Assembly (NCBI GenBank): GCA_914767715.1
Contig: OU612071.1
Span: 26,099,681 to 26,163,680, forward strand
Reading direction: 5' to 3'
Length of the DNA stretch: 64,000 bases
Source: Membranipora membranacea
Taxonomy: Eukaryota > Bryozoa > Gymnolaemata > Cheilostomatida > Membraniporidae
Shown here: positions 1 through 64,000 of the stretch, one piece after another
How positions within the stretch are numbered: the first letter of the stretch is position 1
How the letters are laid out: every line of letters starts with the position of its first letter
The notes under the pieces: generated by a model
What the model was told of the DNA's origin: nothing
Seen by the model: only the letters and a program-made list of their open reading frames with translations
The model's database searches: none
Made by a program: the position numbers and the translations under genes

Positions 1-589
1 TTATACTTTCATAACACAACTCATGTTTTCAATACCAATCAATTCTGACTAAAATGCATCTCCATTGACAATCTGAGATAGAAGTTGTCTTCCCGATGTG
101 CACTTATTTGTTGTATTAGAGGTTGTCTTCCCGAAAATAGTGTTTTCTAAGACTGATATTTATTCCAAGTAGCACCAAATGTTACTGGGAGGTGACCATT
201 TTAGCTAAGGTTTTGCCCAAGGTCAAGGTGAATTTGTAAAGCTGAATGGACAAGTTCTCTTTGAGGGAAACAATATTTAATAGAAAATAATTTATGATTG
301 TACCTAAAAAAGTCATCATTTTCATGCTACTACAACACCTCCTTGCTGGTAAAGCTGAAAGACAAGAAAGGCGTGCTATGGGAACATATGGATAAGCAAA
401 GATTGACAGGCAAGTTGAGTGCTAATTGGAAACAGGATAACCATTAAGTAGCCATGTCAAAGCCACTCAAATGGTACATTAACAAAGTATGTTGTAGAGG
501 ATGACACATTGATTGATTGGTGATAAATATTATTGTAGGCCTATCGAGTGATTTTGCAGAAAAAAGTCCAGTTCTGTATGGCCAGGGGG

Positions 590-725
590 GTCTTTCAATC
601 AAAATGAGCGATGCCTTACTAAAGCAAATTATCACATCACTCAAAATTAACGCTTACTTGGAGTTTCAACTAGACAAAATCGTTCCCAGATCACTCGCCC
701 AGAGCGTATATAGTTCCGTCCATCA
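590..725 (+). repeat. Unclassified interspersed repeat, copy 1
   Basis: The stretch begins with a GGGG-TCTTTCAATTA-like core, then AATGAG and a segment close to CTTACTAAAGCAAATTATCAC. The same order recurs at about 36770-36900. Related cores, including one in reverse sense (GAAAGAACCCCC near 815), occur at 41040-41240. The copies are diverged and I cannot define termini or class. Confidence 0.45.
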
Positions 726-1830
726 ATGAGTGACCGATCTGAGAGCAAGACCCTTAGCAGGGGTCACTCACTCAGTTAGTGAGCAAACACATTGCAATTT
801 TGGTTGTTTTTAATTGAAAGAACCCCCAGTCTTACAACAAAATCATAGTAGAGGGTTTGTTTGTGCAGCCTATGTTGTGTGGTATGACGTATTTTGGGTA
901 ATTTGTCCAACAAATCCCGGATGTTGTGACACATGCTCCATGCTCTAGGCATTGAATGCTGTAAGACATCTCCCATATGGCACATACCACATGTCTTACA
1001 ACACGGTCACTAGCGACCGTTTTAGTGCCCGTACAGAACAGCATAAATTTGTGTAATTGAAACTTGCCAGCCTATAATGTGTGAATGCATTTAACACTGC
1101 CTCAATAATACCTAGACAGGCTTCCTATAGTCACCAGTGTGGCCAATTATCATTTATATGCATTGTACATTGTCAACTTAATGTCCATGCTTGGCCTAAG
1201 TATGACTCTTCAAGTTATTTGGCCAATGTTAGTGCCTTCCCATTATAGAGTAGTCTAGAGTGGCGAGTTATTGTATTTAATTATATCATAATTAGGGCTT
1301 CAACTGAATTAGACCTGGGTAAATCCATTCCACTGTCCCTGATGAGACCAATTTATTTCTTTTTCCTACCGATCAGGAGAATACGGGCCTAGAGCTTAAC
1401 ATTTATGATAAACAGGGACTGCAAGCAATTTTAATTTTGATGTACTAGTCATAATATAATGTAGGTCTACTGCTGCTTTGAATGACAAGACTTTGAGTGA
1501 GTACACCTATATCTTCTTTCTTTGACCAAGTAGTAGACCAGCAATAATTGTTATACAGGGACTGTCAGCAAGAATATATCAATTAACATAGTAGGCCAGT
1601 CCAGCGGTCGTTTGGCCCAGTTGTTAAGCCCACCTAACTATTTGATACATGGATTGTATGTCGTATGTATGTATGTTTGACTAATAAAATTTTGAATGAC
1701 TGTGACAACATCCTCTCCAATCATCTACTTAAACTACTGTTGCCACACAGGTGATCATGTGCTTATCAAATTCTGTATAGCTCAAAACTAACAAAATGAT
1801 ACTACAATCTTAGGATCGTCATAAACTAAT

Positions 1831-2101
1831 TTTCACCGACGCATCTTCCAAGTCAGGATATGAAATTAATTATCTAGCTGAATTAGTGACGTTGTTACCA
1901 TCTTACTAGTTCACCTAGTGCGTTACTTTTAGGCCCTGATTTTGATGATCAGATTGTGCGTTCTATTAGCTCATTCAGTGAAAGTTTTGCGATTAGAGCC
2001 TCATGTAGTTATCTTTCAGCTCTACGGAATACAATAAGCAAACATTTCCCTGAGTGGCAGCAGAAGTTTAACCCTTTAAACTTGACGAAATGCGTAACCT
2101 A
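1831..2101 (+). pseudogene. Possible retroelement RNase H-like remnant
   Basis: One frame reads a short FTDASSKSGY motif (about 1832-1862), resembling the first catalytic Asp region of retroelement RNase H domains. It stops at about 1909. A second open stretch (about 1931-2101) contains SYLSALRNTISKHFPEW. No reverse transcriptase or integrase motif is visible nearby. The similarity is short and may be chance; if real, this is a decayed fragment. Confidence 0.2.
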
Positions 2102-4419
2102 GGGGCTAGTGTTATGAAATACTTAGTATACAGAGAAGTCCCTCTCATAGCTTTATTTTATGAGGGCAATGTATCATTGGTTCTGTGTACCACAGACGGT
2201 AGAATTTGAAACCTTCATACGAAATGGGATAATCACTAGTATCAAACTCTTCCTTGTTTGACCTATCGGCAATGGTGGCTAACCATAAAGATCAAACAAC
2301 CAACCTATGATGCACAAATCACAACAGTCTTGTTTCGTTTGAGTATTTTGATTTGCTGATGATCACCTTAACAACTTATATCTGTTGGATCTACGCTACT
2401 CAATTTACACCCTTTATTTCCAGACATAAAGTAGACAGTATGAAACAAGGTATGAGCCTTCAGAACATTAGACAACACTGGGAGATAGTTCTTCAACCAG
2501 GTTTGTGTCCATTCCAGCTTTTTTCCCTCAAACATCATTTATCGACTGTTGTTACACTGATCTTTCCAGGTAGATACAATCAGGAAATAATAAATGCATA
2601 TGACTAGGGAGTTTTCTGTACTCACAAAATTGAAGATCAGACAACTATGCTCTGTTTACATTTTGTATTGTTTTGGTCATATATGCATGAATCAGGCCGA
2701 GAAAACTCCTAATTTCCAATTCATTTGACCTATGAGAGATTAAATCGCCTTTTTCAACAAGCCAAACATCCATTATAAGCACGGGTTGGAGATTCGACGC
2801 CCAAATTGAAATGGAAATCACATCAAAAATTATCTGTGATGGGTTTCCCCTATGGGATAATGTTTGTTTTATGTTTCATTGTTGTTTTGTAGAAATCTAG
2901 GATGACCAAAGAGATACGCTAAACAGAAAGATCAAGATATATTTACAAAAGATAAATACACCGGGTTTGTAGTATTATATATTACGATGTTGACAACCAA
3001 TCAGCCACTATCCCTCAGGTATTCAAATATTAATCATCTCACGAAAAGATAAAGCTGTTGCTTAGTCCGCTGATTAAAAGAGTCAAAGGAAAATTTCCTA
3101 GAGGCAGAATCATACCTAAGCCCTTGCAAACCTTTAAAATTTTTGGAAGAAATTCACACCATACATACAACAATATACATAAACTTTAAATAATAAACAC
3201 ATTGGCACATGATCTACACATTGATGTGTGTTCCGAAACCCTACAAACATGTCAGTACAAGCCGTAAAGCCTGCAGGGGGGAGACAGTTTTTTTCTTCTT
3301 TACTAAAAATGCCAGCAAGTGAGGCAGTACAGAACCTGAAAACTTTCAGTCACAAATTGTGAGTCAATTCTCTAACTGCTGCGTCATAAACTATACAAAA
3401 ATCGATTGCTGTTATAGGTGTAACACAACTCCTAGTTTGCAACTGTTTTTACAAATTAAAATGTAATCCTACCATTATCACCTCTGTTTGTACAGGATAG
3501 CACATAAGTCATGGATGAATGTTTAGTTAGAAAAAATATGTTTGAAATCATCAGTTGGGGCGTCATTTAGGTTTCATGACCGAAAACTGAACAACAGTCC
3601 CCTTGCCCCCGCATGTGTTATTCTGCTGGTGCCCTGAGGACATCCTGTGTATTAAGGCTGTCGGAGATTACCCTTGCATCTCCTGGTCATGCTAATGGTA
3701 AGAATTGGGTAGTGATTGGGAGACATATTCGATTCCTTGTTAACCCTAACCTAAAGTTTTCAAATCCCTAGGTTTTGTTTTTGTTTGAGATGTTATTATC
3801 GCTCTTATTTTCTTTATAAGAATCTGGTTCTAAAAAACTGTTCGATTTCTGATTTCAGGTGATCAATTCTACAACAAGGACAGATGGTGTTACTGTAGCT
3901 AGCTGAATATGTGTCATACAGACCAGCAATATTTATTATCTACGTTATGATGATGTGGTTAATTCAACAGTCGTTCTTGAAGTGTGACTGCCATGATTAA
4001 TTTTGAAAAGTTAGAATACGTTCACAGCATAATGTGACTGGTATATGTAAGGCAAGTAAGATCCATGGACTAAATTGGTGTTAGACACTGTTGTTTGGAG
4101 TCATCATCTGTTGCCATAATTTCCAACCTTCTGTTTTACTAATACAACTGAATAAGTTATTTGAACTATTATATTGTATAAATTTAATAGTTTTACAAGT
4201 CTTTCTTGCCACATAATGTAAGGGCCTCAGCTTTCTATGTGTAAAATCCTATTTTTTCATGATCAACTTGCACCTAACCTGTATAACCTGCTGATAAATG
4301 TTTTATCACCTCCTTGATCATAGGGGTTGCCTAGATAATATATATAACGATACACCAAAATATTGACTTAATCTGGTTTAAATCAATTGTATATTGCTTC
4401 ATTGCTGCTGGAACGAATC

Positions 4420-5938
4420 CGCGACAACTTGGCCCGAGCCAAACTTGGCCCGAGCCAAACTTGGCCCCAGCCAAACTTGGCCCCAGCCAAACTTGGCCCG
4501 AGCCAAACTTGGCCCCAGCCAAACTTGGCCCCAGCCAAACTTGGCCCCAGCCAAACTTGGCCCCAGCCAAACTTGGCCCCAGCCAAACTTGGCCCGATGC
4601 AATGAAACTTGGCCCCATGTACTGAAACTTGTCGCCAATTAGTAAAACTTGGCTCCAAATATGAAACTTGGCCCCAAATATGAAACTTGGCCCCAAGTAG
4701 TAAAACTTGGCCCTCAGTACTGAAACTTGGCCCCAATTAGTAAAACTTGGCCCCATGCAATGAAACTTGGCCCCAAATATAAAACTTGGCCCCAAGTACT
4801 GAAACTTGGCCCCAATTAGTAAAACTAGGCCTCAAATATAAAACTTGGCCCCATGTACTGAAACTTGGCCCCAATTAGTAAAACTTGGCCCCTAATATAA
4901 AACTTGGCCCGATGCAATGAAACCTGGCCCCAATGCAGTGAAACTTGGCCCCAATTAGTAAAACTTGGCCCCAAGTACTGAAACTTGGCCCCAATTAGTA
5001 AAACTTGTCCCCAAATATAAAACTTGGCCCGATGCAATGAAAGCTGGCCCCAATGCAGTGAAACTTGGCCCCAATTAGTAAAACTTGGCCACAAGTCCTG
5101 AAACTTGGCCCCAAGTACCAACACTTGGCTCCAAATATAAAACTTAGCCCCAAATATAAAACTTGGCCCCATGTACTGAAACTTGGCCCCAATTAGTAAA
5201 ACATGGCCCTAAATATAAAACTTGGCCCCATGTACTGAAACTTGGCCCCAATTAGTAAAACTTGGCCCCAAATATAAAACTTGGCCCGATGCAATGAAAC
5301 CCGGCCCCAATGCAGTGAAACTTGGCCCCAAACATAAAACTTGGCCCCATGTACTGAAACTTGCCCCAATTAGTAAAACTTGGCCCCAAATATAAAACTT
5401 GGCCCCAAATATAAAACTTGGCCCCATGCAATGAAACTTTGCCCTAGTGACTAAAACTTGGCCCCAATTAGTAGAACTGGGCCCCATATACAAAACATGG
5501 CCCAAGGTAATGAAACTTGGCCCCAATAACTAAGACTTGGCCCAAATATAAAACTTGGCCCCATGCAATAAACTTGGCCAAGTTTCACTGCATTGGTGCC
5601 AGGTTTCATTGCATCGGGCCAAGCTTTACTAATTGGGGACAAGTTTCACTGCATTGGGGCCAGGTTTCATTGCATTGGGCCAAGTTTTATATTTGGGGCC
5701 AAGTTTTAGTAATTGGGGCCAAGTTTCATTGCATGGTGCCAAGTTTTACTAATTGGGGCCAAGCTTTACTAATTTGGGCCAAGTTTGATTGCATGGTGCC
5801 AAGTTTTACTAATTGGGGCCAAGCTTTACTAATTGGGGCCAAGTTTCATTGCATCGGGCCAAGTTATATATTTTGGGCCAAGTTTGGCTCGGGCCAAGTT
5901 TGGCTCTCGCCAAGTTTGGCTCGGGCCAAGTTGTCGCG
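4420..5938. mobile_element. Foldback-like element with minisatellite inverted arms
   Basis: The left end starts CGCGACAACTTGGCCCGAGC and the right end is its reverse complement. The left arm (4420 to about 5573) is a run of 16-19-bp units built on AAACTTGGCCCC plus a short variable filler such as AATTAGT, AAATAT, ATGTACTG or ATGCAATG. The outermost part is a cleaner AGCCAAACTTGGCCCC array. From about 5586 the same units run in reverse to 5938. The switch is a small palindrome near 5571-5586. This is the organisation described for foldback (FB) transposons: long terminal inverted repeats made of tandem repeats. The arms are unequal (about 1.15 versus 0.36 kb) and I see no target duplication. 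All reading frames across it are repeat translations. Confidence 0.75.
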
Positions 5939-7580
5939 CTCCCTGTTTTTTTCGTCGTGTTTTATTGACGGTTCTCGATTTCGTATGTCCATCATATCTC
6001 TCAATCACAGGCACTGTAATGCACAGTCTCAAAGCTTTATTTCCAAATGGCTATTGCTGTTCTGTGGTAAAGTAGGCTACCATCAGAAGCTACATGTTGC
6101 TGTATAGTTCTCAAAAAATCCACATATTGAAGGTAAAGTAATACTTCTGATGTAATTCTCTAATCTGGCATTATTTAGCAGATGCGTTGAGGCTGCGTAT
6201 GGCAGCAAGTTTGATTTTTGTATTTCTCAGCTGTGTACTGGCTTGAAGTTGGTACAGTTATGTCTTGTAAGGTCTTGCGAGGTGATTCATTGATAGAAAT
6301 GAACTTGTTGTTGTTATGAAATTGATTGAACTAACCACATACTAGGCATTTTTTGAATGGCTGTGGTCAAATATTGGTTTAACATCAAACTGTGAAATAG
6401 GCTAAGATCATAAAGCTTTTCTAGCAATCCTAGAATAATTTTGGGGGTTACAAACGCATTTTTCATATTTGCTTCTGAGCACAGAGAGCGATAAACCCCT
6501 CTTTTTCATGACAGAAATCCTTAGAGGATGGGCTAAAAGTTGATATAAGTTTCATCCCAGTCAAAGACTGTGCATAGAAATACTCGAATATAATTGTGTA
6601 GTTTTGTGGTCGGAGATTACTTCGGCTGTGAGATGAAAGTGAAAATGTAAGGAACACCTTCACATTTCACACAGTATTTGTGTGAATATCGGATCACTCT
6701 CAACATGATAATAATCTCCCCAGCAGCCAGTTAAATTATTTATAAAGTGAAGCACTCAAAGTTAAATAATACTCGGCCTAGCTTCACTCATTCTTAGTAG
6801 CTGCAAATAAGAGTATTAGACAGTGTGTCGATTGGCAGAGAGGTGTTACTAAGTTTTATACCCAGCATGAAAAGAAGGTCAATCGTTGACTGTATTATCT
6901 CAGTGTGATCCCTGTTGAACACTGACACAGTGTACTGTAGTAGCCGAAATGTTATTGGAAATGATCAAAGGATGCCACCAAACTCTCCCCTAATAAACAA
7001 AAATGGACCTGCAGGCTCTTTGATTTATGTTTATCATTCAAAAATAATTGTGATGTTCTCTTCTCTGAGACAGATAGAGCTACATGGCTTTTGTTCATGG
7101 TACCACTGGAACTGAACTAAATTTGTTTTGAATTCCTCGGTTCCACATATTGCTGATAAGCTGATAAGGGAGCTGTAGTCAGGATTTACAGTAGATTATC
7201 TATGTCATGTTAGATTTTCTCCTCGCCGCAGGCAGGCGATAATCAATTCATGTTTAAGAATGCTGTCAGGGTTCCATGAAATGTTAATAAACTTTTGTTA
7301 TATCGCTGATAGAAACAAAAACGAATTCGCAAAAATGGTTTATGGAATATTCAGACGCAAAGCAAATTTTTTCACTGGAGCTAAGAACATCAATGTGCAG
7401 CAGGGACCAAGTTGAAATCTTGACTGAACACCGCCATCTGCATCCTACAGACGTGATTGATCAAAATTGTTAAATTGGAAAGGAGTCGTCATTAATATAC
7501 AGACAATGCCACTTTTTCTAAAATTACTTGTATTGCAATGTTCCCGTTAACCTGGTCACACTATGAAATCCAGAGAACTG
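5939..7580. other. No gene recognised
   Basis: AT-rich DNA with only short, unsupported open frames. No splice-bounded exon, RNA gene or repeat family was recognised. Confidence 0.5.
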
Positions 7581-8090
7581 TGTTACACATAAGGCCACGT
7601 GACTTTGATACAGCCCGCGGTTTTTTTCGTCAGTTGGTGGGGGTGGGCGAAAAGAGAAGAATGAGTATAGGAGGGAACCATCCATGTAATATCATGATAC
7701 TTTTTCGATACTAATAGTTATTGTGTTAGTTATTTGGGGTGGTTTGTGAAACTATCAAAAAGAATTTGGTCTTGAGAGAGCCGAAACGACCATTTTTATA
7801 TACATGATTCACTTTTTGACATGAAGATGTAAGCAAAATTGACTGAATTTTTACCACATTTGCTGGTTTAATTTCTATTGATACATTATTTTTTCCCCAC
7901 ATGGTCTCAGTCGGGTTACCACGTAGGTGTCAATATAATGCATTGTGATTTGTGTAAAAAAAACACATCGAAAAAGGATCATGAGATTACATTGATGGTT
8001 CCCCCCTATTTCTTTCACTCATCTCCCACCCCATCCACTGACACACATCACAGGCTATATCAAAGTCACGTGACCTTATGGTGTTACAAG
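7581..8090. mobile_element. MITE-like element with ~125-bp inverted ends
   Basis: The left arm (about 7581-7710) contains ATAAGGCCACGTGACTTTGA, a GGGGGTGGG stretch and GGGAACCATCCATGTAAT. The right arm (about 7955-8090) carries the same blocks inverted, ending TCAAAGTCACGTGACCTTAT. The interior of about 240 bp has no coding potential. Termini and target duplication are not resolved. Confidence 0.65.
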
Positions 8091-8940
8091 TTACATTAAA
8101 ATATTCCTACAATAGAGACCAATTCAATATGTGAGAAGATAAGTTGCAGGAGAGAGTACCTCTATGTAAGGCCGAGTGTTTCGTAAATCTTTAGTGATTG
8201 CAGCTGCGCCAGAAGTTCTTCTGCGCCTCATGTCCTCAGCCTAGAGATATATGAAAGCATTTAAAAATGGGAAAAAAGCGAGAAAACGTAACTAACCATG
8301 AAGAAAGTAACGATATGTTCATCATAGCATGGATGCCCGAATGATGTCAATGCCCTTAACAAAAACATTATGGACAGCAGGAGAAACTACAAATGGTATT
8401 ATATTTTATGGAAAGCATTTCATTAGTATGGATAAGTTGACTTTTGTGACAGCTAACAAAATTATTATTTGAAAAAGCTTTTCAATACTTAAGGTATTTG
8501 GCTCAATTGCAGGCTATCCAAAACCATGCAGCAAATTCATTTTAGGCATGAATGATGATTCCAGCTGGCAAGTGCAGAATTTGCGGAATATAAGTTGTTT
8601 GAATTTTGGAGATCCATTTTAAACTGAGAATTGTTTTTGTAGAAACGTTGAGCATAGGGAAGTTGACACCCTGTAGCAGTTTCTGCGAGGCAACACCACA
8701 CAAGGAAGCCTCAACATCCAATGTTTCAACTCTCATGACAGACACTTCAGGTATGTGATATCCGTACAGATTCGACAGCAAATAGTATTGACACCAACAA
8801 AGCTGATATAGCTCATAGCTCATATTGTTAAGTGTGAGCGATACTAAAAACTATCCTATGTGTCAATTATATCCATATATATATTATAGAATATGTATAT
8901 TATAAATATTATAATGCTTTATTGTAGCGCAACCTTTCAG
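8091..8940. other. No feature recognised
   Basis: AT-rich DNA upstream of the two possible exons. The 93-codon minus-strand frame at 8542-8823 shows no motif and no convincing splice context. Confidence 0.4.
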
Positions 8941-9344
8941 GACTCCGAAGAGACCGTGTTTAGGGTCAGGAAAGGGACCCCTACACGCTAGCACCCATAT
9001 ATTGACCCCAGGTTCAAGCAAAAAGGCTTCACATCTCAAAAGCACACCTAAAGAAGGTAATATATGTGAACCTGTCATTGATTCCAAACCTCCCTTTGAT
9101 GATTTATCCTACCTTGCCACTATGAAGGATTTAGATGAGTCTAGTGATGCTGTAAATTAAAATCATAACACCCTTACCCGTTTGTTTTTACAGAAAAAGT
9201 CCTCAGGAATTATGTACGGAGCAGTTTGGTGGATGATTTCCTGCGCATTCGGCGGTTACTGAAGAAATCCCCATCCTCTATCGCGCTTCGAGCTGCCTAC
9301 AAAGACATGAAGAAAAAAATATCACCACACATTATAAGTGCTTA
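8941..9344 (+). CDS. Two possible exons of an unrecognised gene
   Basis: A first segment begins after CAACCTTTCAG at 8941. It reads TPKRPCLGSGKGP..., a Thr/Pro/Ser/Lys-rich low-complexity run followed by an acidic stretch (PPFDDLSYLATMKDLDESSD), and is open to 9157. A second segment follows TTTTTACAG at 9194 and reads a basic 50-residue C-terminus (VLRNYVRSSLVDDFLRIRRL and then AAYKDMKKKI), stopping at 9344. Both look protein-like and have good acceptors. The phase between them does not agree with the obvious donor at 9152 (GTAAAT), so the link is uncertain. No family was recognised. It could be the 3' end of a cellular or transposon gene. Confidence 0.35.
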
Positions 9345-9443
9345 GCAGGGGTTATTGAGTAAGATAGAGAAAATAGAACAAGCCAATATCCAATCTATCG
9401 GATTCACCATTGGCTTGCCTCAGGAAGACAAGCAGGTTGAGGC

Positions 9444-10409
9444 TAGGGGTGGAACGACCTCTTGAGGTTGGAGATGAATTTCGGATATTTGAACTCGGAT
9501 CCAACCACAAACCGGGTCGGATATGTGTTTTGTCTGATCTGAGATGATAATTTTTTAATCGACACGTTACACTCACTTAGCAATAGCATCATTTATCTCA
9601 CTGAAAATAACAAGGGAGGAAGTATGATAGTCATTAATTTGTAGTTCAGATAAGATAATTGAGTTTGGCTGAAAGCACTCAGTGGCGATCAGTAGGCATT
9701 CAATACCTGTCTCATTTTCATAGCTATCTATATCGTTGCTGATTAAAATTGATGGATGTGTTTTTTTTTCTGCTGAAATTGATAGAAGCATCTTTACTCA
9801 GATCGTTGTGACCAGTGATATATATTCATATCAATGGTTGTGACATAAGACATAATTATTTGTCCAATGATGTTCATTGTAACAAAATGTCTAGTTTGAT
9901 GAACTAAATAATTATCCTCTTCTGCTTTTTCAAAGTAGGAAGACAATTCCTATCTCTAATCACAACAGAGATTTGGGACATAGGAGCAGGGAGTTTATTC
10001 AAACTTAGTGATTTTTAACATCGGGGTTTGAGGGATCTTGGCAAATTGAGCGCCTATGCGCAAACTCTCGTTGTCAAGAGATCTTAGCATTGAAAGATAT
10101 TTTCAAATAATCTGTTTGTGTGATCCTTGCGCTGTTTGAGTGATAAGTTGCTCCTGTAAAGAATTATATCCAAGCTGATATGTGCAAATTTAAACTAGGG
10201 TAATTGTTCAGGGAAGAAATTGTTGACAGAGTTTATCCATGTATTCAATGACCTTAATTGTATATTATGGTGCTAAAGAAGAGCTGCTGTGACTGGTATA
10301 TTTAGTGCATTTACACGTTATCCGGGTCCGGATCTGATCCGAGGTTAGATTTATAGACCGATCCGATATCCAATCCGAGGTTGCCCAACCCTGATCCGTT
10401 CCACCCCTA
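9444..10409. mobile_element. Non-autonomous hAT-like element
   Basis: The left terminus reads TAGGGGTGGAACG and the right terminus is its inverse, CGTTCCACCCCTA with one base differing inward. The flanks form an 8-bp direct repeat with one mismatch: GTTGAGGC at 9436-9443 and GTTGTGGC at 10410-10417. Subterminal GATCCGA/TCGGATC-type blocks recur on both sides (9485-9525 and 10325-10385). TAGGGGTG-type ends with 8-bp duplications are typical of hAT elements. The 966-bp interior has no transposase, so it needs an autonomous partner elsewhere. Confidence 0.75.
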
Positions 10410-10417
10410 GTTGTGGC

Positions 10418-13400
10418 TCACAAAGATGATATCGCTTTATTGAATCATTATGTTTTATCATAGTAATCAAGCTATATAGCATATCAGCTAGCAATAATCA
10501 ACTCTCTTTGGTATTCTTTGATGTTTATGACAGCACCTATCGCACATTATCTTGTGCGCGACATGATTTTTTATTTTACATAATGAAAACCAGGAGCATT
10601 ATTGTCTCAGTATCAGTATCAGTTTGCCTTTTTGTCACCGTTACCATCCCCATGATAATATCATGGTGTAAACTTACATACCTGTCGATTTTTCGCAATT
10701 AGAATTGGGAATTCATGTCCATAACTTCTTACTCTCTCATAAAGATTCAGTGTCTTCTCCATGCCATTTCCTACAGTACATTTATAGTATGTGATTATAA
10801 GTAGAGTTGAGAAACAATATATGGGCTACTGCCAATCACCGAGTCACACATGACCAGACTTCCAATCAACAACATTTAGCCTTACTCACTGGATCGATGC
10901 CCATGCCATTTACTTGATACATATTTAGATGTAGTTTTTTATTATCATGATCTAGAGCAGGGAGAATGGAATTTGATTCCATCTAACTGTCGATAGAGTT
11001 GGGCAAAAACTATTTCTGGCTACCGCCGCCAGACAGATTTTCTACAACTGCCAACTTTCTTTATCGATTGCTTTGCTGTTATATACCAACCAATCATAGC
11101 TGTAAATAGTTTGTCACTTCTCTGATATCACATACAAGAAATAGAAATTTAGTACTACCTACCAGCCTCTTCTAGTTGAATGATTAAATTACAGCATACA
11201 AACAAAGAAAGAACTCCATGCTGATGAGTGATGATGTTTGCAGCTGTTACAGTATACTATAACACTGTAATTGTCATCAGATTGTCCATATATTACCTAA
11301 ATTATTACTGCAGCACTTTAGCTGCTGCACTGAGCCTCAAATTATAATGTTATCTAAGCTCTTCATCCTAACAGGCATTTATTTTAGCTGGAGCATTACT
11401 TGCTGACACTGGCAACTAACAAGGTCATCTCCTTGGCTGTACACTGTGACTGTGCAATGTACTTATAATGGGTTATTACTGCAATGTAATTGGAATCAAG
11501 TCGATAGACTAACATTCAGTGCAACCAAGTATAGGCTTGGCAGTTTGACCAATGAGATTTGGATGTTATAATAGACTGCAGTTATGTTTCAACTAGTTAT
11601 TTTTTTGGTCTGCAACAGTCAGCTGAAATGGCTTAGCTGTAGAGTGCAGGATACCTCCAACTTTAATCAAGCAGTCATGGGTTCGAGTACAGTTGGAGAC
11701 TAATTTTTTCCGCATGTTGTGCAATAAAACACAAGGGTGCACAACTCATGTATGCTCAGTGTATTGATCATTCAACTATAAAGCAACATAAGTGCCAGCC
11801 TGCCTTGACTAACCCATATATTTGAATTTTAGAAAATGTCAATGGAACTAACCTTGTGAGTGAGGTGACAATTTCCCCGACCCTCTGAAAAGACGTTTAT
11901 ATTGCTTGATGCAGCCCTTGTTATAAAAAAACCCAGCATGCTCCTCATAAACCGGAATTGTGTATTTTGTTTATTTGGTGACTTTTGATCATAATCTTCA
12001 ATATAATACTGAACTACCCTTGTTTGTGATAGGAAATCCTTTGTGACTTAAGAAAGGGAAATACCTCCCCGGGAATTCCCATTATGGAATTCCCAAGGAA
12101 TTCCCATTTATGCTGGAGGACTGTTTTAATTTACCCTATAGGAGTTTAGTTTTCGCGGCATTTAGGATTCGCTTCCCCCCCATGTTGCCTAGGTTGCGAA
12201 ATTTAGTGTATCTTATATTAAACTCACTCACCATAGTTTCATAAACAATGTAGAATTATACAGGATTACACCAGCATGCAAGCTAGCGTGGTGTAGTGGT
12301 CTAAGTGTCTGCCTTGCTACAAAATGAAGATTTTTGCCCTGGGTTCGAATCCCAGCTTGAACATTTTTTTTTAATTTTTATAAGTAAGCCTGCTAGCGAA
12401 ACTTAGTACTAGTGAAATTTAGTACCAGGTCCAGATATTAGAAATGAAACTCTAGCTAAATTAAACTGCTATAGGGTATATATAATATCATTTTATTCCG
12501 TCGTGCGTTGTGTGATCAACCAGCAAGCGGATCGCAAACTGTACGATAATATTACAAACAACATAAAGAAGATTACAAATACTTGAGTGCACTCACTTTT
12601 GAATTTTTGGAAAGAAAGCAGATTCTTGCGGATTGCATTGCGTAATACGTGAGCACTAATTACTTGGGAGACAAACATTATATGCCAGTCGAAGGTTGCA
12701 TATGTAAATTGTGTGCTGGGCTAAACTTGGCAGTTGAGAATGTGTTTGCCTTGGATCTGCATGATATATAGATTTTGCTAAGTAAGAGTAAGGAGGGCAT
12801 AAGTCCAGATGTTTTAATTCACTGAGGAACTGTATATCTTTATGGTTCTAACATAAAAACTATACTTATTTTACACAAACTGAAAATTTTAGGAACCCTA
12901 CCCCTTCAAGAAAGGAGGCTGTGGAGATCGCAGCAGGGCAACTAGGGGGTTATTTTTGCTTCAACAATAATGTGTTGAGTCAAAATACTGGGGCGCAAAA
13001 TGAGAAGTATTCTTTGTTAATATCCGCCTTGTTAAAAATTATTGGTCTTTGTATCATATTCTTGTCTGTCCATTAAAGATTTTTGTCTATTTGGCGTGAG
13101 CATATGCCTGGACTGAATCATTTTTTATACAAACTAGATCTGGGCAAAAATCTGATATCGACCTATCAAGTTCGAAACTGCTTATATATGATCAAATATG
13201 ATATGATTTTGAAATGAACAAAAATAGCGGTTGCCGTGAAATTCAGGCTTTTATTTAATCATCAGGCTTTGATATAAATAATATGAATTTTTCATTGTTT
13301 CTCAGTGCCCCTCACAGAGCTAATGATATTGTGATTACAGAAAAATAATAATTGTTCACATCCCCTGTGACAGGTGGGGGTCAGAAAGCTAGTGTTAATT

Positions 13401-14386
13401 TTCCTCCCTTAAAGTGAAACATGAGAATAGTTTCTTTTATAACAATGGTTCGAGGTCTCCATTGGAAAAAACTTCCTTTTGCTATAGGTCATTCGATAAT
13501 ATTTCTAGCATTCAAACAAAAATTGCAGGACCCCTGAAACAGAAACGGTGTTTTTAAATCAACAGGTACAGATGTGACTAAAATCACCCATGGTAGGCCA
13601 GCTGGATACCACCTTAATGGGACCTCGTTATTATCTCTATGTTGACCAATTGTCAATTATCACTATGGTGCACCACCTTGATACCATGTTTTATTGGACT
13701 TTGTCCGAGTCTCTTGCTACTGTGTCTCCTCCTCGCTCTCTGCTTGTCTTCCAGTCATCCACATCCAACTCTTCAACAAAAATCAACTCAACATTGAATT
13801 CATATATAGTATCCTTAGTGTTGAAGATGTAAATATTCGCTTGTTGTAGAATGTCCAAATTGATCAGTTTGTAACATCAGTTGTGCCTGGTTTTATAGGT
13901 CAAGTTATCAGATTCACTGTGAAGGCCTCGATATGACTTTTGTCATTTTTAAGTAACATATGTTTCTCACCCTTTTAAGGTTGTTTGCAATATTCTCCCA
14001 TTGCCAGAACATAAAATAGGCGCCGAATCTTACCGGGGTGGCTACTCCTGGTACTGTCCCGATTGCTAGAACTGGAAAATAAAGATAAGAATGGCTCCCG
14101 TATTATCGGATAGACAATTAGGTCTCGATTTAATCAATCTTTGACACATTTGACATAAATCGAGTGAAAAATATTTTGCACTTTCTTTGTTAGCAATTCA
14201 TTTGCTGTTTGATCCTGGTTCAAAGATGTTTCTTTTTTTATTTCAGAATCTTTTTTTTTTCTTCTGGCACTGAGTGCAAAACATTTTGAATGAGATGAAT
14301 TTGATTGCCAATAAAAGTATATATATACAAACAATCACTAAGTATTGAATTTGGCAAGTTATTTATTCATTTTTTTATTTATTGAT
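10418..14386. other. Mostly unassigned DNA
   Basis: No gene is supported. It includes the tRNA-like SINE head at 12281 and three close GGAATTCCC-type palindromes at 12068-12108. Minus-strand frames such as 12493-12678 (hydrophobic) and 14134-14334 (Lys-rich) have no recognisable domain, although atlastin's missing 3' exons would be expected on this strand further along. Confidence 0.4.
12281..12372 (+). repeat. tRNA-derived SINE head (pseudo-tRNA)
   Basis: An A-box-like GTGGTGTAGTGGTCTAAG is followed by TGCCTTGCTA. A perfect T-arm follows: CTGGG, loop TTCGAAT, CCCAG, with B box GGTTCGAATCC. An eight-T run ends it. The 5' and 3' acceptor strands (GCTAGCG and CTTGAAC) do not pair and the anticodon arm is irregular. 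I therefore read it as a tRNA-derived repeat, not a working tRNA. A similar TGCCTTGCTA...GGTTCGAATCC pair lies inverted at 44098-44165. Confidence 0.55.
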
Positions 14387-14641
14387 TAGGTAACTTTGCG
14401 CCCTTGGTATCTTTATTAAATAATCATTGATTATAATCATTTTCATGGGGAAATCCAACTAAATCCAACTTGAATTCAAGTTGTCTCCCTATTATCAATG
14501 AGGAGATAATCCTAAGTTTCATGTCAGTATCATTGAAAAACCGTATACCTAATCATAAAATCTTTTTAGTTGGATTTCCCCATGAAATTGATTATAATTA
14601 ATGATTATTTAATATAGATACCGAGGGCGCGAAGTTACCTA
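14387..14641. mobile_element. 255-bp MITE with ~73-bp inverted ends
   Basis: The left end TAGGTAACTTTGCGCCCTTG and the right end are inverse copies. Homology runs inward through a block resembling TTAAATAATCATTGATTATA to GGGGAAATCCAACT. The central ~100 bp is unique. The target duplication is unclear (ATT or TTGA-type remnants). Confidence 0.75.
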
Positions 14642-14816
14642 TTGAGGTTTTCTAAAAGTTTATAATTAAAGCAAATTAAAAATAACTTGTTATGCCTAAA
14701 TAAACTTATATTGTGCCCATGGTATGTTACATAACATTAATTTATTGCCATAGGTAGAAAGCTATGACTCTGAATCAAATGAAATTCAGCTATTATATGT
14801 CTTTTTCAACACCACA

Positions 14817-15039
14817 TGTGATGGAACCGGATATTAGCATAAAGGGATCTAGACAGCAGGTGAAAGAGATTAGCAGAGGACGCAGACTCGGACTATAATC
14901 GGATGCGCGAGAGAGAGGGTATTAGAATAAACGTGGACTAAGAAAGAAGAAGATAGAGGGAGACACTTACTAACTGTCATGCAGAACTAGGCAGCTAGGA
15001 ACACTCATACATTAATACATGTCAGTTGAATACACGACA
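14817..15039 (+). repeat. 5' LTR (223 bp)
   Basis: It begins TGTGATGGAACC and ends TACACGACA, matching 19537-19758. It starts directly after target duplication CCACA. Confidence 0.85.
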
Positions 15040-15053
15040 TGGTGTCAGAAGTG
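15040..15053 (+). promoter_or_regulatory. Primer binding site, tRNA-Leu type
   Basis: TGGTGTCAGAAGTG abuts the 5' LTR. It is complementary to the 3' end of a tRNA ending CACTTCTGACA plus CCA, as in animal tRNA-Leu(CAG). That primer is established for sea-urchin SURL-type Gypsy elements. Confidence 0.75.
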
Positions 15054-15199
15054 AAATGGAATTAGAGAGGATTGTCATGAGAGTTGAAATTAGAGAAGGA
15101 GAAGAGAGTTGAATGAATTTGAAATTGGCGGATTGTGACGTCATCGATAAAATTTGGCAACATTCCCGGTGACTCCTTGGTATTAAAGCAATGGGAGGA

Positions 15200-16208
15200 A
15201 AGTTTGGAAAGTGTGTGAAGATACCAGTGTTTAACGTTGAGCAAGGAGCAGAGTAAGAGAGCTGGAGAAAGCTCATGAATAGGTTTGAGATAGCGGTAAT
15301 TGGAGCGGGAATCAGGCACAAAGAATATGATGGAGTTAAGAAAAAGAGAACCTCCAGCAACGAATGTCAACAAATGTTTGAGACTGAACAGAGAAAAGTG
15401 GCTCTGTTAGTAGACAGCATGGGGGAATACGACATGAAAGTTTTTGAGTCGTGGCATATTCGACGTGGAAAACATGCAATACGAAAGGCTGAAAGCCCCG
15501 TTCGAGGTGCACTTTTCAAGTCGAGAGAATATAGTGGCAACGCGTCATAGGTTCTTAGGAATGGAAGAAAAAAGCGAAGAGAGGTTAGATAAATTTATCG
15601 AGAGAGTAGAAAGGAGAGGATGAACTTGTAGATGGGGAGGATTAGAAGAGGAAATGAGCGTTCAGGTAGTGATACAAAGCATGCACGTGGATAAGATAAG
15701 AAAGGAGTTGCTATAGAAGAAAGACCTGATATCACAGAAGGTAAGGGAGATTTGCAACAAGTACAAGTCAGCAAGGGCAGCTTCTAAAATTCTACAAAGA
15801 ACCGAGCCAAAACCCATATTAGAGGTGGATGAAGTAGCCGAGAAATATTCAGGCGACCATAGTCAAGAGGGAGAACAGGAAAACATAGATAGAGTTGGAG
15901 CAAGCAATTATGGCGGTAGTTTCAACTCGGGATTGAGAGGTCGAGGATATGGGAGAGGGCGAGGCAGAGGAAGAGGAAGTGGCTGCTACACGTGTGGAGG
16001 ATTTGGATATGGCTATAAGGAATGCAGAGATAACACGGAGAGAGAAATGGGAGCGTAAAGTGGAAACACAAACTTTAAGTGTTACATTTGTGGAGACATC
16101 AGACATTTAGAGAAATTCTGCCCGAGCCTAATCGGACAAAAAGACCCAAGCAAAAGCAAAGTTAATGCAGTGGCAGGGTATTCGAGCGAATCAGAGGAGT
16201 CATTATGA
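15200..16208 (+). pseudogene. gag of the LTR element, disrupted
   Basis: The capsid-like part reads across 15254-15770 in broken frames, with stretches such as MNRFEIAVIGAG and QRKVALLVDSMGEYDMKVFE. A Gly/Arg-rich segment (15940-15985) precedes two zinc knuckles. The first is CYTCGGFGYGYKEC, with Tyr where the knuckle His should be. The second, CYICGDIRHLEKFC, is canonical CCHC. At least one in-frame stop and a stop between the knuckles break it. Knuckle one would not bind zinc normally. Confidence 0.7.
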
Positions 16209-16227
16209 CTTATGAGCATAGAGTGAC

Positions 16228-16722
16228 AGCGGACGCTAGCTGCCATACACTAGGGGTAGCATTGCTACAAAACTAAGGTAATGGAGAATGGAGACCAGTG
16301 GCATATGCGTCATGAAAACTGACAGATGCAGAGAAGAGATACGGTGATATCGAGAAAGAAGCCTTAGAAATCACATGGTCATGTGGAAAGGTTGATTTCT
16401 ATTTGGTAGGAAGGCGGTTTGAAATAGAAACGGACCATAAACTGTTGATACCACTACCAGGATCCAAGGACCTCTCAGAGCTTCCGTTGAGAATCCAGAG
16501 GTTTAAAATGAGGTTGATGAGATACTGCTACGACATTTTCCATACGCCTGGGAACAATATGTTTATAGCAGATCTCTTGTCAAGGCCACCATCCAAAGAT
16601 GAAGCGGATAAGATATCGCAAGTGGAGATGCATATACAGAGCCGAGGAAAAAAATCTTATAGAGGAGATAAAGGTCGAAAGTGTATTAGGCAAGGAGTAT
16701 CAGGATATTATCAAATTTATTA
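16228..16722 (+). pseudogene. RNase H domain of pol, disrupted
   Basis: It begins TADASCHTLGVALLQN and continues through WRPVAYAS, DAEKRYGDIEKEALEITW, RRFEIETDHK and HTPGNNMFIADLLSRP. These are the ordered motifs of a Gypsy RNase H and tether. A TGA follows YAS. The preceding gag tail joins straight to this domain, so protease and RT are deleted. Confidence 0.75.
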
Positions 16723-16902
16723 GAGAAGGATGGCCAGGAGAATTGAAAAGGGAAATGAGGCAAGTTTAGGGATGTGCAGACCTATTAAGCGAGAAAAATG
16801 GCATGGTGATGATGAATAATCGGTTATTCATTCCAAAGAAGATGAGAACTCAAATGTTGGGAAGGTTGCATTCGGGGCACTGGGTGCCCACCATTAATAG
16901 AG

Positions 16903-17397
16903 AGTTTTCTGAGCTCTTATTTATGTCTCAATTTGGAGTTGTCCTCTCTCCAGTTTGGTACTTTTTACCCACTGAAAAACCTGCTGAAAGAGGGTTATCT
17001 AAAAAACCGCTTATATTAGGATAAAAATGATTTTTGATTCAGAGTCTACACCATTGGAAACCCTGTGAGACAGGGTTTTCAAATTATTGGAGGCTTGAAT
17101 GTTGATAAATCTTAATTTTAGTGACAAAACTCGTGAAAAATTCTGCCAAATTGTCCGCGAAACAGGCAGAAAAAGCTATGATTGACTACCCAAATATTAA
17201 AATTATTTCCCAAACTATGTCCATATGTTGGATGTCAATGTTGCAGATTCTGAATCAAAAATAATGTTTATCCTGTTATCAGCGGTTTTCAAGATAACCC
17301 TCTTTTCAGCACGTTTTTCCTATGCGGCGTGGGTTAAAAGTGCCAAACTGGAGAGAGGACAACTCCAAATTGAGGCCTAACTCAGAGCTCGGAAAAC
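16903..17397. mobile_element. MITE inserted in the LTR element
   Basis: The left arm (about 16903-17045) and right arm (about 17250-17397) are inverted copies. They share AGTTTTC-GAGCTC, CTCAATTTGGAGTTGTCCTC, TCCAGTTTGG and, at the inner edge, TTTTTGATTCAGA. The integrase frame stops at one edge and resumes at the other, so it inserted after the retrotransposon. A target duplication is not evident. Confidence 0.75.
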
Positions 17398-18210
17398 TGT
17401 TTTTAGAGAGATCATAGATATGGTTGAATGCTGGTCCAAATGCATTCAATTTAGGAAAGTGCAAAATCTGCCGCTGAAACAGACCCAGCTGCCAGACAAG
17501 CCTTGGACACATATTATAGCGTCAGATTTATTTGAATAAAAGGGAAGAAACTATGCACTCTTCATAGAGTATTACTCAAGGTGGATTGAGGTGTTCGAGA
17601 TGGAGGGGCTTACAGTAGCAGAATTGGCCAAGAAATTTAGAGCAATCATCTCAAGATTAGGAGCACCAAATAGGAATAGAACAGATAACGGACCTTGTTA
17701 TCTATCTCAGGTATGGAGATCGCTCATGGAGGAGTGTAATGTAATACACTCTAGCATACACTCTAGCAGAGAGAGGAGTGGAGATCTTAAAGGGGCTGTT
17801 GAAAAAGGAGGACAAGGTACTCTTGGCCTGTCGAACAACGCCACTGGAAAGCGGGTCCCGAGTTACTCTACGGACGTAGAATGGGAAACGAGTTGCCAAT
17901 GCACCATGAACAACAAGCAGACAAGGATTCGTTTAAGGAGAGAGACTCACATTAGAAAAGAAGACAACATTTTAACTTTGGCAGGGGAAGAAGAGCAAAA
18001 GAAGTGGAGGAGCTGAAGGAAGGCCAATTAGTGTTGATAAAAATTAGCAATGAAGATAAAGGAAAGAAGGGAGTGATTAAATACCAGGTGGAAGAACCTA
18101 TCAGTTACTGGGTTGAAACAGAGAAGAGGCTCGTCCAGCGGACTAAAAAACATTTACGACCGCTATACGCGGAATGCCCAACAGCTGCAATAGCAGAAGG
18201 CAGGAGAAAT
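17398..18210 (+). pseudogene. Integrase of the LTR element, disrupted
   Basis: The zinc-binding region is degraded (ECWSKCIQFRKV). The core reads PDKPWTHIIASDLFE, stop, then KGRNYALFIEYYSRWIEVFE and NRTDNGPCYLSQVW, giving two catalytic-type Asp residues. A frame change leads to a C-terminal domain starting near 18004: GQLVLIKISNEDKGKKGVI and later RLVQRTKKHLRPLY, a Gypsy-type tail. Multiple stops make it non-functional. Confidence 0.75.
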
Positions 18211-18431
18211 ATAGAGGATAATTTGGGTAGCGAGGAGCCACTAGTACAACCTAAGAGGCCCGGTAGAAATACAAAAAAAACAAGACCCGTCTTTTGTGTA
18301 TTATTAGGATTAACGGTACTTAAAACTCAGTGTGTTGTAGATTTGAGTCGAAGGAACAGAGGTGAATTGAGAAATTAGGAAGGACTTGTTAGCTTTCGGA
18401 AGGACTCATGAGATTTAGGAAGGAAGAGGAG

Positions 18432-19300
18432 ATGGCAACTAACAACACCAACGTTGTCATCGGTAATAGCACCATCAGATTCCTCGACCTCCCTGATATC
18501 GACACTTTCAGCTACTCAGGGTCAACTCTTTCACATGAGACATCACCCAGACCGACTAGGGATTAAGCTGTTGGTATCAGGGATACTGGACATCGTGCAA
18601 AGCGGGAGACCCACGCAGCAAGCCCCATGATCTTAGCTTATGAAAGGACATTGAGAGAATTAGCAGAAAAGACCGAAGCTATTACTGTGCCAATTTTATC
18701 CTCCCAGATCACTCACACCCGATCACTGGGGGATAGTGAACAGATTGAATCATAAAGGATCTGTAATCTCAACTCAAAAAAAGACAAGGGGACTCCTGCC
18801 TCACTGCGATTGTATTTGGAAGGCAGAGCGATAGCAAGGATCTATACTTTAGAACGGAACGGCTAAGGGATGAAGCCCACCCAGGCCAATCTTTGGCGAG
18901 GCAAATGTCGGACACCATAATGCAGTTTATCCGGAATAGAGGAAGAAGGCTAGGAGAGAGGGGAGAAGAGAAAGTAAAAACAATTAGAGAGGGAGAAGAC
19001 GAAAGAGATAGAATAGAGGCCAACCGGCAGCAGGAACCAAGAGTAAGAAGGGACAGAGAGCAGCCAAGGAGAGGAAGAGATAGGGAGGAAGAAAACAGGC
19101 AAATTAGGCAGGAACCGGTCGTAAGAAGAGACAGAGAGGAGCTAAGGAGAGAAAGAGATAGAGAGGAAGAAAACATTAGGATAAGTAATCGAGAAGACAT
19201 GGAAAAGGCAGTAGAGGAAGTAAGAGCAGAGTACCAAAAGCGGCGCCATAGGCTGCTGGATCGAAACAACAGGACTTACCAACAAAGGCTAGATGAGTAA
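18432..19300 (+). pseudogene. Extra 3' reading frame of the LTR element
   Basis: Downstream of integrase lies a second, broken coding stretch. It starts with MATNNTNVVIGNSTIRF and LDLPDIDTFSYSG. A 135-codon open frame (18893-19300) follows, extremely rich in Arg and Glu, with an internal repeat of RRDRE-LRRERDREEEN type, and probably forms a coiled coil. It is not an envelope protein: no signal or membrane segment is seen. The YLEGRAIARIYTLER portion near 18809 looks gag-like, so it may be a captured or duplicated gag-like frame. Confidence 0.45.
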
Positions 19301-19456
19301 GTGAGAGAGGAAGAGGACAGAGAAGGGGAGGAGTGACAGTGAAGAGGGACAGGCAGAGACCGAGAAATTGGGACATAAGAGAGAACGTCTCCAGAAGGCG
19401 GTACAATCAGGATTAGGAGGGAGAAAATAAAAAGAAGAAAAATATACGAAGAAAAT

Positions 19457-19536
19457 TAGGAAAGGAAAGGAGATGTGGTGGAACCAAATATTAGCATAAG
19501 GAATCCAGACAATAGATTTGAGGAAAGGAAGGGAGA
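19457..19536 (+). repeat. Duplicated polypurine tract and LTR start
   Basis: The true tract, AGGAAAGGAAGGGAGA (19521-19536), abuts the 3' LTR. A second tract ends at 19473 and is followed by TGTGGTGGAACC and about 27 more bases of LTR-like sequence up to about 19512. The junction is therefore present twice in tandem. Confidence 0.7.
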
Positions 19537-19758
19537 TGTGGTGGAACCGGATATTAGCATAAGGGATCTAGACAGCAGGTGAAAGAGATTAGCAAAAGAC
19601 ACAGACTCGGACTATACCCAGATGCGCGAGAGAGAGGGTATCAGAAAAAGCGTGGACGAAGAAAGAAGAAGATATAGAGAGACGCTTACTAACTTACATG
19701 CATAACTAGGGAGTTAGGAACACTCATACATCAATACATGTAAGTTGAATACACGACA
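19537..19758 (+). repeat. 3' LTR (222 bp)
   Basis: It starts TGTGGTGGAACCGG after the polypurine tract and ends TACACGACA before CCACA. It differs from the 5' LTR by roughly 22 changes. Confidence 0.85.
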
Positions 19759-19790
19759 CCACATACCACAACCAGCTGATGAAAAGTTAC

Positions 19791-19894
19791 CAAATGTCAG
19801 TATATGGTAAAGCGTCCATTTCTTGTCATTTGAAGCCTTATAGTCAGCATATAAGAATCTTATAAGCTGTTTCAACTCGTTAGCATATTCTCTT
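19791..19894 (-). CDS. atl: Atlastin exon 10, last one recognised
   Basis: 104 bp. It encodes [20 protein letters not shown], then [13 protein letters not shown], up to donor GTAACT. The NDKK position corresponds to the linker just before atlastin's membrane hairpin. Reading through the donor adds only a short tail that stops at 19717 inside the 3' LTR. Confidence 0.85.
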
Positions 19895-20482
19895 CTGTAA
19901 ACAGAAAAAAGGAATAGCAACACATCAAGAAGAGCATAGGTAGGTAGAAGCCGAAGAAATATTATCAAATATTTCAGCATGACGATAGCTATGGACAAAA
20001 TATGATATATCACCCTTTGCACAATAAAAAATGAGGATTCTTGCAACTACGAGATGGTAACTAAGTTCAGCCCCATGGTACCAGAAGAAAGCCGATCCTC
20101 AGTACTACAGGACTTTGCGGATTCTTGAGTGTTGTGAATATGAGAATAATAAATAAATCCTGTCATAGTAGTTGACTCGTTGCCAAAACAATCAATAAAT
20201 CAACAAATCAAGAAAAGGATAAAATTAAATAAATCGATGAAGAGAACAATTCAATAAATAATTAAATAGATTATTAGATATAATAATGAATAAATCGATA
20301 GTTGAGCAGAAACAAGACACCAAATATGAAATTAAATAAATAAATGAATGAATAAGTGAATGAATAAAGAGGTAATAAATGTGTGAAAGAACAAAAAAGT
20401 AAAAGAATCAGTGAATTATTGAAAAACAATGAATAAAGAATGAAGAAAAATTTACTATAAAAAATACCAAGCAAACAATCAA

Positions 20483-20573
<91 letters not shown>

Positions 20574-20590
20574 TCCAGCCAGCCAGCCAT

Positions 20591-20633
<43 letters not shown>

Positions 20634-23600
20634 ATCAACACATCAATCAACATATCAATCAACATATCAATCAACATATCAATCAAACGATTCATTTATT
20701 CAATATTCTGAGTTGAACGTCATTGTACTATATCACATAATATCCAAATATCGCTCACCTGCACTCAAGACTACCAAATTTCTTTTTCTCACTAAAGGCA
20801 TCCAAAGCCATCTTACGGGACAACTTATGTGCTTCTTCCAGCTTCTTAGGATACACATAACCGTCACTGCATGTCTGTAAAAGTTTATCAAAATTGCAAA
20901 TGCGTATTTGAATAATCAATTCTATTCACATAATCAATCCCAAATTCTAAAGCAAATGATCAACGAAAAATAATTTCAAAACCAGATAAAACCTAGGAGT
21001 TTACAACGTAACACGGTAACAGCACATGAATTGAAGTCTTCCCATATTTGGTATCATATTGAAGAGCTAATAAAGAGCACTGTTTCAACCCTTTAAATAG
21101 CCTATGGACACAGATGAACTAACTAATGAGCTAATGACTTCACTGAAAGAAAACTTCATCAACAACTAAAGTTACCCTATCTTTATCTGTCTATATCTCA
21201 TGTAGTGTGTACTAAATGCACTTATTTTGAGGAATGGTATTCTGAAGTATGGAAAACTCTTCGAAAGATATCAAAGAGTAAGGATATACCAAGGGGACAG
21301 TTCAATGATAGTTATAGTACCTGTAAATTTTGATTCACTGGGGGAAAATATGCACAGCTGGATGCCAAAAAGTCATTATCTCTATATGTTATAATGCCAT
21401 TTCTCTTGCAGACACCCCTACCTTTGATGAGCCATAATTCATTCAATCAGTCTTTGGGATAAATACAGAATGAGTTACGGCTCATCAAAGGTAGGGATGT
21501 CTGCAAAAAATGGCATTATAACATATGGAGATGACGTGTTTTTGGCATCCAATGTGCAAAATTTTCGCCCAGTGGATCAAAAACCACAAGCTATAACTAT
21601 CATTGGAGTGTCCCTTCTGTATATCCTTACTCTGTTAAAATACTGTTTTTTGGCGTGTGATGAGCAATATTTAGACAAGTAGGTTTTTTAAACAACTAGG
21701 TGGATCAATTTTATTCATGTATCAAATTATTCTCTGATTCTTCAGCTCCGTAATGATGTGCTTCATTAGAAAATTGGTCCACTCTTAGTGCATTTTATAT
21801 CTATCGCAGTAGAGGCCTTCCCGAAAAACGCTCACATCAAGCCAGGCTAACGTTTTGTGACGTCAGAGAGCTGTTTGAGTGATCAACCTATTGTAAAATC
21901 AAAACAAACAGAGCTATCTTGTATTCAATACAGCGGAAAATCCATGGTGCTGATTTTCATTTTCTACTGTGAGCCTATGCACCCACATCTCAATTGCAAC
22001 CTCATGGAAGGGCACTGTCATCCCCATCCCCAAATTTGAGGTATGATGGTCTAAAAAGTCAGCTTATTTGTTTGATTTCTGCAAATGTAGGTCAACACAG
22101 AGCACCAAACTAAGGCTATATTTTGTAGTAAGGTATTCTATGAATGGCCCCCATTGAATACAATACTCCACTGAGATCAACTGGCTAAGTAAACAAATTT
22201 GGAATTTTATATTACAAGCACACGGAGGTGTGTGTGTGTTTGTTCGATTGAGAATAAATGACACATACTATAAACTGAGGTAAGACGCAGGTCAGAAAAT
22301 AGAATAATCCAGCGATAGCTGAGTCATCGGCTGCACGAAGTTAGTGAAAATAAGGCGAAGGGAAAGGAGATCAAGAATTTTTAGACTTTAGCATTCCAAT
22401 ATGTTATAGCTTTAGACTTTAGATAAAGCTTTAGACATTAGCTGTGTTACTGTTCTCATATTCTTGAAACTGACCAGCTTATAGTATGCCTTATGTATAA
22501 TTATGTGAACTTGACTAAAAACTTTCGGTGAGGACCTGCTGTTTGCCATCCATTGTATATTTATAATTGGAGATTCTTAATTGACAAAACTTTATCAGCA
22601 GACAAAAATTCTATGTGATGATAAAATTCTAAATAATGTGCTGGGTAGATGGCGAGCGGAGGAAAATCCGAAAAATACTGTGCTGCGGCTAACTGTGACA
22701 AAGATTCTTGATTTTTTGTAAAAAATGGCCAGAACACAAATTTTGTGTTCTGGCCATCAACCAAGACACAAATTATTGCTGGTTATGTAAATCAAAATCA
22801 ATTATTGTAATGTCCATTGAAATATTATTGTCATTCCGCTTGAGGAACAAGCCTACCTCTGCATGCATATATCCTCCACGGTCAGTTTTTGTGAAGAAAC
22901 ATATTCCTTCACCATCAGTTGCCTGCCCTATTCCCCTAGAATGGCCCCAGAAGCTTCATTATCTGAATCAACAGATTACTCTGTGAGCATATTTTGCAGT
23001 CATCGATGAGGTAATTTATCATGAGCCGCAATAATGTTTGTTTTGACAGCAATGTGATATTTTATGTGGGGAGAGCCTTCTCAAAGAATATAAAACAATG
23101 GCCATGTAGACATAACCGCATCCACTAGGATACTGTGTTTAGTGAACAAAGATGTTGATGCGTGACCTATTTAGCTAAAGTTGTTGAGGAATTTCTATCA
23201 ACACAGCGCACTAACAGCTCTGTGACTTCAAATATCACAACCTTTTCAGGGTTAATTTTATGCGAGCGTTTTTAGGAAGGCCTCTACTGCGATAGATATA
23301 TAATGCACTTAGAGTTGACCAATTTTTTAAAGGAGCATATCATAACGGTGGTGAAGAATCAGAGAATAATGTGATGCATAAGTAATATTGAGCCACCTAG
23401 TGGTTTAAGAGCAATTTTAATCAGGTATCATTTGGTGACAATACTGTGGACATTCTTACTCAAAAAACCGTTCTTACCTCATCCATTTTCTTTTCGTAAA
23501 GCTTCACAGCCTGCTTTTGATCAGCTAGATTGAAAGCATCCGCATTTGCATTCATAATTGACTTAGGGTTAGGTAGCGCATCTCCCATGAATATTTTGAT

Positions 23601-26600
23601 GTACTCCTTCAAAAAAAACAGCGATACAAGACTATTTTGTGATGCTGACTGTAAGGTTGGCAGATCTGGCAATAAAAGATGTTCAAAATATCTATGTCCG
23701 AATTCAAATGATTTCAAGTCAATTAAAGGAAATTACTCTCCGTTCCGATTTCAAACATGAATTTTTTGTGTGATTCATATAGATACAAGAATGTCACATA
23801 CTCTGTATGTGACACGCCTAGGCGCATGACTCTACATGAAGTTAGGCGTTGTATATTGCAATGTCATGGTTGCAATGGTCCTAATCTGATTAATTGTTAT
23901 ACTCTTCTGCATTTACTTCCATTTTTTGCACATTTAATTACCATCTAAATGCGAGGTTGGCCATCAAAATAATGACGTATCATCCCACCCGTTTCTATTT
24001 TTACGACCTATTTATACAGGTCGATATTTAGAACAGTGGTTTTTGCTCTGAAGAATCAGTTAAAATTGCGAGTTACGATCGGGAGTTACGTGTGACAGTT
24101 ACAACTTGGCGTTGCAATTTATCAGTTGCCTGGGGCATTTGCCCCAGGGTGTAGTTCAGTAATAACATTATCAAACTGCCAAAAAACTGCATTCAGTACT
24201 ATAAAGTAATCTCATATGAACTCTGCCAGCAGTGAACTGTCGTGATCTTTCTCGATCAGACAAGAACACATTGAAAACTATCTCTCATGTATGAACTATT
24301 GAATCTTGGGTTTAATGTGGAGTTCTGCTTTGAAGGTTCTAATGTGCGAGTGCCAAAGATTGTATTATAATTGCTAGGCTGCTAGGCTGCTGATGCAGGC
24401 TACTTATTTATATACAGCTAATTACAGTTGTATGAACAAGCACATGCCTAAATCTTGGTGCTAAAGATATCTCATCAATTTCCCCACTCAAATCATAGTA
24501 TTGTATGGTGAAGGCTATTGCAAAATACCAAGGGACTCAGATACTTTTATGGTCTATAAATATCACAAAAGTGATGATTAGTCCAGATCGGACATAATGT
24601 AATTGAAACAAGTATAGATATATTTAGGCAGCGGGAAGCTGTTGCAGCAACGGGGTAACATTTCAAATGAAGATTATGAAGCCACTGTATATGCCATAAA
24701 TAACTTTTGGTTGATTCTGTTTTGACAGTTTTTTTTGTTTGGAAACCATTGTATTTGTTGGTCAGAAATGATTTACCAAATTGAAAAAATGCCACAAAAT
24801 CATATGCTTTTCAAAAGCTTCTGTTAAATCAACGTAATACAGTTTGTCAGCCAATTTGAGAAAAAGGCTAAGATCCCATTGATCTTGTTTAGGGAAAGAT
24901 TCAATTCTTGGATTGGCTAGATTAAGTTGGCTAGGTGTGTAGGATAGATTGACTTAAATATTATAAGCTTATGATTATTAAGTTTGTGTACAAGATTTTT
25001 TGGCTTCAAATTTAGCAATTGAATACCAAAAATAATCAGTCTGTATCATTCTTTCGCAAGTCATGTGTCACATGTTGATTATGGCTTGTATAGATAACAA
25101 ACAATGCGGAGCTTATAAACATTGTGGACTGCCAAAATTCAGCTTAAGCTCTTGAATATGCAAGGGCTATCCTGCAAGACTTCGATAAACTTGATCCCGT
25201 TCACAACTGTGAAAAAGTAGCCATAACTGAAGAGGTGTACACCCGAGGGTGCTTGGGGCTGGAACACTCAACCTTCAAAGCTCCCCCAATGAGATTGGAA
25301 CCCACAACTCTGGCGGCACTAATCGCCTGTCAGTGAATAGCATGCGCACTGCGCATTGCGCCATCCCACCACCCCCCCAAAAAAATGAGTTGATGGCACT
25401 AAGTAGCATACCCGCTGTTCACTACCCATAGCTCATTCTACACCACCATTGCCATCCTATGCAACACAGCGTCCGTGTTTGGGTTGTTGGCCTTACATGG
25501 CCCATTACTGGGACCCCTTGTAGTGAGTTTTTAGCTGTCTTTCCAGCTTGTCAGCTTATTTGATTTTCATAAGAGCTGTAACAGATGCCAAATCTCATAT
25601 TTATCCTTGGTTGTTTGGTTGTTTGGATGTAATTGTTCAAGTGGTCTTAATTCGCTGGCATAACAGTTGATAATTCAGTGAAACCTTAACTTGCAATTGA
25701 TTTTGCCAGAGTTAAATAAAGCCTATATCCTGGGAGAATTTATATTATTCAAGCAGATCAAATTTTCAAAGGATAATGATTTCAATGATTCTGCTAAGGT
25801 TATAATCTTTCACCTATCAAACTTTTCAAACCTTGATAATATAGTACCACAGAGTAAGGATATACAGAGGGGACAGTTCAATGATCGTTATAGTGCACAC
25901 AGTTTTTATCCAGTGGGAGAAAATCATCATTCTGGCCACCTGCAAATTTCAGTAATCATATAAGTGACAAAGTAAAGTTTTGATGCAGATATACCTACCT
26001 TTGATAGGTCATACTTAATTCTGTATTTATCCTACAGACTTATTTCCAACTAATTCGAAATGTTCAACCTTCAAGCTATACACAATATTATTGTCATTTT
26101 TCCTAGGATACATAGGCTATGACTTATGGGGGTTTTTAAAATGAGTTACATCATATAGATTTACATATGGCTTGGGTCAGTACACATTTCCTAATTTTGA
26201 TGACCAGCCGTCTATCTATTGTCACATCAAAATCTGTATGACAAAACCCATTTTAAAAACCTGGATTAGTCATAGCCTATGTATCCTAGCAAAAAATGAC
26301 AACAATATTGAAAAATTGGTCATTTGAAAAAGTTGGAGATCAGTCTTTAATAAAATACAGAATGAATTATGACCTATCAAAGGTGGGTATGACTGCATCC
26401 AAAATTCACATTGTAACTTTTGTAAATAATGAAATTGACTATTTGATACTACTTCGTGATCAACCCAGCAAACCCATTTTGATGTTGTTATTTGTAATTT
26501 TTTTTTGCTGGACAATACTATAGTTTGTTAATGGAGGAAATTTTCATTATATTCAATACCAGCAGCCCTACTGCCTGCCAGTTATGATCCTTCAAAACTG

Positions 26601-29600
26601 ACTGGCAGCTGCCCTAATCATTTAGGATGGATCTACCTTCACGATGGTAAACTCTCTAATATCTCATATATCAACTCGATATTACAGTGTCATGTTTTGT
26701 CACTTAAAAATTACTTGAAAGTTTGGAAGATAATATAGTCGTAACATTCCGGACACATTCCATCGATCTCTGAGAGTGATGTTACCATTTTCTTTACAGT
26801 GGGTTATATTGAGTTTTCCAAATTGAGATTTCTTCCTAATATTATATAACATAGATTGATGTGGGATAGTTCTTTCAAACAGTTTCCATTGAGAACTAAA
26901 ATGTATTCAGACAGTATTGTTCTAGCCAGTATTTATCTTTTGCATAAAACCTGACACTTCTCACTTGTGAATGAGCAGAATTCCGTAAATGCGAAAATCA
27001 AAACTACATACATGCGGCATAGCTTTCAATGTGTAATGACAACTCATTATCACTAGATGTCATCGATTACTATGTATACCATCTATGCTTATGACCTCAG
27101 AATAAAAAACAAACACCTAACAATATTAAAACTTCTCTATATCTAGAGACATGTCCTTGCCTTTCGTTTCTCTTCCAATATAAAATCTATCAGGTATATA
27201 ATCATAGCCAGGTGAAACTTGTCATAAAGGGATGACCTATTTGCAATAATTTCCAATTTCAGGTTATTAATTATTGCCTGATACCGGTTGCTTAATCAAA
27301 GTGAGCAAATGTATTCTAATGCCAAGATGGTAAGATAAAACTATTGTTGTCTCTCCAACAAGTCTAATGGCATTATGGTAACATGCCACAATATATGATG
27401 CCCGTGAAGGCAGGTCATCTGACAAGCTTTTCAAATCTAGTGTTTTTAGATACTGGGGTTGAGAGTTTTGCAACAATTGGTAGAAAAGTATGATTATTGT
27501 TGATTTTCTACTTTAAGAGCATGTTTTGGTCCTACAACGCAAACATGAATTAGCCTGACAAAAAAATAACTGTAAACCCTCAGATTGCCTTTGGTTTTAA
27601 TATACCTACTTTGAACAACCCAACAAAAGACCCACAAGTCACCACACGATCATCTACCTTCTTCACTTTCAGTTTTGTTATGCTCAGTAGGCTTGGTACC
27701 AACTCCTCAAGTGATTCTTTAAATTCACTGTCCATACCTTGAAACAGAAAACTCTCATAATTACTCATAGTTCCTGAGACCTAGCTGAACCACAATGAAT
27801 GTTCCTCCTGAAAATATTTATGCAACTTTTGAAAAAGAAGCATGTGAAATGTCATAACAAAAGCCAGTTTGGTAGCATTTACATATTCACTGATTTAACA
27901 TGCTGTGGCATTCGTTCTCAAGTGTCCCATAAACTGTGAATCAATGTTGCACTTGAACATACTCAGGTAAAGCTTTCTGTCACGCTATCATGATTGCGCA
28001 GTATGGCTGTCACAACATGAATTTGCTACATTGTAATTTTACTGAGACAACTCTTGTTGTTTGGCAGCTATCTTAGTCAAGCCAGAAGATGGCCGTATTG
28101 GTTGATTCAATATAATATTTCTCTACATAATCCATTTACTCTACCATGAAAAATAACCTTCAATAATTGGTAAGGGTTTCACATTTACAGATGGTATTTG
28201 TGTCGGTGACATTTTTAGGTGTCACAGATGACCATCTTGCTTTTAATTCATACATTGCCAACATTGTATCATTGCACAATTAAAATTGTTTTCTACTGTG
28301 GAAGCTCAAAAAAATAGCAATGAACTTTGATGGTCTAAAACGTTTCAAACCGCTAATATTCAATCTGTGATAAGCTTTGCTTCACTTGCTTGGTTTTTAT
28401 TTTCATCCGACACAAGACCGGGCTAGAACAAATTCAGCAACGTCAGCAACCAGAACAAATTTGCCCGACTTGGTTATGTTTAGCGATTAGAAGTTTTAAA
28501 TCTGACCACTGAATCTGCTTTTATAACCTTTATCAATGCCAAACAGTTTATAGAAATAGCCGATGATCATATGCATCCTCTTTTCAACTGTAGGAAACAA
28601 AATACTGCTACAATATCATCTCATAAGCTTACCACTTTTACACTAAACCTATGTAGAACTGGTAAATGTGTTAATTCTTCTTTTCAATTGTTAATTTCAA
28701 CATAATTTTTCATTGTGCGCATTTGTTTTTATCAATATTTGATACTGAATGCTTTTATAATGTAAACTAACTTTAACCCTTAAACAGACTAGATAATTAC
28801 CTTGATGTAGTGAACAAAGTGATAGCATTATTTGCAAAGGAGGCAGTCAATCATAAATACCTTTTGTACTTCCATCTACTTCCCTAGTGGTTGCTACATT
28901 TCTCCCTGGGTGAGGCATCAGATATGCGTTCATCTCCTCAAAAAAAGACCTTACATTGTCTCTCAGCGTTGTATGCTCAACTACGTGAGTTGATTTCTCC
29001 TGTATCAATTAATGATTGGAAAAGATCTTTAGGAGTAATATGCATTCACTTATACTAACAACGAGTTCAAGGTATATTTGAATAAGCAAGAGCTAAGCCT
29101 TTTGTCGATACTAAGCATAAAAACATATACACACTTTTTGCCAATTTAAACTGTAAGAATCATGATGTTCGAATGAAGTAAACAAGAGGTCATAGCAGCT
29201 CATAGTCTGAATGAGTTAAGAAGATAAGTGCGCTATTAATAAACATTCTTCTTTGGAAAGTCAAACATCCATCCAGCTTATCCCTGTTATAGTAAGTTAA
29301 CTCAAAAGATATGCTGAGGTCCATACCTAGTAGGTTTTTTAATTAACCAACCTTCAATAGTTCATCGAGAAATCTGTTGCCACCTTTCATACCATATGGG
29401 TTATCATAGGGATAACTCCAGTCTCTTACAAGGAACAGCAGCGACTGAAAGGGTTTCGCGACTTCTTTAACCTCCGTGTAATCTGATGCCAGTTTACCAT
29501 ACTCACAGAAAAACTGTAAATAATCATATGTTGCTGTAAATCATCATTCTGAAGATCGGGGTCAAGCATTTGGTCATTTTGGCGGCTGAGCTGAAGAGAG

Positions 29601-32600
29601 AGAGAGAGCCAATGTAAAGTCAGTAGCAGATCCCATTGACAGGATGATAATTGTTAAAGGGTACATAAGGTAAATATATGGTCAGCAACCGCGTATTGAA
29701 AAGAAAAATTTCAATTAGATCAAGACAAAAAAGTTATATACAGGGGAGCATTGATGATAAACTAATTTCTGTGAAAGTTCAACAAAGAGTTAGATGGAGT
29801 CATTTTTAGACTTTCATTATAAATCAGCTTCCTGTTGTTTATTATTCAAAATAATTTTTTCGTATGGGCCAGCTTTGGATGTTATTGACTTCTGCTTGTC
29901 CCTCAGTTTTTAAACAGTCATATTTTTCTGCTCTATGATCAAAGAATTTGTCCGTGACTTTTCAAACAAGACCATCAGAAAAATGTTATCTACCCTAAAT
30001 TAACAGTTTATTGCTAAAACATTTAATACAGTTAGACACATTCCACGAGCGTCAATCTGTTAATGTATGTATGAAAGGTTAATGATGATGTTGAAGTTCT
30101 CAAGTAATGATATGGAAGTATAGCGTGGCTTTAAGACTTAAGAGAAATGCCGCTACTCATAAGAATTGTTATAGTTTTCCGGCATCATATGCAAGGCAAC
30201 TTGCTTCGGTTATAACCACTGCGTTTCCTGGCCTATAATGGCGATTTAAATTTTTTGCGATCGCCATGAAAATGATGTTGAAAACTACTGTTACACGGCA
30301 TTAAAACTAATTACCTCAAGGTACTGGAGATCATTTTCTTGTATGTTGGCCTGTAGATTATACACAAAAACTGAGCTGAGTAATGCACTGAGAGCAAATA
30401 TAGAAGTGTCTTCTTTGACGGTGCTATTTGTGTCAAAAGTTCCCTGCGTGTCCAACAACAGGACAGCAACCTAAAACACATTGCAATAATAGTCCTCAGA
30501 CAGATTGAATATTAATATTAATTTGGACGATCCAGGTATACTATGCCATCTGTAAATATCATCAAACCCTGATCAAACCTCATGTGGCAATTGGCAAGCT
30601 TAGTTGTACTAGGATTGCCATAATTCAGCAAACAAATGACAATGTTTGAAATGGCAGTTATAGTATGCCTAGACTTGCCAAACTTATTTTCCACTACACT
30701 ACAAAATATTGTTGGCGTGAATAGTATGTGGTAGAGGACTATGAGTTGTAAGTTACAAGCTAAACCAGCATTCACATGAGCACAGCTCAGATTTGGCAAT
30801 AAAATGATTGTTGAGAAAATCGCGGATTAACAAAGTAAAAACTGACGATACAAAGATGCGTGTGTTTTTCTTAATCTCATACAATGTAAAACCAAATAAT
30901 ATATGCAAAATGTTGATTAAAAAGATGATAATTCTGAGAAGTTTCATTATAATTCTTCTGATACCATTTTACAGTCAATGTCACTGAACCATACAACAGC
31001 TTCACATGCAGTACTATGTGACATAGCCCGGACTACAGATAGTCAAAACGCAGAGCTGCTAGACGAAAGGGAGAGTAAGGGCATCATATTTTGAATGACT
31101 ATTCCTCCCAATGGGTGCTATGATACAGTTCAAGTACCGAAAGAAGACACTACTCAGATCAGAAATGCTCTGTTCTGACTCAACTAAACACTAAACGCTA
31201 AAATATCAGGAACCAAATTCATGACAAGACTTGATACAAACTTATTATCAGACACATGACTCAGGACTGCTAACTACATTTATCACTCGATTCAGACTTC
31301 ACCGTTATAATTTTGTGCCATTTGATCTGATGAGTTCAGAAGATATACACTGTATACAGGACATTTTGGGGTCGCATATCCCTACTTGTATCTGTGTACT
31401 ACAGTAACTTTGTGGTTATGTAAACCGACGAGGTTTTTTCCCAATGCTATATGATTTAAATCTGATTGGAAAATCTGCATGGTGCAAGCTATGAAGGATT
31501 TTGACACATGATACTCTTCCGACACTGCTTCTTTCGCCCTTTCATGCCTTAAATGCTTTGGCGGCCGGGCCTCGCTGCCTCCCCTAGTATAGACTATGTC
31601 TCTGAAAGATAATATTGATTCTGGTCTCGGCAACATGAATTGTCAATGCACGAAGAGCCAACATACTCTGTACTCAGTACAATCGGTCTGATCATAGATC
31701 AAATCTAGATAAAAACTATTTAATTCTCAAGGTATCTACTAAATAATTTGACAACCTGTCAAAAATACAACACTTGTGTATTTACAGTAGCTCAATATAA
31801 CTTTAAAGAAACTTACCTCCTCTCCATCAGCAAGTGTCAATAAGAAAGGCTTGTTCCACATTAAGATGCCTGTGGTTTCCCTTTCAGCACCTCCCCTTGC
31901 TGAAAACATTTCCTTCATGGGTTCACATCCATCTTTCAACCAATCGGAGTCATTCAAATCATAGTTCTGTAATAAAAATGTTTGTTCATTGTATCAATAA
32001 GGAGAGCAACGACAGAACATACTTAATGAATTAATTGAGTCATCATCAATCAATATATTTACAATTATGGTTTGACTGTCCAATATTTAATTTGGGTATG
32101 AAAGGGTTTGTATGTTTTCAAAGTGAGCCTAACCTTGTTGTCCTTTATCGTACAATAATTGTAATCTGCCTCGTTTCAAAACAATTACTATGGTATACTT
32201 CTGATACAATATAAATGATGCAACTGGTAAATAATGACTATACAGGAGAAACTTTGAAAGTTAGTGCGAGAGACACCTAAGTGGAATGATTAGATAAGAG
32301 AATAAGGCTTGACCCTTGAATCATCATTGGCATTAAGACTATAGCTGGTCAGAATAGGCTAACAATGGATTCTAATTTTATACCTCGACAATAAAGGTGG
32401 ATACACATCTTGCAGACAATGGTCTTCTATTTCCTTGGCCAGCTATAAAAGCCTTACCTCTTGGCTTGTGATGAACATCAGATACCGGAGGAAGAAGTTC
32501 AGAAGGTAAGACTTTCCTTTTCTGAAGGCGCCAGCAACAGTAACCACTACTATGGGTTTATCTTTGACATCAGGTTGGTGAATTATAGCAGAGAGGTTTT

Positions 32601-32998
32601 CCTCCATCAGCCGTAGAGTGTGGTCATCTTGGACTCTTACAATCTGGACAGCTTTTCCTTTCATTTGGATAGCTTCTCTTTTCATCTGTACTGAAACATA
32701 GAAATCAATTGGAGTGATACTTTTGTTGCCCATTTAGAAATTGCTTGTTGTTGATGTAGATTTAAATTGCAGAATGTGGTGAATCAGGTGCTCTAAGTTC
32801 ACTTAAAGTTACCGTTAGGGCGTTTTCCCACTTCCAAGACTGTAACTGGATCATATAAATGCTGATATGATGAAGGCTGGAAACTGTATAACTTTTAACC
32901 ATTAAGACTTGTATTACTTGAACCACAAACCAAAATAAAAACTCTAGCTGCATCACACAATCTCACTGTTACTCACCGTGGTTGATTTGGACCGGCAT
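19791..32998 (-). CDS. atl: Atlastin-type dynamin-family GTPase, 10 exons, 3' end missing
   Basis: Ten exons with GT-AG borders and continuous phase encode 446 residues. Atlastins are ER membrane GTPases that fuse ER tubules. Visible motifs are the P-loop GAFRKGKS (61-68), switch I ERETTGI (113-119), switch II DTQGTFD (142-148) and the base-specificity motif VRDW (216-219). A helical middle domain follows, with [15 protein letters not shown] and YEKKMDE. The start ATG at 32996-32998 is inferred from a 22-base first exon that splices in phase. A later ATG (32733) needs intron retention. The family is about 550 residues; the two membrane helices and cytosolic tail are missing because no exon for them was recognised below 19791. 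The closest alternative, GBP, fits less well because GBPs lack the RDW-type context and spacing. Confidence 0.9.
20190..20482. repeat. AATAAATn/AATGA-type simple-repeat region
   Basis: Imperfect runs of AATAAAT, AATCAAT and GAATGAAT units. It leads into the AGCC tract. Confidence 0.7.
20484..20632. repeat. (AGCC)n tetranucleotide microsatellite
   Basis: About 37 units of AGCC with two interruptions (CCATCC). It is followed by ATCAACAT repeats to about 20686. Open frames across it, such as WLAGWLAG, are artefacts. Confidence 0.95.
20759..20874 (-). CDS. atl: Atlastin exon 9
   Basis: 116 bp. It encodes [19 protein letters not shown] and [13 protein letters not shown], the helical middle-domain region. 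Donor GTGAGC. Confidence 0.85.
21276..21633. mobile_element. Hairpin MITE, family X copy 1
   Basis: It is palindromic throughout. The outer ends are AGAGTAAGGATATAC and its inverse; inner blocks are ATGATAGTTATAG and its inverse, then GACATCCCTACCTTTGATGAGC-like arms around a ~45-bp loop (21425-21480). Family members recur at 25851-26045. It lies in atlastin intron 8. Confidence 0.75.
21692..23404. mobile_element. TTAA-flanked inverted-repeat element, 1.7 kb
   Basis: TTAA occurs at both edges (21688-21691 and 23405-23408). The termini are ACAACTAGGTGG and the inverse of ACCACTAGGTGG. Inverted arms of about 190-210 bp include TCTATCGCAGTAGAGGCCTTCC. The interior has no transposase. A 16-bp-arm perfect hairpin lies at 22725-22757. 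TTAA duplications and the ACCAC start resemble the ends of element E (34939 and 54842). Superfamilies with TTAA targets include piggyBac and Kolobok. It lies in atlastin intron 8. Confidence 0.75.
23478..23606 (-). CDS. atl: Atlastin exon 8 (middle domain)
   Basis: 129 bp. It encodes [38 protein letters not shown] and DE. Donor GTAAGA. Confidence 0.92.
23792..24262. mobile_element. Solo LTR, family R1 copy 1
   Basis: It begins TGTCACATAC and ends GATCAGACA, flanked by a 4-bp duplication AGAA. A TATTTATA box sits at about 24010. It is roughly 90% identical by eye to 54133-54617, which has a different 4-bp duplication. TG...CA ends with 4-bp duplications and no interior fit a solo LTR. It lies in atlastin intron 7. 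Confidence 0.75.
25203..25372 (-). repeat. tRNA-derived SINE-like repeat
   Basis: The minus strand has an A-box-like TGGCGCAATGCGCAGTGCGC and a B-box-like GGTTCCAATCTC about 35 bp on, then a GC-richer body. The acceptor ends do not pair, so it is not a tRNA gene. The local CCCCCCCAAAAAAA run at 25371-25384 lies just 5' of the tRNA-like head. Confidence 0.5.
25851..26520. mobile_element. Family X MITE copy 2, with nested hairpin
   Basis: The left end CAGAGTAAGGATATACAGAG matches family X. Inner arms CCTACCTTTGATAGGTCATA (from 25994) and TATGACCTATCAAAGGTGGG (to about 26380) pair. Between them lies another hairpin, 26086-26310, with arms containing CCTAGGATACATAGGCTATG and its inverse. The right outer end is not intact. 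Confidence 0.6.
27610..27737 (-). CDS. atl: Atlastin exon 7
   Basis: 128 bp. It encodes [18 protein letters not shown] and [12 protein letters not shown]. Of two possible donors, GTAGGT at 27609 keeps phase with exon 8. Confidence 0.88.
28861..28999 (-). CDS. atl: Atlastin exon 6
   Basis: 139 bp. It encodes the segment around [20 protein letters not shown] and ends in phase 1 at GTATTT. Confidence 0.9.
29352..29513 (-). CDS. atl: Atlastin exon 5 (RDW motif)
   Basis: 162 bp. It encodes [32 protein letters not shown] and [11 protein letters not shown]. The donor is GTTGGT. Confidence 0.92.
30315..30470 (-). CDS. atl: Atlastin exon 4 (switch II)
   Basis: 156 bp. It encodes [17 protein letters not shown] and [18 protein letters not shown], with acceptor TTTTAG and donor GTAATT. 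Confidence 0.92.
31817..31966 (-). CDS. atl: Atlastin exon 3 (switch I)
   Basis: 150 bp, phase 0-0. It encodes [20 protein letters not shown] and ends GDGEE-type acidic residues before GTAAGT. Confidence 0.92.
32458..32690 (-). CDS. atl: Atlastin exon 2 (P-loop)
   Basis: The acceptor is TTTCAG and the donor GAG|GTAAGG. It encodes [14 protein letters not shown] and [18 protein letters not shown]. Confidence 0.92.
32977..32998 (-). CDS. atl: Atlastin exon 1 (MPVQINH)
   Basis: A 22-base coding end followed by the donor CG|GTGAGT. It joins exon 2 in phase to give HVQMKRE. Confidence 0.7.
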
Positions 32999-32999
32999 T

Positions 33000-34410
33000 G
33001 ATTGGGAACTGACGCTGAATGACTTGACAAGCAGTGGGGTGTTGACAATGTTATTAATATTGTTCAATTTTGCATTTATATAGAGATAATAACCATAGCA
33101 CCCGCTTACAGCTGATTTTTATCAGTTGTAAGCAGACACTTTGGTGCCAATTTAGCTTATCTTTTTATGGCAGCATGTTTACAATATGCATTCCTATTGG
33201 GATATCAGAGATCGTGGGCAGCTACTATGTATTAATTGACATTCCAAACGGAGCTAGATACTCGAAGTGCAGTTAATAGGACAAATTAGGCAATACCAAT
33301 CGATAGGTGATTGTGGTTGTGCGTATGATCTTTCTGCTTTCCTCATGGCTAAAGTTTGATTGAAATGATTAGCTTGCAGAGAGTTATCCTCTCTAGGGTA
33401 CAGGAACCAGGACCCACGGTATTCATGCAACAACCTATACCTATGCCTGCTTGAAACCTGACAACTCTTCATATCAAAGCGGCAGAGGGAATTATTTTGA
33501 CTCCTTGCGGGGTGTGCAAACACACAGTGGAACTCCAGTATTTCTAGTCCCAGATAATGCTCAGTGTAATTATCATTTTTATGTTCTCATTCAATATTCC
33601 AAATATCACATTCCCACTTTGTCTCTGAGAGACAAAATATCTCACTTCTTCCTATCGAAGCTGTATCTACCCCCCCCCCCCCTTGTAATGCAACACTTCA
33701 TTCGATTGCATCTCATGATAATTCATATCTTTTGAGATGTGTACGCTCATTGAGACAGTGGGTTGAATTGGTGACAATGATGAATAACTTAAAACTGATG
33801 GATCCCTCATAATAATAAGAGTATCGTTAGTGCCTACCCTGTGAGTGATAGATCACTGATCACAAGATTTCAGGTCATGAAATGTCATGTATAAACTACC
33901 AAGAAATCGGAAAGACCCACTCACTTACAAAAGTGTGAAATATTACCCTTTGACCTTCGCATAGTCAATATAAATACACAGGAAAGTTACTGCTTGAAAG
34001 GCTGCCAATTAATTCATACTCATCAATCATCCATTTGTAAAACAGTTTAATTTAAAAATTAAGTAATTATGATGCCTTATTCTAAGCCTTGTGCATATCT
34101 TCCCCTCCTGTTACCACACATGCTGAAACACTTAAAACTGTGAAATACTGAATGGGGATTTCAGCATGTTATAGGACAAATAAATATTGCAACGACATGA
34201 ACAACTTGCATGAATATCATTTTCACAAATTTGAAGTGGGAAGCATATGAACAAGGAGTAAAGTTTTACTCCTTGGTATGAAGCACACTATGCCTAGTGC
34301 TTGTCTGTCCCAGGAATGTTTGCAGCATTGGAGTGTACCAAGGAGTTGGTTGTAGAGTAGTGACATCAGATAATCCACACTGTCACAATTTCTTTCATAA
34401 CAAACCTCAC
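33000..34410. other. Atlastin upstream region, no gene
   Basis: It holds atlastin's 5' flank and probably one inversion breakpoint (see findings). A 13-base poly-C lies at 33670-33682. No TATA box or defined promoter could be assigned. Short open frames have no support. Confidence 0.4.
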
Positions 34411-34602
34411 CTGGGGTACTCTATCATCATCACCACCATCCTGTTGAGGTTGATCATCATCACTGTTGCTTTCTCTTCTTATTCTTACCACTCTAGGCTC
34501 CAAAATCCAGGGTTGATCCAACTGCATCACTCCTATAACATTTTCCTCATCAATAAAAGATGAGCTGGATGTGCTTCTTCTTGAGCTAGATTTATATGAC
34601 AT
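34411..34602 (-). CDS. First exon of P2X7-C-like gene (displaced by inversion)
   Basis: 64 residues from ATG (34602) to donor CAG|GTGAGG, ending in phase 0. A Ser/Arg-rich start is followed by VMQLDQPWILEPRVVRIRRE and a run of acidic residues and Gln. A short aromatic-x-EP motif followed by an acidic stretch is typical at the N-terminus of invertebrate and fish proteins with a P2X7-type cysteine domain. No partner exon lies further along this strand before atlastin, but the P2X7-C-like exon at 41358 (plus strand) starts in phase 0. The exon begins 70 bp inside the terminal repeat of element E. Confidence 0.5.
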
Positions 34603-34672
34603 GTTGTTTGTTGAATTATGTTGCTATCAAGCTGTACCTGGGTACTAATTCTCATATCTCTCTTGTTTTCAG

Positions 34673-34939
34673 GGTGTATTGATGACGCCCTGGCTAAACA
34701 AATAAATAATAGTGTTTGATCTCTGCTAGATTTTTGAGGCACCTGATTGGTCAAGTACGGTACCAATCATCTCTAATGTGAAAAGCGTTACCAGAAGTTA
34801 GCAGAAGTTATGAGCTTCTACCGTAGGAGCTCATAACTCCATGCAAAGCCACTGGCAAATAGTTTTGAGACCAAATTCATCAATTAATTATGAATACTGG
34901 TGGCTCTGCTGGGCAAAGCTCAGCTGCGACAGCAGTGGT
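34673..34939. mobile_element. Terminal inverted repeat of element E (one end)
   Basis: About 267 bp, nearly the same as 54087-54842 once a solo LTR is removed from the latter. It ends GCAGTGGT immediately before TTAA (34940-34943). An internal stem TTATGAGCT/AGCTCATAA is present. The matching end at 54842 has the same orientation in the window, which is the key to the inversion model. Confidence 0.7.
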
Positions 34940-36640
34940 TTAAGGAGAGATGGAGAGACACTCAACCCCAAAAATCAAAGGAAGGACTTGCAGAGGCCTG
35001 ATGAAATAGAGGGACTGATGAGGCTGATAAGCGAATCCGAAGTCAAAGTACAGTTAGAGAAGATGCAAAATAGGAAGGCAACTGGACCAGATGAATTCCC
35101 AATGTGGGTTAAAAAAAGGATCGCCGGTGTTATCTCCGTCCGAGGACTGAGAAATATCAGTGCCTTAAGGGCGCGGCCGCCGTATTCGGCGCCAACTTGC
35201 TCTCAGTTTGCAGGCAGGTCGAAGCACACCTTGGGCGTCATATGACCCCAGTAGTCAGTAGACCGCAGCGGGATTCAAACCCAGGACCTCCAACGCTTGC
35301 GCGTTAAAGGGCAGGCACTCTAACCAACTGAGGTAGTGAAGAGTCTTAGGCAGACAGGTTTGACCTGGATGACAGGTGTAGTACAAGATGTACAGGAAAA
35401 TGGGATACCACCAGAATGGAGAAAAAGCAAAATCACGCCTTTGTATAAGCAAAACGGAGGTCCTCTTAGCTGTTCAAACTATAGAGGGATAAAACTCCTC
35501 AGTCATTGTCTAAAGCTCTTGGAGCGAGTGATAGAGGCGAGGTTAAGGGAAATGAGTATGATCAGTGGCAGGCTGTATGGCTTCCAGAAATGGAAGTCAA
35601 CAACACAGCCCATGTTTTGTTTTTTGGTACTCCAGGAAAAGATGAGGGAATACGAAAATGACTTGCATATGGTTTTTTGTCGACCTAGAGAAGGCGTATG
35701 ATACAGTACCTAGAGACCTAATCTTAAACTGTCTGAGGAAGCGTGGAGTTCCAGAGTCATATGTAAGCGCAATCAGAGACATGTACAAAGACTGCAAAGC
35801 ATCAGTTGTGACAAGTAGTGTAGGTGAAACAGATGAGATCGAGATAGAAGTAGGATTACATCAAGGATCTGCACTTAGCCCTTTCCTTTTAAAATTGATC
35901 TTTGATGTCATCACCGAGGAGATTCAGGAGGACACTCTGTGGGCAATGCTGTTTGCTGGCGACCTTGTTCCCTGCGATGAAACTAGGGAGAGGATGGAAG
36001 AGAGTCTTGAGAACTAGAGGGGTGTTTAGAAGATCCATGATTAAAAGTAAGTAGGCCAAAGACAGAGTATCTTGCGCCAGCCGGAAACTTACAAAGGATA
36101 TAAATGAAGAAGTATGATGGAGAAGGTTCAACTGATCTGCCGCAGTTATCAACATTCAAATACCCGGGAACCACAATAGATCAACAGGGGGGATGCGGAA
36201 TAGAAGTTGCAAAGAGGATAGAGAAGGCATGGAATAGATGGAGAGAGCTGACAGGAGTGTTTTGCGATAAGAAAATTCCCACCAAGCTCAAGATTCTATT
36301 GTACAAGACAGCCATGAAACCTAGACTGATGCATGGAAATGAGATCTGGCCACTGACTCAAAGACAATAAGTCAAGGTTAGTGCAACTGAGATGAGGATG
36401 CTCCGACACATTTATAATATAGACTGGGAAGAGCATAAGACAAATGAGAGTATAAGGGTGGAGGCCAAAAAGAAGCGATTGGAATAGGTATGAGGATAAG
36501 ACGTCTTCATTGGTACGGACATGTACGCAGGAGAGATAGGGAGGAAGATATCAGAATGGTGGCTGAGATGAAAATACAGGGAAAGAGAAAGGGAGGGAGG
36601 CCAAAGAAAAGATAGATGGATACAGTGAAAGATGATATGC
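34940..36640 (+). pseudogene. RTE-clade LINE, reverse transcriptase half
   Basis: Starting at TTAA, broken frames give the RT in order: EKMQNRKATGPDEFPMW, GIPPEWRKSKITPLYKQNGG with NYRGIKLL, the finger/palm segment with DLEKAYDTVPRDLI, EVGLHQGSALSPFL, then LFAGDLVP where FADD is expected. The catalytic pair is therefore lost (Asp to Gly). Thumb and C-terminal motifs follow (FKYPGTTID, KTAMKPRLMHGNEIW, KRWMD-like) to about 36640. There are several stops and frameshifts. The endonuclease half is absent here and is found at 54843-56335 on the other strand. Confidence 0.85.
35108..35336 (-). repeat. GC-rich tRNA-derived SINE inside the RTE
   Basis: It interrupts the RT frame between FPMW and KSLRQTGL. 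On the minus strand it starts with A-box-like TACCTCAGTTGGTTAGAGTG and B-box-like GGGTTTGAATCCC, then a GC-rich body and a T-rich end. It is clearly more GC-rich than its surroundings. The target duplication is unclear. Confidence 0.6.
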
Positions 36641-39600
36641 TGATATGCTTTGGTGTTTCTTGCGATTCTATATTTACTAACGAGCAGCATGGAAATAAAT
36701 TTGGATCAAGACGATACCGGACATGACACAGATATGATTAAGGCAGCTAATCAAAAAGTTGATGAGATTCCGGGGGTTTTACAATTAGAATGAGCCAAGC
36801 TTTACTTAAGCAAATTATCACTAAAACGTCGCACAAATCATCACTTGGTTGCTCTGTCAATCAGACAAAATTGCTCCCAAGACAAGGCAAGACAAGGCAA
36901 GTGGTCATTGCTCCCATTTTACAAATCAGAAACACCCTGTGGTGTGGCAGCTAGCAAGCTAGAGTGATTTGAATGAAATCTTTTGTTTTAGAGAACCATT
37001 TTTAGGAGGGATAATTGGATGAATGTCCCCTACTTTGTTCAGTTAAGTTAAGGCAAGGATGAGGCTTGGAATTTGTCTGGATAGATTTCCTCTTTGCTCT
37101 TTCCTCTTCGTTACATGTCATCAGTACTTGCATTATAATAAAAATGGATTTACCTGTGCCATAATCAACTACTTCGGAATTTTGCACAGTAGGGCAGAAC
37201 TGAGTGGTGCGTAAAATCGTTTTGTCATTAGATGCTAGATTTCCAGCCTGACTAATGAAAATGCAACATAGCTAAAGTGGCAGATAATTAATGGGCAGGC
37301 TGACCCGCAACATTCAGCATTCAAGGATCTGCTGTTCATGTATGCCTTAATTGATATGGAGTACAAAGTCATTCACTGATCATGATAGCTAACAAAGACA
37401 GAAGATATGTTGTAATCAAAGAAACATTTCACCATCTCGCTCTCAAACAAATAAACACGCAACAGTTAACTACGACAGAGGTATCATCCAAGTAAATTCA
37501 CATTATATGAATAGTCTCTCTTTGGCCTACAGTATTTCATTGATTCTTAGATGATCAAATTGATTAAGAACAATTCTGTTTTGGACGCTCTTCATTGTTA
37601 TATAATTGATATATATGACTCATTATAATAATTTTGTTTCAGCATCATTGGTATCAGTGCTTAAAGGGAATATCATCTATTATTTCTTCCCTACAACGTA
37701 AGGAACAAAAGGAAACACATAAGGTACATAGGGTTTTACCCTCTCCAATAGTCTCCTGCCCCAGCCGTAATGAGCTGTAAAATTTAACAAATGAAACTCA
37801 TGCTAAGGTTTGTGTACAAACTGTCAATGATGGGTCATTCAATTGAGTATAGTGCAATAGAAATCACTTTTAAATGATTTCCTATTATAGGAAATAATAA
37901 TAATATTTTTACAACGCTGATGACTCACCATTGGTTGTCATTGTTGCAATCATAAGGATGATGAGGAACAGACTGATTAACTGATTTCATCCTGCCTGGA
38001 AATCAGGTCATTAAACTCAATTTGGCTTCCAAACCTTCCATGAAACACAAATAGCTTGTTGCGCCAAATACTATTAACTGCTCCATAAGAAATTTGCTAC
38101 ACAGTCCGTTCCTGACAATAACAAAGTGACAGCAAAATCATACTACATTGAGTTTGAAACCCTCTGTCAGAAAATCTTTATGAGAGAAGATAGGGGGATG
38201 TTTTCGTGCAGCTTGAGCTATGGGATTATATGCAGGGTCACATCATTTGGCTCAAAAAGTGAAGGGGGCGGTAAATTTGTTAGGACTCACACAAAATTAC
38301 AGCTTATACAGCTACTATAAAACACACATCACATGTTCAGTTCATTAAATTTCAGGTAATCCAACAGAAAAATCGCCAAATATTATTGCCATGACACTAA
38401 CACTATGGCTGCTAAATAATATGAAATTTCCATTTGTAAGTTTTGAAATTAATGCACATATAAGTAACAGTGGGGGTTTAATTTTTAGCAAGACTTCAGC
38501 ATTGTCTTTGCTAGGGTGTAGCAAAAGGTTTGGGTCCAAAACAAAAGCAGCAATAGTAAGCATTGTCAGTATTTGGTGTCTTCCATTGAACGAGTGTGCC
38601 TTTATTGAGGCATCCAAGGATTATTCTGAAAATTTGAATTATATTTTTCATAGTAGCTGTTGGCAAGTTGCTCTTGGTGCAGTGAGTTCTGTGCTCTTCT
38701 GTACCTCACGGAAAAAAGGCTTTTAACACTCAATCATAATGTTGATGAGTTACCGTCCTCATCATCTGGTACAGCTGTGATCATCATCTTGTCTGACAGA
38801 ATATCTTGGAATTCACCAGCTATGTGATCTGACCTTAACATAGGCCGATAAGCAATGTGGCTGGGATCAGTTTATAACAGAGAGGGATAGATTACAATTT
38901 GTTGTCAAGTCTATTGTAAAGGGTCCCCTGGACAGTGTACAGTATTGTAAAGTGTCCAGGTGGATGTTTTCGGACGGGGATAGATACCAAAATACTATAA
39001 CGGTTTTCAATGCCTTTCAATGCCCAACTTTCAGTAACCTGTCTTGTGTTGGGACTAAATAAAATCAATCCCCTCATTTGCGTGGTCCTTAACAATATAT
39101 GTGATGTATATGATGTGAGAGTCAAAATTTAACATGTAACCTTATTTTCACCATCTAAGGATTATAGTCCCTGTCTACAACCTCAGAAAAGCAGACACAC
39201 CCAAAATTATGAACAAACATCCTACATAGAGTTTATAGTTCTAAATCCGAGACAATGATATATTAGGCAAAGTGTCAATGAGCTGTGTGTCATACAGTCT
39301 TGCATTTGCTGTTCCCACTTTGAGTTATATTATTCCTTCACAAGGAAAAGTCCGGTAATTTATACATCACATCTCCTCTACAATTCTTTGTTGAATGTTG
39401 TTTCTATTGCTATCCAATAAATACATCATTGACAGCATCAACAGGCTGCGTGATATACATCCTTGCTCAGGGTCCAGTGTTTGGGGGAGTTTTTTCTATT
39501 GCAATCAGATCATAACATCGTTGACAACATCTACAGTTTGCGTGGTATGTAACCTTATGCAGCTACCTCTTTCCCCATTAAGTGACTTACATTGCTATCA

Positions 39601-41020
39601 GAGCTCTATATTTTCATTGTATTATGTCCTGTAATCTGAGTAACAGCTTTCATTTTTCTGTTACGTATCAAACAATAAGTTGTTTTGGTGAAGGTTGTTG
39701 CTCTCAGTCATCAACCATTGCTGTCACTCAAGTTAACAAAGTGTTTAATCTCAGCATTGCCAGCTAACATGCAAATAATCTTCTGAAACTGATTCTCAAA
39801 ACAACAGAGTGGATTTAGAGAAGGAAGGGATGTTGTCAATTTTTTTAAGTGGACGGAAAAAATGTTACTAAATGATTCATACCACTGTACAATACACTAG
39901 TCCTTGGCTAGAGACATCTACTTGAGCCTTGACTCAAAGCCTCCTCAGGTGCAAGGACTTGCACAAACAGCGTTTAGGGATACTTCAAACATAGCCCAAG
40001 ACCCCCTCCCCACCCTTCCTCATATGCTAATCCACACTAACACAGGTACGGTTGCTTTTGAATTAGTCATAGACGAAAGTCGTAGTCATCCCAGCAGCCA
40101 CACAAGACAACAGTTTATCGCAATAAAAGTTTGAAGATGGCCAGTTTTTAAATGACAAAACATCGTTCTGAGTATGTCATCAGTAATGCAAATGTGCAAC
40201 ATTGTGTATGCAGTTAGACCCCGTACGATAACACCACTTGGTATTCACAAAATTCTGCTTTTGCCATGTTATAGTTTTTCTGGCTTGTTCTCTGCTGGAG
40301 TTGGTAATTATGGCAGAATTTATCTCTTTTAATTATTTCTTTAAGCAGATGCTCCCATTTTGCCTTTCCCAGGATCTGTCCTGTGAAGTTGTTGAAAATG
40401 ATGTAGCTGCGCTTAGTATTCGGATTATGATTATGATAATTGACTACTTATGGTGACTGCATTATCCCATTTTCACAAAGCCCAAAACAAATGGGGAATA
40501 TGTGACATAGACATCATATACGTAGGCAACATAGCTTTTCTGTCTGACCTGCAGGTTACATATCCTGATCATTCGAAATATAGGAAGTTCATTCCAACAG
40601 GTCAGCTTAATGGCCCAAAATTGAAGCAGAATGACATAAGCGCAAGCTGGTTAATCAGTAGTGTTACCTGGGTGTTTCATATTTAAAAACAGAAATGATG
40701 CTGTGATTTTATCGTATAGGATATTGAACCAATTCACATAAACAGTTAATGCCAGGAGAAAACTTAGATTGAGAATGATTTTAGAGAGGGTAATTGGAAA
40801 AAACAGTTGGATCAGCAAAGCCATTGAATACAACAGAAGCTAATGATTACTTCCAACTCCAATAAACTGATGAGAATTTTGAAACTATCGAAGGCAAAAC
40901 ATAATTGTCCAAAACTACAATAGCGCACCCGCATATAGTGTTTTATGGCTAAAAGATATACACCCGGGCAATGTTGAAGCTTAGGCATGTGACTGGATGA
41001 AATGTTGTTAGGCCTGGTGT
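36641..41020. other. Unassigned DNA, includes repeat copy
   Basis: It holds one copy of the unclassified repeat (about 36770-36900, sharing CTTACTTAAGCAAATTATCAC-type sequence with position 620). By the inversion model the first part would be former flanking DNA of atlastin, and the rest is intron of the P2X7-C-like gene. The 111-codon frame at 38391-38726 has no domain and is open on both strands, so it is not called. Confidence 0.4.
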
Positions 41021-41026
41021 ACTCCA

Positions 41027-41260
41027 GGGGGGGGGGGGGTGGGGGGAGGGGGTTCTTTCAATTAGCAACAGAAAAAATAGCAATCTGATTGCTCACTCAG
41101 CAAGTACGCGATACCTGCCAGTCATTGAAGGAGCTATATATTGTGGTTGAGCGATTTTGGGTAATTGAAACACCAACTGAGTGATAATTTTGACAGATGT
41201 GATGGTGATATCTTGCTTTAGTAATTGAAAGACCCCTCTGAGTAACATTACCAAGGAGTT
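41027..41260. repeat. Poly-G tract plus unclassified repeat copy
   Basis: G runs of 13, 6 and 5 at 41027-41052, interrupted by T and A, precede a TTCTTTCAATTAGCAA core related to the repeat at 590. A GTAATTGAAAGACCCC core in the opposite sense lies near 41220. Confidence 0.5.
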
Positions 41261-41357
41261 TATACACATTGGTTGTTGTATCATTGAACTTTCTGAGGGC
41301 GTTCATTGGATATATATAACCAGATTATTCTACATGCAGCCATGGTGTGTTTTCCAG

Positions 41358-41568
41358 GACATGAATCCGGACTGGTGCAAATGCGGAGGAGTGTGTGTTG
41401 TCTGGCCACAACAGGATATGAATCATTGCTGCCGGGATAACCCAGTATGGGATACAAAGAGTGAGGAAGAGTTGGACATACAATGTATCACCGAGTCAAC
41501 CAATATAAAATACGTACTCCGACCTGCTCCCCTCAGGGTAGCTTACACCAACTTCTGTACTCAGCATC
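41358..41568 (+). CDS. P2X7-C-like protein, cysteine exon
   Basis: It follows GTGTGTTTTCCAG and ends CATC|GTAAGT. It encodes DMNPDWCKCGGVCVVWPQQD, then NHCCRD, an acidic stretch with a further Cys (IQCITE), and RVAYTNFCTQHR. The order W-C-x-C-G-x-x-C, then CC, then C matches the zinc-binding C-terminal domain of P2X7 receptors (P2RX7_C), which also occurs in many stand-alone invertebrate proteins without the channel part. No P2X channel domain is present. The exon starts in phase 0, agreeing with the exon at 34411-34602. Confidence 0.75.
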
Positions 41569-41802
41569 GTAAGTAATTTAAAAAAACAAAGAAAAGTAAT
41601 TATACCTCGAGTAAGACAGGTGCTTTAATGGAGTCTTATAGCGCTCACTTTGTGTCAATTTTTGAGATGCATTGCTCACAACTGTATGACGTCGACTGAC
41701 ACTAGTCACATAACTTCACAAGGATATGATTGGGAAGTTTCTTACTTTTTTATGCTTTCAAAGGAGATTTATTCCACCATTTTTATTAGAGCACAATGAC
41801 AG

Positions 41803-42078
41803 CCTGATGCAACAACTCTTGTGCCAAACAACATTTGGAGCCAGGATGCCATTGGCAGACTCCACATAAGGCAACAATGCCTATCTGGCTATCGCAAGAT
41901 AATATTCTTCACCTCCCCATATATTGGCAAAGGCCAACGAAGACCGTTGCCCTCATGTATTTACATGATGATAAGGGCAACATATCCAGACACTGACAAT
42001 GATGAGGAATTTGCCAATGCTGACTTCAGAGTCTATTTGTGGTGGATTTTTCCACCACAGCTGAACATTCAAAAATAA
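41803..42078 (+). CDS. P2X7-C-like protein, last exon
   Basis: It encodes IWSQDAIGRLHIRQQC, then RRPLPSCIYMMIRATYPDTD and NADFRVYLWWIF, stopping at 42078. The R-PSC-x-x-x-IR-x-x-YP block is the second conserved part of the P2RX7_C fold. The acceptor at 41802 is phase 0, but the preceding exon ends in phase 1. Either a weaker donor (41573, GTAATT) with an acceptor at 41840 is used, or the gene has lost frame. It faces the transposase gene tail to tail, 254 bp away. Confidence 0.7.
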   Translation, partial: PDATTLVPNNIWSQDAIGRLHIRQQCLSGYRKIIFFTSPYIGKGQRRPLPSCIYMMIRATYPDTDNDEEFANADFRVYLWWIFPPQLNIQK

Positions 42079-42331
42079 ATTCATGAATCCTGAGTTGTCT
42101 TCTCCTTTCATCATTTTTATAACTTTCTAATTTTAATAATAATATGCTTTTAATAACTGAACTTAACTATTACAATCCATCTAAAATATTTCATCAGCCA
42201 GTATTATAATAATGCTTTTAGTAACTGATTTTAACTCTTACACAACCATCTAGAATTTTCCCTGTGTCCTGCTGTTGCATCAGCAAGTATCATATTACAT
42301 TATGCTTTTTATAACTGAACATCAGAGGTGT

Positions 42332-42453
42332 CTAGTCAGTTAATATCCAGCAGCTCTCAAGCTCGCTGGTGGCTTCTTGACTGGCAATATTGAAAGCATC
42401 GACAAAGGTCTTCTCCCACATGACCTTCCGTACCTCTCCATCAAGTGGTGATT
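42332..42453 (-). CDS. Possible last transposase exon
   Basis: It follows ATTGCAG. Phase 0 gives NHHLMERYGRSC and an early stop; another frame gives a more protein-like SPLDGEVRKVMWEKTF to WILTD stop (42332). Neither reaches the family's later catalytic motifs. Confidence 0.35.
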
Positions 42454-45400
42454 CTGCAATATAATCATACATATTGGTTCAAAGTCATTATCAATAACTT
42501 AGAATATTGTGTATTATGTATTCAACACCAAGTCTATAGACAAAACACTGATGCTGTGTGTTTTGTCTATGATGAGGATCAGACATCAATAGCAAACAAA
42601 TCTGAGTTTGGAGGACCAGACTTTGGCCGCCACTCCAAGTTATAACCTTGATCTAGATGCGCCCGCCAGCTTGTCAGAGCCCTAATATAATTAAAATAAC
42701 GCCAGATGCCAGTTGGAAATATATAAACTATTTACCTCCCAGTCAATTTACCAAGTAAAATATTAAGTTTAATACCCCTAAACGCCTGTCAATTCCCTTT
42801 ATGTATGAACATGTTATACAGGATATATAAATTTTTTTACCTATGGTGACTCAATATGGATGAAGAGAAAAAAATAAAGCATGAAAATAAAAGTTTCTCT
42901 ACTAAGTTGGATTTCATTTGGAGTTAGTTGACCTAGCACACATTGATCTCTAGGAGGTTTTTTCAGGTTCCGAATTTGTACTGGTTATATGTATGTATTT
43001 GTGATCTCCTTAGATCAGAGAGAGAGTGAGGGAGGGAGAGAGAGAGAAAATGAAATGGATTTTTCCTCCATTTGTGTTCATGGTATATAGATAATAAATA
43101 TTTTAACTCAAGCTGTTTTATAGAGCTAAAAATATAAAAGTGAAAAAACACCTACAAATCTGCCTACTGTGTTATATATCAAGGTATTATATGACTTAGC
43201 ATCATAAACCAACTCTTCCGAACATGAAAGAGTGTAACGCTACAATTTAATACGGATCTGACTATATCACGGGACAAAAATAAAAGTATAACATTGCATG
43301 TAGAGCTCATCTTCGGAAGATTTCCAAAGTATTTTTTTCTGAATCTCACCTTTACAAGATTGTTAGCTACTATCTTGCTGGTAGCAGCATCAATAAACGT
43401 GTACATACCATACATGGCACTGTGGCCAGGTGAATCGAATCGGCCATCTCCATTCAGTCTCAAGGGCTGTTCTACCTCTTTCAACACCGCGTCCATCTGC
43501 GTCAGGTACACGTCTTGTACAACCTGTAACATACAAAGTTATTTTTATGATATCAACAAGCTGGAGTGGCCGATATTATTACACTTGTATATATTTACAA
43601 TCAGTATCATGTAGTTACTTGATTAGTTTTGAGGCTATTATTAGGAGTATTCGAACCATGGGAAGACCTCCCGGTTCGCGCTGAGCCCAAAGTGTGAGTT
43701 CGCGCCAGATATGGAAGTACAATGAGATGGCCTGCTGAGTAGTTATCATCTAGGTCTTGGACTGAAATGGCCCAGGTTTGTCAATGGGAATTGATACATA
43801 TTTTGAGGGCAGGTCAAGTGGTGACAACCCAGCTCGATATAAACTAGATAATGCTGAGCAAACGGTTGTCTATAACTCCTTTTTTGAGCAAGCAAAGTTT
43901 TCACTTGATTCGAAGTCATGGAAAACATCTTTCCGAAAGTTATTCAGTTTGGTGATATAAAAAGCGTACCGTAATACCTCACTTATAAGACACCGGACTT
44001 ATAAGTGAAGCACCTCCCTCGGAAAATATATAAATGCTCCAGTTATAAAGCATCCCACAGCTATAAGGCATCCCTTTGAAAAAATAATTGACCTGGTTGG
44101 GATTCGAACCCGCAAATTACTTATTGACAGTGATAGCAAGGCAGACGCTCTACACACAGAGATCCACTATACTTTCACCTAGAATTGAGAATAATTGAGA
44201 AAATTGAGAATCCTGCCAGAGTGGACAACTCTACTATCTTAAAATTGAGAAAATATATCCCTTCAATACATTGTCTCGCATTTTCTCAATTTTTACTTGT
44301 TCTCAATTCTCAAAATTTCCGATAAAACATGAGTTGTAATTTGTTAAAAAAAATTTTCAAGTTGAATTGTTATTTAAAACTACATAAATCCCTCACTATC
44401 CTCCAAATTACATTCCTGCTCAACTATTGTGAGGCAAACCGAGTGGTTTTGACAAGAGAGTAAAGACTGAAAGCGTACAAGCAAGCACTGGACAAATTCC
44501 TTATACTCTTTTTATGATGAAGCAAAATAAGCTTAGCTGTATGTTTTATTTATATGAGTTGGTTGAAGACTGGACAGGTACAGCCTGTATAAAAACATCT
44601 GGCCTGATTAGAAGAAGACTGGTTAGTTTTGAACCAAAGAAAGATGATGATGTGAGTATTTTTTTACTAGAGTAGCCGTAGTACTAGTCATAAAAGTCAA
44701 GTCGAGTACACTTACTCTTAGCAAGGAGTTAAAGGGATGGATAGCTGCTTAGGTGGTAGCCTGTCCTGACAAGCTTGTCAAAGATTGACAAAGCTTGTCA
44801 AGACAGGCTACTTAGATGGGTAGTACTAGTAGCTTAGTTTTTATCTCCAATAATTGATTGATTGATTCCTTGCTGGTGGACTGAGTTACCTCAGTTAGCC
44901 CTGTCTTTGGAACTGAGGGACAGTAAAGGATTAGGGCGAAGTGATGGCAACATGTTGACTAGCGTAGTTAGTGCTCATTCTCATTGAAAGAGCTCCTGAT
45001 CCAGCGATCAGTTGAGTATTTACGTAATCTTTCTCTTGCTCAGATTTACATTGTATGATCTTGTAGGTACACAATCTATATTTCTGGATGTACTTTTTGG
45101 GACAAGGCTGCCAGCAGTTAAGTTGAAGACCCGAATGCTATTCAGAGGAAGACATGGTTCAATGCAAAAATGACTGATCTAGAGAAGATAGCACCCTCCG
45201 CTAAGCGTAAGTAGCCTAAGCCTAATCAGATGTATAATATGCATTACCAGTGTTTTTGTCAGTTGAATTGGTAACAGGAAGCCCTATGTCTTGTGACGTG
45301 TCTAGCGAGCCTACATGGCCACAGATTGGCTTGAGATTATAACACCCTAACCCTAGTTGTTACAAGCCTCATCTAATACAGGTAATTGGTATGTCATCTT

Positions 45401-48400
45401 GCCGATCGTGAGACAATGACATAATCAATATTATATGCAAATTATGGCTTATTGGCGACAAGGTGGATGCACGCAATTATTATTCTCTTCTATGCTCCAT
45501 CTCTCTGATTAAGTCTTTTCCGCTGACACTCATGACATAGTAATATTTGACCATTTCAACCTCATGTGTAAACGCGGCTTAATATTTTGGGCAGAGAGGT
45601 CATGGATTCATTTAGCGTTGTACAAACGAAAGGACAATATACTGAATAATTAACTGGTGTACGCTTTCTGTTTATATCTAGTTTCCTTGATGATGCAAAG
45701 AACGATAGGATCACTTAGGCGGTGAAGAATTTGATGTCTACTCTGTTACATGACCTGTTAACATCCATCAACTCTTTGCAAATGGTATGTTGTTTTCTTA
45801 AAGCAAAGTAGGCCCAAAGTTTATTAGTGTTTGTTTTGAGGAACTACATCATACCGTAGAAGAGTAGGAGAAGTGCGCCTTTCCGCACATAGGCTACTTG
45901 AATAAGCTCAAATTAGCTAGAATTGAGTACTAGCTAACATTAACTCATCTAGCTAAATTTAATTCAAGAAAATATTTACTCCTCTACGGTACTAGTCAAT
46001 GCTAGATGTTTAGACACTTTGAATAGTTTTCATTCTAACGTGGCACTGAGGCAACCATCACAGCAGCTGATTCAATTCATTTGTGCAATCACAACGTAAA
46101 ATCGCAAAGCTCATGCAAAAACTACCAAACCTGACAGGATCACATCTGATCAGACAAAAGACAATTTTGCCGATGCGATACATTGGAAAAAGCATCTTTT
46201 GTTTTATCAGATACTTTCACATTGCCCTTATTGCATAATATAAACATTCTCCTCTTGCAGGTGTAGTGAGAGTCTTGCTGCACAGATCCAGACTGCCACG
46301 CTGTCATATCTCATATGTTGACTGCACGCTGCCAACTCATCACCTGCTGCAAAGAACACTTCAACAAATGTTGTCCGCATTCGTACGGCCATACGAGCTG
46401 AGCTGCAGTCTGAACCAACTTAATATTAGCCTCAAGTTCTGCATTCAGCGTGCAATGAGGTATTGTAAGGTCATCATGACGTCGACATACATATTATGTA
46501 AATACCTACTAAGGATTTTCCTATGACTGTCTTCTGACCTGTACACAGTGCTGTGCTTGATATATTCTAGTGTTTTTTTTACTTGACTCTCATGTTTTAG
46601 TAGCAACTTTTCAGGCTGAATAAAAGGATTAATTTTTTTGTTGAGGACATTGAGGTCAACATCGAGGTGCTATAGTTTTAACTTTGAGAAATCATCTGCT
46701 TATATTTGTATCTTATTAAATACAATATAACCTATCTTACAAGCTTTGTACCCATACCTTTCGCAAAATAAAACTCTTTCCTTGAATTGGCAAATAATAC
46801 CGTTTCTGTTATATCGCTGATTAAGTCGCAGCATAGATATCTAAATGGACATTACTAGCTAACACACAGGATTACTCTATATGAAATGATGAACAAACAG
46901 TGTTGCGGGCCGTAGCTAACCTTTATTGGCGACTATCAAGTCATTAACAACCTGGTCAAATAGTTCACTGCTAAGAATTTCTTTGCCAGCCATCAAAAGT
47001 CAATTGTTTAGATGACTCATAAGGCAATTAATCCTCATCTGCAAATTGAAAAAGCGTTTCTATTGCTCATTGTATACCTCTCTCTATGCACAAGGTTATG
47101 TTTTATAACTATAAAAAAACTACAAAATATCCCAGAAGTTGTCATGACACGCAAAATGAGAGGACAACTTCTTCTTATTTTTTTCCTTTGCCCCTCCCTT
47201 TTTTCTCTTTTCTCCTCCCTCTTTTCCCCACTCTCACCGAGAAGTTTATCCCCGAGCCCTACACACAGAGATCCACTATACTTTCACCTAGAATTGAGAA
47301 TAATTGAGAAAATTGAGAATCCTGCCAGAGTGGACAACTCTACTATCTTAAAATTGAGAAAATATATCCCTTCAATACATTGTCTCGCATTTTCTCAATT
47401 TTTACTTGTTCTCAATTCTCAAAATTTCCGATAAAACATGAGTTGTAATTTGTTAAAAAAAATTTTCAAGTTGAATTGTTATTTAAAACTACATAAATCC
47501 CTCACTATCCTCCAAATTACATTCCTGCTCAACTATTGTGAGGCAAACCGAGTGGTTTTGACAAGAGAGTAAAGACTGAAAGCGTACAAGCAAGCACTGG
47601 ACAAATTCCTTATACTCTTTTTATGATGAAGCAAAATAAGCTTAGCTGTATGTTTTATTTATATGAGTTGGTTGAAGACTGGACAGGTACAGCCTGTATA
47701 AAAACATCTGGCCTGATTAGAAGAAGACTGGTTAGTTTTGAACCAAAGAAAGATGATGATGTGAGTATTTTTTTACTAGAGTAGCCGTAGTACTAGTCAT
47801 AAAAGTCAAGTCGAGTACACTTACTCTTAGCAAGGAGTTAAAGGGATGGATAGCTGCTTAGGTGGTAGCCTGTCCTGACAAGCTTGTCAAAGATTGACAA
47901 AGCTTGTCAAGACAGGTTACTTAGATGGGTAGTACTAGTAGCTTAGTTTTTATCTCCAATAATTGATTGATTGATTCCTTGCTGGTGGACTGAGTTACCT
48001 CAGTTAGCCCTGTCTTTGGAACTGAGGGACAGTAAAGGATTAGGGCGAAGTGATGGCAACATGTTGACTAGCGTAGTTAGTGCTCATTCTCATTGAAAGA
48101 GCTCCTGATCCAGCGATCAGTTGAGTATTTACGTAATCTTTCTCTTGCTCAGATTTACATTGTATGATCTTGTAGGTACACAATCTATATTTCTGGATGT
48201 ACTTTTTGGGACAAGGCTGCCAGCAGTTAAGTTGAAGACCCGAATGCTATTCAGAGGAAGACATGGTTCAATGCAAAAATGACTGATCTAGAGAAGATAG
48301 CACCCTCCGCTAAGCGTAAGTAGCCTAAGCCTAATCAGATGTATAATATGCATTACCAGTGTTTTTGTCAGTTGAATTGGTAACAGGAAGCCCTATGTCT

Positions 48401-51400
48401 TGTGACGTGTCTAGCGAGCCTACATGGCCACAGATTGGCTTGAGATTATAACACCCTAACCCTAGTTGTTACAAGCCTCATCTAATACAGGTAATTGGTA
48501 TGTCATCTTGCCGATCGTGAGACAATGACATAATCAATATTATATGCAAATTATGGCTTATTGGCGACAAGGTGGATGCACGCAATTATTATTCTCTTCT
48601 ATGCTCCATCTCTCTGATTAAGTCTTTTCCGCTGACACTCATGACATAGTAATATTTGACCATTTCAACCTCATGTGTAAACGCGGCTTAATATTTTGGG
48701 CAGAGAGGTCATGGATTCATTTAGCGTTGTACAAACGAAAGGACAATATACTGAATAATTAACTGGTGTACGCTTTCTGTTTATATCTAGTTTCCTTGAT
48801 GATGCAAAGAACGATAGGATCACTTAGGCGGTGAAGAATTTGATGTCTACTCTGTTACATGACCTGTTAACATCCATCAACTCTTTGCAAATGGTATGTT
48901 GTTTTCTTAAAGCAAAGTAGGCCCAAAGTTTATTAGTGTTTGTTTTGAGGAACTACATCATACCGTAGAAGAGTAGGAGAAGTGCGCCTTTCCGCACATA
49001 GGCTACTTGAATAAGCTCAAATTAGCTAGAATTGAGTACTAGCTAACATTAGCTCATCTAGCTAAATTTAATTCAAGAAAATATTTACTCCTCTACGGTA
49101 CTAGTCAATGCTAGATGTTTAGACACTTTGAATAGTTTTCATTCTAACGTGGCACTGAGGCAACCATCACAGCAGCTGATTCAATTCATTTGTGCAATCA
49201 CAACGTAAAATCGCAAAGCTCATGCAAAAACTACCAAACCTGACAGGATCACATCTGATCAGACAAAAGACAATTTTGCCGATGCGATACATTGGAAAAA
49301 GCATCTTTTGTTTTATCAGATACTTTCACATTGCCCTTATTGCATAATATAAACATTCTCCTCTTGCAGGTGTAGTGAGAGTCTTGCTGCACAGATCCAG
49401 ACTGCCACGCTGTCATATCTCATATGTTGACTGCACGCTGCCAACTCATCACCTGCTGCAAAGAACACTTCAACAAATGTTGTCCGCATTCGTACGGCCA
49501 TACGAGCTGAGCTGCAGTCTGAACCAACTTAATATTAGCCTCAAGTTCTGCATTCAGCGTGCAATGAGGTATTGTAAGGTCATCATGACGTCGACATACA
49601 TATTATGTAAATACCTACTAAGGATTTTCCTATGACTGTCTTCTGACCTGTACACAGTGCTGTGCTTGATATATTCTAGTGTTTTTTTTACTTGACTCTC
49701 ATGTTTTAGTAGCAACTTTTCAGGCTGAATAAAAGGATTAATTTTTTTGTTGAGGACATTGAGGTCAACATCGAGGTGCTATAGTTTTAACTTTGAGAAA
49801 TCATCTGCTTATATTTGTATCTTATTAAATACAATATAACCTATCTTACAAGCTTTGTACCCATACCTTTCGCAAAATAAAACTCTTTCCTTGAATTGGC
49901 AAATAATACCGTTTCTGTTATATCGCTGATTAAGTCGCAGCATAGATATCTAAATGGACATTACTAGCTAACACACAGGATTACTCTATATGAAATGATG
50001 AACAAACAGTGTTGCGGGCCGTAGCTAACCTTTATTGGCGACTATCAAGTCATTAACAACCTGGTCAAATAGTTCACTGCTAAGAATTTCTTTGCCAGCC
50101 ATCAAAAGTCAATTGTTTAGATGACTCATAAGGCAATTAATCCTCATCTGCAAATTGAAAAAGCGTTTCTATTGCTCATTGTATACCTCTCTCTATGCAC
50201 AAGGTTATGTTTTATAACTATAAAAAAACTACAAAATATCCCAGAAGTTGTCATGACACGCAAAATGAGAGGACAACTTCTTCTTATTTTTTTCCTTTGC
50301 CCCTCCCTTTTTTCTCTTTTCTCCTCCCTCTTTTCCCCACTCTCACCGAGAAGTTTATCCCCGAGCCCGCCGCCGGCTATTCAGCCACACTTTCAGGTAA
50401 CAGATTTGGCCAAATATAAAAAAAAAACTTATAGGTGAGGTATTACGGTAAAATATAAAAAGAAATCAACTAACCCCATGAAGATAGTCTGATGCCTGAA
50501 GAAAGTATATACACGATATGTTGAGGAACTGGAAGGCCCGCAAAAACTTCATCGGAAGAACCCCAGTAAAGAGCATGATGGCGGCTATCAGGATGTTCAA
50601 AAGCGGCACTCCCTTCCGAACAGGGCCGTTATGCCAGACATATGAGTGGCCACAACTCTGACATGATATAGTGAACTGGACATTGGCGCCAGTAGGTCTC
50701 TGAGAGGGTTCCACTAGGGTTTCCTTGCCACATTGCTTGCATCTACCTATGAGCTCCATAAGACTGGTGTGATAAACAATGTACTTCTTCTGGTCATACC
50801 AGGAATCTCCACTGAAACATACAATGATGGTTGCTATCAATCAAACATTATTTTTTCATTCTTCTTTTATATAAGCCTAACAAGCAATAGCTAATTTTGC
50901 GTGAAGAGAATTTATCTCTTATGTGTGTAACATCTGTTTTCATGGCAATACCAAATTGGTCATCAACAAATATTGGGCTCGTCCATACAGTCCTAGAGTC
51001 ATAGATCGATGAGTGAAGTCAAGGCACAACTTTGGTGGACAGTGGATATATTTTATTCAGATTTTATATAACACAGCCAAAACATACCTTCTACGGTAAG
51101 ATTCAATATCTACATCGAGTTCCTCCTGGTAGAGCTCTTCCTCATCTGTATCTGGTCGGTATGTGGAGTCCAGGGGCTGCTCAGGTGATTCCTGTAATGA
51201 CACAAAAATAAGAATAAAATTGGTTGGAGTGAGATGTTGTGTTTGGGAATTTGTCAGGGGCAGGTCAATTTACCGTTGCTGCCAGGACCAAATTTACTGC
51301 AAGTTCACCACACATAACGGAGCAACTGATAATGACGAAAACAAAAATGCTGTAAACACAATAGAAGAGATGTCATTTCACAATACATCTAACAATCTTA

Positions 51401-53118
51401 TTCCATGACATCATGATAAAAGTAATCTATCTGTTCATTGTAACTACATGCTACTTACACTACTCGATCTTGGTGAATTACTGCTGTCGGAGGACTGGAG
51501 AATATCGGCTGTGGGTTCTATTTGGGCTGCTGCAGTTATTACTTCATCTGTTCTGTCTGTGCTGTCTTTACATTGTACTTCATCTGCTAGAGTTGTAGCT
51601 GGTGCAGAGTGCTCCTAGTATGTTCTGAACACCTGTTCTATAAATAAATAAGGAGCAAATTTAGATATATTACGCCTTGTTGGTAATCAATAACATATGT
51701 ACAGCATCTCTGGTCTCTGTCTCCGTATAGAATGAGTACCAGAGCTATCAGATCAATAATGAACTCAATGATATAAAGTTTCAATATGCTAAGCTCGAAA
51801 TCAGCAAGGCAATCAACAATCAATAGCATTGTCGTAGATAGCGGAAGTGACAAATACTGGGAATAATATCTGCAGGTACTTCCGGAGTACAAGAACTAGG
51901 CTAAATATAGTGTCAATCGATATTGGTAAGCTGCATTTGGGTGAATACCCAAAAATCTCCATGTCACCTTACTCACTGGAGGTTGAAACTTACTCAGGAA
52001 AGGAAGTTTGCGTTTCAGCAACCATCATATGAAATCTAATCAAATCTGCAGGGTTAGGAGTATTCTCAGGTGTCATAACGGCTGGCTCACTGTCACTGCT
52101 GCTGTCATTTGGCAACCCAGGCAACGGTGGTGACATGAATTCTGGTACTGTCTCATGTCTCAAGGGAGTAGGTAAATCTTGTACTGTCTCATGTCTCGAG
52201 GGAGTAAGTAATTCTGGTACGGTTTCATGTCTCATTGGACTATCTTGTTGTGTACTAGTCCCTGCACCATAGAGAAGGCTCCTCTTCGACGAACTGCTGA
52301 ATGACAATGGAAATTTATGATATTTTTTTTACAAATAATATAAATAGGTGGACTTATATAGTGATATATAAGGTATTGGTGCCCAATAACAGGTACATAA
52401 TTTCCAAATTAATCATTGAAACCCCCATATATTGTCCCTCTTCGTTAATCATCTATTAGTTTGTATGTTTAATTTTTCTTGTCATTAGTAAAATTCACGG
52501 CAAGATATCATCTGGGATTGAGGACTCAAGATCTTCTGTAGATACTGTAAGCTTACGAGGTCTAGGTGTTTGTTGAACAGCCACACGACTAGGTCTTGCT
52601 CCACGACATAGTCTCATCATGTAATGTGAAAGCACTAGATATTATAAGCATGGTACATATCATTTGCAAATTAAAACATGAACAAAAGTACCGGGACAAT
52701 AATGTTGGCCTCTTATATATGATTCATCGATTACAACATACATTGTCAAGGGCAGAACGACTTTGTATACCTATCACAGGATTCCACAGACAAAAAAAAG
52801 TTTGTAGGCATGTTGCAAGTCATACATAAGTCAAAGAATTGATGAGTGTGGAGTTAGAGGATTGATCAAACTCGTGATACTCAGTAATACCACAGTTCAG
52901 GAGGAAACATACTTCTTATTAAATCCGAGGCGATATTTGTCATAATTCTCGATATCCTGTTCGCTTAAGTATAGGTAGCAAACTGTACTCTGCTGTGTCA
53001 CATATCCCATCCTCGGATTAGATTCTTTGACCCATTCCACTCATCGTTTATGAACAGCGGCATCTTTTGGGAAAAGAAATGCATGTTCTGTCAGTCCGCA
53101 AACACAGCAAAGTTTCAT
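42332..53118 (-). CDS. THAP-domain DDE-like transposase gene
   Basis: Seven well-bordered exons plus a possible last one encode an N-terminal THAP-like zinc finger, an acidic Ser/Pro-rich linker, a zinc-ribbon region and the start of a DDE-like domain containing NGDGRFDSPGHSAMYGMYTF. This D-G-R-x-DSPG-x-SA-Y signature occurs in a large set of uncharacterised invertebrate proteins with transposase features. THAP transposases with TTAA targets are described in Kolobok. One junction (exon 3 to 4) does not keep phase in my model. There is an in-frame TGA in the THAP domain. The later catalytic region is not found: the gene stops about 1 kb after the first motif. It may be decayed, or domesticated in a truncated form. 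Confidence 0.65.
43350..43523 (-). CDS. Transposase exon 7, first DDE-like motif
   Basis: 174 bp, phase 0-0. It encodes VVQDVYLTQMDAVLKEVEQP, NGDGRFDSPGHSAMYGMYTF and AATSKIVANNLVK. Acceptor TTACAG, donor GTGAGA. Confidence 0.8.
44098..44165 (-). repeat. tRNA-like SINE fragment
   Basis: The minus strand carries TGCCTTGCTA and B box GGTTCGAATCCCAACC, related to 12281. The tandem-duplication breakpoint (44150) cuts through it. Confidence 0.5.
44150..47258. repeat. 3,109-bp tandem duplication, unit A
   Basis: It is repeated immediately at 47259-50367 with an exact 3,109-bp offset. Both units end CCCCGAGCC. I saw two substitutions between them (C44808/T47917 and A45943/G49052). Contents are an AATTGAGAA-rich hairpin at 44175-44325, a decayed gene, hairpins at 44756-44811 and 45853-45990, and a pyrimidine-rich tract. 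Confidence 0.95.
44434..46526 (+). pseudogene. Decayed multi-exon gene, copy A
   Basis: An exon at 44434-44651 is fully open: KPSGFDKRVKTESVQAS, GQIPYTLFMMKQNK, YELVEDWTGTACIKTSGLIR, RRLVSFEPKKDDD, then donor GTGAGT. Later candidate exons at about 45067-45208 (VEDPNAIQRKTWFNAK, TDLEKIAPSAKR), 45682-45785 (AVKNLMSTLLHDLLTSI) and from 46261 have good splice sites but carry TAA or TAG and do not share phase. The family is not recognised. It is probably a captured or ancient gene fragment. Confidence 0.4.
47259..50367. repeat. 3,109-bp tandem duplication, unit B
   Basis: Second unit, essentially identical to unit A. The right edge runs into CGCCGCCGGC, unique sequence before the element terminus. 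Confidence 0.95.
47543..49635 (+). pseudogene. Decayed multi-exon gene, copy B
   Basis: Same sequence as copy A, shifted by 3,109 bp, with the same stops. The duplication therefore came after the decay. Confidence 0.4.
50475..50811 (-). CDS. Transposase exon 6, zinc-ribbon region
   Basis: It encodes GDSWYDQKKYIVYHTSLMEL, two CxxC pairs (CKQCGKE and CQSCGHSYVWHNGP) and a hydrophobic NILIAAIMLFTGVLPMKFL segment. This is the conserved middle of the family. The inner TA-flanked element starts 26 bp past its donor. Confidence 0.8.
51088..51191 (-). CDS. Transposase exon 5, acidic linker
   Basis: It encodes ESPEQPLDSTYRPDTDEEEL and DVDIESYRR. It ends in phase 2, completing Ser with exon 6. Confidence 0.7.
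51459..51614 (-). CDS. Transposase exon 4, acidic linker
   Basis: It encodes EHSAPATTLADEVQC and a Ser-rich end (SSDSSNSPRSSS), phase 0-0, donor GTAAGT. Confidence 0.5.
51994..52296 (-). CDS. Transposase exon 3, repeated linker
   Basis: It contains three repeats of P-x-RHETVPE-type (RHETVPELLTPS, RHETVQDLPTPL, RHETVPEFMSPP) and an acidic Ser run. Acceptor TTCAG, donor GA|GTAAGT. Confidence 0.6.
52499..52612 (-). CDS. Transposase exon 2
   Basis: It encodes LCRGARPSRVAVQQTP then RPRKLTVSTEDLESSIPDD. This resembles the THAP C-terminal AVP-x-I-F-like turn followed by a linker. Phase agrees with exons 1 and 3. The acceptor (GATGAG) lacks a strong pyrimidine tract. Confidence 0.5.
52913..53118 (-). 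CDS. Transposase exon 1, THAP-like domain with TGA
   Basis: It reads MKLCCVCGLTEHAFLFPKDA, then AVHKR, TGA (53041-53043), VEWVKES, STVCYLYLSEQD and YDKYRLGFNK. Cys-x2-Cys, the FPKD block and a Cys at the third ligand fit THAP. The TGA replaces the invariant Trp, and the fourth ligand His is Tyr (C-Y-L-Y). The domain as written would not fold normally unless TGA is read through. Confidence 0.6.
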
Positions 53119-54086
53119 GGTCAACCTAAAAAAGTTGTAAGTATATTGAATAAAAAGAACCGACAAAAAATGAACGCGTTAAAAGACAAATTTTCCAAGG
53201 CCTTTGTTCTGAGACAACCGAGGCAGAGTTCCCTGCTGATGCTCATCAGAAACTGAAGACAAACTTATAAACTATATTTTAATATCTGTGTAGGGGAGAA
53301 TCAGGCTGCAATCTTGTCAATGAAGACCAACAAAGTAGCACGCATGTACTAGTTGAGAATGCAAACATAATTACACACACACAGCTCAGGCTATTTGAAG
53401 CCAGACTGTCACTATGCCAGCTGATAACAAGGTATCAGAGACTTGATCGCATGGGTCTCATCGTCTCTAGAACCAGGTCAAAACTGAACAGAGCAAAAAC
53501 TAAAGCGTGCTATCAGACCCACCAAGATCAGAAATATTATAATTCATTTGTATCAAGCCGACAGTAGATAGAGAAGAATATCGTTTACGTATGTTCTAAG
53601 CCTGGTCAAGAATGTGGCTGATTTGTGCATTTATACAGTAACAGTAACAACCATGGATGATGGGTGCAGTAATAACCAAAGAAGTGATAGAAGCAACAGG
53701 TAGATGAGCAATTGTAGAGACTCATCTATGCCTATCCATTCATTATAATAATATCTATCCATAATAACATTACTACTGTAACTATTATCAAACCCAAACC
53801 TTCTTCTTTCAATTTCATGGTCAGCAGCAGGAAGTAACAATCACAAATAGTTATGTGAGACTGGTTAGTTATTAAGTAATAAACCCTTACCTGCAGAATG
53901 AAAGCTACAGCAAGTGTGAGATATAAATATGATTGTTGGTAACTGTTTTATTTCAATTTCATCTAAAAAGTCATGTAAGATAGTAAGAGTAACTGAACAG
54001 CAGCTGCTGCAGTCACCTGTCACAATGTAGATAGTAAAATGTACTGCATGGAGAAGATAGCCCATGTGCAAGATCAAGTTATTCGG

Positions 54087-54842
54087 GGTGAATTGATAAC
54101 GCCCTGGATAAACAAATAAACAATAGTGTTGGTGTCACAAACACTGTTTGTGACATGCCTAGGTGCATGACTCTACATGAAGTTAGGCTTTGTATATTGC
54201 ACTGTTATGGTTGTCATGGTCCTAATCTGATTAATTGTTATACTCTTCCGCATTTACTTCCATTTTTTGCACATTTAATTACCATCTAAATGCGGAGGTT
54301 GGCCATCAAAATAATGACGTATCATCCCACCCGTTTCCATTTTCACGACCTATTTATACAGGTCAGTATAACGAACAGTGGATTTTGCTCTGAAGAATCA
54401 GTTACAATTGCGAGTTACAATTGCGAGTTACGATCGGGAGTTACTTGTGATAGTTACAACTTGGCGTTGCAATTTATCAGTTGCCTGGGGCATTTGCCCC
54501 AGGGTGCAGTTCAGTAATAAAATCATCAAACTGCCGAAAAACTGCATTCAGTATTTTAAAGTAATCTCATATGAACTCTGCCAGCAGTGAACTGTCGTGA
54601 TCTTTCTCGATCCGACATTGGATTTCAGCAAGATTTTTAAGGCACCTGTTTGGTCAAGTACAGAACTCGTCATCACTATGGCGAAAAGTGTTAGCAGAAG
54701 TTAGCAGAAGTTATGAGCTTCTTCCTTAGGAGCTCATAACTCCATGCAAAGCCACAGGCAAATAATTTTGAGGCCAAACTCATCCATTAATTATGAATAC
54801 TGGTCGCTCTGCTGGGCAAAGCTCAGCTGCAGCAGCTGTGGT
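54087..54842. mobile_element. Terminal repeat of element E (other end), with solo LTR
   Basis: It aligns to 34673-34939 outside a 485-bp insertion. It ends GCTGTGGT against TTAA (54843-54846). Confidence 0.7.
54133..54617. mobile_element. Solo LTR, family R1 copy 2
   Basis: It runs TGTCACAAAC to CGATCCGACA, flanked by the 4-bp duplication TTGG (54129-54132 and 54618-54621). It has a TATTTATA box at about 54350. It carries a short duplicated block (ACAATTGCGAGTT) absent from copy 1. Confidence 0.8.
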
Positions 54843-56335
54843 TTAATATCATCATCTCCACACAAGATTTTACCGTCTCTATCCTTCACAAAGATCATCC
54901 TGTCTATGTCTTGAGACCTTCTTTTTCTGGTTTTGGCAAGCTTATAGAGGTGCTTTGGTCCGTTTTTTTTAGATCTTCATGAAACTTTTCATACCCCTTT
55001 TCTTTTGCTTTTGCCACTTTCTCCTTTAATGTAATATTCTTTTCACTATAGTCTCTTTCTTTGGCTTCAGACTCCACTGGGTCCATCTCAGGTCTTTCCT
55101 TTGCGCTCTGCCACTCCTTAAAAGCAGTTCGTTTCTGTCCTACTGCTTCCTGTACCTCTGAATTCCAAAACCAACACTCTTTCTCTATGTATTTCCCTCC
55201 AGATGTCTCGCCGAGTTCCTCTTTTGCTAGTTCAACTGCCTTCTGTTACATATTTCCCCATGCCCATTCCCTTGTCTCCTAACTCTCGATGTATTCAGTT
55301 AATTTCTCTATATACTCCTGCCCTTCTTCCTTTAGCTTCCATCACTTAGTCCTAGCCTTTCTTTTCCTTCGCCGCTCTTGCTTTCTCTTCACTGTAAGAT
55401 CCGCTATGAGAACTTTATGCTGTGGTGCTATAGACTCTCCTGGCAACACCTTGCAGTTCCTCACTACTCCTAGATGGTCTCTTCTAATCGCTATATAGTC
55501 TATGACTGACCTATTTCCTCCACTCTTGAATGTTATCAGATTCTCTGCCTTCTTTTGAAAGAAAGTGTTTATGAGTGCCGAGTCGTATTTCTGTGCCATC
55601 TCCAAAACTCGCTCTCCCTCCTCATTTCTCCTTCCCATCGTCCAACCTCCATGCCATCTCTCTACTCGCTCTCTATCCCTCCCAACATGTCCATTCAAAT
55701 CTCCCGCAACTATCAACTCTTCTCCTTCTAGGATTCCAGCCAAGGTGCCGTTAAGTTGGTTCCAGAACAAATCTTTCTCCTCCTGACTGCATCCTTGCTG
55801 GGGGGCATACACTGATATGAGGTTGATGCTCATTCCAGGTATTACCAATTTCATAATATATATCATGCAATCTGGCTTCCTTTCTACTGCTATTACTTTA
55901 TCCTGCCAATATTCATTGAGACAAATACCTACTCCATTTCTTGCTTTCTCCCTCCGCAATATTACAACTATACCCAACACCAAGAGCCCTGGCTTTTCCA
56001 CCAGATTGACCCCCCAGTCCATCTCAATTCCTGCAGGCATAGTATGTTGATCTTTTTGGCTAACATAATCACAGCAACTTCCCTGCCTTTTCCAGTAAGA
56101 GTTCCAATATTTATCGTTGCCATCCTGAGTTTACAGCATCGCCCCTTCCGTTTTCTTATCGCAGCGTTGGGCGATAGTGGTTCCGGTGTGAACTGCCACA
56201 TAAGGTTGGCGTCCTAGCATTGGTTGAAAACGTTGTCCCTGCATGTTTTCTGTGAAGCGGGGGCGGGGGGACTTCACCAACTGGATGCCCTTCCTGGCGT
56301 TGAAATCAGCCACTTTTAAATTAAAACAATTCAAA
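54843..56335 (-). pseudogene. RTE-clade LINE, endonuclease half
   Basis: An apurinic-type endonuclease reads in order: ATINIGTLTGKGREV, ILCLQELRW, frameshift, NGVGICLNEYW, ISVYAPQQG, ELIVAGDLNGHVGRDRE, NRSVIDYIAIRRDH and HKVLIADL. The usual SDH is PQH. A linker with AKAKEKGYEKF and KTRKRRSQDIDRM follows up to DDDIK, exactly at TTAA. A 232-codon frame (55342-56040) is open. The RT half is missing and lies at 34940-36640. Confidence 0.85.
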
Positions 56336-56933
56336 CCTCAGTAACCCAAGCCAAGTTTTACAATGTCGTATTGAAGCGAATATTTTTGATATATTTGACT
56401 CGACCACTTCAAATCAAATGAATTTGATCATAATATGTATATGGCTTAGCTTGTATGGGGATGATACAACGGTTTTTTTGTTCTCAAATTCTCTATGCTG
56501 TCAAGCAGGTCACACCATCTTAGACAGGGAGGTTCATTGTAAAAGCCCTAGACACAATCTCTGCCACTTATAGTATACAAGTTGATGATTTTTCATCCAG
56601 CTTGTATGGGGTACCAATGACACAAACGTCATTTACATATCAATTTGCCGTTTGGGCCATAAGTGTATTTTCTTGCTTACAAAATGTTTGTAATACAAAT
56701 TTTAGACAACCTATGTTTCTTACTTTGACATTTTACCAAAAACAAGCTGATAATACATGCTGTAAAATTTGAGGGATGGAAACGCTGAAAAACGAGACAA
56801 ATGGTCTCTCTGGTCTTCATGGTACACCTGTTAGATGGCTGGTGAAATCAATACTAAGCTTTGCAAATTGCAAGAGTAGGACTAATTTCTGGTTCACTAC
56901 AGTATCAATTAAATTTACAGTAGGCCCATGTAC

Positions 56934-58806
56934 TGGTGAATAAGACTCGGAGCATTAATTATTCCTAATTTAAGGTTAACTGGTGATACAATCTACAAAC
57001 TGAGGCATCAAATGGTCCCCTGAAATAAAGGCTATATTCTGCTCTTTTATGCTAGCCTCACCAATCAATATATATCAATATCAACATTTTCTAACTCAAG
57101 TGAACACCTATTATGTTTGGATGATACAAATTATATCAAATCAATCCTTTGTTGCAAATTTTCATTTGTTTTGCTCGTCAATTTCTTTCAAATGTAGTAC
57201 TCAATAAAAATGCCTCACCTGGTGTTTTCAGTTCAAACAAATTCCATCAGTTATGAAAGGACAAATAGTATCTAACTAGCTAAAATTGAGTAAATACCAA
57301 GCAGATTTTAGAGTAGTTTCAGGGAATAAGACTAAGAGTTAGAACATTTATGATTGCCAATTTGAGGTTAACTGGTGATATGCTCTACAAACTTAGGTAT
57401 TAAATGGTCCTCGGAAACAAGGCTATATTTTGCTGTGTTGTACCATCCTCACCAATCAGATTTTAATTCCAACATTTTCTATTTCAAGTGAACACCGAGC
57501 ATATGAGAATTGTACAAATTCCATGAAATCAAGCCAATTTTCTCCTTTTTATGCTCATTAATTACTTTTAGATGTTTGTATTCAACAAAATTGCCGCAGC
57601 TGGTGTTTTCAGTTCAAACAAATTTCATCAGTCATGAAAGGATTGGATGGTACAAACTCATGTAAATCACGCCTTTGTCATATCAATATACCAGCATCGA
57701 GCAACAGGGAGCCATAATAGGTGAGATGTAAGTTTGGTCCATCTCACTCTCAAAATTGACGATTTGTGTCTTTAGGCAATTGTAGCAAAATAACACCATG
57801 AACTTGAAGATATGGACCCTAAGTTCAAAAATTTACGTGAAGTTCCGTTCCCCGTGAAGTTTTCCTGTGTAGCACTCATTTCTGTTTCACTAAAGACCCA
57901 AATAATTTTAGAGTAGTTTCAGGAAATAAGACTAAGAGTTGGAACATTTATGATTCCCAATTTGAGGTTGACTGGTGATATGCTCTACAAACTTACGTAT
58001 CAAATGGTCCTCTGAAACAAGGCTATATTTTGTTCTTTTGTTCCATCCTCACCGATCACATTTAAATTCCAACATTTTCTATTTCAAGTGAACACCGAGC
58101 ATATGAGGATGGTACAAATTCAATGAAATAAAGCCTTTGTTGCCAATTTTCTCTTTTTTTGCTCATTAATTACTTTTAAATGTTTGTATTCGCCAGAATT
58201 GCCGCAGCTGGTGTTTTCAGTTGGGGCTTCCTGCACACAATGCTGTCTTCAATTTCTTCAGAGAAAATAGAGCAATCTTCAATTTTAAAACTCCCATCTT
58301 CAGGGTTAATTCTTCAAAACAACTGGACTCGACATAAAACTGCTGTACCTTTATCATGTCTGTGAGAACTGAGCCAGCAAGTTTATTGTTAATGGATGCC
58401 AACATTTTTTTCTTGACAAAAAATGCAACTGGGGGCTCGAACCAACCATCCTATGATTGAAAATAAGTAACACTGATGGGTTTTGCTTTGTCGTTGTGTG
58501 GAGTTGTTTGTTCAAACCAACAAACCCAACTTGAGTAGATAACTCTAAGTTGTTGGACTGAATCCAGTCTACTTGAAATGGGGATGTCTTCTATCGATTT
58601 TTTATTTGAATCTTTTCTTAAACTTTAAAGCACTCAATCTTCAATCTTCAGTAAAATACGTGGGGGGGGCCCCTCAGTCCAAACAAATTTCATCAGTCAT
58701 GAAAGGATTGGATGCTACAAACTCATGTGAATCATGCCTTTGTCATATCAATATCCCTTCATCGAGCATCAGTCAGCCATAATAGGCGAGATGTAGTTTT
58801 GGTCTG
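56934..58806. repeat. Diverged tandem repeats of ~0.4-0.6 kb
   Basis: Three copies (about 56934-57263, 57298-57660, 57905-58222) share GAATAAGACT, TTGAGGTTAACTGGTGATA, AACATTTTCTA-TCAAGTGAACACC and GGTGTTTTCAGTTCAAACAA. A tail block with ATTTCATCAGTCATGAAAGG and GCCATAATAGG-GAGATGTA appears at 57628-57745 and 58685-58806. No coding potential was seen. Confidence 0.75.
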
Positions 58807-60200
58807 TTTCCAACATGTAATCGGGGAAATAGATTGATAAAATGTGAGGGAGGAAATTCAGGATTGACCAATTAGCCCAGAAGTGTTGAGTGAAACACCC
58901 TGGAGAGAAGCATGTTGGTACCATGGTAATGAACCACCCAAGGAAATTAGCAACGCTCAACATTGATTTAAACAGCTTATCTGATGTGTGTACCATGAAA
59001 CCTACCAAGCGGGCACGTGGTCACGAGAGGCCAGTATACCATGTGTTATTGAGGTGACTTCTCTATGAGCAACTCGGAACATGTATCCTCATAGATTAGC
59101 ATACTTATGTCATGTTTTTTAGCTTGTACTTTTCAAAGCATTGTTATTATCAAGAACCCTGAAATATTCATCATGCAACCAGCCAATCGGAACTAAGACC
59201 ATAAAAGCTCAGCCACAGATGCAGTAAAAGGTGCAGAATGTCGTGTTTACCAGTTACAAGTTACCGGTTTGTTGATCATGAGTTTCCTAAAGAGTAACTC
59301 AGTTCCTTGCTGTTGTGTCAATTCTATTCACATAGAGGTAATTTCTTACATGATCATTTCATTCTGACAGTGGTCACATAATATCCAATGCATAAGTAGA
59401 TTGCTGTTGTTATAATGGATGAACCAATGATTAGTAGCTCTTCTCATAGATGGTATTCATACTATTTCGGGGCTTCTTTGTTTCAATTACAGGCCTATGC
59501 ACTGCTGCCCGTTGCCCGGGAAGGATGGAATCACTATAACTAGTCAGAATCATCTTCCTAAGATCGATTGTGTATCAAGATGGCAAGTTGTGAACAATGA
59601 TGCCTTTTCAATTACTAATACCAATGAGTTATTTGTATAAAACTGTATATATCCTTATTGTCGTTGTCATTCTCATTCAAAAGTGATTTATAACTGCAAC
59701 AAGTAGAGGATGGGCTGTGTTGGAGGTTTTTTATTATGTGGCTCACATAGCTACTGTGAACAACAAATAACCTGTTCCGCCCAATTACATTAATTTATTT
59801 AACTGAAAATCGGCAACTATTATAAAAAAACGCATATGACCTCTTTCACTGTATTATTCAGTTAAGTTAGGTTATGTAACTCACCAGTGGTCCCTAGTTA
59901 TTATTAACATTATGTTTAATGTCTGACATTGCATAATTCACTGGTTTAGATAATCGATGTTGGACACATTGTGATTGATAGGGCAATTAACAAGACACTA
60001 TCTAGATCTGAGATAAATTTGTTGTCATTATTGCTTAGTTTAAACTGTCGTCATTTCCCTAATTAACTTACTATGACGTCATTTGTTGATTTTCCAGTGG
60101 TCCAACCCACTTGGGAGTCTAAAATTTGTTCACAAACAATACACACATGATACACAACTCTTGTAAACAATTTATATCCATCCTAAATTCTATGCAGACA
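58807..60200. other. No feature recognised
   Basis: AT-rich DNA with only short random frames. Confidence 0.4.
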
Positions 60201-60204
60201 GTAT

Positions 60205-60640
60205 TATCTTACCACTCAAACTTTGGCCTGTCGAAATGAGACTAGACTAGGCCAAGTACTCTGAAAAAGAGGATTCATTCTGGCGACCATTTCACTGCAA
60301 AGTCTGCAATAAGGTGTTCAGCCAGGCAGCCAACCTCAAAGCTTGAGAGAAGCCATTTGCATGCTCTACATGTCACAAAACTTTCTCTAAGAGTAAGAGT
60401 GTGACAACTAACATTCGGACACTATCTGGCAGCAGGCCCTACAAGTGCCTAATATGACACAAAGGCTTCATCCACACTTACTGAGCAACCATACATCGGC
60501 ATTGGTGAAAAGTCATGTGAGTGCACTTTTTTTTTCATGAGCTTCAGTCATTCAGGTAACCCGAAGTGACGCATGAAAAGTACACAAGCATCACAAAATC
60601 ACGATTCTCCAGCCTCCTCCTCTTCATCTCAGTTACCAAA
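60205..60640 (+). pseudogene. Glass-like C2H2 zinc-finger pseudogene
   Basis: Intronless remains of a five-finger array in the order of the Glass transcription factor: TRPSTLKKRIHSG; RPFHCKVCNKVFSQAANLKA; EKPFACSTCHKTFSKSKSVT followed by TNIRTLSG; RPYKCLI, TGA, HKGF and ATIHRH; then CECTFFFMSFSHSGNPK, TGA, RMK. The signature phrases RPSTLK, FSQAANL, SVTT and FSxSGNxxRM are specific to Glass-type arrays. A frameshift follows the first linker, several stops occur, and structural Cys and His residues are lost. The lack of introns suggests a processed copy. Confidence 0.75.
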
Positions 60641-61938
60641 ACTAAAAATATGCTGGCTGTCGAAATCAGCCTCAGGCATTTACAAGTATGAAGGTTTTGA
60701 CATAGAATAGCTATTAGTAACTGTTTGGGTTGGTGATTTTTTCACAGATTCAGCAAAATATCTGCTGAGGTAACGACAAAATGTAGTCTTAACTCAGTGC
60801 AAAGGCAGCAATAGCACACATTGTGATTATTTGAATATTATACCTGAGATTATTAATCATCATTAAGGTGCCAAAACATAATTCTTAAGATTGGTATTAT
60901 TTTGTGATCATTGTTGGCAAAGTTTTCCATGGTTTTTAAGCGCACACCTGTTCATTATTGACTCAGTAAAAATTCTGCACATACAATAGATCTTTCAATC
61001 ATAAAAGCCTCGAACAACAGCTGATGTGTGGGGAAATTAGTTCTATCAGATAGCTTTCAACACCCAAACATAATGCAGATAGAAGGTACAAATGAAGTCA
61101 TTAAAATGGCAGATAGGTGATCTGTCCCTTTCGGAATGATTCTAAATGTATCTACCCTTGAGATGGAACAGCCGGCAATAGGGGAGAAATTTGACAATAG
61201 GGGGGACAGTTTACATTAGTTGGGACAGTAGTTTACTGTTTATTAGGATGGAAAAATTAGAATAAGAATTATAAAAATGAAGATAGAACTTAGATAAATA
61301 GATAAATTTCAAATCAAAACCAAGACACTAGAAATAATCATTTATACAGAGTTGCCCACTTTTTCAATAGGAAGGGGTAACTCCAAACGTAACTGAACAT
61401 AATCAACAATAGGCGAGAGAGAGGTGCTGATCTGTTTGGTCCCGGGGTTTTGCCTCTAGCACATTGAATATCCAACCATAACACAGCAGCAAACGCTTTC
61501 TGTAGACCAGACACCATCAAAATGAGCAAATAAACAAAAGGAGGAATATTTTTTATCTGGCTATATATCAGAAGGTTTTGCGCATTTTCCGTCCTTGAAA
61601 CCTTACAATAAAAAATATGTAATTTGAGACTTTGTTGGATTTAATGTGGTAGTAAGACGATTAATGACCTTAGTCCTTAAGTAATGAGTATAATAACCTT
61701 CAAGAGAAGCCTGTTGATACTATTGTAAAACAGTCTATTGTCATTTTACAAGTCGGAGTGAAATTAAGCTCTTTTGAAGCATTTTTTACAGAAAATTTAG
61801 TCATCATGGCGAGGAGCATGGAAAAATGATTAAGAATGGATATTAAAGTTGACAGTACAATGGAGAAATCTTGAGTGTGTAGTACCGTTTTTTCATTATA
61901 ACAAATAATATTCTCTTAGTTGCAGCGAGTGGTGCATT
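60641..61938. other. No feature recognised
   Basis: AT-rich DNA between the zinc-finger remnant and the five-exon gene. No domain or repeat was recognised. Confidence 0.4.
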
Positions 61939-63292
61939 TTACTTTCGTCCAATCAGACCTAATGAGATCGATAAGAACTCGAAGACCTTCCATACCTGAA
62001 AGAAATTTTTTTATTAAAACAGACACATAAACACTGTTACATATGTTAGCATGTATTACATACTGCGTGAATAAATTGGTACTACGTATAATCATTCTTA
62101 TATTATATATATACTTATATTCTATTTTCTTTGATATGTTAGGAAAGTCAACTGTTTTCAATGCTTCGTACAAAAATAAAATGAAATTTTAATTATTTTG
62201 AATAGTTTTCAATCATTGCAATTTTAAATCTAAAGGTCACCATACAGTCAGTTAATAAAAATAACAGATAACTAGTCATACTCACTTATACAGCAGCCAT
62301 TAAATGGAAAATGTCCCTCACAGCATCTGGTATACTGATCCGCTCTACATACTGGTGTCTCCATTCTATAGGCTGTTGTATAAGTGCTGCAGGCGTATGG
62401 TCTGAAAAACAGTACAAACAATAGGTATAATCTAATATAGTCATATAAGGGGAATCAAAACTCAAATTATATAGCCACAACATTTTCTGCCGTCACACCG
62501 AAACTTTTCAAATCAAATCGGCATTTTTTTTAACCACCTGCATACCAGCAAACATTGTCAATTTTGTTTGGTGTATGATCTATCTACCTGGTCACAGTTC
62601 TGCTTCTTGTTGTGGTGCGTCAAAAGCTGGAAGTCCTGTAGTATTCTCTCACCATGTAGTTACAAGTCGAGTGAACTTGTTTAGAGTAGGACACCGAGCG
62701 GGGTGTAAGAGGAACTCCACAACACCAGGCTCAACATTTAGTGTTGGCTGCCCCATCACTAAAATTTAACAATTATCATAAAGAAAAATGAAAATTCAAA
62801 AATTGGAAAAATGGAACAGTCTAGTCAATGCTCACAGATGGTCTCTTGCATCAAAAATTGACCTGTCATGAGAAAATATTGAGAGAGTGCAATATAAAAT
62901 GGTAATAAATTGAGAGATGAATATGGAATGATGCGAAAAATAAGCTAATAAACAATTTACAGTGGAAGGTAGTGTGTTGGAGCTTTACTCACTATGAAGC
63001 AATAGGATAGAACCGAGCTGCTGATATAGATCTGGTGGATGATGTGGAAGTCACTCCTGAATCATCCTGCACTGTTTGTATCATATAATCCTTCAAATAA
63101 AGAATATTATTTCAATCCATCCCCATTTCTTTAAAATCAAGTTTGTGTTATTGTTGATCTTCATGTCACCTAAACAACTGATAACATACCATTGAGATGA
63201 TGATATGAGATAAACACCTACCTTATACACTTGAGGGAGCGAGTTTAAAGATATGAGAGCTGCAGCACTGGACAATAACTCAGCAACGGCTG
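61939..63292 (-). CDS. Five exons of an unrecognised protein, three in-frame TGAs
   Basis: Candidate exons at 63222-63292, 62993-63071, 62588-62758, 62292-62401 and 61939-61995 have GT-AG borders and agree in phase. Text includes AVAELLSSAAALISLNSLPQ, HHPPDLYQQLGSILLLHMMG, VEPGVVEFLLHPARCPTLNK, GLPAFDAPQQEAEL, IEWRHQYVERISIPDAVRD and IFHLMAA. TGA interrupts at 63051-63053, 62649-62651 and 62592-62594. The last exon is ambiguous: another frame gives MEGLRVLIDLIRSDWTKVK. I do not recognise the family; it looks helical. The 5' part lies beyond or is not seen. Confidence 0.45.
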
Positions 63293-64000
63293 CTAAGTAA
63301 GCATAGCTCTAATTGGTTACAGCTAAGATGAACACAGCTACTACACTGATTCTAACACAAATACTATAAATTATTATACTTGAGTTGTTCTGTCACAGCG
63401 TGTTAAGATGATAAGTCAATGCAACCGATTGCGCTATGTATTGAACTTTCCATAATTTTTATAACAATGAGGAAGCAGTAGCTAAGGCAGTGGTCACCAT
63501 CCCCCCCCCCCCCCGTTACGGACATAGCCTGTGATATTTCAGAATTAGTGGTTCCTCGTTAGACTTAGCAGGTTGACATTGGCAACTAAGTTACCATACT
63601 GACTCTCGTGATCTGACTGGGCATGTAGATCACTGATAAACTAGGCTATCATTACCACAAAGAGAATGTCGTAAGGCCAAGTATGTATCATGCATGACTT
63701 GAATTTGCGCATGTGCAAGAACAATGAGTTTAGTCTGGGTTCTAATTGCAATTTTGGTCTGGGGAGAGAGGACACCCCCTGCATAAATTGCCAGTCAAAT
63801 TTAGCTAATTGTGACAATAGAAGATAACTCTTTCTAACAATTCTGCACGCATTTGATTGTGTGCCACCAGAGCAGGTAGCCAATCAGATGGCTTCGGAAT
63901 TCCGAGACTCAATTTTGCAGAGATCAGCTCATGCCCAGAGCTGAGCATGCGCAGAATGCTAAGTTACTATGTAAATTAAAACTTGGTGCGTGGAATTTGG
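63293..64000. other. No gene; poly-C tract
   Basis: A 14-base C run lies at 63501-63514. An 80-codon minus frame (63641-63883) has no support. Confidence 0.5.

Follow-up and report, generated by a model that had tools for sequence, protein, structure and literature searches.

The window analysed here, a 64,000-nucleotide stretch of Membranipora membranacea contig OU612071.1, holds the two halves of one LINE in opposite directions. The arrangement is best explained (with a probability of roughly 85%) by one insertion of a transposon, element E, into the linker of the LINE and subsequent inversion of a block of ~7 kb, and it is this later flip that probably left the LINE halves facing opposite ways. 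A preliminary description of the same DNA had proposed E insertion into an RTE LINE followed by partial inversion, and our analysis supports that proposal as the single history resolves the orientation conflicts. The sequence of events would be as follows. An APE-type (RTE-like) LINE would have lain either upstream of an atlastin-like gene or within one of its 5' introns. The linker joining the endonuclease to the reverse transcriptase (RT) would then have been the target of E, a TTAA-specific DNA transposon of Kolobok/KolX type, which would have entered at a TTAA and duplicated it. As inserted, E would have had terminal inverted repeats of ~272 bp and two convergent genes, one encoding a transposase and the other a KolX-like (P2X7-ballast) protein. 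A later inversion would have turned a block composed of the RT half, the right end of E and the probable KolX exon 1. One inversion corrects three orientations: those of the LINE halves, of the terminal repeats, and of the probable KolX exon 1 relative to exons 2 and 3. There is a physical linkage between the first two, and the third is conditional on exon 1 belonging to KolX.

The locus is a clear yet ordinary example of genome archaeology. It is a legible fossil record, comprising a LINE with a TTAA transposon lodged in it, some smaller inserts and a single inversion with nameable likely breakpoints, and it illustrates that a transposon can be stranded when a local inversion reverses one of its ends. 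E is also a further element carrying a KolX-like gene, a family proposed to be the origin of the cytoplasmic ballast of the P2X7 receptor (PMC9587614).

The endonuclease half and linker of the LINE are found on the minus strand at 54847-56335 (the 5' limit being adopted from the preliminary description) and end at the TTAA at 54843-54846. This half has several frameshifts and stops, an ORF at 55342-56130, and a Pfam match to Exo_endo_phos_2 (E 6.7e-4, below the curated cut-off). The RT half begins at the TTAA at 34940-34943 and runs on the plus strand from 34944 to ~36767, a 3' end that was set by eye. Its ORFs are broken; RVT_1 is matched in the ORF at 35646-36017 (E 1.5e-12), and 260 query residues are 42% identical to the RT of a LINE in L002. 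The strand and the TTAA boundary of each half are thus as first described. When the two halves were joined and used as one query, RVT_1 was matched with an E of 1.1e-20, and Exo_endo_phos_2 (E 0.005) and Exo_endo_phos (E 0.009) were both matched below cut-off. An N-terminal AP-type endonuclease is followed by an RT in one reading direction, as in APE-type LINEs; the RTE label is one that we take to apply. L1 ORF2p and the joined query are co-linear, starting in the endonuclease region and continuing across the RT. Three of the ten listed PDB sequences, all L1 ORF2p, align in one stretch over the join (e.g. query 66-696 with chain 70-682), and the remaining seven match only from the join or later within the RT half. 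The LINE therefore resembles RTE- and APE-type LINEs in the order and direction of endonuclease, linker and RT, in its L1 ORF2p-like spacing and in the linker IKERW, which is shared with the LINE in L002, but differs from them in that this copy is dead and split by E. No convincing LINE target-site duplication was recovered across 56335 and 36767, the matches being just 8-9 bp long and failing to flank its ends.

The linker is restored when the halves are joined at exactly one TTAA, where they read CGDDDIKERWRD. The preliminary description had already made this point, and it is borne out by a gap-free alignment to the L002 LINE with IKERW across the join. Exact DNA translations of the join scored 63 against the L002 LINE ORF with one TTAA, 32 with zero and 34 with two; the one-TTAA alignment spans 34 residues, 8 of them identical, including IKERW. 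The one-TTAA translation is RMIFVKDRDGKILCGDDDIKERWRDTQPQKSKEGLAEA, followed by two stops that result from a frame shift of the RT half itself, ~20 codons past the join. With zero TTAA, one frame also stays open across the join and continues into the later RT frame, yet IKERW is missing from it; openness is therefore no proof of the join, and it is the alignment to the L002 LINE that supports it. A longer, hand-bridged query scored 108 against L002 when joined, 33 with the endonuclease end alone and 76 with the RT start alone, and none of 2000 shuffles of the endonuclease end reached 108 (best 105). With the RT start alone, the alignment to L002 begins only at ORF residue 67, and a match to KERW is therefore obtained solely with the joined query.

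Each LINE half abuts a terminal repeat of E. The repeat adjoining the RT half lies at 34668-34939 on the plus strand with its outer end, ...GTGGT, at the TTAA; the repeat adjoining the endonuclease half lies at 54082-54842, also on the plus strand, and is interrupted by an insert at 54133-54617. Segments 34715-34943 and 54618-54846 are 87.8% identical over 229 bp, and segments 34668-34716 and 54082-54130 are 89.8% identical over 49 bp, both in direct orientation. Once the 485-bp insert is removed, the two copies align as a single unbroken match that is TTAA-terminated on both sides. The repeat pair was correctly recognised in the preliminary description, as were the shared ...GTGGT ends at TTAA (seen in the alignment) and the same-facing orientation (seen in the self-comparison), but the length of ~267 bp given there must be revised: because the match is continuous up to the TTAA on both sides, the repeat is 272 bp plus TTAA. 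The repeats are direct in the window and become inverted when the proposed block is turned back; if the TTAA is taken as the duplication, E has 5'-ACCAC at both ends. With its ends now in direct orientation, E should be immobile and no longer excisable.

Long terminal direct repeats are also a feature of KolobokP elements (PMC9587614), and the repeats of E are direct in the window. A KolobokP-type element was rejected, as one of the repeats has a LINE half on its inner side and the inner edge, examined by eye, has neither a TTAA nor inverted repeats of its own. E also differs from KolobokP in that its accessory gene is KolX-like and does not encode a His-Me nuclease (PMC9587614), and the direct order is better explained by the inversion.

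The divergence of ~12% between the terminal repeats is also compatible with two separate copies of E, each of which entered a different LINE copy at the same TTAA, complementary parts then being deleted. We consider this very improbable. The left and right ends of a single Kolobok element can themselves differ; the 16-base ends differ in all seven visible Xenopus rows of Table 5 in PMC6004289. The LINE halves, the KolX exon 1 candidate and exons 2-3 have one strong match each in the window, in which two copies of the repeat are listed and the pieces are complementary only. The self-comparison (E 1e-4, 45 bp; rows starting at 4400-6000 left out) listed no third repeat copy. One end of E consists of a repeat and KolX exon 1, and the other of a repeat, the transposase pieces and KolX exons 2-3, complementary parts that are hard to derive from two copies. 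The LINE halves also contain 14 other TTAAs (7 and 9 sites, with the junction counted per side; three are in or at a SINE-like insert), which makes it unlikely that the same TTAA was struck twice.

The probable KolX exon 1 (34411-34602, minus) has 64 codons from an ATG and a donor CAG|GTGAGG in phase 0. Its assignment to KolX is based on position, phase and a P-aromatic-x-hydrophobic-EP motif; this motif has a single match within the window, and the exon has no Pfam match. KolX-like exon 2 (41358-41568, plus) contains PDWCKCGGVC...HCCRDN...QCITES, with acceptor TTTTCCAG and donor GTAAGT, and the exon 3 region (41857-42030, plus) contains GKGQRRPLPSCIYMMIRATYP. Exon 1 on the minus strand and exons 2-3 on the plus strand are compatible in phase 0. 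By eye, the exon 3 frame has no obvious acceptor joining it to exon 2, and the KolX-like gene may therefore be decayed. Pfam P2RX7_C is matched with an E of 0.0058-0.0076 (0.0076 for exons 2 and 3 together), below cut-off, and a comparison of KolX with solved structures gave no match. Seven cysteines from PDWCKCGGVC, HCC, QCITES and LPSCIYMMIRATYP follow the order given by the Rump 2020 consensus, from which the motifs depart in spacing; the final Y(S/T)G is absent.

The preliminary description had placed the breakpoints within 33.0-34.4 and 36.65-41.3 kb, and each interval does hold one of the two arms of a perfect inverted repeat, which at 15 bp is the longest between them. The candidate left breakpoint is at 33669-33683 (plus, ACCCCCCCCCCCCCT) and the candidate right breakpoint at 41026-41040 (minus; AGGGGGGGGGGGGGT on the plus strand). 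The inversion would likely have occurred at these C13/G13 arms, which would give an inverted block of ~7.4 kb. An inverted repeat reaching 15 bp was found in 3 of 200 shuffles, in 4 of 168 real interval pairs and in 57 of 1500 in a larger draw, and the probability of the G/C-run placement by chance was 0.0055. With a chance of about 0.5-4%, the arms are suggestive as breakpoints; the repeat was found after the fact, is of low complexity and has borderline significance. MITE-like copies (586-828, ~36772-36880 and ~41043-41238) were rejected as mediators of the inversion, since the left breakpoint interval yielded no such copy.

A rival reading is an assembly artefact, in which a ~7 kb segment would have been misoriented between the C13 and G13 runs. 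In its favour, the two candidate edges are homopolymers, which are error-prone for reads and assemblers. A nearby tandem duplication inside E (44147-50368, 3.1 kb, 99.9%) could also be an assembly fault. Such an artefact is nevertheless very unlikely: 15 bp is short for an inverted repeat to mislead an assembler, two matching misjoins would be required, and the window contains zero N bases, so that gaps give no hint of a wrongly oriented scaffold. Inverted duplication of the whole LINE and E locus, with one complementary part then deleted from each copy, would produce the same final order and is indistinguishable from inversion using the window alone. It calls for a duplication plus two or more matching deletions, the comparisons run gave no residual duplicated stretch between the two sides, and we regard it as highly improbable.

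The transposase of E is represented by an exon with CxxC...CxxC at 50514-50804 (minus), which is Kolobok/Mutator-like and matches Pfam Mutator PF20700 with an E of 0.0019 alone and 2.2e-4 with the neighbouring pieces, both below cut-off. A probable further exon at 43347-43526 (minus) is an ORF with no Pfam match alone; it contains NGDGRFDSPGHSAMYG, which resembles the first catalytic D. The catalytic core past this residue was mostly not found, nothing further being matched in 42.0-43.7 kb. Scanning entire frames against Pfam, with X in place of stops, gave no useful match and missed even the Mutator match of the single ORF, and such scans are therefore insensitive. No THAP domain was matched in the three minus frames of 51000-54600, where an intron could hide it.

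With its Kolobok/Mutator-like transposase pieces and P2X7-ballast (KolX-like) protein, E resembles Kol0-type Kolobok elements, which according to PMC9587614 produce TTAA duplications and carry genes for a transposase and for a KolX that has the P2X7 ballast fold. E has in common with Kol0 (Kolobok-1_XT) the 4-bp TTAA duplication, terminal repeats, a probable transposase piece whose zinc region is Mutator-like, and a candidate second protein carrying P2X7-ballast-type cysteines (PMC9587614). It differs from Kol0 in its termini, 5'-AC...GT-3' as opposed to the 5'-RR...YY-3' rule for Kolobok (PMC9587614), in that a THAP domain in the stretch scanned and the catalytic core after the first D were not found, and in its ballast spacing (CxCx3C as opposed to the published CxCx2C, with a longer gap in the second motif). 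Since its termini are 5'-AC and not RR, we call E Kolobok-like and do not file it as a Kolobok member. PiggyBac elements also target TTAA, and a few encode a KolX-like protein, but these proteins lack most of the conserved cysteines that the E protein has (PMC9587614). No piggyBac transposase domain was found in the Pfam-scanned parts (44-50.5 kb not being covered in all frames). It is conceivable but rather unlikely that E represents a TTAA lineage not yet described, intermediate between Kolobok and piggyBac, and that it was frozen by an inversion driven by the complementary C13/G13 tracts. The features behind this idea are the 272-bp repeats, the 5'-ACCAC termini, the Mutator-like transposase, the spliced KolX-like protein and the altered cysteine spacing.

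Relatives of the locus were also sought elsewhere. DNA-pattern and protein scans found none in viral contigs, and genome contigs gave one weak locus (L001, 23 residues matched), which was set aside. In plasmids, the RT matched one record, and KolX-like exons 2-3, the transposase pieces and the endonuclease ORF had no match; the RT had no match in phages. No paper was returned by literature searches for inversion breakpoints or for nested Kolobok/RTE elements.

Two smaller inserts, both absent from the preliminary description, are present. A tRNA-SINE-like insert of ~230 bp (35110-35340, minus; limits approximate) lies antisense in the RT half. Its A and B boxes were placed by eye from the consensus; ARAGORN calls no tRNA gene, and Rfam and tRNA scans found nothing. 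The 485-bp insert in the terminal repeat (54133-54617) is solo-LTR-like, begins with TG, ends with CA and has TTGG on both sides. A relative of it with 91% identity is located at 23792-24262 and is flanked by AGAA.

Element E, a TTAA-targeting DNA transposon, has two copies of its terminal repeat in the window, at 34668-34943 and 54082-54846 (TTAA included), and both run in the same direction and reach a TTAA. A 485-bp insert (54133-54617) interrupts the second copy; once this is omitted the copies align continuously over 272 bp plus the TTAA and diverge past it. The insert starts with TG and ends with CA, and it is 91% alike to 23792-24262. With 4-bp flanking duplications (TTGG for the insert, AGAA for its relative), both sequences read like solo LTRs. 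Directly beyond the TTAA of the first repeat lies the RT half of an RTE-like LINE on the plus strand (Pfam RVT_1, E 1.5e-12), and the TTAA of the second borders directly on the minus-strand endonuclease half (Exo_endo_phos_2, E 6.7e-4, below the cut-off). This is the arrangement given in the preliminary description, whose observation is right. Next to the 5' end of the LINE, 56876-58804 holds several copies of a diverged repeat (76-90% alike) at spacings of ~390-1065 bp.

When the LINE halves are rejoined at one TTAA the translation reads ...RMIFVKDRDGKILCGDDDIKERWRDTQPQKSKEGLAEA and then stops, because the RT half is frame-shifted ~20 codons past the join. With two TTAAs no frame spans both halves. 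With none, one frame is open across the junction and continues in the later RT frame without including IKERW, and an open frame alone is therefore weak evidence for the join. The exact DNA translations of the two LINE ends, joined with zero, one or two TTAAs, were aligned to a LINE ORF of NZ_CP104070.1 (L002:5371-5724, L002 being region 14820-27152 of that record) that includes ...CIKDENQNVLVNEGAIKERWKEYF... The one-TTAA join matched ORF residues 2-35 over 34 gap-free residues (8 identical, score 63) with IKERW straddling the junction, versus best near-junction scores of 32 with zero and 34 with two. A longer joined query, in which the frame shift was bridged by hand, scored 108 (separate parts 33 and 76), and none of 2000 shuffled versions of the endonuclease end scored at least 108 (top shuffle 105). 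By itself the RT start aligns to the ORF only further on (residues 67-94), and a match to KERW therefore requires the joined query. For human L1 ORF2p, three of the ten PDB sequences listed span the join in one stretch (query 66-696 on chain 70-682 in one case), and L1 carries four extra residues at or close to the junction; in the other seven listed the match starts at the join or later. The L002 scores bear out the earlier claim and show that the linker is restored by exactly one TTAA. The comparison record is named as an Alicyclobacillus fastidiosus plasmid, and its LINE RT (45.5% identity over 112 residues) together with its IncFIA typing and catA1 gene suggests that it is a BAC clone carrying eukaryotic DNA under a wrong label.

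Inside E, transposase pieces are found on the minus strand at 50804-50514 (double CxxC; Pfam Mutator E 0.0019 alone and 2.2e-4 with neighbouring pieces, both below the cut-off) and probably at 43526-43347, where ...NGDGRFDSPGHSAMYG... is presumably Kolobok-like. On the plus strand, exons at 41358-41568 and 41857-42030 (PDWCKCGGVC, HCC, QCITES, LPSCIYMMIRATYP) resemble KolX, the second protein of Kol0-type Kolobok transposons, and their Pfam P2RX7_C match is below the cut-off. Their seven cysteines follow the order of the three motifs set out for the zinc-coordinating ballast domain of P2X7 (PMC7016195); compared with the motifs as set out there, the first has one extra residue, the second is longer and the final Y(S/T)G is absent. 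In the account of the Kol0 lineage by Kojima and Bao (PMC9587614), its members duplicate a TTAA target and code for both a transposase and a KolX with the ballast fold. Since E combines a TTAA duplication, transposase pieces and a ballast-like protein, it resembles a Kol0 element, but its termini are 5'-AC versus the RR/YY given for Kolobok in that account. Pfam scans, which are insensitive on whole frames (one also missed the Mutator match), returned no THAP domain in the stretch of E scanned and no remainder of the catalytic core at 42.0-43.7 kb. We call E Kolobok-like and do not assign it to the Kolobok superfamily. By eye, no obvious acceptor connects the frames of exons 2 and 3, and E may therefore be decayed. 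E also contains a 3.1-kb tandem duplication of 99.9% identity (44147-47259 and 47256-50368), either recent or an assembly artefact.

The LINE halves, the terminal repeats and KolX are all misoriented in the window. Halves and repeats are physically coupled because each half adjoins a repeat, and KolX is a separate case, conditional on the exon 1 candidate being KolX. This candidate (34602-34411, minus) lies ~66 bp inside the repeat, with an ATG and a phase 0 donor (CAG|GTGAGG); it is probably KolX exon 1 from its position, phase and a motif, and it has no Pfam match. Exon 2 lies ~7 kb away on the plus strand with a phase-compatible acceptor. Each searched piece has one strong match in the 64-kb window. 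All three orientations are restored, as had been proposed, by re-inverting a single block that holds the RT half, its repeat and exon 1, and the reading that E inserted in the LINE and a block was then inverted is very probably right (roughly 85%). A Kolobok-like transposase would have pasted E into a TTAA of the LINE, and later breakage and repair, or recombination, would have turned the block round, perhaps with C13 and G13 tracts as partners. Because its two ends now face the same way, excision of E as a unit should no longer be possible. Nested transposons with a local inversion are an ordinary kind of event; the interest lies in the KolX-bearing element and in breakpoints that can be named as candidates.

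The breakpoints may lie within 32734-34411 and 36768-41357, and the longest perfect inverted repeat between these intervals is 15 bp (ACCCCCCCCCCCCCT at 33669-33683, complement at 41026-41040). Its arms are two of only three G/C runs of at least 9 in the window, and the chance of two complementary runs of the three landing in both intervals is 0.0055. Inverted repeats of at least 15 bp were seen in 3 of 200 dinucleotide shuffles, in 4 of 168 real interval pairs and, in a larger draw, in 57 of 1500 (7 with G/C runs on both sides). Because the repeat was found after the fact it is treated as a candidate only, with about even odds of marking the breakpoints; if it does, the inverted block would be ~7.4 kb and KolX intron 1 would be 1059 bp.

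GBP/atlastin-like host exons run leftwards from 32733 to 23460 on the minus strand (32443-32733, Pfam GBP E 2e-11; the others by eye), and the nest therefore lies upstream of this gene, probably an atlastin, or inside a 5' intron of it. Diverged direct repeats (63-71% identity) flank the nest at 38020-38678 and 59736-60933. Three copies of a MITE-like family whose ends are G-rich (GGGGG..TCTTTCAAT / ATTGAAAGA..CCCCC) lie at 586-828, ~36772-36880 (truncated) and ~41043-41238, and 17540-18016 holds the integrase core (rve, E 1e-5, below the cut-off) of an LTR-retrotransposon-like element.
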